Below, in pieces: positions 1-64,000 of a DNA stretch of 64,000 nt (position 1 is the first letter of the stretch; each line of letters starts with the position of its first letter). Source of the DNA: Sipunculus nudus (Eukaryota; Annelida; Sipuncula; Golfingiida; Sipunculidae); the NCBI GenBank assembly GCA_026874595.1, contig CM049306.1, positions 14,405,019 to 14,469,018 of the forward strand, in the 5' to 3' direction. The notes under the pieces are model-generated. The model was given only the letters and a program-made list of their open reading frames with translations, was not told the origin of the DNA and did not search any database. Made by a program: the position numbers and the translations under genes.

Positions 1-217
1 TTTGGATTTATTCAAGGTCAAGGACACTCTCCTAGTAAAGGTCATGACCTCATTTTGGATAGGCGTCGTCCTCTCACCCATATCTATACATATACCAAGT
101 TTGGTAAAGATCCGTAAAATATTTTTTGAGTTATCGCACCAACAAGATTTATATGCGCGGCGGCGGTTGGACCGGTATGAAAACATAGTATCCCCCGACT
201 TTGTCTGGGGATACAAT
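1..217 (+). mobile_element. 3' end of group B element, cut by window edge
   Basis: This matches the 3' parts of the elements ending at 6792 and 47490 (same 'ctcctagtaaaggtcatgac' block and 'cccatatctatacatatacc' block). A GCGGCGGCGG-type tract lies at about 155-165. The element closes with a terminal hairpin, GTATCCCC at 188-195 pairing with GGGGATAC at 207-214, followed by AAT. The open frame across it is a by-product of the repeat and not a gene. The 5' part lies outside the window. Confidence 0.75.
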
Positions 218-677
218 AATGCCACGGCATGGCATCTACAAGATTATTCCTTTAATTCCATATTAAAAAGTTTTGCACATTGGAGTTTTCAGTACATGCT
301 TAATTTTATTCACCAAAATAAAATAAATGATTCAGTAAATTTGATAAAATAAAAACATCTTTTCAAATAAAGTATACACACTGTTGGTTGATTGAGGGAC
401 AAAAAAATCATTGTGCTAATTACTATCTCAGCTATAATTTATTACTGGAATTAATGGTCAATTTCACACCTGGTGCATTTTTTACTCTTCTGAAGTAACG
501 AATTACTTCTCTGATGATCATCCACACTTTCATAGCAATACAACACTGTGGACACAATTAAATGTGCACTTTAATCATTGTAACCCTGGTGGTACAATAC
601 AAAACCTAAAATGTAGCATAGCCAAAAATGAAATAAAATACAGAAAATAATAACATTCATCTAGTTAATGCACTATC
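218..677. other. AT-rich spacer, nothing recognised
   Basis: No convincing coding frame, splice pair or repeat match was seen. It lies between the end of a group B element and a G homopolymer. Confidence 0.5.
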
Positions 678-697
678 GGGGGGGGGGGGGGGGGGGG
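678..697 (+). repeat. G homopolymer, 20 bases
   Basis: An uninterrupted run of G. Similar G or C runs occur at 2616, 4512-4533, 12437, 36366-36396, 45630 and 63364. Several sit just inside mobile elements, so these runs partly belong to the elements. Confidence 0.9.
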
Positions 698-779
698 TGC
701 AAGGCAGAAGGGAAGCCTGCTAGTAGTGGCCAAGCTGAGCCAAGGCGAGCTGCCTGGAATGGGTTGCATGTACTACTAG

Positions 780-1532
780 GTGGGCTACTGATGTTTACAT
801 CTATGTAAACATCACTTGACATGGTGTATCAAAACTTAAATAAAAGCTACTCTTTTCAATCAATTCCTTTGAAATTTCAGATTTTAACAGATTTAATCCT
901 TATGTATATATGCTGTGAAAATTAAATCAACAGTGCTTACAGGGAAAAAACATGCATTAGCCAAAATTGGACAAAATTTAAGGTATTAATTTTTTATTAA
1001 TGCTGATATCTTAAAAATTTGCAAAATTCAGATCTAATTTTGGGTAAACAATTGAATCTTGATTAAATAAAGTTATATTCCGGAAAGAAAGTCTCCAGCT
1101 TCAGCAATTCTCATGTTAGGTGAGTAAATATATATTTCCTGATTTTTAAAAAATTGCATTATATTTGGGCCCATTACTTCAAAATAATACCCAATACTGA
1201 CAAAATTTTTGGTATGTTCATAGAAAATGTATGGAAGAATATGAATACAAAATATGATCAAAAACAGATCAGTGGTTTTGATATTAGGCAGCCTTGAAGT
1301 GTAACAATGGCTTTTTTTATGGAAAACGGAGGTTTTACCTTAATATCTCAAAGGAACAAAGTCCTAATGACCCAATTTTTGGTATGGTAGGAGATTTTAG
1401 GGACATCTAATGGTATGCAAAATTTTGGATTTGTAGGTCCAAAGGTTTCAAAACCTGCCCTGTTAACGGCTGGACGGACAAAGGACCTTATATACAGCTC
1501 AGATGACTTATAGTCAGCTGAGCTAAAAAATT
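780..1532 (+). mobile_element. Group A1 element, 5'-truncated
   Basis: The A1 core module ('aaaatttaaggta', 'gatctaattttgggt', 'gttttgatattaggcag') is followed by a short GGACGGAC tract and the A1 3' hairpin at 1496-1530 (AGCTCAG..TGAC, loop TTATA, GTCAGCTGAGCT, AAAA). No ACAAG 5' tip was found upstream. The same module recurs at 12.9, 15.6, 16.3, 34.4, 39.8, 40.5 and 41.3 kb. Confidence 0.7.
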
Positions 1533-1536
1533 AACC

Positions 1537-2525
1537 AAATCTATTCTAATACAATTGAAAGAACCCTACCAAGCCAAGCCAAAGAAAGTTTACGCTCTTC
1601 GAGCAGCTACAGGTTGCTGTGGTCAAGACCTCAGTCCTGTGCGCTCCTTAAGCACGTTCTCCGAGCCAACAGACGCAATGCCACACCAAGCCAAGCAGAG
1701 AGCCGCAAAGGCCGCCACTGTCCATCCGGAGTCGGTGATCTTTTAGGAAAGCTACAGCATCCACAGTCGGAAAGGCCAGAAGCAACCTGCATTCCCTCTA
1801 CCAATCCCAGCAGCGGAGACCCAGCCATCCCATTCGAGAGCCGTACAGTGTTTCGAGATACCCTACCCTAAGATAATGCTTGTGAATATTAAATGATTCA
1901 GCGTGACAGTTTTATCATAAACCATTTTTAAACTGAAAGAGCTTAAATTATGAGTTTTTTGTCCGTAAAATAGGTTGATGTAGGAGGTGCAACAAAAAGT
2001 GCAATATCAAATATGAGTCATGTGAACAACCTTTGCACAAAATTTTGTGATGCTAGCTCCTGTCGATTCTGAGATTGATATACCTTAAATCCTATTATGA
2101 GTCATGTGACAAACATTTGCATAAAATTTGGTGAAGATAGCTCCAGTTGTTTTTGATATTGTAATTTTAGTTCCCTCTTTTTTCCAAATGACTAAGTTCA
2201 GCTTCCTGTAACTCAGCCAAAATTCACCAAACTGGAACCATTTTAAAAAACTTGAGAGAGATTGTTTCAGAGATTATTCCTGTGAAATATTGAACATTTT
2301 GGCTGAACAGAAGAAGAGTTAAATTTGTTTACCTTTTCCTGATAAAATCTTAATTATTGCAGATAGCAAAAAGATAAGCAAAATCTGATAGAGTTTTTCA
2401 AATGACTAATTTTTTGCATAATATTTGGTGATGATAGCTCCTGCCTATTTTGAAATAGTATGGGTTAACTTACAGAGGATGGCCGATGCCACACCATCAA
2501 ATAAGCTCACAGGTTTGCTAACAAA
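1537..2525 (+). mobile_element. Group A2 fragment, interrupted
   Basis: The sequence aligns with 26620-27231 and 24960-25700 (shared 'aatctattctaata', 'gaaccctacca', 'tgagagagattgtt', 'ctgtgaaatattgaac'). It ends near 2503-2525 with the A2-type terminus GCTCACAGGTTTGCTAA. A GC-rich insertion occupies 1571-1867. No ACAAG start is visible. Confidence 0.55.
1571..1867. mobile_element. GC-rich insertion flanked by 8-bp direct repeats
   Basis: ACCCTACC occurs at 1563-1570 and again at 1860-1867. The related copy near 26620-26660 has the sequence only once ('gaaccctacca'), which acts as an empty site. The insert is about 290 bp, clearly GC-richer than its surroundings, and lacks a poly(A) tail or obvious terminal inverted repeats. 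An 8-bp duplication would fit a hAT-type or retroposed insertion, but the ends do not settle which. Overlapping open frames on both strands (1614-1871 plus, 1631-1828 minus) resemble no family I know. Confidence 0.55.
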
Positions 2526-4484
2526 TGAAGTTATTGATAATATTTTGATAAAAATTCAGGCACTTACTATTCCATGTACTAATAAAATTATATCAATCCA
2601 GGGGTGGATTTAGAGGGGGGGGGGGCAGGGGTGCCAGGGTGCTGAGCCCTCTTTTCTTAGATTCTGCATCCACCCCTGCATTCACTTTATCAACTGACAT
2701 AATTCATTATCACTTGGCTTCCACTCACCTGCCCCTAACATAAGGACCAGAAAGCCCAGTGCCCTTGTGAAGTTGCCACATGTTTGAACTGTGATGGGCA
2801 TGCAGGCCTAGCTGAGCCAATGTGGGTGGGCCTGCCTGACCTGTGCTGCTTGGCTGCTAGTATAAATAGGCTTATAAAAGGCAAAGCCAAGGAAAAAAAT
2901 TCACATGTCAGTTTGGGTGTAAGAAACCAATCAGTAACTAAATAACTATGTTATCAGTATGTTTAGGGAAAATGCCACTGATGAATGAATGTCACTCGTT
3001 AATTAAATAAAGAGTGGACATCACCTGCTTGAGCAATGCATGCAGCACATTTTTCTCATTATAATTAATTTACAATTTCTTAAAAAGTCCTACTATTTGA
3101 CCAAAATTAATGAAAAAAGTGACCTGAACCAAAGGACCACCAGACCTACGGTATGTGTGCCACAGATGATAGAAGTTAGATGTTAGAAGAAGCAAAGGAT
3201 TAGGTTGACCAACTGTAGCCATACTGTAAGATTTGGCATGATAGGTTGTATATTCTTGGTATTTCATGTCACACTAAATGAGTTCAATGGGCTTCTCTCT
3301 CTCATTTGCAGCTGTTCTCAATAATATGAATATTTTAATTATTATTATAACTTTACTGATTTTGTTAATTTAATATTTCATATACATTCAAACCTCTGCG
3401 TTACCTTGTGACATATCACACATGTATAACAAGCTTTTGTTCCATGATGCCTGGGTACTGATTGCATAATCCCCTTATCTTGGTCACTGGGTCCCTTATT
3501 TGTACAGGCCAAGTCCTAATCTGTAAATCTCATGAGGGTAAAGGTGTTTATCTCATCAGGGTGACCACTAAAATGGGGGTCCTGTGATGTTTAGTCAGCT
3601 AGGAGCACACACAGATTGATGATATCAAGATAACATATAATTACACTGTATGTAGACCTTGTATATGTCAGGGTATAATCAACCAACTCTCCCTTCATTT
3701 CATTTGCCTGTATAGTGGGTGGAGTTCACCTTACCCGTCTGACCAATGGAGTGAATGGGGTGATGTTATTGGTTATATTCCAATGAGAGAGAGAGAACAA
3801 AAGCCAGGGTATAATCATGTGTGGACAGATTCCTTTTTGGCCACTCTGCACTGAGGACGCTTTTTATGTATTGACATTTTTATATATATATTTGGATGCT
3901 ACTGAAGAATAAAAATGGTTACCTAAGTTGCCGAATTCACCTGTTGTGGCTGTGTGCCACAAGTGCCACAAACTTGCTTGAATGAGAACGTGAATGGGAG
4001 AAAGACGAAGTTTAAGTTTAGTAAAGTAACATAAGTTTACAATACGTGACATTGTGGGGAGTTTGTTAACATAAAAAATAATGAAACAAAACACTTTTTG
4101 TAAAGAAACTTTGTTTTCAGTCCATGAATGAAGCCTATATATCAGCCCTGTCCCCATTTTACTTTGTGGTCAATATGATCATAATTTCTCGTAAACTGAC
4201 CACAATTTTTGCCACTACTGATAGATTCTGAAAAATTTCCAATATTGCAAATTTGAACCTACCAAAAATAAGAATGCAACCACAGTAATCAAAGGATGGT
4301 TGTTTCAATGGTCAGCTCTGCAGGGCAGAGCAAACACAACTCAAAATACCAGTGATTGACTCTTGCTCTTGGCTTGATAAACCATTTGATCTATCTCACA
4401 TTGGCTAAGAATCAATACACAAAGACATTATGGTGTTCCAGATTACCTCAAAAAAAAAAAAGAGTTGTTACTTTTGTGTTATCC
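2526..4484. other. Mostly single-copy sequence; possible TATA motifs
   Basis: No gene was recognised. Two adjacent TATA-like motifs, TATAAATAGG and TTATAAAAGG (about 2862-2880), follow a GC-richer stretch. CCAAT-like motifs cluster at 3740-3790. A minus-strand stop-free run ends at a good splice donor (CAG|GTGAGT, near 2727). None of this forms a coherent gene model. Confidence 0.3.
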
Positions 4485-6792
4485 TAACCCCAGTATCCCC
4501 AGACATAGTAGCCCCCCCCCCCCCCCCCCCCCCTTTAAGAATAGGCCCCCGTTTTTAGCAGCATATACTGACACTTGCCATATTTATTGTTTCTTCCATC
4601 TATCAATCCACAATCTTGTTGAAGATGTTGGTCCTGTGACCTTGATCTTTTAAAAGATGTGTCCTGTGAACTTGACCTTTGACCTCATGACCCCAAAATC
4701 AATTCGGGTTATGCTTTTCCAATGGGACATATACAAGTCAAGTTTGAAATCTATACATGAATAAAGCAGGAATTATCATCCAGAAACTAATTTTTAGACA
4801 GATGGCTCCTGGGACCTTAACCTTTGGCCTTGTGACCTCAAATTTGATAGGGTTCTTCCTCTCTTGGTAGGTGAACTATATATACATGATGAAAGATCTG
4901 AGATGAAATGTTTGGCTGAAAATGCATCCACATCTTTTTTAAGATGTGTCCTGTGACCTTGACCTTTGACCTCATGACCCCAAAATCAATTTGGGTCTTG
5001 CTTTTCCAATGGAACATATACAAGTCAAGTTTGAAATCCATACATCAATAAAAGCAGGAATTATCATCCAGAAACTAATTTTTGGACAGATGGCTCATGT
5101 GACCTTCACCTTTGATCTTGTGACCTCAAAATTGATAGGGGTCTTCTACTCTTGGCAGGTGAACTATATGTGCAAGATGAAATATCTGAGATGAATTGTT
5201 TGGCTGAAAATGCATCCACAATCTTTTTAAAGAGGTTCCCTGTGACCTTGACCTTTGACCTCATGACCCCAAAATAAATTCTGGTCTTGCTTTTCCAATG
5301 GGTCAAATACAAGTCAAGTTTGAAATCAATACATCAATAAAAGCAGGAATTATCATCCAGAAACTAATTTTAGGACAGATGGCTCCTGTGACCTTCACCT
5401 TTGACCTTATGACCTCAAAATTGACAGGAGTCTTCCACTCTTGGCAGGTGAACTATATGTGCAAGATGAAAGATCTGAGATGAATTGTTTGGCTGAAAAT
5501 GCATCCACAATCTTTTAAAGATGTTTCCTGTGAACTTGACCTTTGACCTCGTGACCCCAAAATCAATTCGGGTCTTGCTTTTCCAATGGGTCAAATACAA
5601 GTCAAGTTTGAAATCCATACATCAATTAAAGCAGGAATTATCATCCAGAAACTAATTTTTTGACAGATGGCTCCTGTGACCTTCACCTCTGACCTTGTGA
5701 CCTCAAAATTGATAGGGGTCTTCCTCTATTGGCAGATGAACTCTATGTGCAAGGTGAAAGGTCTGAAATGAAATGTTTGGCTGAAAATGCATCCACAATC
5801 TTTTTAAAGATGTGTCCTGTGACCTTGACCTTTGACCTCATGACCCCAAAATCAATTGGAGTCTTGCTTTTTCAATTGGACATATATAAGTCAAGTTTGA
5901 AATCAATACATCAATAAAAGCAGGAATTATCATCCAGAAACTAATTTTTGGACAGATAGCTCCTGTGGCCTTGACCTTTGGCCTTGTGACCCCAAAATTG
6001 ATATGGATCATCCACTATTGGCAAGTGAGCTATATATTCAAGATGGAAGACCTGGGATGAAAGTTTGGCTTAAAATGCATCCACAGTATCTTTTAAGATG
6101 CAAGTCCAGTGACCTTGACCTTTGACCTTATGACCCTAGAACCTATAGGGTTCTTACTTTAGTGGTGGGCCATACATAAAGTCATGTTTGAAATCCATAT
6201 GGCTATCAACACTGGAGATATCATAAGAGGTGTGTGATTTTCACCATATATGGCAATATTCAAGGTCAAGGCCACTCTCATAGGAAAGGTCATGACCCCA
6301 ATTTAAATAAACATCATACCATAACCCATACCTATGTATATGCATAATATAAAAGAAATCTGTCCATTAGTTTTTGACTTATAATGCTAACAGTACTGTA
6401 AGGTGGCAATTTTAGGGGTATTAAACGGCACGAAAACAAGTAAAGAATAATAGCTGGCGCCACCAGTTTCTGGAAAATGACAACCTTATCCATAATCTTC
6501 CATCAACTTGATTTTGGGATAAATCCATGCAAGATTTCTTGAGATATTAAAGAATTTGTGTGATTTTCCCCAAAATTGGACCTATTCATGGTCAAGGACA
6601 CTCTCCTAGTAAAGGTCATGACCTCATTTTAAATAGGCGTTGTCCTCTTACCCATATCTATACATATACCAAGTTTGGTAAAGTTCCGTGAAATATTTTT
6701 TGGGTTATTGCGCCAACAAGATTTATATGCGGCGGCGGCGGGGGGACCAGTATGAAAACATAGTATCCCCCGACTTTGTCTGGGGATACAAT
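4485..6792 (+). mobile_element. Group B element with about 290-bp tandem core
   Basis: The 5' arm GTATCCCCAGACATAG (4493-4508) is the reverse complement of the outer 3' arm (TTTGTCTGGGGATAC, ending 6789). The 3' hairpin is GTATCCCC (6763-6770) with GGGGATAC (6782-6789), then AAT. A 22-base C run (4512-4533) follows the 5' arm, and a GCGGCGG tract (about 6730) precedes the 3' hairpin. The core is roughly five 290-bp monomers (4640-6140), then the conserved B 3' domain. The ACTAG tip seen in other B elements is not recognisable here. Confidence 0.75.
4640..6140 (+). repeat. 290-bp tandem array rich in TGACCT half-sites
   Basis: The block TGACCTTGACCTTTGACC with TCATGACC recurs near 4668, 4952, 5241, 5530, 5819 and 6109, a spacing close to 289 bp. 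A second cluster per monomer (CCTTCACCTTTGACCTTGTGACC) lies near 4812, 5098, 5389, 5676 and 5964. TGACCTTTGACC is a direct repeat of the nuclear-receptor half-site with one spacer base (DR1). Small open frames in the array are in-phase shadows of the monomer. Confidence 0.85.
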
Positions 6793-7097
6793 CAATGGCA
6801 ATATCTTGTAAGACTTTATTCATAACTTTATTTATAAAGGCTTAATTCAACATCAAGAATTTGCATTTATCGTGTACCTACCAAATAACTAACAAACTAA
6901 GACAGAAACATTGTATCTCCAACATTTTTGTTAATGTTTTCTCATGCATTCAAATTTGCTGATGGAATTTAACATTGCACATGTTCCTTGCATTAAATCC
7001 CAAATGTGAAACAATGGCAATTTCTTGCAAGACTTTATTCATACCTTTATTTATAAAGGCTTAATTCAACATCAAGAATTTGCATTTATCGTGTACC
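6793..7097 (+). repeat. Pair of 86-bp direct repeats (6793-6878, 7012-7097)
   Basis: The two copies, starting 'caatggcaat' and ending 'cgtgtacc', differ at only a few positions. The first begins exactly where the group B element ends. Each carries TTTATT motifs, which read AATAAA on the minus strand, so they could act as poly(A) signals for a minus-strand transcript from the right. Confidence 0.85.
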
Positions 7098-7410
7098 GAG
7101 TACATTTTTTATGATCATGTAGTTCTCTTTTACTGAAAAGTTAAGTACACTCACAAGAAATTTTATTGCATGCAGTTATATGAACATCTAATATTCATAA
7201 TTTCCTAGACCTTACATGAATAGAACAAATTATTTAAAGCTGTTCTTTCTTCTTTCTCATAGTACATAAAGATGGAAGTTAAGACCAATTTAAAGAAGCA
7301 CTAAGCAGGGTCATATTAATCTTGTCTGTATCTAATTTAATCAAGGTGGCTATTGTTGCACAAGCTGGGCATTTAAGTTTTAACCAATTCACATGAAACC
7401 CTGTGAGATT

Positions 7411-7549
7411 TCAGTACAAATGCTTCATTTTTAATTCTTTTGGGAATTCATTCAATGCAGCTGTGTCAATGTCAGGTTTTTCTTCCAGTAACTGAAGCAC
7501 TACTTCACAAGCTCTGCTTCCACTGGAGAAAACAAGGGCACTTATAATT
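7411..7549 (-). CDS. Candidate terminal exon, weakly CARD-like
   Basis: On the minus strand a strong acceptor (CTTTTTTCTCTAACAG) precedes a frame of about 45 codons ending at TGA (7411-7413). The peptide includes SGSRACEVVLQLLEEKPDID followed by an F..L pattern. That spacing (R, LL, L, K, then F and L) recalls the last helices of CARD domains, which act in innate-immune or apoptotic adaptors; this is a motif-level guess. Minus-strand AATAAA signals lie 370-400 bp downstream in the 86-bp repeats, consistent with a 3' UTR. No upstream exon was identified, so chance remains possible. Confidence 0.3.
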
Positions 7550-7796
7550 CTGTTAGAGAAAAAAGCTAAAAAGAGATTTATTACTGGAGCTATTTCATCT
7601 AACAATAAAATGCCTTGATAATCTCTGTGTTAACTCTTCCAATATAGCCTGATCACTTTGATGCACTTCATAATGAAAATGAAAATATCATCTAAAGCCC
7701 TGTAAGCAACCAATTGCAAGTAGTTAAATATCAAATTCAACAAAATCAAGCATAACACATTGGTTTTCCTTTCATGTTTTCCTTTCTTTTATGTAG

Positions 7797-7996
7797 TGAA
7801 TTAAGCATCTCAGCAATAAATAAAATAATTCAGCCAACAATGATGATGGAAGGTATGTTTTACCCCTGTTTCTCTCTGTTTGTATAAAATATATAAAAAA
7901 GAAACAGATGGATTTCTCAATTACAAAGCTGTGGAATATGAAGAAGAAGATCTGGATCAACACATGGAGGAAAGGAGTATCATCTTGTTTGTTTGA
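7797..7996 (+). CDS. Candidate two-exon gene 3' end
   Basis: A very pyrimidine-rich acceptor (ttttcctttcttttatgtag) ends at 7796. The putative exon 7797-7852 ends at donor G|GTATGT, and a second acceptor (gaaacag) opens 7908-7996, ending TGA. The phases agree: G plus AT gives Asp. The second exon encodes an acidic stretch (VEYEEEDLDQHMEER). The implied intron is only 55 bp, short for a metazoan. Not recognised as any family. Confidence 0.2.
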
Positions 7997-8367
7997 ACAT
8001 CTAGCTGAAGGCAAGGACTGATCATTGGAGCTCCTTCTATCACAGAGATATTCAGATGAGGACTTTGAATACCAAGCTATCAATTACCAGGTCTGTTCAT
8101 TTATTGTAATTAAGAAGTTTCATTACACTTGAAAGAATTTTTTTGGTTTGTTTACAACTTAGTATAAAGCTATCTTGGGTATAAGTTTTATACTCTGATT
8201 CCCAACTGATATTCCCAAGGAACATAATTAGCATAAAGTTACTGGATAAAAATTCATTATTTTATCATTATAGTAATATCCTGAAACATCTACATTGAAC
8301 TTATAGTACATGAATGTTATTTGTGTTAATATTATATGTGGTACTGGGAATTACTGTAAAATTATAA
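7997..8367. other. Spacer, nothing recognised
   Basis: AT-rich sequence up to the 5' tip of the next group A element. A short stop-free run before 'ttaccag|gtctgt' (about 8029-8090) was seen but not supported. Confidence 0.4.
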
Positions 8368-10406
8368 ACAAGAGGCCCATGGGCCATGACACTCAGCTGA
8401 TTTTGACTGGTTTCTCATTTCTTTTATTAATGTTATATATTGTCTAAGAGAATAGCCTATGGCTAATGATACTATGTTGAACATGAATGGAAAATAAAAA
8501 TTTCAGGATTCATAGGAGACTTGCCAAGGACCCCCTTGGATTTCACAATAGAAGGTTCCAAGGAAAATGGATACAATTTGTACCCTGTCTTTCTAGGGGG
8601 CTCAAAATCTTGTTTCTGGTCCATAGCTCACAGAATATAGGTCACAATGACCTAATTTTAAATTTCCAAAGGAGATTTGCCCAGGACCTAGGCCTAATGC
8701 ATACAATTTGTACCCATCTGATGTTATGGGTGTTCAAATCATGTTTTTGGCCTGTCAAGTGCAGGTTTCCAGTGGGATTTGCCAAGATCTCCCTGGATGT
8801 TGCATTGGAAGATTGTAGGGCTTAAGGATACAATATGTACCCTATCTGACTGTATTTGACATGTATAATCAGAATTAAGTTACTTAATTTCAGGATTCAA
8901 AGGAGACTTGCCAACAACCTCCCTAGACTTTTCAACAGAAGGTTCAAAGGAAATTAGATACAATATGTACCTTGGCTGTCTGTGTGCTCAAATTCATATT
9001 TCTTTGGATTATAGCCTGTTCACCATGACCTAATTTCTGGTTATCAAAGGGATTTGCCTGTAACCTCCCTGGATGTTGCTTCCTGGATAATTCTAGGCCT
9101 GACATTATGGGTGCTCATATGACACCTCTTCCCCTGTAGGTTGCAGAATACAGGACACAGTGACCTTATTTCATGTTTCCAAGTAAAAATTTGCCTAGGC
9201 CCATCCTGGATGTTATGATAGTTCTAGGCCTGATGGATACAATTTGTACCCTGTCTGTGAGGGTGCTCATATGACACCTTTTTCTATAGGTCACTGAATA
9301 TAGGTCATGGTGACCTAATTTCAGGTTTTCAAGGACATTTGCCAAGGCTGTCATAGAATATTAGGTCAGATGATTCTAGGCCTAATGGACACATTCTGTG
9401 CCACATCTGACCGTCTGTGTGCTCAAACCATTTTTCAGCCCACAGGTCAGAAGATATAGGTCACCGTGATCTAATTGCAGGTTTCCAATCACATTTGCCT
9501 AGGACCTCCCTTTATTTTATGTTAGAAGATTCTAGGCCTAAAGGATTCAATTTGTGCCCCGTCTGACCATCTGGGTGCTTATATGACATCTTTTCCTACA
9601 GGTCGCAAAGTTAGGTCATAGTGACCTAATTTCAGGTTTCCAAGGACATTTGCCTAGGACCTCCCTGGATTCAATTTGTGCCCCATCTGACTGTCTGAGT
9701 GCTTATATGACATCTTTTCCTGTAGGTTGAGAAATATAGGTCAAAGTGACCTTATTTAAGGTTTCCAAGGATATTTGCCCAGGATACTCTGAATATTACA
9801 TTAGAAGATTCTAGGCCTAATAGATACAATATGTGCCCTGTCTGACTGTCTGGATGCTCAAAATCATATTTTTGGCCCATAGGTAAAATAATATAGGTTC
9901 ACCATGACCTCAGGTTTCAAAGGGGTTTTGCATAGGACCTTCCTAAAAATTATGTTAGAGGATTCTAGACCTAATGGCAACAAAATGTGCCCCATCTGAC
10001 TATCTGGGTGCTCAAAATCATGTTTTTGCCCTGTAAGTTGCAAAAAATAGGTCACCATGACCTAATTTCAAGTTTCCAAGGAGAATTGTCTAGGACTTTC
10101 CTAAATATTATGTTAGAGGATTCTAGACCTAATAGATACAAATTGAGCCCCATCTGACTGTCTGGGTGCTCAAAATCATGTTTTTGGCCTGTAAGTCGCA
10201 AAATATAGGTCACCATGACCTAATTTCAAGTTTCCAAGGAGATTTGCCTAGGACCTCCCTGGACGCATGGTAAGAAATTTCTAGGTCTAACAGTTACGAT
10301 TTGTGCCCTGTTAATTGACCCGGCCGGACTGCCTAACAACCAGACAGACGACAGACAAAGTGTGATCACTATAGCTCAGATGACTTACAGTCAGCTGAGC
10401 AAAAAA
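8368..10406 (+). mobile_element. Complete group A1 element with about 12 degenerate monomers
   Basis: The 5' tip ACAAGAGGCCCATGGGCC is followed by the inner arm CTCAGCTGA (8392-8400). The 3' hairpin AGCTCAG..GTCAGCTGAGC spans 10373-10400. Inner arm and 3' arm are reverse complements. The core repeats a unit of about 125-165 bp marked by 'gtcaccatgacctaatttcaggtttccaagga' variants near 8648, 8885, 9020, 9155, 9300, 9460, 9613, 9738, 9895, 10050 and 10207. There is no transposase, so it is non-autonomous. Confidence 0.8.
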
Positions 10407-10906
10407 TATACTTGAAAATTTGAAGATATGTGACACTGCAAATCAAATTATAAATTTAATTGTGAGGTCCAGCTGAACTGACAAATTTAATTATTTATTG
10501 CATATCTTACATTTCCAAGTCCTCAGCACATGACTGTATGACAAAGACATGTACCTGATATTTAATTAACAAGAACAGCACAGCACCAGGCACATTTATA
10601 CAAGAAAAAGTTCATATAATTCAAAGGATTTCTTCTCTGGGAGAATATATATTATGTGTATCTTAATAAAAAAAATAAAATGAAACAAAAATTCATCGTC
10701 CTTCAGAAAAAAATAACAATGAAAATGTACATGGGAGTGACATTGAGTGTATGTCACCTGTTACAGTATGTTAATATCTAAGTTGATATGTGGGCACACT
10801 ATCCAGACTTTAGCCACTTAAACCTGACAAGCAAGTTATTTAATAATTGTTATTTACATAATACAGGTGGAATAGTGGATTAAGCAAAGCTCTGTGCGAG
10901 GAAGAT

Positions 10907-11000
10907 TTAGTGGACACTTGCATGTGGAAGCCACAGATCAACAGACTCAAGCTGGTCCAACTGCTGATCCATCATAAGTGGGCTGGCCCCCATAGTGTCT
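10907..11000 (-). CDS. Candidate terminal exon (weak)
   Basis: A minus-strand frame opens after acceptor CTGACAG and encodes MGASPLMMDQQLDQLESVDL and a few more residues before TAA (10907-10909). It is compositionally protein-like. However, two plus-strand frames across the same DNA are also open (one after 'aatacag' at 10866), so the strand is undecided. A minus-strand AATAAA lies near 10492. Confidence 0.2.
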
Positions 11001-11396
11001 CTGTCAGTTTAACAAACTGGTCTTAATCAAATGCCTAAAGAGTATGACAGCATCACGCTAATGTTATGAATAGTAATTACAACTGCAATCGGACATTACA
11101 TCTGGTCTGTATATGGTATGAGTCTAGAAAGGGAACAGAAGGTCAAAAGAACTATTACTTTTTTTAAGAAAAACCTAGGATAAGAAAAAATACGGCACAC
11201 TTTTGCCACACCAGATTTTTACTGAGATTGATTTCTAACCTTAATCATCATTCCCAGGCTTCCACTACCACATCCTCACAAAAATTTAGTAAAAATTCAA
11301 CTGTTTGTTTAGATATCTAGAATGGTCCATGCTTTTGATAATAATTAAACAAAGGTACAAATTAAAACTGTGCCTGCATCTGAATCCAACTCAACT

Positions 11397-11510
11397 CTAA
11401 TGTGTAATCATGCAACCTGTTATCTGCTTTTCCAAGAAATTTATTTGGAACTCCTGCATATTTTCATAGAGATCTGGTACATAAACAACACAAACTAATA
11501 TGCAAACTGA
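11397..11510 (-). CDS. Candidate exon with strong acceptor
   Basis: The acceptor is excellent (TTTTGTCTGTTTTGCCTTTTTTCAG), followed by about 37 codons that include VPDLYENMQEFQINFLEKQI and end in TAG (11397-11399). A possible donor ACAG|GTTGCA at 11417 would make it an internal exon. The protein was not identified. It shares the strand of the candidate at 10907, but the phases do not fit directly. Confidence 0.25.
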   Translation of the reverse strand, partial: SVCILVCVVYVPDLYENMQEFQINFLEKQITGCMITH

Positions 11511-12468
11511 CTGAAAAAAGGCAAAACAGACAAAAAGATGACCAAATATCTATCTGCAAAAAACTTAATTGTAGAAGGTTATTATGTTCCATAAAAGAAC
11601 ATTGTTGACATAAAGCTTAGATGACCGGTGTCCACATGAGTAATATGTACTCCAGCAAACAATGTAGGTCAATCTGGCCATAGGCATATCACAGGTGATT
11701 CTTTTAAGATAAAATTTATTACACCACACATAAAAAAGTTTTAAAACATTCTGGGCAATGCAAATAAAAACTGAAGAAAGACATGCATGCACAATCAATT
11801 TGCAGGTGGGTCCTGGCAGTTTAACCATGCATACAGGTTTGCAGGGCAAAATAAAAAGCATACAACATTTTCACATCTAGAGCAAGTTAACTTACAACTA
11901 GTGGACCATGGGCAATGACCATTGTTGTATGTAGGTCTGTAAGATTTCATTTTGACAGATGTAATTTTTTGTATTCATTATGTAGTTTAGCGGAATAGTA
12001 ATATAGAAGAATCAGTACTCATCAATGTACAAGTATGTGTGTCTAAAATACAGCACTGGGAATGACCAGATGTTGTAAATTGCAGAGGAAAGAAGTGGAG
12101 ATTTGCAAGTATAAATTGTGGTATTAAACTATTTAATAATACACCTGAACATTTCCCTATTTGGCCCATCTGGAACATGAATGTTATAATGTAACTGATA
12201 TTCTAAAAGTATCTTAAAATATATTATTTAAGCACATAAATAGGGGGGGGAGGGAGGGAGGTGATTAATTAACATTCTTAAATAAGATTTTGTGACCAAC
12301 TAAAACATATCAGGCAATATAAGTTTGTGAATATGAGATCTATACTATAACCATGATCATTAGCTGGCTTTTTGATAAGCTGTTGACAGTTCAGCAGTTT
12401 ACACTATCCAATTAAATCCACCCCACAGGTGGAAGGACCTGATTTGGGGGGGGGATGAAAGTTAAAAA

Positions 12469-13170
12469 ACAAGGGACCCATGGGTCACTGTGCTCAGCTG
12501 AAGTTGACCTTGAAGATAAAAATCTAAAATAATATCAAATGGAGATAAAGTGTAAGAGGAAGAGGTAATAAAGGCCATGGTTGGTTTATATGATTGGTTT
12601 GTATTGATGAGCAGGAAATTGTTGCAAATAATATTTTGTGACCTGACCATACGGGAGGGTTATTGGGGTGTTGATATGAGAGTAACTGTACACCTGTCAC
12701 AGCAGGGGATCTCCCCCAGTGACTGTAACAAATCAGAAACCCGGGTAAAGCTGACTTCCAGTGACCTGGAGTGGGACCCTGTATCTGTAATCTGTAATCA
12801 AAGCAAATCCTACAATAGAGCCTCAAGAAAAAAAATCAATAACTAGCTTAATTTTCAAGCTTTTATTTTCAAATTTCAGATTTAAACTAATTAAATATTT
12901 ATGTTTACATGCTGTGAAAATTAAATCAATGGTACTTACAGGAAAAAAAGTGCCATGGTCAAAGTTGGGCAAAATTTAGGTACTGATTTTATAGGAGATC
13001 TTGGGGACATCTAACATTATGCTGAATTTTGGATTCCTAGGTCTTACGGTTTCAAACGTGCCACATCTACAGACAGACAGACGGACAGACGGACAGACAG
13101 CTAGACGGACAGACGACAGACAATGGACCACAACTATAGGTCAGATTACTTGTAGTCAGCTGAGCTAAAA
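12469..13170 (+). mobile_element. Group A1 element, about 700 bp
   Basis: The 5' tip ACAAGGGACCCATGGGTCA runs into GCTCAGCTGA, and the 3' end TAGTCAGCTGAGCTAAAA closes at 13170 after a GACAGACGGAC tract. It carries the 'gatatgagagtaactgtacacc' module (12674-12790) and the last part of the A1 core module. The first 185 bp match 58820-59005 closely. Confidence 0.8.
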
Positions 13171-13375
13171 CACATTTGTACCTCTCTATTTTTTTCTTAT
13201 TTACCAGTAATAAATTTTATGCAGTTGCCAGAAGAATATTGTCCCAAACAAATACTCAGTGGCAGGGAGTGAGGAAAGTTACAACACCTTTTGATAAACA
13301 TACAGGATACAAAATTTAATCCAAAAGTGCTTACACGTGAAAAAAGTTTTATTCATAATTACTGAATATTTAAAA
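13171..13375 (+). repeat. 205-bp block shared with 41073-41270
   Basis: From 'acacatttgtacctct' to 'ttcataattact' the two copies are nearly identical. In both places the block directly follows an A1 3' terminus. A distant relative precedes 60263. It may be a further module of the family or part of a duplicated segment. Confidence 0.75.
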
Positions 13376-13392
13376 ACAGACAGAGAGATATA

Positions 13393-14298
13393 ACAAGTGA
13401 CCCATGGGTCATGACGCTCAGCTGACTGGGAAGAGATTTGCAAAAGGAAATTTTATCATCTGAATGGTAGTATTGTTATGAAGTGGTAAATTTAAATATT
13501 GGTAATCACACTAAAACTTAAAATTCACAGAGTGACAAACACTAAGATCAGTGTCAGAAATTGATGAGGACTGATATTCAGACAGAGCCTAAGAATTATT
13601 AATGGTTATCAGACAACCAAGTATCTAATGGTAATTCAGTATGTTTGTAGAGCCTAAATGTACTCTAAAAAATTAGCTCTAAATTGGTTTTTATGATGAG
13701 GCAGGCAGATTATGTTTACAGAGTTTGGAAATAGGACTTGTAGGTCAGTCTATAACTGGATGTATGTGCGGTCAGACTTGGGATTTTCCATAGAACTTTT
13801 GTCCAATCAGATCTCACGAAAGTTAGGAAGAACACTTACAACTCTGATGTAATTGTGACCTACTTTGAGTCATCCAATAAGGTTAAGCTTTTATAACGAA
13901 ATGCAGAAATATGGATATGTACGTCTCATATGTCACGTGAAAGCTCTGTCACAAAACTATCTGTAGTGCGCACTGAGAGTCAGAGAGTCGGGGAGGCTGG
14001 GCGGCTCTCTCAGAGAGAGAGAGACTGTCCCAGACCGCTTGCTATTGAATAAAGACTTCTATCATCAAACTGGTCTATTGGAACATTGTCTGCCACGCGC
14101 ATCAGCAACTGCTTGTGATACAGTGTGGGGACATCCCCAACCCCACATTGTATCAGTATATAACCATTCAACTGAAGCATCAAACAGATTAACCAACAGG
14201 CTGAGATTGTGTCTGTATTAATATATCTCAAAAATAGAGAAAAAATTCGTAAACTTTAAAAAAATACAGGTGGCTTCACCAGTCTGCAAAAACTAATA
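13393..14298 (+). mobile_element. Group A1 5' portion with LTR-like insertion
   Basis: The tip ACAAGTGACCCATGGGTCA and the arm CTCAGCTGAC are intact. The right end (14225-14290) is an A-type monomer tail ('aatacaggtggcttcaccagtctgc'). The middle, about 13740-14170, is unrelated sequence (next entry). No 3' hairpin is present before the next element begins. Confidence 0.55.
13740..14170 (+). mobile_element. Possible solo LTR (promoter-like insert)
   Basis: Two CCAAT boxes ('gtccaatcag' about 13800, 'catccaataagg' about 13870), a TATA-like 'ttttataac' (about 13890), a GC/AG-rich leader and AATAAA near 14046 occur in the order expected for U3-R-U5. A 14-bp foldback (GATACAGTGTGGGG with CCCCACATTGTATC) lies near 14117-14155. 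TG..CA ends and a target duplication could not be fixed, so a captured promoter is equally possible. Confidence 0.3.
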
Positions 14299-16943
14299 AC
14301 AAGGGACCTATGGGTCACGGCGCTCAGCTGTTATATATGATAAAAAAATATGATTTAGAAATGAGGCACATGCTGGTTTTGTGTGGTAATAAGTATAAGC
14401 TGTATTATGAGTTGTTGTTGTTAAGCTTATGTATGATTTTGATAGTACCTTTGGAGACAGAGAAGAGAATTGATTTCATTTATTTTATTAACAAATGGAG
14501 TACTATTGTCACACAGATTTTGACTTGGCCATATAACTTATAAGCAGAACATATAATATAAGAGTTTAACTATTTATTAAAAAAATTACAAATATTGTCC
14601 CAGATATAATTTTTATTAAAAATAATAAGAGAATCGTATGATTTTTAAAATGAAATATAACTGAAATGATTATTAAAATAATATTAAAGAATATATTCAT
14701 GAATGCATTCATGAATACATTTGGAAAGTATTTGCACTGGTATTCATATACTTTCATTTTTTCCTGAATTCCCATTCTTTATGCAAGAAATTTTATAATG
14801 GAGTACATATTCATATTCGTATTTAAATACAATTGCAAAGTATTCCCACCATGTCTGGTATTTATTCAGTTTTCACCAAACAATGGTGTTGAGAATCCAG
14901 AATGTACAAAATTCACACATTTAAATAATGATCATAAGTACCTGGTTTTATGGCTTTTATTTATATTTTAAAAAAAATAAATGACATATATTTATTTTGG
15001 ACTAATTTCATATCAATATACACACTAGACACAGTAGGAATCTAGATTAATATTATCAACTGCATCTTTGTCTATCATTAATTTCCTTCATATGATCCCT
15101 AATGATTAGTAATGAATAATATGATTTACTTTTTTATTATTAAAATTTAACTGAAAAATGCCATAGGTGACTGCATGGTGTTATTTGGAATACGTGACAT
15201 TCTATCCATCAATACAAGATTCTTATATCATCAGTAACTGCAAGTTATTTCCCTATTAATATAAACTAACAAATTCCTTTTCTATTTTTCTTTAATTTGT
15301 TATTAAAAACCAATAAAAATTGATTAATTTATTGTTATGTTGTTGGTTAAAACTACTTGATGAGTTGGGTTGGACACCTGGATCAACTGTGGCTGGCCAT
15401 AAGCTGCCTTGCTGCCCCGGTATCTGCCTCGCCTCAAGCGTGCATAATTTGCTGAAAGTTCAACAAGGTCAACATACAGGTGACTCAAGAGTGGCTGGAG
15501 AGAGCCAAGGTCTGACATGGTCTCATAATAAAAGCTACAATTTTTGGCCAATTTCTTTCAGCTTTCTAAACTAAAAAGCTGAAATCCTTGTGTGTGCATG
15601 ATATGAAAATTATATAAACAGAGCTCACATTAAACAAAAGTGAAATGGTCAAAGTTGGGCAAAATTTAAGGTACTAATTTTATATTTATACTAATAACTT
15701 ATAAAATTTTAAAAATTCAGAACTAATTTTGGGTATTCAATTGAATCTTGATTAAATAATCTTACATCCCTGACAAAAAATCTCTAGCTTCAGCAAGCCC
15801 CTTGTTAAGGGAGTAAATATATTTCTTGATTTTTTACAAAGTGCATTATGTTTGGGCCCATAACTTAAAACAATTACGCAATACTGACATCATTTCTGGC
15901 ATGTGCACAGAGAATGTATTGAAAAACATGTATATTATATATGATTAAAGTCAGATCAGTGGTTTTGATATTAGGCAGTATTGAAGTGTAATAATGGGTT
16001 TTTAATTGAAAAATGAAGTTTTTCATTAATATCTCAAAGGTATTAAGTCCTAGTGACCAAATTCTTGGCATGGTAGGGAATTTTAGAGACATCTAATTGT
16101 ATGCCAAATTTTAGGAACTGAGAGCTTAAGCTGGGGAGCTGAGCTCTTGCAAACTGCATAACACTAGCCTGATGTAAACAATATGTTACATGGTGCTTGA
16201 AAACTTGAATAAAATCTACAGTTTTTGATCAACTGGTTTCAAATTTTTGGTGTTAACAGACAAAATGCTAACAAAAACATGCTGAGAAAATTAAATCCAC
16301 AGTACTTACAGGAAAAAAACGTGCCATGGTCAAAGTTAGGCAAAATTTAAGGTACCAATTTTTTGTTTTTGCTAATATTTTAAAAAATTTAAAAGATTTT
16401 GATCTAATTTTGGGTATACAATTTAATTTTGATTAATTAAAGTTATATTACTTGAAAAAAAGTCCATAGCTTTAACAAGTTTTGTGTTAAGTGATCAAAT
16501 ATCTTTCCTGATTTTTTACAAAATGCATTATGTTCTGGCCCATAACTTTCTTAAATTATATAATACAGACATAATTTCAAGCATGTACATAGGAACTATA
16601 TAGAGGAATATTTATGGTAAATATGAGGAAAAACAGATGAGTGGTTTTGATATTAGGCAGCCCTAAAGTGTGAAAATAGGTTTTTAATAAAAAATTGAGG
16701 TTTTTCCCTAATTTCTCAAAGGAACAAAGTCGCAAAGACCCAGTTTTCGGCTTGGTAGGAGATCTTGGGGACAGCTAACATTATGCCAAATTTTGGATTC
16801 CTAAGTCTTACGGTTTCAAAACGTGCCACATCTACGGACGGACGGACGGACGGACGGCACGACGGACGGACAGCCGGACAGACGGACGACGGACAATGGA
16901 CCACGACTATAGCTCAGATGACTTATAGTCAGCTGAGCTAAAA
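14299..16943 (+). mobile_element. Group A1 element, 2.6 kb, copy 1 (full length)
   Basis: The element runs from ACAAGGGACCTATGGGTCA plus GCTCAGCTG to the hairpin and AGCTGAGCTAAAA at 16943. It aligns over its whole length with 38446-41072 at roughly 90% identity. The core module of about 600-700 bp is present twice in tandem (15570-16130 and 16190-16940). A GGACGGACGGAC tract (about 16838-16890) precedes the 3' hairpin. Open frames inside (for example 14310-14543 and 15320-15574) shift between the copies and are not coding. Confidence 0.85.
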
Positions 16944-18800
16944 ACATTTAATGGTCAATATCCATGCAAAGAAGCATGGTGGTCTCTGGATAAGTTGTTC
17001 TGATACTTTAGCTTTTGTATCAAATTTTCCATTATTCTGAGGTATACTTTGGAGTCCTATAGCTTGAAGGATATGGGTAACAGAGACCTAATTTCATGGC
17101 ATTAACACAAATTGACACTTTTCATGGGCCTCCTTGCATGACAAGAATGAAGATTCTAGGTCCAGTTGTTACAATTTGTACCCTGTTGACAGATAACCAC
17201 ATCTTTAAAAGTCTCAAAAATGGAGAAAATAATTTATAAAAATTTAAAAAAAAATAGAGGTGGCACACCCAGTCTGCTACAACTGATGGAACATGTCATG
17301 ATCAATATGTATGTCAAAAATCATGAGCACCAGTGTTGTAGTTATTGAGATACTGGAGTTTTTGTATGAAATTTTTCATTATTCTGGGGGGTATTTTGGA
17401 GCCATACAGATTAATGAATATGGGTAACAGAGACCTAATTTCAGGTTTCCATGGATATTTTTCATGGGCCTTCCTGTGTGTAAAGAATGAAGATTCTAGG
17501 TCCAGTTGTTATGATTTGTGCCATGTTAACAGATGTTCATATCTTTAAAGGCCTCAAAAATAGAGAAAAAAATTTAAAAAAAAAAGCCCGAACAAATATT
17601 TGTGGTGCCACCAGGCTGCAGAAACTGATGAAACACTCCATGATCAATATCCATACAAACAATTATGGTGATCTCTGCATTACTTCAGCTCTTTTATCAA
17701 ATTTTCCATTATTCTGAGCTGTACTTCTGCGTGCCATAGCTCAAAGGATATGGGTAACAGAGACCTAATTTCAGGTTTCCATGGAGACTTTTCATAGGTC
17801 TCCCTGTGTGTCAAGAATGAAGATTCTAGGTCCAATTTGAACCCTGTTGACAGATAACTACATCCTTAAAGGTCTCAAAAATAGAGAAAAAAATTGTAAA
17901 AATATGAAAAATACAGGTGGCGCCACCAGTCTGCAGAAACTGATGAAACATCTCATAATCAATAGGTATGCTAAAAATCATGACCATCAGTGATGTAGTT
18001 AATGAGATATTGAAGTTTTTGTATGAAATTTTTGACTATTCTTGGTGGTACTTCGGGGCCCCATAGCTCAAAGGATATGGGTAACAGAGACCTCATTTCT
18101 GGTTTCCATGGAGTCTTTTCATAGGCCTCTCAGAATTTCAAGAATGAAGATTCTAGGTCCAGTCTTTACGATATGTGCCCTGTTAACAGATGTCCACATT
18201 TTCAAAGGTCTCAAAAAATAAAATCATAAAAAAATACAGGTGGCGTCACCAGTCTGCAGGCACTGATGGAACACTCAATGATGGATATGCATGCAAAGAA
18301 TCATGGTAATCGATGCATCAGTTGTTAAGATATTGGAGCTTTTGTATAAAATTTTTAATTATTCAGGGGGATATTTCTGAGCCCCATAGTTCAGAGAATA
18401 TGGGTAACAGAGACATCATTTCAAATTTCCAAGGAGATTTTTCATGGGCCTCCCTGATTGTTAAGTATGAAGATTCTAGGTCCAATGTTTACGATTTGTG
18501 TCCTGTAAACAGACTAACACATCTTTGAAGGTCTCAAAAATAGATACAAAAATGTGTAAAAATTTGAAAAATATACAGGTGGTGCACCCAGTCTGCAGGA
18601 ACTGATGAAATAGTCTACAATGAATATGCATGCAAAGAATCATGGCGATCAATTAATTAGCTGATCAGTTTAGCTGAGTTTAGCTGAGCTGTTGTATCAA
18701 TTTTTTAATTATTCTGGGGGGTATTTCTGAGCCCCATAGCTCAGAGGATATGGACAACAGAGAACATATTTCAGGATTCCAAGATAATATATGTCAGAAA
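16944..18800 (+). repeat. Array of about 335-bp group A monomers
   Basis: The mark 'gggtaacagagacctaatttcagg' recurs near 17077, 17423, 17753, 18078, 18402 and, degenerate, 18750. Each monomer ends with 'atacaggtggcgccaccagtctgcag'. The array begins immediately after the 3' terminus of the preceding element and fades out without its own hairpin. The same monomer builds the 50.3-53.3 kb elements. Confidence 0.8.
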
Positions 18801-18947
18801 TAGTTTTGAAGCCTCTGAGCTCCTGAGCAAATGTTTAACAAACTTTTGTCTGTCTAACTGTAACTAAATGCTTTAAGACTTTTTTCATAAAAAAAGTATA
18901 GATTGTAAATTGTGCATCAGCCTGTACTTCTTTTGGTAGGCCTGTAC

Positions 18948-19083
<136 letters not shown>

Positions 19084-19216
19084 AGCTTTTATAACAGTCC
19101 CTACCTGCAATCTTGAGATGGTGTCATTGAGTCCTTACAAATCCATGGCTTAAATATGATTTCTTCATGCACCGACCACAATTATATATTTATTTATAAT
19201 TATTTAATAATTAATT

Positions 19217-21710
19217 ACTAGCTGCTCCTGTGGAAAATCCACGGCTCTATCTGATGCATATTTTCGTAATAATTAAGCTGATAGGAACTAAACAACACAT
19301 ATTTTAATCCCAAGGTTTTTTGCAGGAACGTTTGTCATGTATTTCACTTATATGATATAAAGATTACTTCTGCTAGAATTCTCCAGGAACACCCTCCCCA
19401 AAAATATCAACATGGAAAGAAAAATTATTCTTTTCCAGAAATCACACAAAAAATTAAATTTCGTAAAGAGACGTGAGGCATAAACAGGGTGTATGCATTT
19501 TTAAGTGATAATTTTTTTTTTTGATAAACAACATAGGTCTGACAGCTTTATTGCTTGTGAAATATCTTATATATAACGATTGTATAAAGGAGCATTCTAC
19601 CTTAAAATTATATGAAAGATGCTTTGTAATAGTTGAAGCTCAGGGGACATCGTAAAACATGATGTTTATTCAGTGTAGTCAGTTGAGGGTATAGTCTAAG
19701 GCATGTTAACAGTCACATGCGTTATTTGTATACACACGCATGTCATTGAAGTCTCTTGTACATGAAATGTATAACTGCCAATGTGAAAAAGATAGGCCCA
19801 GAAAAAATATATTCCAACAGTATTAAATTTTTGGTTTAAGAACTGTAAATTATCATGAAATAAGCAGGTCTGATGCAAAATTGATACCTCTCTTAGATAA
19901 AAAGAAAGCAGGCTGATATATTTTGATGAAAGGATTTAGCAAAGAAACCACTTCAGGCTTGGTTCATTGCACTGTCTTTCAGCAAATGAACGCACAATGT
20001 AATATACAGATGTTGCTGAAAATTTGTAGAGGGGTAATGTAAAACTGCATTCGTAATCCATTACTTTTTGGAGGTAATCGGAATCACTATAATATATTTT
20101 TTTCTTAAGTGCCATAATCACAATTCCACAAAGGAATGTAAGTGGCTATTCCTTTGTCCCCGAGTAGAAGCCACCTATTCCTATGCAGTTGTTCTGCCAC
20201 TCGCCTGGTGAATGCGTGTTTCTGAACCATGATGTTTTACATGAAACATGCACGTATTGACGAACGACTGATTAGTAGATTCTGGCGTCGGTTCTGTGCA
20301 ACACCCCCCCCCCCCCAACCTGGGGCTTCCTTTTGAAAAAAATTTTTTTTCAAACCCATAAATCGGCTGAACTATTTAAAGCATGATTATCAAGGAAAGA
20401 TACTTCTGAATGTATAAAATTCAACATACCTGTATACCTATAAAACACTGATCGTGTAAACAGTCTCATCTCTTTGTGTCCACTCGACAGAAAAATGCGC
20501 CCTATTAAAAGATTCATGTGGACATGCGTTCCGGGTTTGAATTAAAATCTTGACTTCCTTTTGACAGAGTAAAATTCCTTAACAGGCGATATAATAGAAA
20601 CTGGGTTCAGTAGGGATAACAGGTCGCCTCCTGAAAAAGAGTGACAGGTGAAAAATGTTTTGCTGAACATTTGTAGAGGGTTAGGGTAAAGACATTAATA
20701 GTCCATTTCATTTTGGAGGTAATAAAAATCAACACAATATATATTTTCTTATAAACCATTATGACAAAGGACCATTCCTTTGTTCCCTTGTGGAAGCCAC
20801 CCATTCATATTGATTTGTTTTGCCACTCGCAAGGTGAACTCGTGGTACTGAAGCATGACCGTGTTCACACATGAAACGCATAAACGTGAACACATGACTG
20901 ATATTAAAGGAGATTCTGATGGAGGTCTGTATGCCCTGACTACAGATCCTAGTTTGTTATCAATTAAAAGATAAACTTGTGAAATTTTTTTTGTGTTTCA
21001 CCGTCTCTACAGACAACAGATTTTAAAAATTATATGTGACCACCCACCTCCCCAGACCCCACCCCCACGAAACCTGAATGATAATTAAGTTGTGGGGATT
21101 CCTTTTTGAAAAAAAAAAAAACTTCACAAAACACGACTTGGCTGAACTTTTGAAACCATGGTTGTCATGGAAATACCTGTAACCCATTAAAAAATTGTCA
21201 AACAGTGGTCACATGACTGACTCAGTGCCCAGTGTTGACAAAACTGAAAAGTCCTCGCATTGAAAGCGGGGCCAGGTGGTCTTTGGATTAAAAACCTTTA
21301 CTTCCTTTCGAGAGAGAAAATTCCTTTAGAGGCGTTACAATGGATATGGGGGATCAATGGGGTTTATAGTGGACCCGCATGACCGCATATTGCACGGAAA
21401 TGCCTTTTGGGCAGGACATGCGCTCTGGCCACGGTCTTAACAGGCCAGTGAAAATCCCTGAGGCGCCTCCTGAAAAAGCGTCACAGGCATGGAGGACCTT
21501 GCAGCACAAAAGAAATAGGGGCACCTTATTGGGGAAATATTGAAATTATGGATTATGAAGCTTAATACGGCATAATCCAGCAAAATAAAACAAACTTGTC
21601 CTGGAAGAGCACACCACTGATACGCCTGCCGAATCTGGAGAGTCAAATCAGAATGGTAGCAGGTAAACCGTGGTCTAGAAAAAAACCAACTCTGTATTAA
21701 TTATAAAGAT
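19217..21710 (+). mobile_element. Unclassified repeat, copy 1 (group C)
   Basis: The left end reads ACTAGCTGCTCC followed by a hairpin GTGGA-aaa-TCCAC. The right end 'ccgtggtctag..ccaactctgtattaatta' matches the opposite-strand copy at 48481-49563. This copy is about 2.5 kb because an inner section is repeated: 'attcctttgtccc' at 20150 and 20770, 'gaggcgcctcctgaaaaag' variants at 20620 and 21460. The ACTAG start and hairpin tip recall group B, but no matching 3' hairpin was found. Confidence 0.6.
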
Positions 21711-22000
21711 ATTTGATAATATATATGTAGCTGTTAAAGAAAGGCGTAGCAGTATGTGATCATAAAACTAACTGATGGTTTTTCAAAGCCATTAGAAGTT
21801 CTATACTAGTGTTAAACTGGTAAAAGCTGGTAACAGTACTAGAATCTGGGCATTCAACAAGCTCACACAGATGACACCAAACAATACTGTTGGTGGCAGC
21901 ACCTGTCATGTTTTCAATAATAAAATTGTCCAACATTTTTACACATAAAAAATTTGTGATTTTTACAGAATCTCTTCATACAAACCAGGTGCAAGGATGG
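21711..22000. other. Spacer, nothing recognised
   Basis: No feature was seen beyond short AT-rich runs. Confidence 0.4.
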
Positions 22001-22557
22001 TTGTTCCTTCTTAATTTCAAACTGATTGGTCAAACCACTCCTGAGATATGTGTGATTTTAACCTAAACAAACACATGGATGGTGCTTTGCACAAATGATT
22101 GTAAGTGGTGCCGCCAGTCTTGTATCAAGATGTATGTGTACCTGCAAAATTTCAGTCCCGAATATCAAACCAAATGAGAGATATGAGTGATTTTCTCCTT
22201 AAACAAATTTAGATGGATGCCTCATGAAATAATTGTATATGGCACCAGGAGTCTTCTGGACCAGATAAAGGTGTCCAAGATGTATGGACATGCAAAATGT
22301 ATGGATGTGCAAAACTTCAGGCCAATATGTCATTAAAGCACTCCTGAGCATGGATGTATGCTGTGTAAACATTTTTGTAGGTAGCACCACCAATGTATAT
22401 GAGAAAACTATCTAAGATCTATGAACATGCACAATTTCAGGAAATTAGTCAAACCACTCCTCAGATTTTTGCATGGATGCAAAAAATGTGATTGTAGGTG
22501 GCACCACCAGTCTTGTGTGTAACAAAGCTATTCATGTGAACATGTAAAAACAAATAA
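22001..22557 (+). repeat. Degenerate group A/B-type monomers
   Basis: About four copies of a roughly 130-150 bp unit, 'ctgagatatgtgtgatttta...aaatgattgtaagtggtgccgccagtcttg', near 22030, 22170, 22330 and 22450. The same unit forms the cores at 37.2-37.9, 45.7-46.7 and 54.8-55.2 kb. No end structures are visible. Confidence 0.6.
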
Positions 22558-23366
22558 CAGTGGAGTGCTGTTCATCTGAACACTGTTTATCCAAAAAACT
22601 GTTTATCCGTAATTGAAAATTAAGAACCCAAATTATGACTGTTGTGCAAAATTTTTACATATGTAAATTTGGCCATCAAAAAATAATATTTATTGCATCG
22701 GAAGAACAGATGGTCACATGTGATTTTACTCCCGGTCCCGACTAGAGAATGAATGCATCACAGGTTGCGGAGCTGCTCCCCACCCAGGTCATACTCATTC
22801 AAGCAGTTGCAAGTGTGAAAAACTACCACCAGGCAAGTCACCTAATTAAAACTTTTGCACCCTGCACTGTCAAGTACGTCGTGCACACTTGTGAGCCATC
22901 AGGTGATGAAAGCAAGTATTTTTTGAGCTGATGATGTAGGACTCAAACTTTTACTCATCTGAGCAGTTTAACAATGCCAGCAAACCTGTTTTCTACATAA
23001 GCTATATGATGACAAGCAAGTTCATTCACAATTTAGCAAATTTTTACCACAACAACACTGATCACAGCACTCAAGTTTCATGTCAGAATGAGTCCGGGTC
23101 TCACAAACGAAAGCTCCATGTCCTGTCACTAGAAGACAAGCTCTGCATTCTGGAGAGACTTGACTGAGGTACATATTATTACGTTCTGGCCCCTTTTTTT
23201 AATAACTCTGAGAGCTAACCGGACACCCTGCCACTATTAAGTGTTAATACCAGGCTGAAGACATCAATGCCACCATTTTATTTTACACATGACCCTCGTC
23301 TGAATGTTCGTTTATCCAACCAAAAAGCTTGTCCCTCAAGATGTTCAGAAGAACGTTGCTCCACTG
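22558..23366 (+). mobile_element. Decayed pogo/Tigger-type DNA transposon
   Basis: The terminal inverted repeats are CAGTGGAGTGCTGTTCATCT at the left and, read inward from the right, CAGTGGAGCAACGTTCTTCT; both continue into GAACA. The tips are followed by TTTATCCAA motifs typical of Tigger-like ends. TA sits one base from the left end; the right flank no longer shows TA. The element is about 809 bp, far shorter than an autonomous copy, and keeps a transposase N-terminal remnant. It is therefore an internally deleted, inactive derivative. Confidence 0.7.
23084..23167 (+). pseudogene. Tigger/jerky-like transposase N-terminal HTH remnant
   Basis: The frame reads KRKLHVLSLEDKLCILERLD and then stops (TGA 23165-23167). 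The pattern KRK..LSLEDKL.ILERL is the start of the CENP-B-type N-terminal helix-turn-helix found in pogo/Tigger/jerky transposases, which binds the terminal repeats. The rest of the HTH, the CENP-B second domain and the DDE catalytic domain are absent. Lying within matching terminal repeats supports the identification. Confidence 0.7.
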
Positions 23367-24401
23367 TTTCTGCTAAACTTCTGGTTCTGCTTGAGGGGGG
23401 AACAATTATAAGTAAATCACCCTTTCATCCTGATAATAAACTAAGGTTACCATAGCAGATATTCTCTAATTATCACAAAATTCGCTGATATTTATAAAAT
23501 TCCCAATTTTCTCCTGATTGCTGCCAAACCTGTATGTGTTAAATGGAAAATGAAAATGACAAAATGTATTGAGAATATTATGTACTTGTATTTGTAATCT
23601 TTGTGGTCAATAAAATTTGCCTAAAAGACCTAATGTTAGGGGCTGGTGTTTGGTAATTTATGGGTCCCTTATAGTAATTTTCCATTGTTGACACAGTTTA
23701 TCAGTTCAGACTGGATAATTTGCTGAATCCTATCAAAATACCATCTAAACGAATGGTCCCCGTTTGATTCTGGGAAAGTGTACTCAAGAATCAATGTAAT
23801 ATTTAAACAGAAAAAAGTACAGGAACCACTTCACATGTTCTCTTATTAGTTTTCATCCATTATTGGGGCAATACCTGCCAAGATAAGAGGGATACAGTCT
23901 TAATTTGAGAAACAAGATGAAAATTTGTAGTTCTTTCCTGACATTTTGCTTAAAATCTGGGAGGATTTTAAAGATATTTGTTCAATGCATGCGCTACTTG
24001 TAATGAATTCAGAGATCTAAATGCTAGTGAACCCTGAAAAAATGTGCCAACCAACAAATATTTGCTGAAACTATTTCAATTCTACCTTAACATGTATCTT
24101 TGAGAACCAGAAAATCTGACTTAGAATATTAAGACATTTAAGTGTGTCTCCTCTGTACATCACCTCAAGCAAATTATTTCCTGCATTAATCAACAAGTTA
24201 CATGTATCATAAATTTTGTGTATTTGTTTGAGCCAATATCTTCAATGACCTACCTCTTATTTGCTAAGTTACTAATACTGGGTAAATATCACTTGTAGCT
24301 CTGATGTTACTTTCATATTCATACAACTAACTGTTTATAATGGCAAAACTGACTTTTTTAAAGAGTTCTTAATGAAAATGAAAGAGCATATGTTGTTATA
24401 C
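23367..24401. other. Spacer, nothing recognised
   Basis: AT-rich sequence without recognised repeats or coding signals. Confidence 0.4.
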
Positions 24402-24440
24402 ATCTCTCTCTTTATTTCTCTCTCTCTTTATCTCTCTCTT

Positions 24441-24516
<76 letters not shown>

Positions 24517-24534
24517 TTGTGTGTGTGTGCATGT
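24402..24534 (+). repeat. Compound (CT)n(TA)n(GT)n microsatellite
   Basis: A CT-rich block, then TA dinucleotides, then GTGTGTGTGCATGTGTGT. Both overlapping open frames are low-complexity artefacts. Confidence 0.95.
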
Positions 24535-24959
24535 GTGTAGAATACAAATGCTTAAAGTTGAGACAAAGCAGAGGTTCATATCAAGATTCCAAATGCATAG
24601 CAAGCAAGTAAAAAAATTGTTAACAAAGTATAAATGAATGACCAAGTTGAAAAATTGAACTATAGGTGCATGTCCATGGAGTGACCTTTGTAGGTCTCAT
24701 AACACTTAGAAGTGCTATATACCTGTTGATGATAAACACCCTTTATGGGATTACCTGTATAACATAATATCCTAAGCAACAGTAAAGGGCAAAATGTGAA
24801 ATGGAGGGGAAGCAACTCTTAGATCTTTAAATCAAGTTATATTGCTATGTGGCAGGAACAGTATGTCCCTCAGGTATCTACATTATGGCCTTGGAGATTA
24901 GCTAGGTCACAATGTCAATACCCCAACTTCAAACTTAACCAAGGTTTTTGTCGATGTAA

Positions 24960-25856
24960 GTAGCAACACAAAAACCTCCATTTCAATTATGGGTCATGTG
25001 ACCAACATTTGCAAAAAACTTGGTGATGCTGGCTCCTGTTGTTTCTGAGATTGTTGGTATGATTACCTGGCCAAATGAACAAAAGTTCAAATTCCTTTAT
25101 CTTGGCCAAAATTCATCGAACTCAAACCATTTGAACAAACTTGATGGAGATTGTCTCTGGAATCATTTCTGTGAAATATTTAATAGTTTGGCTGAATGAT
25201 TTCAGAGAAGATTTGCAAATGATTTAAAATTTTCCCCCCTAAAATGCAAGTTTGCAGGTGGCACCACAAAAAACTCAATAAAACAACATTTAATAAGAGA
25301 CAGATTTTTGCAAAAATTTGGGAATGCTAGCTCCCGCTATTTCTGAGAAATTATGGGTCAAAGTACTGATGACCAATGACCTCGTACAAAAAAGGTAGCA
25401 CCAAGTGCTGCCACCAATACCCAAAATTCAATTATGATTCATGTGACAAACATTTGTATAAAATTTGGTGAGATAGCTTCAGCCATTTCTGATATTGTAA
25501 TTTTGTAATTTTTTAAAAGGTTTTGTTAGCTTTTTCCCCTTAAAATCGAAGTAAATCATGATAGCAAAAAAATTAGCAAATCCATTTTAGATGATTGATT
25601 TTTAATATAAAATTTGGTGATCCTAGCTCCTGCCATTTTTGAGATAGAATGGGTTAATGTAAGGAGGACAGATGATGGCTCACCATCACATCAGCTCACA
25701 GGTTCACTAAAAAGTACAGGTAGCGTCACCAGTATTCAGGATCTGAAGACACTGATGATTATAAACACACCAGGTTTCAGAACACCAAAGCTGAGAAACT
25801 ACATAATTGCTGTCATTTGACCGTCTCAAAGACAGAAAAAAATCCTAAAAATTAGA
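24960..25856 (+). mobile_element. Group A2 fragment plus monomer remnant
   Basis: It shares 'gtcatgtgaccaacatttgcaaaa' and 'ctgtgaaatatttaatagtttggctga' with 1.98-2.5 kb and 26.1-27.2 kb. An A2 terminus (AGCTCACAGGTTCACTAAAAA) lies at about 25693-25712 and is followed at once by an A-type monomer start 'tacaggtagcgtcaccag'. No 5' tip is visible. Confidence 0.6.
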
Positions 25857-27231
25857 ACAAGGCCTATGGGCCTAATGCAAACCTGTGCAAAGTTTGGGAG
25901 TATGAATGAAGGTTTATTTTTAAAATTTTATATTGATCCTCTTTTGTCCTGCATATCTACCTTAGTCATTATGATTTTAGCAAAATGGACATTTCAGACC
26001 TGCACATTTTGGACTAGGACATTTTAAAACTAGGATGTATCAGTCAGGATATTTCAGATATGTTCTTTCTGCCAGGGAGGATTATTGGGAAAAATGAAAG
26101 GACAATTTGGCAGCATGGTTTCGGAGAAGAACATTTTAAAATGTTTTTACCTTTTTACCCTATAAAATCTAAGAAAATTCAGTTAGCCATGAAATAAACA
26201 ATATCCGATAGAATTTTTTTCATGACTATTTTTTTGCAAAATATTTGGTGATGTTAGCTCCTGCCCTTTTTGAGATAGCTATGACACATGACAGATGATG
26301 GACAACTCCACACCATCGCATAAGCTCACAGATATGGTAAAAATGCAAATCAAGTTTTTTCAAACAGTTGAAAGATATAGTTCCACTAGTTCTAATCTGG
26401 ACATTCTGTTAGACACGTAGTCTAGACGATGTGTCTAGACAGATCGTCTAGACACAAAACAGAGCCAGGTCAGTTGCCATGGTGATGTCTGGACCTCACC
26501 TGGTTAAAATGAGTGACCTCTTGACTTGGCATGTTGAAACTTGGCATGTTGTAAAATGTGTTTTCAAACACTGAAAGCCTTTTTCAATTGGCTACACTGC
26601 TTTTATAGAGCCGCATTTACCCAATCTATTCTAATAAAACTGGCAGAACCCTACCATAGAATATTTCTTGTAAAGCTTACCAGTTTCATCATAAAACAGT
26701 GTATAAGCTAGAAAAGTCTAAAATTACATTTTTGCTTGTAAAAAAAAACAGATCAATGGAGGTGGCACCACCAATATCTCAATTTCAGATATGACTTATA
26801 TGACAAACATTGGCATAAAATTTGGTGATGATAGCCATTTCTGATAATGTAATTTTAGTGTGCTTTTTTGGACAGATGACTAAGTTCAACCTCCTGTAAC
26901 TCAGCCAAAAATCTCGAAACTGGAACCATTCCAAAATCCTTGAGAGAGATTGTTCCAGGGATCATTTCTGTGAAATATTGGACAATTTGGCTGGACAGTT
27001 TTAGAAATGAAGATTTTTAAAGCTTTTTTCCTTTACAATCTAAGAAAATGCAGTTAGAAAAAAATAAACAAGATATGATAGAGTTTTTCAGGTTACTGAT
27101 TATTTGCAAAAAAATTTGGTAATGCTAGCTCCTGCCATTTTTGAGATAGCTATGGTTTATGTACAGATGTGGCATGGACACATGACGCACAATGCCGCAC
27201 CATCGCATAAGCTCACAGGTTCGCTAAAAAA
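25857..27231 (+). mobile_element. Complete group A2 element
   Basis: The 5' tip ACAAGGCCTATGGGCCTAATG is followed by the inner arm AACCTGTG. The 3' end is GCTCACAGGTTCGCTAAAAA (27211-27230), whose CACAGGTT is the exact reverse complement of the inner arm. An internal, altered terminus lies near 26325. The element contains the A2 core 'gagagagattgttccagggatcatttctgtgaaatattgg'. Confidence 0.7.
26420..26453 (+). promoter_or_regulatory. Three GTCTAGAC palindromes in 13-bp register
   Basis: GTCTAGAC occurs at 26420-26427, 26433-26440 and 26446-26453. GTCTAGAC is the palindromic Smad-binding element known from TGF-beta/BMP signalling. The even spacing is striking, but it sits in a mobile element and activity is unproven. 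Confidence 0.5.
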
Positions 27232-27600
27232 TACAGGTGGCGCCAACAGTTTTCCGAATCTGACAAAACTAGTAACGGTCAATATACAGGACAAGATTCA
27301 TGGCAATCCGTGCATTAATTATCAAGGTACTGGAGGTTTTGTATCAAATTTTAAAATATTCTGGGGGGTACTTACAATCTTTATAGCTCTGAGGATAAAG
27401 GTTGCACTGACCTAATTTTGGGTTTCCATGGAGATTTTTTATTGACCTCCCTGAATGTACACATAGAAATTTCTAGATCCAGCAGTTATGATTTTTGCCA
27501 TGCTAACAGATGGCTTGATGCCTGCATGGCCAGGCAGACAATGGACAAAGGGCCATATCTATAACTGAGTTGACTTTCAGTCAGCTGAGCAAAAAGGCAA
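27232..27600 (+). repeat. Single group A1 monomer with 3' terminus
   Basis: It starts 'tacaggtggcgccaacag' directly after the A2 terminus and contains 'gataaaggttgcactgacctaatttt'. It ends with an A1-type terminus, 'gactttcagtcagctgagcaaaaa', at about 27570-27596. Confidence 0.7.
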
Positions 27601-29800
27601 TTACAATGTATACAAATTAAAGTATTGTAGGTGGTACCATCAGGTTGATGCATCAGTACAGATCATCAAGGCCAACAAGCTCACCATATTTTATAATAAT
27701 CCATTCAGTGATTCATGATTAATGTGTTCACATGAATTTTTGTGTAAACAAATCTGTGATCAGTAGATCGAATTTATAGTGATTTTGGAAGAGAAATGAT
27801 TGGTTTCTTTGGATAGAAAAGAAATGATGTTCTGGTTGCTGAAGAGCAAGTTTTAATTGCTGTTTGAGGATTCAGATTCCCATTCCAGGGTAAAAATCAC
27901 TGCTTTTGTTCAAGCATACACTAAGCAGATAATTATAAGGTAATTAAGAACTGTAGTATTCAGAACATATCCTCAATCTGTAACAAAGGCAAAAATATTT
28001 AGGATGGTCACTAGAAATAATTGAATGACATCACTTTGGGAAAACTAGAAATATTATTGTAGACATACATTGGGAGCTCACACAATATTAGGCTGTAGAA
28101 CAAGTGTGGCATCAGAGCAGGTCATGAGTGAAACTGAGCCTATAGGATTATATTATATGATCATATTTGCAACCAATCAGAAAATTATGGTTATGAAATG
28201 TTTTGTGATGTCACTCTGTCTGGGAAGTAAAAGGGTGTTGTGGGATCATAGCATTAGGCAGGCCCAGCACACAGCCCAGCTGTGAACATTGCTGTATGTT
28301 CTACTTGGAATAAAAACGATATCATCAAGTTTGTGTTTTGAGTGGAAACAAGTTCAAACCCACTCTTAACAAATGCTTTAAGAATGGTAAAACACAATTT
28401 TAGGACTATCATATGAACTGTCAAGTCCTATCAAGTCTACAAGTTTAGGTCTGGATCTCTCAGAGCTGAGACAGATTATCAGGAAAACTCTGAAATGAAA
28501 TATTATAATGCTATGTTGGGATTCAAACTTCATCCTGTATGAAAATTCTTTCCTCAATTACCCAGAATATAATATAAGAAATACAGGCATACACAGGCAA
28601 AGTGTGAACCTGTGTAATGGAATAAACAGTAAATATAGCCCTAGGCTAACAATATAGACATAACCATTATCTGAAATTGACTTGATAATGTTTAATTCTG
28701 TGTGACAAGTACAAGTACAAAGTAAGTATTAAAAATGTTGATCTTGCATACAATAATATACACTTGACTCAAGCCTGATGTAGTGAAATCAGACAATTAA
28801 CATTAATTCTCATATAATTTAAAGGTCCTGCACCTCTTCTCAATGCACACAGGTGTTTCCACAATGTTCAACACAATGAAATGAGCAGATACACCACCAC
28901 ATTGTTTGCAGAAAAATTTATAGAAAACCAAGGTCTTCACTTTACTCATGAAATCCCAAACTTCCATAGTTTTAATACTTTCTGTTAATAACATTTTACT
29001 GCCAAATTTGTATTGATTGATTAAAGTTAGAATAGGGGCATTCAACAAGTGATTTCATTATCTGCCAAATCATGAGAGCATGACTGATGTAAGAGCCCCA
29101 AAAATGATATCCCCGTTTTTATCGATTGAGTCTATTTAATAGGTCTTGCCTTGTGACCCTTTTTAATTAAATTAAATATAGTATAATTCATCAAAAATAT
29201 CTTTCTTCTATATCTCATTTTATTATCAGCAGTTAGATGACATTTTAAACAATCATTTCTTATATTGTCCAAACCTTTGTATAATCTATATTTAAGAAGA
29301 TTGAAAAATGAAAACATAAAAAAAAGACATCTGATCTCTGGCTTTAGTGACTGATGAGGGGATCAGGTCTCTTTATGCATGGGAGAACAAAATGTCCAAT
29401 TACAAATGGGCACACAAAAGAAGAGAAACCATAAACAGGTTTATAGCGTCTCATTACATCACAATTAACAAACAAATGAGTTAAAACCTTATTGGTAGGT
29501 TTTCTAGGCTGCATATCACAGAAAAAAATTGTGTGAAATTTTTTTGGACCTTCTGTGCCCCATGGACCAAAAGTAGACAGGCATGAGCACCCATGCCCCC
29601 TTAGTTCCAAAGCCTATGATATGATATGATAACTATACCTGTAGGTTCAAATACCCCTAATTCAGCAAAAATCAATTGTGCATGCATACATGAAAGGGAA
29701 TTAGATAAAGAATTATTTTGGAGACAATTATTGTATAATATAACTTAATATAAAAAACTTGGAACTTTATCTTAAGTAAGGAAACATATTACAGACTTAA
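27601..29800. other. Largely unique sequence, nothing recognised
   Basis: No repeat family or credible exon was identified. The open frames 28070-28285, 28803-29048 and 29344-29610 lack splice or family support. Confidence 0.4.
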
Positions 29801-30420
29801 GGCTCTGCCCACAACTCGGCCAAAAATCACAGAACCAGAACCAGGTATTCAAACATCCTTGAGAGAGTACAACCCTGGGATTCAAACAAACTTCAGAAAG
29901 TACTACCCTGAGATCATTCTGTGAATATTGCTAGTTTCTACTTCACAGTTTCAGAGAAGATTTTTTGGTAGCCACCTGGTTTAAATTTGCTGTTGAAAAA
30001 TTGGAGCTTGTGTGATTTTTTGTTAAAATTATAATGACATTTCACAACTTGTAGTGACATTTCTGAATAACTAGTTGGATTAATTTTACCCAGCTACAGC
30101 ATGCTGACAGGTCATGCAGTCTCTCAGGTATTTATATGAAGCAGTCTTAATTTTATTATCAAATGTAAAATAATTCATCAGCAAACTTGAACACCAAGAT
30201 ATCTGAAGGTGATAAAATTTATATTTCTGCCCTGCAGATCACAGAATACAGGTCACATGACCTAATTTCAGGTTGCAAGATTTCAGAAGGACCTCTCTAA
30301 AAGTCATGTAAGACACTCCAAGGGTTTAACAGTTATGATTTGTACCCTGTTAACTGCAGATGACCAGATGGTCTAATGCCCATCTCCACACATGACTTCA
30401 AGTCAGCTGAGCCGCAAAAG
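29801..30420 (+). mobile_element. Group A2 and A1 fragments
   Basis: The region 29810-30000 resembles the A2 core ('ctcggccaaaaatcacagaaccagaacca', 'cttgagagagta'). The region 30230-30415 resembles one monomer of the 8.4-10.4 kb element and ends in a mutated A1 terminus, 'cttcaagtcagctgagccgcaaaa'. Confidence 0.55.
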
Positions 30421-30704
30421 TACAATCAAGTGTGAAGATAGGGCTATTTCTGGAAAGATAGTTGTTTATTGTAAAACCTGGGCCATTCCTGACACTTCCC
30501 TCATTCATTCTATCCATCATGTCACACCAGCTTGGCTTCTAAGCACTGGCTGTTTAAACCTGAACAGGCTGCCTGGTGGCCAGGAATTATTCATGATCCA
30601 TTTCACATGCCACCAGAACAAACCGGTTATTTCACATCATCGCTTCACTGCACATACTGATAAATGCTATGGAGGATGCAGATAGAACAGAAAGGATGGA
30701 GATC

Positions 30705-30785
30705 TCATTCATCCCCACGCTCCTTCAGGATCTCAGGATTAAACTCATAGAACTGCTTGAAGCCTTGCCATGTACGGAACTGTCC
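30705..30785 (-). CDS. Candidate terminal exon
   Basis: After AG at 30786-30787 (TGTCAG), the minus strand reads 26 codons beginning GQFRTWQGFKQFYEFNPEI, then an acidic-basic tail and TGA (30705-30707). The composition (aromatic, charged) is protein-like, but I do not recognise the protein. The polypyrimidine tract is weak. The codon-aligned plus frame is also open for about 75 codons, so strand is uncertain. A minus AATAAA lies near 30163. Confidence 0.25.
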   Translation of the reverse strand, partial: GQFRTWQGFKQFYEFNPEILKERGDE

Positions 30786-30964
30786 CTGACACTAGCTGAG
30801 CCTCTGCTGATTTTAATTGTATAAGATGATACACCTGTTTGACAGTAATAAGTTTATTGATGGCTTATTAATGTACTTGTAAAGTACTCGTTAGCATATT
30901 CTTGTGTAGCCCCCTGGAAAGAGAGCATGAAAAGCCTGCCTGCTGATCTTGATCAGCATCACCT

Positions 30965-30978
30965 GTCACCATGGTAAC
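30965..30978 (+). promoter_or_regulatory. Perfect X-box-like site GTCACCATGGTAAC
   Basis: The sequence fits the RFX-factor X-box consensus (GTNRCC, short spacer, RGYAAC). A near copy, GTCACCATGGTAAT, lies at 48375-48388. RFX sites regulate ciliary genes in animals; no adjacent gene start is identified here. Confidence 0.35.
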
Positions 30979-31167
30979 AGATTCTGGTCACCACCAGAAT
31001 AACAAGTGAACCCCCTACAAACTACTTGTTGGCTTCCATGGAGACCATGTATCAAATTAACTGCTAGCCATTTATCTAATGTTCTTTACAATTATGCTGG
31101 AGGGCAACCTGCTTTCACCTGTCACTATTTCCTGTGATCTTAATCCTCCTGATGTCTTTCTGATCAG

Positions 31168-32197
31168 AACCTTCCCATTGAAACAGGAAAGTACCATTTA
31201 GACCACCAGTATAGGTGACAAATTAAGTTGTTATTAATCCTATATTTTGTTAAACATGTCATGAATAGTCTGATGATTATACCCCAACCTTTCTGGGTAT
31301 CCCATTCCCACAACAATAAACAACAGATCCATCCACCAGCTGATATAGATTAGAGTATTCAGAAATATATTTTCAAAACATGTTCAGGCATCTTTTTTTG
31401 GCATTTGATTCACCATATAACAATATCAGATCAAAGGGTTGTACAATATCCCAAACTTAGTGAAAATATCTGGGATTTTTTTTTTGTCTGATGGCCATGA
31501 CTGCTAGCCATAAACATGTTTATAAGAATCATGATGGTTTCAGTTCATGGTCACTCAAAATGACAATGAGATGTACCACATAAAGGCTGTAATAATTCAC
31601 ACTACACACTGCTATGCCTAAGAGAACAAACCTAATATCAAGTTACTACTTTGTATCTCCATATCTTTCAGATCCTGGCCTGTCTTTTTCTATCTAGAAG
31701 GATCTACAAGCACAATTGGAGGGAAGTTTGCTTTACTTAGTCCACAACAACAAATAGGTGTTTTTTAAACTACAGAACATGGAGGGTGCATACCTGATAC
31801 CTGACAGAGTGGATTTCTACAAGATCCATGTCAAAGACATCTTGTAAACATAAATTTCAGAGATATACAAACTGGTAAAGATGGATTTGATAATCCATCT
31901 GAATCTGGATCTTGATCAACTTCAAACTTAAACCAATTCTTCCTTTACTTAAGAACCACCTTTCAACATTATGTTTTGCTAAAAGTGAAGGAAAATCAAA
32001 CATACAGAATGACAGAAAGACAATGGTCCAAACCTAAACTCTGTAAAGTTTTTTTTTTACCAAAGTTAACAAGCATATTCTTTAACCCAGGGAACTATTA
32101 CCAATGTTTTCGGACTCCTAACCCCACAAGACCGACTGGAGACTGGCACAGTGGAGGTTTTGCTCTTGCAATTTACCTTGCTGTGCCAGACAGATGA
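31168..32197 (+). CDS. Candidate three-exon gene 3' end
   Basis: Proposed exons are 31168-31214, 31672-31757 and 32091-32197. The acceptors are good (cctgatgtctttctgatcag; tctccatatctttcag; tattctttaacccag), the donors weak (AG|GTGACA, G|GTGTTT). Phases agree at both joins, and the last exon ends TGA with tandem AATAAA at 32278-32287. Peptide samples are SWPVFFYLEGSTSTIGGKF and TGDWHSGGFALAIYLAVPDR. No family was recognised. It overlaps an open minus-strand frame at about 31100-31215, so chance is a real alternative. Confidence 0.25.
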
Positions 32198-32299
32198 GTT
32201 CTGTATAAATCTTCTCTTTTTAGTGGCAGTTTTTTTTTATAAAACTGAAACAGTTTGTCAGCTTCTTGCTCCTATACAATAAATAAAAGCAAGAAACAG

Positions 32300-32876
32300 C
32301 ATATTATTATGTAAGTGCTATACATCCAACTTATTTTGTATTTAGACAGCCAAGGTCAAATTACATTGCTGATTTAATGCAGAACAAGCCTGTAACACAT
32401 GCTGTCAGTTCTCAGGTCCTACTTGGCTAATTCCCTATTTTTAGTTCTATGAACATGTGTGCTCTTATTCTCCTATGCCCTATCTTCAATCAGAGTATTA
32501 TTAGTTGGATTTATCTGTGATTGCTGTCCACCTGTATACCAAACGTTCCAATTTTTCTATTTGATTTTATTTATACACTTTCTTGTCTGAGCCTTGAACT
32601 ATCTTTTGAATTAAGAACATTGACTTACCAGTAAGTTTAATTGCTATACATGTCATGATGCTCAATCTATGATATTTAGAAAATTAATCCTGTATTTAAC
32701 ATATATAAAAACTAGCATACACTTAAAGAAAACAAAATCTACACTGAATATATTTATTTAGATTATATTCACAACTTATTCAAAATTAGCTTCCCCATAG
32801 TTAAAAAAAATCAATCAATCTCAAAACGCAATATATATCAATTAATCTGACAACAGGATACAGCATTATATGCATA
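32300..32876. other. AT-rich spacer, nothing recognised
   Basis: No coding frame or repeat was identified. Confidence 0.4.
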
Positions 32877-35019
32877 ACAAGGCACCCATGGGTCACAGTG
32901 CTTAGCTGAATTTCTTTTAATATAGCAATTGCAAAATATATAGAGCAGATTATTTTAAAATTTAACGAATGCAAAATATACTTAATTCTATTGTTTTTTA
33001 TATAAATAAGCACTTGAAAAGCTAAGAGGAAATGGCTGTTAAATTTTCCATTTTCAAATAAGCATTAATTTAATTTGATAAGTACATATTGCACTTTGTA
33101 ATACATGAATATTGTTACCTGAAACAATTCAATAATGCAATATGGATGGGCCTAAGAGTTATATGAAAGGATACATTTAACCAACAAAAATTGTGTAAAT
33201 GTAATTAATAATTCTGACAAGAGCACCGCAAATGTGCATAATAAGCCTGCCATGTAACTGGTGACCTCTGACCTCACTGAATATTTAGGTGAGAGATTTT
33301 ATTGATTAACATTTGTAATGAGTTTTATCAAAATCCTTCATATTATTTGTAAGTTATTGTGGCAACAGCATTAAGTAGCCTAGTAACCCATGACCTTATT
33401 AGATATGCATGGATTTTGCTGATAACCAAACTTGGGTGAGATAATCTGGTGGTAAGTAGTTGTGGTGAGTTTCTTGAAAATCCATCATAGCCCCAGAAAG
33501 TTATTGCGGCATCACTAAAAGTTAATGGACGGACAGACAGTGAGTATACCATAATACTCAGGTCAAATGACAGGTGTATAAAAACTGGTTAAACATATTT
33601 CCAAATGCAAATTCAAAACATTTTAATCATAGTTTTAATATAAATTTATAGGACTGATCATACTAAAATGTACAGCTATATACTTAAAATATAGATTGCA
33701 GAACACTTGCATTAATTCTATACTTAAGTTGGTCCACATACAATTTTAAATTGCATCACCATATATCCCTAATTTTGTCAGATAACACTGCATTATGCAA
33801 ACAAATGTATCTATTTTTTCACCACAAAAATATATCTTATAAATAACACAATAAATAAAAGAAAAATAAGCTTGATTCAGAATTCACAATTCTTAATTGA
33901 GCCTTTATCTATCCATAATCTGGTTCATATATTATCAATTTATGAATACTGATGGGTTTAATTATACTTTAATTTGTAAAAATTATTGAAAAGAAAATTT
34001 ATTTCTTTAAAAATGCTAAATAACCATTACATGTCATCTTCTGGATTACTCCTAGAATTACTATTTCAAGGAAAGTTTTGTATATTCGAGTGGAAACAGC
34101 ATTACAATTAAGGACATGTGGTTCAAACAATAACAATTACTGCATAACACTTAGCAGGTTGGGGAGGGGGTGATATGAGAATAACTGTACACCTTTGACA
34201 GCAGGAGATCTCCCCTAGTGACCCATTACAATCAGGTACCCTGGCATAGCTGACCTCAAGTGACCAGAAGTGGGCTGTCTGCAGTTTGACAATGCAAGTA
34301 AATACAAAAGAGCCTCCCAAAAAATTCAATAACTAGCCTTATTTTTTAGCTTTTATTTTCAAATTTCAGATACAGATTAAATACTTACATGTACATGATG
34401 TGAAAATAAAATCAACAGTACTTACAGGATAAAAAACATGCCATATGGTCAAAGTAGGACAAAATTTAAGGTACTGATTTTATATTTATGCTAAACATCT
34501 AATTTTGGGTAAACAACTGAATCTTGATTATATGAAGTAATATCCCTGAAAAAAAAATTTCCTAGCTTCAACAAATAATTGTCATGTTAAATGAGTAAAT
34601 ATCTTTCCTGATTTTTTACAAAGGGCATTATGTTCAGGCCCAAAACTACAAGAAATTACACAATACTGATCTAAATTCTACCATGTACAAAGGTAACATA
34701 TAAAGAATTTTTATGCAAAAGAAGAACAAGACAGCCCTTATGGTTTAGATATTAGGCAGTCTTGAAGTGTAACAATAGTTTTTTTTATGGAAAATTTAGG
34801 TTTTTTCTTAATATCTCGAAAGAACGAAGTCACAGTAACCAAATTTTAGGTTTGGTAGGAGAACCTAGGGTAATCTAGCTGTATATTGTATTTGGATTCT
34901 TAGGTCCAATGGTGTCTAAATGTGTTTCATTAACGGACAGATACCCAGATGACCGGACGGACGACAGACAAAGGACCATCTCTATAGCTCAGATGACTTA
35001 TAGTCTGCTGAGTTAAAAA
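32877..35019 (+). mobile_element. Group A1 element, composite
   Basis: The tip ACAAGGCACCCATGGGTCA with CTTAGCTGA opens it. The terminus CTCAGATGACTTATAGTCTG..GAGTTAAAA closes it at 35019. The right half has the A1 order seen in the 36.2 kb element: 33720-34150 block, 'gatatgagaataactgtacacc' module (34172-34285), then core module. Whether both ends belong to one insertion is not certain. Confidence 0.5.
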
Positions 35020-36195
35020 GACTTAAGCACTTTCAAATGCACTGAAATAATATTACTTAAAACTTATCATGTTTCTTTAAAATGTTGAAACAGAACAGAT
35101 GATCTGCAATTTTCCAACTGACAGGGCATTCAGGAAGAAAAAGCAACCATGTCATGATTCAGGTGCTGCTGTGTATATAAAGCAGCAGAATGTCAGACCC
35201 AATCTACACTGGTTGTTAATTTACCTGATGTTCTTCATCTTGTCATTAACATATAGCTATTTGGAACTAAAATGTATGGATAAAAATAAAGTTTTAACAT
35301 AAATGTTGCCATGTATGTATAAAGCAGCAATATGTGACTCATCAGCCCAATTTACAATGAGTTCAAAATTATATATAATTAATGTGGTTTTTTTTCAACT
35401 TGAAATTCAAATTTCTATTCTTGGCTAAAAGCACTGCGTCAGTTACCATATATACAATATATACCAGTTACAATAATTGGTGAATACACCAATCTTTCAT
35501 AAATTTATTTAAAATGGTTTTAACTCTAGTAAAAATTCTATTATAAATTAGAAATAAAAACTGCTTAAAAGGCTACCATGATACTTTGTTCAAATGAATG
35601 CTAGGTTCAGTTATACCAATCTTAGGTAATTTGTATATTTTTCATCTTGATGATACTTTAACAATAAAAAGCTGCCATGTACAAGCAAACATCCTTGATG
35701 GTTTTTCCTTTGCCAAAGGCTTTGGCATGAGACACACTATTTGTAAATAAAAATCTATGTGACTGAAGGAAGTCACTTTAACCACTCTTGAGGACAGCCA
35801 GAAGAGCCGTGACAAATGTAAGTATATTCTTTTATTTCCATACACAGCCTTACAAAGTGGTTTTGACATGGTCCAAAGAAGCTCCTGACCTCATTGACAT
35901 TTGCACAGTGTCTGGAACAGCTTCATTTTCTTACAGCTAATAATGCAGGAAAAAGGCCAGAGCTTTTCTTGACCTAACACACTGCTAACAAGAACATCTG
36001 TCATCAGCCACCGCCCCTCAGTGGTGTAAGGCAGTCCAAGTCCATCATATACCAACTTCTAAGTGCATGCATGCTTCTTTTAACAGGAATGAAAGGAACT
36101 ATGAATATTCTTAAGATTTAGCCAGAGGTTATGACCATAATAAAATGGACTTAGAGCATGCATTTAATGTGTCAATGATTCATTAACTATTCAAA
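35020..36195. other. Non-repetitive stretch with overlapping open frames
   Basis: Around 35770-35950 frames are open on both strands: a Cys-rich minus-strand frame of about 48 codons including NEVRSFFGPCQNHF, and a plus-strand frame of 42 codons. GTAAGTA (35818) and a plus acceptor 'attttcttacag' (35937) occur but do not make a consistent model. Nothing is called. Confidence 0.3.
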
Positions 36196-36363
36196 ACAAG
36201 GGACCCATGGGTCACTGTGCCCAGCTGAAGTTGACCTTGAAGGTAAAATCTAAAATAATATCTTAAGATCTTAATTTTTTCTAATCCTATTATTTTTTAA
36301 TTAAATGAATTTTACACATTTGCAATAAAAACTAATGTCCCAGTGCACAGGAATAAATGGCAG

Positions 36364-36365
<2 letters not shown>

Positions 36366-36396
<31 letters not shown>
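36366..36396 (+). repeat. G homopolymer, about 31 bases
   Basis: A G run in the same relative position as shorter G runs before the 'gatatgagaataactg' module in related copies. Confidence 0.9.
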
Positions 36397-36397
<1 letters not shown>

Positions 36398-36951
36398 GAT
36401 GGTGGGATAAACAACACATATACAGGAGGGCAAACAAAGCCTGATCTCCAGGAAAATAATGAACACATGCTTGTATTAGATCCTCATTTTTTTATCACAT
36501 CAATTTTTTTTATTATAAGTTTATATTTCTATACATGTCCAAAATAACATATATATCTGAATATAAAAGTTGATTCATAATTCTAAATTGCATCATCATA
36601 AATCTCAATCTGGTCAGACAACATCACATCATGCATTAAAAATGTTTATTTTTTTTTACCACAAAAATAAATTTGCTAAACAATTAATATCTATGATTCA
36701 GATTTCACAATTTTAAAATTTGCCTTTATTTATCCATAATTTACTTCATATTTTAAAAATTTAAGCATACTGATGGGTTTAATTATATTAAATGAAATCA
36801 TTTAAAAGGAAACTGATTTCTTTAAAAATGCTACATTAACACAACATGGCATCTTCTGGATTACACCTTGAATTACTTTTTCAAGGAAAGTTTTTGTATA
36901 TTGGAGTGGAAACAGCGTTACAATTAAGGAGATACAGTGAAAACAATAACA

Positions 36952-38140
36952 ACTAGAATACGGGTAGTCGACAAGCGACTACGTGTATCCGCCTAAATCA
37001 GAGTGGAACGGATGAAGTGAGGCATGGATTGAGTGGCAAGGGGAAATAGAGTGAAGTGTTGCATATTAGCATGGATGTCTGCAGCCAAATGGTGTATGTA
37101 GGTTGCGCCACCTACCACAAAATCCAGAAAGCTGTCCAAGTTGTATACATATGCAAAATTTGAAGCAGATAAGTCAAACCACTATATGTTTATGAGTGAT
37201 TTTAGCCCGTAGCAGACAAACAGATGGACGCTGTGCAAAAATGGTTGAAGGTGGCACCACCAGTTTTGCGTATGATAAAGAGCTATGTGAGAACTATACA
37301 CATGCAAAACTTTGGCCCAATCGGTCAAACGGTTCCCAAGATATGAGCTTGGATGTCTGCTGCATAAACTAGAATGCAGGTGGCGCCACCTGTCATAAAA
37401 TCAAGAGAGCTGTCAGGGATGTATAAACCTGCAAAATTTAAGGCAGATATGTCAAACCACTGCCGAGATATGAGTGCTTTTATCCCATGGCAGACAAACA
37501 GACGGGAGCTGTGCAAAAATGGCTGCAGGTGGCGCCACCAGTTTTGCGTATGATAAAGAGCTATGTGAGATCTATACACATGCAAAATTTTGGCCCAATC
37601 GGTCAAACGGTTCCCGAAATATGAGCTTGGATGAGCCTAAACGTGAATGTAGGTGGCGCCACCTGTCATAAAATCAGAAAAGCTATCCAGGATGTATACG
37701 CATGCCGAATTTCAGGTGAATTAGTCAAATCACTGCAGAGATATGAGTGATTTTAACCCAAAGGCAGACGAACAGATGGACACTGTGCAAACATGGTTCC
37801 AGGTGGCGCCACCATTTTCTGTGTATGTTATAAAGCTCTCAAAGGGGTAGATTTGTGCAAAAAAAATTTTCCTGATCCGTCAAATGGTTCCCGAGATATG
37901 TGGGTTTATGTGTGGAAACAGACGAACAAACTGACGCAGAGCGCAGAGGAAAGGTCAGAGGTCAAAACAAAATCGGGCGCAGCAGTTCACATGTGACCTG
38001 AACATAATCCCGGGTTTAGTAAAATTCCGCCCAGCGGTTACGGAGGAGTTCTCCGGACACCTAAGTGGCGGCGGCGGCGGTGGGGGCAGCGTGCAGCTGA
38101 AAACATAGAATCCGCAAAACTCTGTTTTGGCGGATACAAT
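36952..38140 (+). mobile_element. Complete group B element inserted in a group A host
   Basis: The start ACTAGAATACGG is followed by hairpin GTAGTCG-acaag-CGACTAC (36964-36982). The inner arm GTATCCGCCTAAATCAGAG (36985-37003) is complementary, with few mismatches, to the 3' arm CTCTGTTTTGGCGGATAC (38120-38137). The 3' hairpin starts at ATCCGC (38110). The core holds alternating monomers with GGTGGCGCCACC near 37380, 37530, 37653 and 37802. The uninterrupted host sequence at 34131-34150 gives the empty site. Confidence 0.8.
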
Positions 38141-38445
38141 TACTGCATAACACTAGGTGGGTTAGGTTTGCAGGGGGAAGGGGTGGTGATATGAGAATAA
38201 CTGTACACCAGTCACAGCAGGGGATCTCCCCCAGTGACTGTAACAAATCAGAAACCCTGGCATAGCTGACTTCCAGTGACCTGTATGGGACCCTGCATCT
38301 GGACAAAGCAAATGCTTACAATAAAGCCTCAAGAAAAAAATCAATAACTTGCCTAATTTTCACGCTTTTATTTTCAAATTTCAGATTGCAACAAATTACT
38401 TATATTTACATGCCGTGAACATTAAATCAAAAGTACTAACAGGAA

Positions 38446-41072
38446 ACAAGGGACCCATGGGTCACGGCACTCAGCTGTTATATATGATAAAAAAATATGA
38501 TTTAGAAATGAGGCACATGCTTGTTTTGTGTGGAAATAAATATAAGCTGTATTATGAGTTGTGGGTGTTTAGCTTATACATGATTTTGATAGTATCTTTG
38601 GAGACAGGGAAGAGGATTGATTTCAGTTATTTTATTAACAAATGGAGTGCTTTTGTCACACAGATTTTGACTTGGCCATATAACTTATAAGCAGAACATA
38701 TTATATAAGGGTTTAACTATTTATTAAAAATAATTACAAACTGTCCCAAATATAATTTTTATTAAAAATAATAAGAGAATCATATGATTTTTTAAAATAA
38801 AATACAACTGAAATGTTTATTAAAATAATATCTAAGAATATATTCATGAATGCATTCATTTTGAAAGTATTGCACTGGTATTCATATACTTTCATTTTTA
38901 CCTGAATTCCCATTCTTATGCAAGAAATTTTATAATGGAGTACATATTCATATTCGTATTCAAATACATTTGCAAAGTATTTGCACCATGTCTGGTATTA
39001 ATTCAGTTTTCACCGAACAATGATGTTGAGAATCCAGAATATACAAAATTCACAAATTTAAATAATGATCATAAGTACCTGGTTTTATGGCTTTTATTCA
39101 TATTAAAATAAATAAATAAATGTAATATATTCATTTTTGACAAATTTCACATCAATGTACACACTAGACACAGTAGGAATCTAGATAAATATTATCAACT
39201 GCATCTTTGTCTATCATTAATTTCCTTCATATGATCCCTATTGATTATTAATGAATAATATGAATTATTTTTTTATAATTAAAAATAAACTGAAAAATAC
39301 CACAGGTGACTGCATGGTGTTATTTGGAATATGTGACATTCTATCAATCGATACAAGAATCTTATATCATCAGTAACTGCAAGTTAATGTCCTAGCTGTT
39401 ATTATCAACTAACAAATTCCATTTCTATTTTTCTTTAATTTGTTATTAAAAACCAATAAAAATTAATAATTTATTGTTTATTATTATGTTGTTAGTTAAA
39501 ACTACTAGATGAGTTGGGTTGGACACCTGGATCAACTGTGGCTGGCCATAAGTTGCCTGGCTGACCCAGTGTATGCCTTTCGTCAAGTGTGCATAATTTG
39601 ATGAAAGGTCAACAAGGTCAACATACAGGTGACTCAAGAGGGGCTGGGGAGAGCTAAGGTCTGACATGGTCTCATAAAAACATTAATAAACGCTACAATT
39701 TTGGCCAATTCTTTCAGCTTTCTTAACTAAAAAGCTGAAATCCTTATGTGTGCATGATATGAAAATTATATCAACAGTGCTCACAGGAAACAAATGTGCC
39801 ATGGTCAAAGTTTGGCAAAATTTAAGGTACTAATTTTATATTTATACTAATAACTTATAAAATTTGAAAAATTCACAATTAATTTTGGGTATATAATTGA
39901 ATCTTGATAAAATAATGTTACATCCCTGACAAAAATCTCTAGCTTCAGCAATCCCCTTGTTAAGGGAGTAAGTATATTTCTTGATTTTTTACAAAGTGCA
40001 TTATGTTTGGGCCCATAACTTAAAACAATTAGGCAATACTGACATCATTTCGGGCATGTGCATAGAGAATGTATAGAAAAATATTTATATTATATATGAT
40101 TATAGTCAGATCAGTGGTTTTGATATTAGGCAGTCTTGAAGTGTAACAATGGGTTTTTAATGGAAAAATGAAGTTTTTCATTAATATCTCGAAGGTATTA
40201 AGTCCTAGTGACCAAATTCTTGGCATGGTAGGGGATTTTGGAGACATCTAATTGTATGCCAAATTTTAGGAACTGAGAGCTGAAGCTGGGGAGCTGAGCT
40301 CTAGCAAACTGCATAACCCTAGCTTGCTGTAAACAATATGTTACATGGTGCTTGAAAACTTGAATAAAATCTACAGTTTTTGATCAACTGGTTTCAAATT
40401 TTTGGTGTTAAAAGACAAAAAGCTAACTAAAACATGCTGTGAAAATTAAATCCACAGTACTTACAGGAAAAAAACATGCCATGGTCAAAGTTGGGCAAAA
40501 TTTAAGGTACCAATTTTTTATTTTTGTTAATATTTCAAAAAATTTAAAAGATTTTGATCTAATTTTTTGGTATACAATTTAATTTTGATTAATTAAAGTT
40601 ATATTACTGGAAAAAAAATTATTGGTTTAACATGTTTTGTGTTAAGTGATCAAATATCTTTCCTCATTTTTTACAAAATGCATTATGTTTGGGCCCATAA
40701 CTTTTTTAAAGTATATAATACAGACATAATTTCTGGCATGTACATAGGAACTATATAGAGAAATATTTATGGTAAATATGAGGAAAAACAGATGAGTTGT
40801 TTTGATATTAGGCAGTCCTGAAGTGTGAAAATAGTTTTTTAATAAAAAATCGGTTTTTTTCTTAATTTCTCAAAGGAACGAAGTCGCTAAGACCCAGTTT
40901 TTGGCTTGGTAGGAGATCTTGGGGACATCTAACATTATGCCGAATTTTAGATTCCTAGGTTTTACGTTTCAAAACGTGCCACATCTACAGACGGACGACA
41001 GACGGACGGACGGACGACGGACAATGGACCACGACTATAGCTCAGATGACTTATAGTCAGCTGAGCTAAAAA
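38446..41072 (+). mobile_element. Group A1 element, 2.6 kb, copy 2
   Basis: Near full-length match to 14299-16943, from ACAAGGGACCCATGGGTCA to AGCTGAGCTAAAA. It has the two tandem core modules (39720-40265 and 40330-41070) and a GGACGGACGGAC tract before the hairpin. It is inserted within the core module of the 36.2 kb host between 'gtactaacaggaa' and 'ttgccatggtcaaag'. Confidence 0.85.
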
Positions 41073-41275
41073 CACATTTGTACCTCTGTATTTTTTTCTT
41101 ATTTACCAGTAATAAATTTTATGCAGTTGCCAGAAGAATACTGTCCCAAACAAATACCCAGTGGCAGGGAGTGAGGAAAGTTACAACACCTTTTGATAAA
41201 CATACAGGATACAAAATTTAATCCAAAAGTGCTTACCGGTGAAAAAAGTTTTATTCATAATTACTAAATAGCTTA
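41073..41275 (+). repeat. 205-bp block, copy of 13171-13375
   Basis: Nearly identical to its partner and again located directly after an A1 3' terminus. After it the host element resumes. Confidence 0.75.
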
Positions 41276-41879
41276 AATTCTTGCCATGGTCAAAGTTGGG
41301 CAAAATTTAAGGTACTGATTTTATTTTTATGCAAATATCTAAATAAATTTACAAAATTCAGATCTAATTTTGGGTTAACAATTGAATCTTAATTAAACAA
41401 TGTTATATACATAAAAAAATAGTCTCTAGTTTCAAAATTATTCATGTAAACTGAGTATATATTTTTTCTGATTTTTTTACAAAGTCCATTATGTTCGGGT
41501 CCATAACTGAGTGAATCTATACTTAATGGACTTAATTTCTGGCAAGTATATAGGAAATATATAGGAGATTACTTCTGGTAAATATTAAGAAAAACAGAGA
41601 AGTGGTTTTGATATTAGGCAGTCCTGAAGTGTGATAATAGGTTTTTAATGGGAGGTTTTTCCTTAATATCTCGAAGGAACAAAGTCATACTGACCAAATT
41701 TTTGGTATGGTGGGAGATTTTGGGGACATCTTAACAGCATGCCAAATTTTGGATCCGTAGGTCTAACGGTTTCAAAACGTGCCAGTCTAACGGATGGACA
41801 GACAGCCAAACGGATGGACAACAGACAATTAATGGACCACGACTATAGCTCAGATGACTTACAGTCAGCTGAGCTAAAA

Positions 41880-42478
41880 ATTGATTGCAAATCATGCTGA
41901 ATGCTATGATGCTGTAGGTTTACATTATTTTATAATCCTGATTAAGGACAGATGCCTGATGTATTAATTGCTAATACATACTGGTATATACCCAGAATTA
42001 GGATTCAGCTGAAACTTAAAAATTGCTTATGAACATTTTATAGCACAAGAAAACAACTTTACTGATTATTTTTCTTTTAAAATATATGAAACCATAGAAC
42101 ATTGTTTCTCTATATGGATTATGGACATAAGATCTTTTCACTGTTCTAGATTAGAGTATATATAATGACATAAAGAGTGTCCAGTTTATTAAGTACATTT
42201 TTGAACATGTGGTAAAATAACAAATTAACCAGGTGGCCATGCTTCATATAATTATAATATTTTTCACACTACTGGAAAATTCTTAGACAGGGTCACACAG
42301 AAAGCTGCGGTTGCAAGTACAGTGAATACCTGGTGCAAATAAAAAGATATATACCCAGCAAAGTCTATTGCCTGTAAATGTTTAATATTTCAGACCTTAC
42401 ATGTCCATATCACAAAAAAAAAAACATTTCATTTACAAAAATAGCATCATATGATCAATTTCATCTGTATTTACTTAC
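41880..42478. other. AT-rich sequence, putative intron side of the next exon
   Basis: Nothing recognised. It follows the donor of the candidate first exon on the minus strand. Confidence 0.35.
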
Positions 42479-42547
42479 CATAGATTCTTTATCTAAAGCT
42501 GCATGTCTATTATAAGCCACTACCATGCTTTCCCGTTCCCTTTCCAT
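42479..42547 (-). CDS. Candidate first coding exon of a minus-strand gene
   Basis: On the minus strand ATG sits in a strong start context (GCATCATGG, 42547-42545). It opens 23 codons, MERERESMVVAYNRHAAL plus five more, ending exactly at a near-ideal donor ATG|GTAAGTAAAT (42478). The peptide is charged and possibly helical; the family is unknown. An AG (TTTGCTTTTCTAAG) lies just upstream, so it could instead be an internal exon from 42553. The position just inside a CpG-rich promoter-like region fits a gene start. This is the best-supported coding call in the window. Confidence 0.4.
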
Positions 42548-42559
42548 GATGCGCTTAGA

Positions 42560-43560
42560 AAAGCAAATTATGGAAACCCCCCATTAAAGCCACACCTGGA
42601 CTTCCCGGCTGATGGCCCGATCCCAACTTGAGCCATTAAAGTAAATCCTGCAGGTTTGCTGGTCCGTGACATTATGAACATAAACGATGATAAATAAAAT
42701 AAATTTATAGTTATTATATATAATCAAAATTAAATCAAATACCGGCATCTGCTACCCTTTTATATAAATCTTCGGGCTACGCGACCACAAACAATAACAA
42801 CGACCAGTTTCTTGTTACTGATTTGATTGAAGACTTCATACGTTCTTTACACAGCGCTTTACCTATAGGGCTACTTCCTATATCGTAAGGAGCTGTTTGT
42901 TATGACCTCGTATCCTGAATTGCAACACCAGAGGGGAGCACTTTATTTTTGTCCAATCAGATGAGACCTTGTGCTGGAAGACAAAGCCAAGCGAGGAATA
43001 CACAGAGCCAATCATATTAATTTCTTTTTGAGTGACAGCTCATCCCCCAGCATAACCGTCTGAACAGGCCACAGGCTCAGAGAGAATTGCCCCTGACGTG
43101 GTTTGCTTAGGGCCTTGGGCACATAGGATGCTCGGCCGGTGAGCTGTAATTCAAACAAAACGTAACAACAAAGGCTGCGTGCACACCTCGCTGGCTGGTT
43201 TCAGTTCTGCAGACAACAGATACATGGCTATGCTAACACAGTCATAATGTCATAATCGAATCGGTCGATGATGCGAGAATGCAGAGGGAGCAATTTAAAT
43301 TCGACCGGAAACTCATCAAGCGGCCCTTGAAGCGCGGCAATGGGCGGAGCCAGGATGCCTGTCAAGTGTTTGTTTATTGGCATCTGATTTGCTGCTTGTA
43401 ACATCGTACGCACGTTTATTTCAGTGGACAACAAACCGCCATCTGGTGTCTAAATATATCATAAACGGTCAAAGCTGGCAGCATGAAAACCAGTTGCTTC
43501 TTTAGAAGCGCAAGATTTCCACTGCCTCGGGAGCATAAAGACGTCAGAGCCGTCTTACAG
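42560..43560 (-). promoter_or_regulatory. CpG-rich promoter-like region
   Basis: CpG is far more frequent here than in the flanks. CCAAT boxes ('gtccaatcag' about 42954, 'agccaatcat' about 43010) and CRE-like sites ('ctgacgtgg' about 43094, 'agacgtcag' about 43540) are present. It lies upstream of the candidate first exon on the minus strand. A plus-strand ATG (43483) opening 26 codons before CAG|GTTTGC raises the possibility of a bidirectional promoter. Confidence 0.4.
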
Positions 43561-43668
43561 GTTTGCTGGTCCGTGACATTACGAGGTCAAAACAATGATA
43601 AATCAAATGAAGTAGTTAATGTATTTAATCAAAATTAAATCTAATACTGGCATTGGGTACTTCTATTT
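42651..43668 (+). repeat. Direct repeats flanking the CpG-rich region
   Basis: The segments 42651-42768 and 43556-43668 share 'caggtttgctggtccgtgac' and then align loosely for about 110 bp ('gataaa', 'aatcaaaattaaat'). They could be a local duplication or short terminal repeats of an unknown element about 1 kb long. Confidence 0.6.
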
Positions 43669-45577
43669 AAATTAAGATTCTGTTGATGCATTTATATTAC
43701 AAAATGGGACTGCTAACTGATAAGGATTAAAATTATTAACAATTTCAACACTGCTGTTAAACTGGTCTTAAAAGTCTTCAGACACTATACAGGTGCTAGA
43801 GATAGATGATGGACAGGTCTCCATACAATTGTAAGTCTTTCAATAGCCAGCCTGCCTCAGAACAGCCATGTAGGCTATAAGCATCACTTCTGCATCTAAA
43901 AGTGTTCTGCAGAGTAATATTGAAACATGACAGAGATCCCTTGGAAGGTTAGTAAAGCCTGTAACACAATAGTTGGAAACCTGCCCATTGCTTAAGTATT
44001 GATTTAGAACATGACATAGACAAAGTTTCTTTATTTTGAATATGGTCATTTAAATTCCACAACCCTAAAACTTGTATTTGAAAAGACCATAAATTATTGA
44101 GATTATTGATGCTGTCCTGGTTACTTAGTCATGGTGATATCATCATTATGGACATTGGGTGCACTGTTTGATCAATGACATCATGATTGAATGATCATGA
44201 TGACAAGGTTTTGCTAATTTTTGGAGATGCTATCTGGACAAAAAAAATATAAAAATGCTGTTTACATCTTCCTGAGCTTCCAATTAAAGGAAACAAACTC
44301 AACATGAGTGAGAGACTTCATGAACAGGCAAATAAAGAAAACAAAATGCCTCTCATAGTTGAGAAAAGAGGTTTGAGACATGGTAGCTAGTTGCTGTTTG
44401 TCATCATCCTGCTTTAGCATTGTGTGGATGGTTATTCTGTGTTTGGATTGGGTTTGTCAGTGGAGGTATGCACTCTGTGAGTGCTTTCTAGTTTTTTTAA
44501 ATCAAAATGGGTGATACAAACAGAATTGACACAATTACTAGTGAAATACATTAAGAAATAACCATGTGCCTTTCTTTCATCATACTTATTCATCAAATAA
44601 GTGAATAATAACCATATGTTTCTAGAGAAAAGAACAAAATATTTAATTTCTGTTTTTTCTTTCAATTGTATAATTTTAATTGTAGACTTATTAAATATCC
44701 ACACTTATGTATGCCACAATTTTATGACTTTAATAATTCTGTAATACCTACAGCTCAATCCTGAACATCTTCATTTTAACTCAGACACTTAAAAAGTAGG
44801 TGAAGAAAACCTGACCCTAACAGAGGATACAGACAACAATAAAATATGCAGAAAGTGACTCAGATTTTATTCTGGTTTAGGTCTACCAATAAGAAACCTG
44901 CTAACCAATTACCCTTGGCACCTGGTCCCATGACTGCTCAATTTCCAACTGGAATCAGTCCTGTGTAGGAACTATCAAATCATCATTAGAGCAGCCTTGT
45001 ATGAAAAAGCTTCACAGATTGAGGAAGGTTGTTGTAATTATCATTAATTGCAGTATGTAATAAAATATACTGTTCTAAGTAGGCATGAAGTAATAACTGA
45101 TCTATGTCTATCTGACAGATGATGCTGGTGATAATATATCAGCATATATAATACAGCACCTGATCCTCGCCATGTTCAATTTGTAACCAGAATAGGCACT
45201 AAGTTGGAACTGTCAAATCATGACTAAAGTGCCATGGGAGAAAAAAATTACAGGGACAGGGGATATTTGTTGTAATTACTGTTAATTGCAGTGTTTGATA
45301 ACATATACTGATTAAGGTAGATCTACTGAAGTGATTATCCATGTCCCTTTAAATGATGATCTAGGTTTTATTATATCATTTAATCAGCTCAACAACATAA
45401 ATGAGACATGTTTGTGTATCAATTAAGATAATAAGGTAAAATTAGTTAGTCATTTGATAGATGACACATTTTGAAAGTAATGGATGATCCAAGGTAAAAA
45501 TAAATTAAACATGAATCTTAGTACTTTCATGTAAAGCTCATGACCTAAAGAAGTAATATTTACAGAATTATAGTAAA
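43669..45577. other. Unique sequence with a degenerate local duplication
   Basis: The segments 44936-45130 and 45175-45365 are diverged copies ('gttgtaattatcattaattgcagt', 'gttgtaattactgttaattgcagt'). No gene was recognised; frames at 43840-44049 and 44432-44704 lack support. Confidence 0.45.
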
Positions 45578-47490
45578 ACTAGATATTTCTTGGCACCACA
45601 GGTGCCAAAGTATCGCCAGACAATTAATCCCCCCCCCCCCCTCACCCTTTAAGAATAGTCCCCCCATCTTCAGCAGCATATACTAACATTTGGCAAGCGA
45701 CTATGGTTTCTTCCATCTATCAACTCTCCAAGATGGATGTATATGCCAAATTGGAGACCAACACATTGAAGGACTCCTCAGATATGCGCAATTTTCATCT
45801 AAAACAAATATACAGATGGACGCTATGGCATAACATTTGCAGATGGCGCCACAAGTCATGCGTACAAGATGGAGGAGTCCAAGATCTATAGATATACTAA
45901 ATTTCAGGCCAATAGGCCAAATCACTCCTGAGAAAAGGGCATTGATTTATTCAACAAATAAAGGGAAGGAAGGTGGCGCCACCTGTCTGTTTTATGAGAA
46001 AACTTTCAAAGATAGATGGATAATTTCAGACAAATACCCTGAACTACTCCAGAGATAAAAGCAATTTCACCAAAAGCACATGTACAGATTGACGCCACAG
46101 AAAATTGATTGCAGTAGCGCCACTAGTCGTATGTACAAGATGGAAGAGTCCAAGATCTATGGATATGCACAATTTCAGGCCAATAGGGCAAACCACTCCT
46201 CAGAAAAGGGCATTAATTTTTTCTACAAACACATAAAGGTAGGTGGCGCCACCTGTTTGGTTCATGAGAAAACTTTCAAAGATGGATGGACATGCCAAAT
46301 TATGAACAAATACCTTGAACCTCTCTGGAGATATAAGCAATTTTCACCAAAAGCACATGTACAGATGGACACCAAGGCAAAGCGATTGCATATGGTGCCA
46401 CCTGTCTTGAGTAAAAGATGGGGGAGTGCAAGATCAATGGATGGGCACAATTTCAGGCCAATAATGCAAATCACTCCTCAGGACATTAATTTATTCTACA
46501 AAAACAGGAAGGTAAATGGCCCCACCTGTCTGGTTTACAAGAAGAAATTCCGAGATGGATGGATATGTCCAATTTCAGACCAATACCTTGGACCACTCTG
46601 GAGATATGAGCAATTTTCACCCAAAGCACATTTACAGATGAACACCATGGCAAACAATTGCAGATGGTGCCACCAGTCTTGAATACAAGATGGAGGTATC
46701 CAAGATCTATGTACATGCACAATTTCAGCCCAATCTGTCAATAAGTTTTAGACTTATAATGCTCACAGTAATGTCAAGTGGCAATAGAGTATCAAAAGGC
46801 ACAAAAACAAGAGAAAGACAGAAGCTGGTGCCACCTGTCTTCCGCAAAAGACAAAGATATCCAAGATCTTTGGTCAATTTGATTTTTTTACCAATATGCA
46901 TCCCTTATTGAAATATTTATGATTTACCGTGGTTTTCACCATATATGGCTTTATTCAAGCTCAAGGCCACTCTCATAGGAAAGGTCATGACCCCAATTTA
47001 AATATACATCATCCCATAACCCATGACTATGTATATGCATAGTATGAGATAAATCTGTCCATTTTTTTTTTACTAATAATGCTCACAGCACTGTTAAGTG
47101 GCAATGACAGGGGTATTAAATGGCACAAAAACAAGAAAAGGATAACAGGTGGCACCACCAGTCTCTGGCATATGACTACACTATCTAAGATCTTTGGTCA
47201 AGTTGATTTTTGGATCAATCCATGCAAAATTTCTTGAGATATTTAAGAATTTGTGTGATTTCCCCCAAAATGGACTTTCAAAGTCAAGGTCACGCTCCTA
47301 GTAAAGGTCATGACCCCATTTTAAAAAGGCTTTGTCCTCTCACCCATATCTATGCACATGCCAAGTTTGGTAAAGATCAATATAATATTTTTGGAGTTAT
47401 CGCGTCCAAACGAAATCTCTGCGGCGGCAGCGGAGACAGCGCCACCGTGCCTTAACCATAGTATCTCCAGAGTTTGTCTGGTGATACAAT
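45578..47490 (+). mobile_element. Complete group B element, 1.9 kb
   Basis: The start ACTAGATATTTC is followed by a perfect hairpin TTGGCACC-aca-GGTGCCAA (45590-45608). The inner arm GTATCGCCAGACAA (45610-45623) pairs 13 of 14 with the 3' arm TTGTCTGGTGATAC (47474-47487). A C run (about 45630-45642) and GCGGCGGCAGCGG (about 47421) occupy the same relative sites as in other B copies. The core is a set of 130-250 bp monomers, about 45720-46740; they produce the 200-codon open frame 46080-46682, which is not a gene. Confidence 0.85.
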
Positions 47491-48480
47491 AATGACCATA
47501 TGATTAAGATCAAAATGGAAGTAAGATGGAATTAATCATTATCAAAACATTTATCTAGCTTGGCAGATGCTCTTATGCCAAATCTTTGTATACTGTGTCA
47601 CTAAAAGTGTTCTTGTCACCAGCAAGTGTCTGCTCCTCAACTGATAATGTTTTTTTTGCATACAATAGGATTGCCTGTCTTTTTTTCTTATGAGCATTGA
47701 CACATATTTCTTTTAAGAAAATTAAAAAATAATATATATTAAGTGGATTTTTAACCAGATTTGCTAGTTCATACCTGATCAGAAATCTTAATAATGTTTA
47801 ATGCTATATTCAAACAATGGGAAGCCTTTTTTCATATTGGCTTGGCTTTGCAGATACACAATCTATCAATCAAAACACGTATGGACTATAATGAGTGTTG
47901 TACAGGTACAACATGTGTATTGAAAGTTAAAACTATAAATTTATGGCAGGATCAGATCTATTCTCTACAACATCTGATCTGCAGATCACCAATCTATTCA
48001 ACCATATATCTATTAAGATTCAAATGGTGATATAGTTAGTGCTGAAAAGAATACTTGAATACTCATATTTGAATAACTGTGACCAATATGACTTTACTTT
48101 TATAACTGGGACTTGATTACTCTTGCAGGCCTGCATTTTGAGCAGTTATTCATGTCTTTCTAAATTATGCCAGTAACTCTAATTTATTTCTTAGAAATAT
48201 AAAAAGGTATTCTCCCTCATTAAAAGTGTCACATCAACTATTCATATGCATTACTAGATTACCTGTTTTGCCATTATACATTACTGTAGGTGAGCAGCAA
48301 CTGGGTAAAACTGGGTAATACTGAGAAAAAATATAATAAAATTCCCATTTTGTGATTTTGTTAGTTTGTAGACTGTCACCATGGTAATGAATGCTTGAGA
48401 CCAAGGCGGATAATACCTATCAACTTGTTTCAGTCCTACATTTGCCATATGTTTTCAAATAACATGTTTTCTTATAATAA
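47491..48480. other. AT-rich spacer; X-box-like site at 48375
   Basis: Apart from GTCACCATGGTAAT (48375-48388) nothing was recognised. The frame 47794-48030 is unsupported. Confidence 0.4.
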
Positions 48481-49563
48481 TTAAATCTATATAATTAATA
48501 CGGAGTTGGGTATTTTACTAGACCACGGTTTACCTGCTTCTGTTCTGATTTGACTCTCCAAATTCGGCAGACGTATCGGTGGTGTGCTCTTCTAAGAGAA
48601 GTTTGTTATATTTTGTGGGATTATGCCGTATTAAGCTGAATAATTAATAATTTTAATATTTCCCCATTAGGTACCCCTATTTCTTTTGTGCTGCAAGGTC
48701 CTCCAAGCCTGTGATGCTTTTTCAGGAGGCGCCTCGGGGGTTTTCACTGGCCTGTTAAGACCGTGGCCAGAGTGCATGTCCTACCCAAAAGGCATATCCG
48801 TGCAATACGCGGTCACGCGGGTCCACTATAACCCCATTGATCCCCAATATCCATTGTAACGCCTCTAAAGGAGTTTCTCATCTCAAAAGGAAGTAAAGGT
48901 TTTTAATCCAAAGACCACATGAGTCCGCTTTCAATGCGAGGGCTTTTCAGTTTGGTTAACACTGGACACTGAGTCCAGTAAAGTGACCACCGTTTGACAA
49001 TTTTTTTATGGGTTACAGGTATGTTGATTTTTATACATTCAAAAATATCTTTCCATGATAACCATGCTTTCAAAAATTCGGCCAAGTCATGTGGTTTTAT
49101 GAAGTTTTTTTTTTCAAAAGAAGCCCCACAACTTAATTATCATTCAGGTTGGGGTTGGGGGGGGGGGGTGGGGGTTCACATCTGACTATACTGAATAAAC
49201 ATCCGTGTTTTACGATGTCGCCTGAGCGTCAACTAATACAAAGCATCTTTCATATAATTTCACATTAGAATGCTTCTTTATACAATCGTTATATCTATGA
49301 TATTTCCCAAGCAATGAAGCTGTGAAACCTATGTTGTTTATTGGGAAAAAAATTTTTTTTGTGATTTCTGGATTAGAATAAATTTTCTTTCTATGTTGAT
49401 ATTTTTGGGGAGCATGTTCCTGGAGAACTCAGCAGAAGTAATCTTTATATCATATAGGTGAAACACATGACAAAAGTTCCTGCAAAACCTTAGAATTTAA
49501 ATATGCGTTTTTACAAAAATAAACATAAGATAGAGCTGTGGCTTTTCCACGGGAGCAGTTAGT
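48481..49563 (-). mobile_element. Group C repeat, inverted copy 2
   Basis: This is the reverse complement of the outer parts of 19217-21710, about 1.08 kb, lacking the internal duplications of copy 1. Its 5' tip on the minus strand reads ACTAACTGCTCCC followed by hairpin CGTGG-aaaa-GCCAC. A stretch reading YFFCAARSSKPVMLFQEAP is preserved in both copies with a few changes, which hints at an old coding segment. Confidence 0.65.
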
Positions 49564-50331
49564 ATATTGTTAATCTTAAGCTGCATGCAGGATGGTGCAA
49601 GCCACACAACCTAGATACTTGTTGATCTCTGTATACACCCTGGTGAGACTTTCTGAACCAGTGTGCATATCTTTGCCCAACTATACAATATCTCTGTTGG
49701 ATGATACCAGTTCCCCTCTCATTGCATGAGCATTACCCAGTAACAGAAAGGATCAGCTTAAACTGAAGTAATAAAGTCTCTGTTGATATGACTGCCATCA
49801 TCTCTCTAAACAATCTCTATAAATGTAGGCTCTGTTCCCTTTTTATCTGGTAACTGCTGACTCCATATTTTAATGCGCAACCAAGTTACTGATCACTACT
49901 AAATTTCTGTGAATGTACCTACCTAAGGCAGTATACCTTCCATGTGTCACCATGCACCCACCTGTTACCCTGATAAAAGAAAGGTAGCTCACTTAACTCA
50001 TCCTGGAGAGATTATATAAAGCTGTGCTTATCACACAGCTTTGTTGTTATCCCCTGGTTGCTGTACTAATTATACCTATTATTAAAGCTGAAGCAATCCT
50101 CGTAGAATAATTTTTGAAACCTGCATGTTTTAAGATTCTTGGTGAAGGTACAGGATTATCCATCAAATTTAAATTGCATATAAAATGGTGTATACATATA
50201 TATCAAGGTATATATACAGAACCTAAAGGTAAAATATATTAGACAAACCTGCTTGTACACTTTAAGTGCTTGTACACTTTACTCTGTAAAAATGTGATTC
50301 AGGTGCAAAACATAAATGAATTGTTTGTAAA
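49564..50331. other. Spacer, nothing recognised
   Basis: A minus-strand stop-free run of 54 codons without a start (about 49563-49730) was noted but lacks splice support. Confidence 0.35.
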
Positions 50332-52372
50332 ACAAGTGACCTGTGGGTCATGACGCTCAGCCGACTGACATGTTGATAATATGTCTTTGCACAGACAACC
50401 AATTAAGATAGGTGGCATCATTTTTCATGCATATTAGCTTAAGTTCATCAAGACCCATAAGCACAACAAATTTGATGACAATCCAACCAGCCTTTCATGA
50501 GGAATCTGGCAATTTGTGTGTATTTTGCATTATTTCTGGGGTGCTCAAACATACCCCAAAACTCTGAGAATATAGGTTAACTGTGACCCAATTTCAGGCT
50601 TCTGGGGAGAACTTTTTAGGAACTCTCAGGATGTCAAGTCAGAAGATTCTGGGCCCCATGGTTATGATTTGTGCCCTACTTTGGTATCCAATTTTTCATT
50701 ATTCTTGGGGGTGCTTATAAGCCCCATAGCTCAGACAATATGAGTGACAGAGACCTAATTTCAGGTTTCCAAGGAGACTTTTTATGGAACTCTCTGGATG
50801 TAATGTGAGAAGTTTCCAGGTCCAGCAGTTACGATTTGTGCCCTGTTAACAGATGACGGCATCTTAAGAGGTCTCAAAAATAGCAAAAAAAAAAAAAGTA
50901 AAAAAATCGAAAAAATACAGGTGGCACCACCAGTCTGCAGAAACTGATTAACACTCCATGATCAATATCCATGCAAAGAATCATGGTGATCAATGCATTA
51001 GTTGTTTAGATATTTGAGCTTTTGTATCAAATTTTTCATTATTATGGGGGTACTTCGGAGCCCCATAGCTTAAAGAATATGGGTAACAGAGACCTCATTC
51101 CAGGTTTCCAAGATTTTTCATGGACCTCTCTGGATGTAAAGTTAAAAGATTCCAGGCCCAGTGGTTACGATTTGTGCCTTGTTAATGGACAGACGGCCAT
51201 ATGGCTGGACGGACGACAGACAAAGAGTGATCGCTATAGCCAGATGACTAACAGTCAGCTGAGCTAAAAATCATAAAAATTCTAAAAATATAGGTGGCAC
51301 CACCAGTTTGCAGAAACTGATGAAACACTCCATGATCAATATCCATGCAAAGAATCAAGGTGATCAATGCATTAGTTGTTCAGATATTTGAGTTTTTGTA
51401 TCAAATTTTTATATTATTTTTGGGGGTAATTCGGAGCCCCATAGCTTGAAGAATATGGGTAACAGAGACCTCATTCCAGGTTTCCAAGGAGATTTTTCAT
51501 GGACCTCCCTGGATGTAATGTGAGAAGTTTCCAGGTCCAGCAGTTACGATTTGTGCCCTGTTAACAGATGACGGCATCTTTAGAGGTCTCAAAAATAGCA
51601 ACAAAAAAAAAGTAAAAAAATAGAAAAAATACAGGTGGCACCACCAGTCTGCAGAAACTGATGAAACACTCCATGATCAATATCCATGCAAAGAATCATG
51701 GTGATCAATGCATTAGTTGTTTAGATATTTGAGCTTTTGTATCAAATTTTTTATTATTATGGGGGTACTTCGGAGCCCCATAGCTTAAAGAATATGGGTA
51801 ACAGAGACCTCATTCCAGGTTTCCAAGATTTTTCATGGACCTCTCTGGATGTAAAGTTAAAAGATTCCAGGCCCAGTGGTTACGATTTGTGCCTTGTTAA
51901 TGGACAGACGGCCATATGGCCGGACGGACGACAGACAAAGAGTGATCGCTATAGCCAGATGACTTACAGTCAGCTGAGCTAAAAATCATAAAAATTCTAA
52001 AAATATAGGTGGCACCACCAGTCTGCAGAAACTGATGAAACACTCCATGATCAATATCCATGCAAAGAATCAAGGTGATCAATGCATTAGTTGTTCAGAT
52101 ATTTGAGTTTTTGTATCAAATTTTTATATTATTTTTGGGGGTAATTCGGAGCCCCATAGCTTGAAGAATATGGGTAACAGAGACCTCATTCCAGGTTTCC
52201 AAGGAGATTTTTCATGGACCTCCCTGGATGTAAAGTTAGAAGATTCCAGGTCCAGTGGTTATGATTTGTGCCTTGTTAACAGACAGACGGCTGGATGGAA
52301 AAATGGCCGGACAGACGACGGACAAAGAGTGATCACTATAGCTTAGATGACTTTCAGTCAGCTGAGCTAAAA
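50332..52372 (+). mobile_element. Group A1 element with duplicated 715-bp unit
   Basis: The tip ACAAGTGACCTGTGGGTCA with CTCAGCCGAC opens it; 'ttagatgactttcagtcagctgagctaaaa' closes it. Two almost identical 715-bp units (about 50795-51509 and 51510-52224) each contain two monomers and one internal A1 terminus (51265, 51980). The very similar frames at 51022-51267 and 51737-51982 reflect this duplication, not a gene family. Confidence 0.85.
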
Positions 52373-53317
52373 ACAAGTGACCCATGGGTCATGATGCTCA
52401 GCCGACTGGCATGTTGACCACATGTTCTTGCACAGGCAACAAATTAAGATAATGTAGGTGGCATCATAGTTCGTGCATATTAGCTGAAGTTCATTAAGAC
52501 CCATCATCACACCAAATTTAATGACAATCCATCCAGCCGTTCCTGAGGAATCTGGTAATTAGTATTTTGTATTATTTCTGGGGTGCTCAAACATGGCCTG
52601 TTAAACAGATGATATAGTTCACAGTGATCTAATTTCAGGTGTCTGAGGAGAACTTTGGAGTAACTCTCATCATGTCAAGTAAGAAAATTCTAGGTCCAAT
52701 GGTTATGATTTGTGCCGTGCTTTGGTGTCAATTTTTCCATTATTCAGGGGGTATTTATAAGCCCCATAGCTTGAAAAAATATGGGTAACAGAGACCTAAT
52801 TTCAGGTTTTCAAGAAGACTTCTCATGGACCTCCCAGGATTGTCAAATAAGAAAATCAATGGTTATGATTTGTGCACTATTAACTGATGTCCGCACCAAA
52901 TAAGGTCTAACAAAGAGAGAAAAAAATTTGTTAAAAATTTGAAATAAAATGAAGCGCCACCAGTCTGAAGGAACTAATGAAACACTCCATGACCTATATC
53001 CATGCAAAGAACCATGGTGATCAATGCATCAGCTGTCTAGATACTTGAGCTTTTGTATCAAATTTTCCATTATTCTGGGGGTTACTTTAAAGCCCCTTAG
53101 CTAGAAGAATAGAGCTTATATAGGATAAAAGAGACCTAATTTCAGGTTACCAAGGAGATCTTTCATGGACCTCTCTTGATGTCAAGTAAGAAGATTTCAC
53201 ATCAATCAGTTGCGATTTGTGCCTGGTTAACAGATAGAGAAACGGACAGCTAGATGAACAGACGAACAAAGAGTGATTGCTAAAGCTCAGAAAAATTACA
53301 GTCAGCTGAGCTCAAAA
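52373..53317 (+). mobile_element. Group A1 element joined head-to-tail to the previous one
   Basis: ACAAGTGACCCATGGGTCA follows directly on GCTGAGCTAAAA of the preceding element with no host DNA between. It contains about two to three monomers and a mutated terminus, 'aattacagtcagctgagctcaaaa'. Confidence 0.8.
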
Positions 53318-54672
53318 CTTATTATCTAATTTTATAATAATATGTGGATGGAGCTCATGGCTGAAAGTATATGAATGAAAGATTAGTATACTGTATATCT
53401 CTATTTTTTTACTAATAATATATCTTCTTTAAAACGTGTTACAATAAAGGTTGGGTAAAAAAAGGTATTTGCTGTTGGACAGGAATGCTCAAACAGAATG
53501 AGCCTCCTCTTGAGCCAGTAAACTACTAGGGGAAAAAATAGCAGTATACAAGAGCAGTTCAATATATCAAATGAGAGTTCCTAGGCCTCTTGAAAGCCCT
53601 TCACTCAAAAATAAATTGTGAACACAGGTAAACTCATGAAAGAAGAGTAATAACAGTGGTAGAATACTTAACTAAAAAAAAACACCGGGGTCAATTTCTT
53701 TTAACATCCAGATGGTCTGAATGACCTCCTGGAGTCTTGATCTTTGGATGTCATCAGAACCCTGGGAGGAGCCCAGCATCATGACCATTAACATCAGCTT
53801 GATGCTTGCTGTACAGTAGGTCATTTATATACACATCAGGCTTGGTACTTAACTTAAAACAGTGACTGTGTATAAATATTTTACCTGTATAGACACCCAG
53901 AGGTGTTGCCTAAAAGCTGTAAACCAGATACAGAAAGCAGTTTAACATGAGTCAGCACATTGATGTCTGGCAGCTTCAGTATAGGAATCTGTGTTAAGGA
54001 AGCCCCATACTGATTTAATACCCCTAAAACAAATGGTTAAAGTTCTTCTGTTTGGAAAACATTACTCTGTCAGCCACCATGACTCCAATTATACTGGTAA
54101 TAATAGAAAAATAACCTTATTTCATAAATCATAGTATATAATATATACATATGTGTGTATCAGACATACCCATTTCAAAACAGAAACAATGTTGTGCATG
54201 CTTCAAGCTGTACTTCACCTGTGTCATACTATGATTGGTCTGCAATACTTTTGACCATGAGGTCTTGGAGATTAGAGGAAGACCCTATAAACAGTTGATT
54301 TTTTATCCCATATTTACATGAATCAGTATTTGTGGTTATGGAATGGGGAAACTTTGAAATAATGTAAATGATTTAAATGGAACTCAAGGTTCAGAGTAAC
54401 ACCATTTTAAGTTTACAAGATCTTACACATTTTTTTCTTGTACCAAATAAGAAGTTTCTATCCAGTCTTGTTTGCATATACCAAGTTCACAGGTGCTACC
54501 AACACTTTGTGTACAAAAAAAAAACCATTCATACTGCAACCACTCATAGATCTTGATAATTAAGCTCAGGCTCTAAAATTCAAACATCTCTATCCAATAA
54601 CCAGTTCTCCATGAAGGTTAGCTAAAATCCATACATTTATCAACTGGGTTTATACATTTTATAAATAGACAA
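53318..54672. other. Unique sequence, nothing recognised
   Basis: No convincing exon, repeat or RNA gene was seen. Confidence 0.4.
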
Positions 54673-55978
54673 ACAAGGCCTACAGGCCTAATGTAACCTG
54701 TGCAATGGGATACACATCAGGTATAATATTCCATGATAACAAGCTTAACCATTTTTTGAACAATGTAAGTACTAAATATTTTGAACCCAGAGCACAAGCA
54801 CCATGCAATTACACAAAAGTTAATCCTGAATCTGGCATGGATGCACACAACACACCAATGATTGTAAGTGGCGCCACCAGTCTGGTGTATGAGAAAGCCA
54901 TCGAAGTTGCATGGACATTCAAAATTTTAGGCAGATACTTCAAACAACTGTTGTGCTATGTGCACAGATGCATGAAACCCAACACAATTGTAGTTGTTAC
55001 CACAAGTCTTGCATACAACAAAACTACTTGACATGAATGGACATGCACAATTTAAGGCTGACATGTCAAATCACTCCTGAGAAATAAGCAGGGACATACA
55101 CTGTGCAAAAATTATTATAGGTGGCTCCACCAGTGTTGTGTATATTAAGCTATCTGAGATGTATAGAGACATGAACAATTTCAGGTTAATACATCAAACT
55201 TCTCAGTCGGGTGCACTTGGATGACCAAGCTCAACTGAGGCAGGCAGCTGGTCCAAACTGAACTGAAACTAATATGCAGCTGCAACTACTGTACTGGGTG
55301 AACTCTTGACCTGTATCTGGTTGCACTGATTGAACTCTTGAAGTGATGCCTAAGCTGATACAGTTAGCAGTCTGCCAAAGCCATAAACATAGACAGACTG
55401 ACACTTGGCCTTTTGCCAAGATGGTTGTTAGTCTGCAAAGCTATTTATAGATACAGAAAAATTCTTTGCCTGTTGCCAAATCTATTAACACATACTGAAA
55501 AACTTTTATTTTAGAGGATAGGTCCATGGCCTGTTTGTGGCACTGTCTATTGAATGGGTTAGGTATAATCTAGAAGTCATAACCTGTCATTAAGACATTG
55601 GAGCAAATATCTGAGGTTCTATAACAAAATTTCACCATCATGCTGTTGAATCATGCCAAAAATCACAAAACTGGAACCATTCAAACAAATCTGAGAGAGA
55701 TTGCTTCAGGGATTATTTCTGTGAAATATTGAACAATAAAGCTGGGCAGGTTTGTACAAGAAAGATTTTTTAAGGTTTTTCAGCTTTTTCTCAATGAAAT
55801 CTAAGTGAATGCAGTTAGCCAAGAAAATAAGCTCAATCTGATAGATCTTTTGCATAAAAATTGATGCTAGGTCCTGCCGTTTTTGAGATAGTATGGGTTA
55901 ACATACAGACGAGGGATGATGGATGATGGCCACCAGTGATGCCACACTATCACATAAGCTCACAGGTTTGCTAAAAAA
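54673..55978 (+). mobile_element. Complete group A2 element, 1.3 kb
   Basis: The tip ACAAGGCCTACAGGCCTAATG is followed by inner arm AACCTGTG (54695-54702). The 3' end is GCTCACAGGTTTGCTAAAAA with CACAGGTT at 55961-55968, the exact complement. The interior has monomers with GTGGCGCCACCAG (54868) and the A2 core (55650-55975). A foldback CTTGGCCTTTTGCCAAG lies near 55405. Confidence 0.8.
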
Positions 55979-57065
55979 GATGGAAAATAAAACCTCTGTC
56001 TAATGTTGGCAGAGGTGATTATCAAATTAAGATGCTTTGATTATTGCAAAAAGGACTTAAGCATGGTTTACAGGAGGCTTTAAAGACACACATGCAGGAG
56101 AATAGCTTCCATAACTTGCTGAATTACACGAGAATAGTTTCTCCAATCATTTCTAAACTGATTAAACTTTGTAATAAAAAAATAAATGTGCCATGTTCTA
56201 TGTTGTTAATGATTTTAATTGTCAAAATTAATTAGACTTGAAGCTGTAACTGCCAGAACTCTGTGATCATAGTATAAATTCAAGTGTTCATGAAAGCATT
56301 GACCAAAAAGAATATTTCACAGAGAAACCATGACATCATGCACCCTTGTCAGTGCATGCTTTATTTTTCACACTGAACTGAATCACTGTCTTAATACAAA
56401 TCATTAAAATCAAATTTTCCAGTGGAGGTTGTGTATATTCACCCTGAGTAAATAGTATTATATGTTCATTCTTAATATCGTACTCCTTTTATATAGAATA
56501 TGAAAAATTATGACAATACCTAATTTGAAAATTCATGGGATGAAGTTCATGACATGTCATGCTCCAAGTCATTTGTGCTTTAATTAATTATGAAATAGCC
56601 GACAGAGGATAATCACCACAGTTTATTCCCTTAAGCTGTAAAATTTTATGCCCTGTACATAAAATCTGAAGGAAGGATTTTCCCCCAGTTACCTGCTGTT
56701 AGTCAGACAATTACCTTGGGATTTCACTCAAAGGGGAGCTGTCGAGAAACATGAAGGACTAGTCTACAGAGAAAAAGACCCAAGAAAGAAAAATAATCTT
56801 CTTTTTTTTATAACTTTACACACTGTAACTAATGAAACCTGATCTCTAGACTCTACTGGGAACAGCAAATGGTAGCTACAAAAAGAAATCTTCTTTCAAA
56901 TAAAAAGCAATTTTTGTAGACCATTTTGCACAGTCTGTGTGCAAGAGTTTTTTTTTCTTTTTTTTTTAATGAATATGCAGAATACATGGCTTTGTGCATC
57001 CGCTAACAATTCAAATAAACTTTTGACTGAATGATAACGCTAAAATGCAAATGATGAAAACAAAC

Positions 57066-57106
<41 letters not shown>

Positions 57107-57880
57107 TATATACACACACATACATATACATACATAAAGCAGATGCAAAAATGGTTAAATATATCAACTTTATGTAATTACATTAATGTTAACGGCCTAT
57201 ATAAGTCTGGGTTTTTTTAACCCTTCTTATATTTTTTCTTTCCATTAGAGTGCTGAAGCTTACACAAAGGTATTTTCTTTTTAATTTGGAAGAAGGTAGT
57301 AGTGTCTTAAATAAGAGATGTTTCAGAAATGTCAAGGTGCATATTACAGATTGCTTATATAAATGTTAGAATATAAAATTCATTACATTTACAGTAATGC
57401 AAAAAAGGTATGGTAGAAACAGCTAAGAGGGCAAAACTGCTAACATTGGAATAGAAACCATATAATTCATCCTTGCTGATCTTTCAACAGAAAATCATCT
57501 TACTCTGCCCCTCTGACATACTGCTAAGGAAAATTTTAAATGTACATCAGGGTGGCATAAGATTACCTGAAAATCCCATGGTGAAGAAGATAAAGAAACA
57601 TAATACTGCAAAAAGACAGGAAATAGGCAGTTTTACTTTTAAACTTGGCCTGTTATCTAAGTGAACTGTCTTAAGGATTTTACCATGCCCACCACTCAAA
57701 TAAGCTAGGCATCTCAGGATCAGGAACCTCTATCCACAGTGAATACAAACACAAGTTTTTATGGCAGGATAGTGAAAATGAAGAGCAAAGAAGGAGACAC
57801 AATCTGTCAATATTCTCAACATGCTCTGCGCAATGGGAAAGGGTTGGTGACATTTCACACTGACCTCTCCCTTCCCACAG
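55979..57880. other. AT-rich sequence with a (TA)n run
   Basis: A (TA)n microsatellite lies at about 57071-57103. No gene was recognised; the small frames 56044-56235 and 57473-57664 are unsupported. Confidence 0.4.
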
Positions 57881-57956
57881 ATCCCTTCAGAGCCTGTTCA
57901 GTTTTGTGTACTCCAAAACCAGGGGCAATCATTTGCAGGCCGGTATTTTCTTGACA
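57881..57956 (+). CDS. Candidate internal exon
   Basis: A very strong acceptor (CCTCTCCCTTCCCACAG, ending 57880) opens 25 codons beginning IPSEPVQFCVLQNQGQSF. It runs to donor GACA|GTATGTGA (57957), phase 1. Reading on, a stop follows after Met. The protein is not recognised and no partner exon was found. Confidence 0.3.
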
Positions 57957-58819
57957 GTATGTGATAGGACAGCACTTGAGAGCATGATTAATGCAATCTA
58001 ATTCCAGCAAGGCCTGTCAATATAATGAAATCAAGATGCTGTTTTTCATAGCTAAATTTCACAGCGGAACACACCATTTACTAAATGCAGCCATTTACAT
58101 TGGCCAACTGACAAGAGAAAAATTGGCCCTAGATTAAATGATAAAAAGGTCTATCATATTTAGACATAAGGAAATTATATGTGATATAGACTAAAATTAT
58201 TGTGCCAAAAAAGGTGAGAGTCAAAAGCACTTGATGATATTGATGAATGAAAGTGGAAGCAGGTAATAAGTTGAGCGGTGGTGTGACACCATGGTCCACT
58301 GATGGCCTACTTCAATTGTCAGCAGAAAAAAATACCTGCTGACCCTTTATTGATGAGATAATAAATCAAATCTATATCACTACCTGTTAGTCATAAAACA
58401 TGTCATTCAACAGATCTAATCTCTCTTCTACTATATTTATGAAATATGAAAAGCTTTTAGTGTTTTATCAACAAAGCTACTCATCCCTGCTGGACCCCTA
58501 CATCCACATATATCTTTTTAATCAGCTGGACACTGAGAAGACCAGGAAAAGATCTTATATTTACATTACACAATCCTGTAAAACTACACCAATATGGCAA
58601 AATGAGAGTCAGCTTAATGGAAAACAACATGAGCAGCACATTCCTTTTACATCCACCGGTTCTTATTGGTTTTTTTTTTTTTTTTTTTTTTTGTATAATT
58701 CCCTCAGATGGGTAGCACCTCGGAAAAAAACATTCTCATTAAACATGATTATGACCTATTTCACTGTATGTCAACATATACACTATTCCACATGTACCAC
58801 GTTCATTTTTATAAAAAAA
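57957..58819. other. Spacer with poly(T) run
   Basis: A T homopolymer of about 23 bases lies at 58670-58692. The plus frame 58400-58852 runs into the next element and is not coding. Confidence 0.4.
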
Positions 58820-59120
58820 ACAAGGGACCCATGGGTCACTGTGCTCAGCTGAAGTTGACCTTGAAGGTAAAAATCTAAAAGTAGTATCGAATGGAGATAA
58901 AGTGTAAGAGGAAGAGGTAATATAGGCCATGGTTGGTTTATATGATTGGTTTGTATTGATGAGCAAGAAATTGTTGCAAATAATATTTTGTGACCTGACC
59001 ATGTGTTTCTGAATGTTGAAACTGAAGCATGTGGGCATTTTGTGAACAAATGATCTGTACTATTATCATGATCATTAGTTGGCTTTTTGATAATTGTGGA
59101 CATTTCAGTAGTTTACACAT
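58820..59120 (+). mobile_element. Group A1 5' fragment
   Basis: The tip ACAAGGGACCCATGGGTCA with CTCAGCTGA and the following 185 bp match 12469-12653 closely. It is followed by a block (59047-59120) that in the 12 kb copy lies upstream (12338-12408) instead. Confidence 0.75.
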
Positions 59121-59153
59121 TTGTCTAATTGAACCTACTTTTTTTATAATATA

Positions 59154-60050
59154 CAGTAGAGCGCCTTTTTTCCTAAAGCGTCGGGGGACAAGCTTTTCGG
59201 AAATTCGGTTGGGGGTCTAGGGCCATTTTTGTACAACAGTAAATGATTAACTTAACACTATATTACTGAGGAAACACTGTGTTTCTTTTCGACCCACGTA
59301 ATTTACGACCGGAACTTATAAAAAATGTCGAATTTATTGCAGAGTTTGATAGGTAAAACCCATTTTAAATTGTTTTAAGGATACTTGTGTGCCATAAAAA
59401 AAAAATTACAGGAGGGAAAGGTCAATTGACATTGCCATTATTGTAGCTCGGTTAGTTTCTTTAACAGCCCGTAGGCGGCGCCAGAGTGGCACACGCATAA
59501 CGTTTTCTTTTCATTTACTCCCTATCCCTGGCAGGTGACAGCAAGATGAACATGTTCGATTTGTGTTCTTCTTGACAGTAAATAAAACCTAAACCACTAA
59601 ACACTAAACCTACTTGAGCACAAGCGATGTGGGAATGATACCTCACCAATACTCTTGCGAGTTAACTGCTAAGTTGTTTGGCCTGACATCCCAGCCAAAG
59701 CCATCGAACTATGCTTGCTTGAGTACAAACGAGTTATAGTTGATAATACACAAGTGCTCCTGGATAAACTGCTCACGTGCTTACTAGGGGTATATAGAGC
59801 CTGGCATTGCGCGACTAGCTGTAGTTATCACACCATTGCCCCAGCGACAGCATCGGCCCAGAACTAATTAATTAGGGTCAGCACTCGGCTTAACCACCTG
59901 ACTGCAGGCCTTTGTGACTTGTAATTACAAAAATTCACACTTGAGGTGTTTTCATGCTTGAAAATACGAATTAAATTTCGCTCCCCCATTTTAATTTTCG
60001 GAAACACGAATTTTTGGAAATTCGGCATTCGGAAATACGGCGCTCTACTG
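59154..60050 (+). mobile_element. Non-autonomous pogo/Tigger-like element, 897 bp
   Basis: Terminal repeats CAGTAGAGCGCC and GGCGCTCTACTG are perfect at the tips and flanked by TA on both sides (59152-59153, 60051-60052). Subterminal TTCGGAAATTCGG motifs occur at both ends. The CAGT start and TA target site fit pogo/Tigger of the Tc1/mariner superfamily. No transposase frame remains. The interior is CpG-richer with 'gggtatatagagcc', possibly captured sequence. Confidence 0.8.
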
Positions 60051-60539
60051 TATATTATTAAATATATGTATTTTTTTATGAAATATATACAGTTGAAATG
60101 TAACTAATTTCCCCAGTCCTCAAATGAAAGGATTTGGTGGTGGTGGTGGTGGGAGAGTTACAACATATCTGTATTGTTATAGTGTATATACGTACAATTT
60201 TCACTTTATTTAACAATGCTTACAGGATAAAAAAGGTTCATTTATAATTACTTAATATTTAAACAAGGGACCCAGGGGTCTAATGTTCACTCTGTGAATT
60301 ACTGTGCATATTGGCAGGTGATCAAAACTAGAATATCAGCAGAAGCTGACAAAAGCCCTCAGCCAAAAGAACAGTGTTTAGAGGTGGTAACAGTAACAAG
60401 TACTAAATATCTGTTTTCACATGGATGTATATCTGTACATGTCTCAGTTATAAACCTAAAATGGAGAGGTGTGTACCATGAATCACAACAATCCACCATA
60501 TGCTTCCTGAAAAATAAGCTTCTAAATTTTATTCTATTA

Positions 60540-61290
60540 TAAGCTCTGTGACCTTGAAAAGTAGGTCAAGGTCACCCATCTTCGAACTTGACTGAGATTT
60601 TGTTGATATACATCTTCACCAAAGAAATAAAATTCCTATTGTGAATCCTTTTAGAGATATACAGCTCACAAGGCCAAAGTTGAAAAATCTAAGAAAAATT
60701 CATTAAAAATCAGAAATTGTAGGTGGAGCCCCCAAACTTGTGCATCAGTTACAGACCATCAGTCCCTATGATCATAGTAAGTATTGTGAAAATCCACCCA
60801 ATGGTTCCTGAGAAATAAGCTTCTAAATGTTTTTTCTATAACCAGCTCTAAAACGTAGAAAAATAGGTCAAGGTCACCCATCTTCAAACTTGACCAAGAT
60901 TTTGTCAATATACATCTTCACTGAAAAATAAAATTCCTACGGTGAATCCTTTTAGAGATATCCTGCTCACAAGCCCAAAGTTGAAAAATCCGATAAAAAT
61001 TCATTAAAAATCAGAAATTGTAGGTGGAGCCACCAAACTTGTGTAGCAGGTACAGACTATCAGTTCCAATAATCATAGTAAGTTTTGTGAAAATCCACCA
61101 AATGGTTCCTGAGTAATAAGCATCTTAGTGTTTTTCTATAATCAGCTCTAAAATGTAGAATAATAGGTCAAGGTCACCCATCTTCTAACTTGACCGATAT
61201 TTTGTGGATATGCATCTTTACAGAGGAAATGAAATTCTGACGGTGAATCCTTTTCAAGATATCCTGCTCACAAGGTTAAAGTTAACGGAC
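60540..61290 (+). repeat. 300-bp tandem monomers with AGGTCAAGGTCAC
   Basis: 'aggtcaaggtcacccatctt' recurs near 60566, 60867 and 61166. TCAAGGTCA is the extended half-site bound by ERR/SF-1-type receptors. Confidence 0.8.
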
Positions 61291-61326
61291 GCTGGACGGA
61301 CAGACGGACAGCTTGGGTGACGACAA

Positions 61327-61355
61327 TAGCCCATCAGCCTAAGGGCTGAGGGCTA
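61327..61355 (+). other. Internal group A4-type terminal hairpin
   Basis: TAGCCCATCAGCC, loop TAAG, GGCTGAGGGCT, AAAA. It has the same form as A1 termini but a different arm. A related hairpin lies at 63535-63569. It suggests that an A4 end was fused inside the A3 element. Confidence 0.65.
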
Positions 61356-61489
61356 AAAAAATGTCACAGAAAGATCAGTCCAAGAGTCTCAAGGGAGACT
61401 CTGTTTTGGCAGATTATAACAAATAAATACTTAATGACATATTATGGATTAAAGCAGAAAAGACCATTACAGCTTTCTGAAAGTAGCTA

Positions 61490-62530
61490 AACACAGGTAG
61501 CGCCACCTGCAGGTCAAAATCATTAAGCAGTCACATGATCAATATTCCTGTGATATTTGAAACTGAAGGCTGCAGCAGTTCCTAAGATATTTGGTAACAG
61601 ACAATACATCATGTATGGAAACACATCAAGTTGTTAAATTTTGCGATCGACAAAATTTGAAGTTCTGTAGAGATGCCATCTTGAGAATGACTTGACTGAA
61701 TTTATACTCAAATTATTCCCCTTCCTCTAAGAAACTGTTGACTATGAAATGAAGGCCAAAATGGTAATACTTTGTGACTTATCTTGTAAGAAGTGGAAAA
61801 GACCAATCATCCTGCAGAAAGTAGGTCAACAAAGGTGGCGCCACCTGGAGGTCAAAATCATTTAGCAGTCACATGATCAATATTCCTGTGAAATTTGAAA
61901 CTAAAGGCTGCAGCAGTTCCTCAGATATTTGGTAACAGACAATTCATCATGTATAGAAACACATCAAGTTGTCATATTTTGCAATCGACAGAATTTGAAG
62001 TTCTGTAGAGACGCCATTTTGAAAAGAGACTTGATTGAATTTATACTCAAATCATTCCACTTCCTTTAAGGAACTGCTGACTATGATATGAAGGCCAAAA
62101 TATTTAATACTTTATGACTTTATTTCGGAAGAAGTGGAAAAGACCATTTCATCCCGCAGAAAGTAGGTCAACACAGGTGGTGCCACCTGGAGGTCAAAAT
62201 CATTTGGCAGTTATATAATTAATATTCCTGTGAAATTTGAAACTGAAGGCTGCAGCAGTTCCTAAAATATTTAGTAACAGACAATACATCCTGTATGGAA
62301 ACACATCAAGTTGTCATATTTTGCAATCTACACGATTTGAAGTTCCGTAGAGATGCCATCTTGAAAATGACCTGACTGATTTTACACACAAATTATTCCC
62401 CTTCTTCTAAGGAACTGCTGACTATGATATGAAGGCCAAAATATTAATACTTTATGACTTATCTTGGAAGAAGTGGAAAAGACCATTATGTCCTGCAAAA
62501 AGTAGGTCAACATAGGTGGCGCCACCAAAA
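61490..62530 (+). repeat. 340-bp tandem monomers with GGTGGCGCCACC
   Basis: The start 'ggtggcgccacctggaggtcaaaatcat' recurs near 61497, 61832, 62177 and, partial, 62516. The copies are close in sequence. Confidence 0.85.
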
Positions 62531-62989
62531 GCTTATTTTTTCATGTTCACCCCATGATCATTAATTCTGCAAAGTTTCATGAAGGTAGCTGCTGTGGCTG
62601 TTGAGATATTTGGTCACAGACGGTGGACGGTGGACAGTGGATAGTGGCCGGCGGACACTGCGCCATGGCATAAGTTCACAGAGTGAACTAAAAAGGACAG
62701 ACAGACTAGTAGACAAACAAAGCTGATATATATAAAGTTTCAATTATTTATTAATTATATCATTTTTTTTTAAAGTTTGACATCTGCAATAATTCACAAC
62801 TGAATATAAAATTTGCTTTCATATTTCTGACTTAAATAGCTTAATTCCAGACACATACAGCATATGAAAGTTATTTTAACAGTGCTTATAGGAAAAATTT
62901 TATAATTAATATATATTTAATGATAACGGAGAGGTGATGGACAGAGCTGATCAATTTTTGTTCCATTTTCCTAAGGCAAGAATATGTTT

Positions 62990-63570
62990 CAATAAGATCT
63001 TAATTTTTTCTAATCCTATTATTTTTCTAATTAAATAAATTTTACACATTTGCAATAAAAACTAATGTCCAAGTGCACAGGAATCAATAATGAACAAATG
63101 TTTGTATTAGATCCTCATTTTTTTTCATCATTTTTTTTATTATAAGTTTATATTTCTATACATTTCCAATATAACATTTATATCTGATTATAAAACTTGA
63201 TTCAAAATTCTAAATTGCATCATCATAAATCTCAACCTTGTCAGATAAGACCACATCATGCATGCAAATGTATATTTATTTTTTACCACAAAAATATATC
63301 TTTTTAATTTGCAAAACAATAAATATCTAAAAATACTGCTTGATTCAAATTTCACAATTCTGAGGGGGGGGGGGGGGGGCTGGGGTGGTGATATGAGAAT
63401 AACTGTACACCTGTCACAGCAGGAGATCTCATCCAGTGACTGTAACAAATCAGAAAACCCTGGCATTGCTGACTTGGAGTGGGACCCTGCATGACTTACA
63501 GTCAGCTGAGCTAAAAAAAAACAGGACGATGACAACAGCCCATCTGCCTATATTGGCCAATGGCTAAAAA
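62990..63570 (+). mobile_element. Group A1 fragment with two successive termini
   Basis: The region 62995-63360 matches 36265-36740 and 33720-33850. A G run and the 'gatatgagaataactg' module (63388-63490) follow, then directly an A1 terminus (GACTTACAGTCAGCTGAGCTAAAA, about 63492-63518). After that comes an A4-type hairpin ending 'ccaatggctaaaaa' (63569). The core module between module and terminus is deleted. Confidence 0.65.
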
Positions 63571-63694
63571 GCCATTTCTTATTTTAAGATACATATAAAT
63601 GTATACTCTTCAGCAAATGCAAAAAGATGATTATAATCAATGCTTTTATATGAGTAAAAAATTTGTGTGCGTGTTTTGTCTAAAACTAGACATT

Positions 63695-63850
63695 TTATTT
63701 ACTCTCTACAAGTAATTCACAGTAAAGATCCCATTTTTCTGCTTTTCCTCTTGTTGATGTGATGCTTGGTGATGACGGTGTGCTGACATATTGCAGTGAC
63801 TGATAAATCTGGAGTAAGATGGTAACCAGTACTGAACAAAGTTTTTCCAT
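63695..63850 (-). CDS. Small open frame with good start context (weak)
   Basis: The minus-strand ATG lies in ACCATGG and opens 51 codons beginning MEKLCSVLVTILLQIYQSL, a hydrophobic start that could be a signal segment, ending TAA. Another minus frame across the same DNA is also open, and no homologue was recognised. It could be chance. Confidence 0.2.
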   Translation of the reverse strand: MEKLCSVLVTILLQIYQSLQYVSTPSSPSITSTRGKAEKWDLYCELLVESK

Positions 63851-64000
63851 GGTCTGACGGCAGGATGTTGCTGACAGACAGTTAACCTGTGATTAGATAC
63901 ATCTGGCAATCAGGTAACGCTCCCTTGCCTGGCAAGGCTTTACCTAAACTACTTTCACACCTATTGTCAAGGTAGGCTGTGATACACACCAGCTTCATAA

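Follow-up and report, generated by a model that had tools for sequence, protein, structure and literature searches.

The 64,000-nt window of the Sipunculus nudus genome analysed here (GCA_026874595.1, contig CM049306.1, positions 14,405,019 to 14,469,018) contains repeated elements in which a short arm at one end mirrors an arm at the other, and it raises the questions of whether this matching is real, what the elements are, and why they share one strand.

The elements read correctly on the other strand, where the order of parts is a subterminal inverted repeat (subTIR), an imperfect inverted repeat (IR), a microsatellite, a tandem core, a second subTIR and a palindrome. The orientation given in the initial annotation was therefore reversed: what it called the 5' arm corresponds to the 3' subTIR, and what it called the 3' hairpin comprises the 5' subTIR and the IR. 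The true 5' end begins with oligo-T in A-type elements, followed by the subTIR and, in most families, the imperfect IR, a part of at most putative function to which A2 and A3 have nothing comparable. The 3' end consists of the second subTIR, a palindrome and CTTGT or CTAGT. ACAG/ACGG arrays, a GTCC-type microsatellite, adjoin the A1 hairpin ends, and the cores have units of ~145–340 bp. The short palindrome near the 3' end is, for example, GACCCATGGGTC or TTGGCACC.ACA.GGTGCCAA; it is not recognisable in the B0 element of the window and is present in fetched B copies.

Seven families were distinguished, and all ends assigned to them in the window lie on one strand. The A1 element at 8368..10405 (minus strand; ends paired by proximity) has its palindrome and subTIR, the true 3' end, at 8368–8400, its tandem core at 9108–10254, and its hairpin end, i.e. 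the subTIR and IR of the true 5' end, at 10371–10405. The A1 ends entered in the pairing test were those of 13393..16943 (minus strand; ACAAG end at 13393, hairpin end at 16909–16943), a stretch that may be one element or two, given another A1 ACAAG end inside it at 14299. Besides 14299, A1 ACAAG ends lie at 12469..12501 (minus strand), 32877, 36196, 38446, 50332, 52373 and 58820, and A1 hairpin ends at 41845..41879 (minus strand), 1494, 13136, 27561, 34984, 41037, 51235, 51950, 52338, 53282 and 63482. Two A1 ends form a head-to-tail junction at 52372/52373. The A2 element at 54673..55976 (minus strand) has the arms AACCTGTG / CACAGGTT; a second pair of A2 ends, probably belonging together, spans 25857..27229 (minus strand; ACAAG end at 25857, hairpin end at 27196–27229), and other A2 hairpin ends are at 2490, 25679 and 26309. 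A3 (60263..62693, minus strand; palindromic arm GTTCACTCTGTGAA, core 61457–62526) holds the nested A4 (60327..61358, minus strand), which has an ACTAG end with the palindrome TCAGC..GCTGA, the arm AGCCCTCAGCC at 60354–60364, a core at 60490–61274 and a hairpin that by eye has one bulged base and terminates in GGGCTAAAA. The B0 element at 4493..6791 (minus strand) starts with the arm GTATCCCCAGAC at 4493, its outer terminus not being recognisable, and continues with a tandem core at 4645–6136 and a hairpin end at 6763–6791 reading GTATCCCCCGAC-TTT-GTCTGGGGATAC-AA; another B0 hairpin end, at 183..216 (minus strand), belongs to an element whose remainder lies beyond the window. B1 is found at 45578..47489 (minus strand; arm GTATCGCCAGACAA, core 45722–46734) and B2 at 36952..38139 (minus strand; arm GTATCCGCC, core 37096–37827). 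A Pfam search with eight of the nine listed window open reading frames of at least 110 aa gave no hits.

As the initial annotation had claimed, in every family the 5' arm and that family's own 3' arm are reverse complements, and the at least five subfamilies it proposed became seven with the addition of B0 and A4. The arms it quoted were located in the window, and several require corrections of sequence. The A1 arm CTCAGCTGAC occurs once, at 13417, most other A1 ends having CTCAGCTGA or a sequence one base off; the unbracketed arm GTATCCCAGACAA is absent from the window, and GTATCGCCAGACAA is present. The arms of the A2 copy at 54673 match over 8 bases. The copy at 25857 reads GCAAACCTGTG, which agrees over 11 bases with hairpin ends at both 2508 and 55961 but differs by one base from its own probable partner, at 27214.

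The pairing score, defined as the best ungapped complementarity between the two ends of one element, was 12, 8, 14, 11, 14, 11 and 11 for A1, A2, A3, A4, B0, B1 and B2, respectively, part of the A3 match being trivial as its arm is itself a palindrome. Shuffled ends (n = 300) gave a mean of 5.3, a 95th percentile of 7 and a maximum of 11. The true pairing of ends, with a sum of 81, is the only one of 5,040 permutations to attain the observed score (next best 77, mean 46.9). B0 and B1 ends cross-match, at 10 and 11, and the score is not blind, since the ends had been located through a search for complements, by the earlier reader and, for A4 and B0, here. Less biased are the A4 boundaries, established from empty sites (see below), and a set of six B termini that were located solely through the terminus sequence, in eight fetched stretches; five of the six have the exact arm. 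The A3 arm is intact in 6/6 copies read, the query that retrieved them having contained it. Chance is ruled out as the source of the matched arms by the shuffles and permutations, and the matching is confirmed as real and as differing by family.

The elements very probably belong to several non-autonomous Helentron (HINE) families of the 1.43-Gb genome, and the subTIRs of each family would be recognised as a set. Excerpts of Thomas et al. (2014, PMC4067079) set Helentron families by an identical subTIR of at least 11 bp and count seven such families in a mite, and those of Vojvoda Zeljko et al. (2020, PMC7492417) report 11 HINEs in oyster, including one related group with element-specific changes of subTIR, IR and stem-loop. 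Hence family-specific subTIRs had already been published, and the specificity-pair pattern cannot be called undescribed, as was first suggested; the contribution is the addition of several families to a known class. In S. nudus, subTIRs of ~11–15 bp were found in seven families, with 8 bp in the tested A2 copy and, in B1 and B2, scores of 11 that include mismatches. Searches returned 10,540 A1 ends, 9,481 A2 ends (at most one mismatch; an earlier A2 5' pattern was too strict and gave 8 copies only) and 1,399 B0 ends, and 0 with each reversed-pattern control.

Likened by description rather than by sequence, and as far as the excerpted account goes, Cg_HINE of Crassostrea gigas (PMC7492417) shares the part order, a subTIR of 11–12 bp, a complementary IR, a GTCC-type microsatellite, a tandem core, a 3' palindrome, an oligo-T target and the existence of many elements with their own subTIRs. 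The mite HINE-Mo/Helentron and Drosophila DINE-1 elements, as excerpted from PMC4067079, are similar in having families defined by subTIR, palindromic subTIRs (compare A3), subTIR-plus-IR types (compare A1), and T-rich insertion that leaves the target unmodified. They differ in that the inner subTIR lies 38–60 nt from the terminus in mites and by eye ~23–34 nt in A1, and in the CTAGT of the B-type ends here.

The base preceding A-type ACAAG ends is A in 21/21 and that following CTAAAA ends is A in 15/17, which corresponds to T on the element's own strand. B-type ends, CTAGT, have A before and T after, although 8/11 of the T flanks were fixed by the search pattern. For A4, all 40 scored matches to the empty site (from 711 first-look candidates) agree with the joined flanks at 156 or more of 161 bases. 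Six empty A3 copies read have a run of A6–A7, and in the filled copy the element is preceded by 4 A and followed by 7 A, so that the A4 boundaries are confirmed by A3 copies with an empty site. This one insertion, compared with six empty copies, lies in an oligo-A/T run and left no further duplication; T-rich insertion without target duplication is thus seen for A4 in A3, and the A-type flanks agree.

The elements do not fit canonical Helitrons (5' TC, 3' CTRR, A/T insertion): A-type elements have TTTTAGC..CTTGT and insert in T-rich DNA, and B-type elements have CTAGT with A/T flanks but no 5' TC, both types bearing subTIRs. B-type ends resemble canonical Helitrons more than A-type ends do, which speaks against the Helentron assignment: their palindrome stands about twelve bases ahead of a CTAG end, and they have A/T flanks that are partly fixed by the pattern.

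In the proposed mechanism, a Rep/helicase from an autonomous relative would recognise a family's matched pair of subTIRs as a unit and copy or peel off one strand, presumably by a rolling-circle route, and the freed strand would be joined into T-rich DNA with no target duplication. Each family would require its own match of transposase to subTIR, hence both ends would change together. Rep-type genes exist in the genome: among the PF14214 matches listed there are 143, seven of them with open frames of >2,200 aa, compared with 0/14 control genomes. No autonomous partner sharing the ends described here was found: six exact arms (all but A4) were absent from the flank stretches of four PF14214 loci, where the ends of those elements were not located.

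Joint change could also arise if the arms at opposite ends of an element paired physically, in synapsis or in a switch between a 5' hairpin and a 5'-3' duplex, with pairing rather than protein recognition as the driver. In the A1 hairpin an A.G mismatch is conserved (IR base A in 20/21, partner G in 20/21), while the other end has the pairing C in 31/34; B0 likewise has GTATCCCCCGAC in the IR and GTATCCCCAGAC at the other end in 5/6 termini, and the A4 hairpin has its bulge, so that in A1, B0 and A4 pairing between the ends gives a better duplex than the hairpin does. However, a match would equally be expected of two sites to which one protein binds; copies of a family stem from few masters, so the counts are not independent; B0 hairpin ends were chosen by an exact pattern, which fixed the IR; and A2 and A3 are without a comparable IR, that of B lying outside the scoring script. 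We regard end pairing as unlikely. Miniature (MITE) or other terminal-inverted-repeat cut-and-paste elements, the first label of bivalve pearl elements, share the short non-coding form, inverted repeats near both ends and tandem core, but are highly improbable here, given subterminal repeats, asymmetric ends and, at the A4 empty site (one insertion), no duplication beyond the oligo-A run and hence no fixed-length target-site duplication.

The common strand extends beyond the window. On chromosome C1, listed copies of three families agree in 48/48 over 0–1.2 Mb, and 152 copies over 0–7.6 Mb form 20 strand runs versus 62.6 expected, or 15 versus 31.5 when thinned to one copy per 30 kb; domains were seen at 0.06–1.14 Mb and 14.0–15.3 Mb. 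A2 copies share the strand of an A1 copy lying within 20 kb in 21/22; A1–A2 pairs agree in 181/208 at 30–200 kb and 849/1,228 at 1–3 Mb, and adjacent A1 copies of different sub-variants <100 kb apart do so in 51/57. SINE and Helentron strands show no link (12/23). Families that differ in their ends share this apparent strand choice across hundreds of kb, which would point to a single-stranded target at forks. We tentatively propose, at somewhat less than even probability, that Helentrons insert into one strand per chromosomal domain, probably the single-stranded lagging-strand template, which would explain the shared domains; orientations would then be a fossil map of fork direction.

Several results run contrary. 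An end at 44492 whose ACTAG and palindrome read on the minus strand, found in a generic scan, is opposite to the ends of the seven families, outside which it falls; it looks real, and no matched other end was found within 5 kb. A B2-like end is opposite to a neighbouring A1 element at one genomic place (L008/L015). Off C1 or beyond its first 20 Mb, cross-family pairs 100–300 kb apart are alike in 1/4. B–B pairs at 20–100 kb share a strand in only 6/15, B–A2 pairs at 100–200 kb in 30/52 and A2–A2 pairs at 30–100 kb in 39/57; the A1–B nearest-neighbour test gave 9/11 (p 0.074), and the A2-to-A1 test minus the first 1.2 Mb gave 16/20 (p 0.053). B thinned to 30 kb showed no significant clustering (38 runs versus 42.1 expected, p 0.20). 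A2 and B together at 7.6–16.6 Mb gave 27 runs versus 41.3 (14 of 20,000 as low) and, thinned, 23 versus 29.0 (1,357 of 20,000). Repeat-masked flanks oriented by element have no skew (GC -0.006 ± 0.008, TA -0.007 ± 0.007); the window alone has a TA skew of -0.035 ± 0.007. A prediction set beforehand, left chromosome ends '+' and right ends '-', met a one-to-one split of A3 copies near left ends (C2 0.10 Mb '-', C14 0.39 Mb '+'; n = 2). Among controls, the unthinned SINE list is nominally clustered (40 runs versus 50.7, p 0.019), a second repeat family (134 copies, 100 listed) is alike in 6/10 adjacent pairs at 10–300 kb and 8/12 of all pairs, and a tRNA-like pattern (623 copies) was too sparse.

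Local hopping, nesting, or segmental or tandem duplication would keep orientation with no strand choice at insertion. An array of five B0 ends with a spacing of ~2.7 kb at C1 1.41 Mb, the head-to-tail A1 junction, concordance greatest at short range and SINE pairs at 30–200 kb that are also alike (12/15) favour such a history, which is nevertheless doubtful in view of three families with different subTIRs on a common strand, the agreement of A1 sub-variant neighbours and the clustering that survives thinning. Orientation might instead follow transcription, if the elements entered a single strand of DNA that was transcribed or in R-loops, or if selection in genes disfavoured one orientation. 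Such an effect could act over single genes, but few genes are as long as either domain named above, and genes usually change direction within Mb-scale spans of this kind; this explanation is improbable as well.

For insertion at forks, the IS200/IS605 family offers a parallel if the replication reading is right: in excerpts of PMC5371812, fork direction sets its orientation via single-stranded lagging-strand targets. It differs in being bacterial, with an unrelated transposase, and in that a link to forks is known there versus orientation alone here. The excerpted account of Cg_HINE (PMC7492417) does not mention orientation domains. The orientation pattern carries more weight than the added families, as it bears on the target choice of eukaryotic rolling-circle transposons. 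If the proposal is true, tens of thousands of copies of several families would record, for the germline of an animal, the direction of forks and with it their origins and termination zones, and fork direction could be mapped in species where direct measurement of replication is not possible.

Both strands of the window were scanned for element ends, and end-to-end complementarity was then scored for the seven families (A1–A4 and B0–B2; n = 7). The initial annotation had described elements in which the 5' and 3' hairpin arms are reverse complements and vary in sequence between subfamilies; such arms were found. The own-pair scores were 12, 8, 14, 11, 14, 11, and 11, as compared with a mean of 5.3, a 95th percentile of 7 and a maximum of 11 for shuffled ends (n = 300). 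The true pairing, with a sum of 81, stood alone at that score among 5,040 permutations (runner-up 77), a score that is not blind because complements were the criterion for finding the ends; in this test, the ends of B0 and B1 cross-match. In a check with less bias, where termini were located by terminus sequence alone in eight fetched stretches, the exact arm was present in 5/6 B termini.

The strongest case for matched ends is A4, which is nested in the A3 element at window positions 60263–62693, in an oligo-A run 64 bases from the A3 end. The A4 5' arm, predicted from its 3' arm, has a single plus-strand occurrence in the window, directly after an ACTAG-plus-palindrome end. The nesting was established from empty A3 copies: the joined outer flanks of A4 were present in 40/40 scored matches, all being A3 copies without A4, and the empty site is an A6–A7 run in the six A3 copies read, where the window copy has 4 A, A4, and 7 A.

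In A1, the imperfect inverted repeat (IR) that forms the hairpin with the subterminal inverted repeat (subTIR) departs from full complementarity by a fixed A·G mismatch. The IR base is A in 20/21 and its hairpin partner G in 20/21, and the other end has the pairing C in 31/34. A single defect of this kind was found in the hairpin of B0 and, by eye, in that of A4; in all three families the ends match each other better than the hairpin arms do. A2 and A3 are without a comparable IR. The hairpin defect and the better inter-end match are consistent with ends that switch between hairpin and end-to-end pairing, and drift of an unimportant IR also fits the defect.

Read in reverse, the elements consist of a subTIR, an imperfect IR, a GTCC-type microsatellite, a tandem core, a second subTIR, a palindrome and the terminus, which is the published order of parts in HINEs, the non-autonomous Helentrons. 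As set out in excerpts of Thomas et al. 2014 (PMC4067079), Helentron families are defined by an identical subTIR of at least 11 bp, subTIRs of both palindromic and IR type are described, and insertion is into T-rich DNA with the target unmodified. Excerpts of Vojvoda Zeljko et al. 2020 (PMC7492417) report 11 HINE-type elements in the Pacific oyster, with element-specific changes of subTIR, IR and stem-loop in one group. Therefore, on these excerpts (PMC4067079, PMC7492417), joint change of the ends is already the basis of Helentron classification, and the earlier suggestion that the specificity-pair pattern might be undescribed is not supported. The pattern is real and already understood at class level, and the families found here add to a known class. 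The A-type ends, which read CTTGT and lie in T-rich DNA, resemble those of Helentrons; the B-type ends, which read CTAGT and are preceded by A and followed by T, tend towards the canonical Helitron form.

Genome-wide, 10,540 A1 and 1,399 B0 ends were counted by exact pattern and 9,481 A2 ends with at most one mismatch, each with an even strand split; reversed-pattern controls for the three gave no genome-wide matches. For PF14214 (Helitron_like_N), 143 matches were listed, seven of which have open frames of >2,200 aa. None of six exact arms was present in the flank stretches of four PF14214 loci; in the excerpted text on the oyster HINEs, an autonomous partner was likewise not identified (Vojvoda Zeljko et al. 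2020, PMC7492417). Large Rep/helicase elements on contigs C8, C11, C4, and C13 have ~69-base tandem repeats on the upstream side, and those of C4 and C8 also have ~330-base tandem repeats downstream.

At window positions 52338–52405, an A1 hairpin end (to 52372) is directly followed by an A1 ACAAG end (52373), a head-to-tail insertion, and at C1:1407720–1418682 five B0 ends on one strand, with a spacing of ~2.7 kb, form a head-to-tail array. Nine copies of the palindrome GGTGGCGCCACC are present in the window (17916, 37379, 37528, 37652, 37802, 45972, 46242, 61834, and 62515), within the tandem cores of families whose ends differ. Core repeats at 4645–6136 contain TGACCTTTGACCT, which we take to be similar to nuclear-receptor response elements. 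At C1:3704891–3750563, tRNA-like sequences form a regular tandem array with a ~10 kb period and alternating strands.

Every end assigned to the seven families in the window lies on one strand; the four minus-strand rows of the scan come from reading the A1 hairpin in reverse, at sites that are in the count already. Dense strand data come solely from C1 0–16.6 Mb, among the matches listed (first 100 places per list), and pair counts in the agreement tests are not independent. The first 100 A1 copies on C1 form 16 runs, as compared with 42.2 ± 4.1 expected (0/100,000 shuffles as low), and neighbouring A1 copies of different sub-variants <100 kb apart share a strand in 51/57 cases. A2 and B, with other subTIRs, are mostly in step with these A1 strand domains. 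Among the matches listed, the plus strand carries A1 29/29, A2 16/16 and B 3/3 at C1 0–1.2 Mb, and A2 14/14 and B 6/6 at 14.0–15.3 Mb around the window. Listed A2 copies share the strand of the nearest A1 in 21/22 cases within 20 kb, 31/35 within 100 kb and 32/36 at any distance (circular-shift p 0.011). For A1, A2 and B together at C1 0–7.6 Mb, 152 listed copies gave 20 runs against 62.6 ± 5.0 expected (0/20,000); when a single copy was kept for every 30 kb, the remaining 77 gave 15 against 31.5 ± 3.4 (0/20,000), and the same thinning without the first 1.2 Mb gave 14 against 27.5 (5/20,000). Strand agreement decays with distance over several hundred kilobases.

A SINE family served as the control, with 100 copies listed out of 1,210 exact matches. 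It formed 40 runs where 50.7 were expected before thinning (p 0.019) and 38 where 41.4 were expected after thinning to 30 kb (p 0.26), and its strand showed no relation to that of the nearest listed Helentron (12/23 alike within 300 kb); listed SINE–SINE pairs 30–200 kb apart were alike in 12/15. An interspersed repeat outside the seven families, at window positions 19289–21710 and 48485–49513, occurs on both strands with ~89–90% identity over longer blocks; its 30-mer has 134 exact copies genome-wide, and listed pairs 10–300 kb apart agree in 8/12.

Among the matches listed, B alone is weak (B–B pairs 20–100 kb apart alike in 6/15; thinned p 0.20), and B–A2 pairs 100–200 kb apart share a strand in 30/52. 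Listed A2 and B copies at C1 7.6–16.6 Mb are clustered unthinned (27 runs vs 41.3) and not significantly so when thinned (23 vs 29.0). Outside C1, or past 20 Mb on it, 1/4 cross-family pairs 100–300 kb apart share a strand; at one other locus a B2-like end lies on the strand opposite to a neighbouring A1 element; and of two A3 copies encountered by chance near left chromosome ends, one is on the strand that would be predicted there. Element flanks showed no composition skew. At window position 44492, on the minus strand and outside the seven families, ACTAG and the palindrome GCACTC-ACA-GAGTGC follow an oligo-A run; from its sequence this site looks like an end that belongs to an eighth family, inserted in the opposite orientation, and no matched other end was found within 5 kb.

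Since families with different ends share a strand that is unrelated to SINE strand, the data argue that a regional property determines the strand at the time of insertion. The simplest candidate for this property would be the single-stranded lagging-strand template at replication forks, insertion into which is a documented rule for bacterial IS200/IS605 in the excerpted account of PMC5371812. Transcription and local spread of copies are possible alternative causes of the domains. No report of such strand domains was found in a non-exhaustive body of literature, in part excerpts, on Helitron orientation, strand bias, and transposons and fork direction (including PMC5371812, PMC4683698, and PMC3288121). 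Thus, the matched ends themselves represent a known class, and it is the orientation pattern that merits follow-up.
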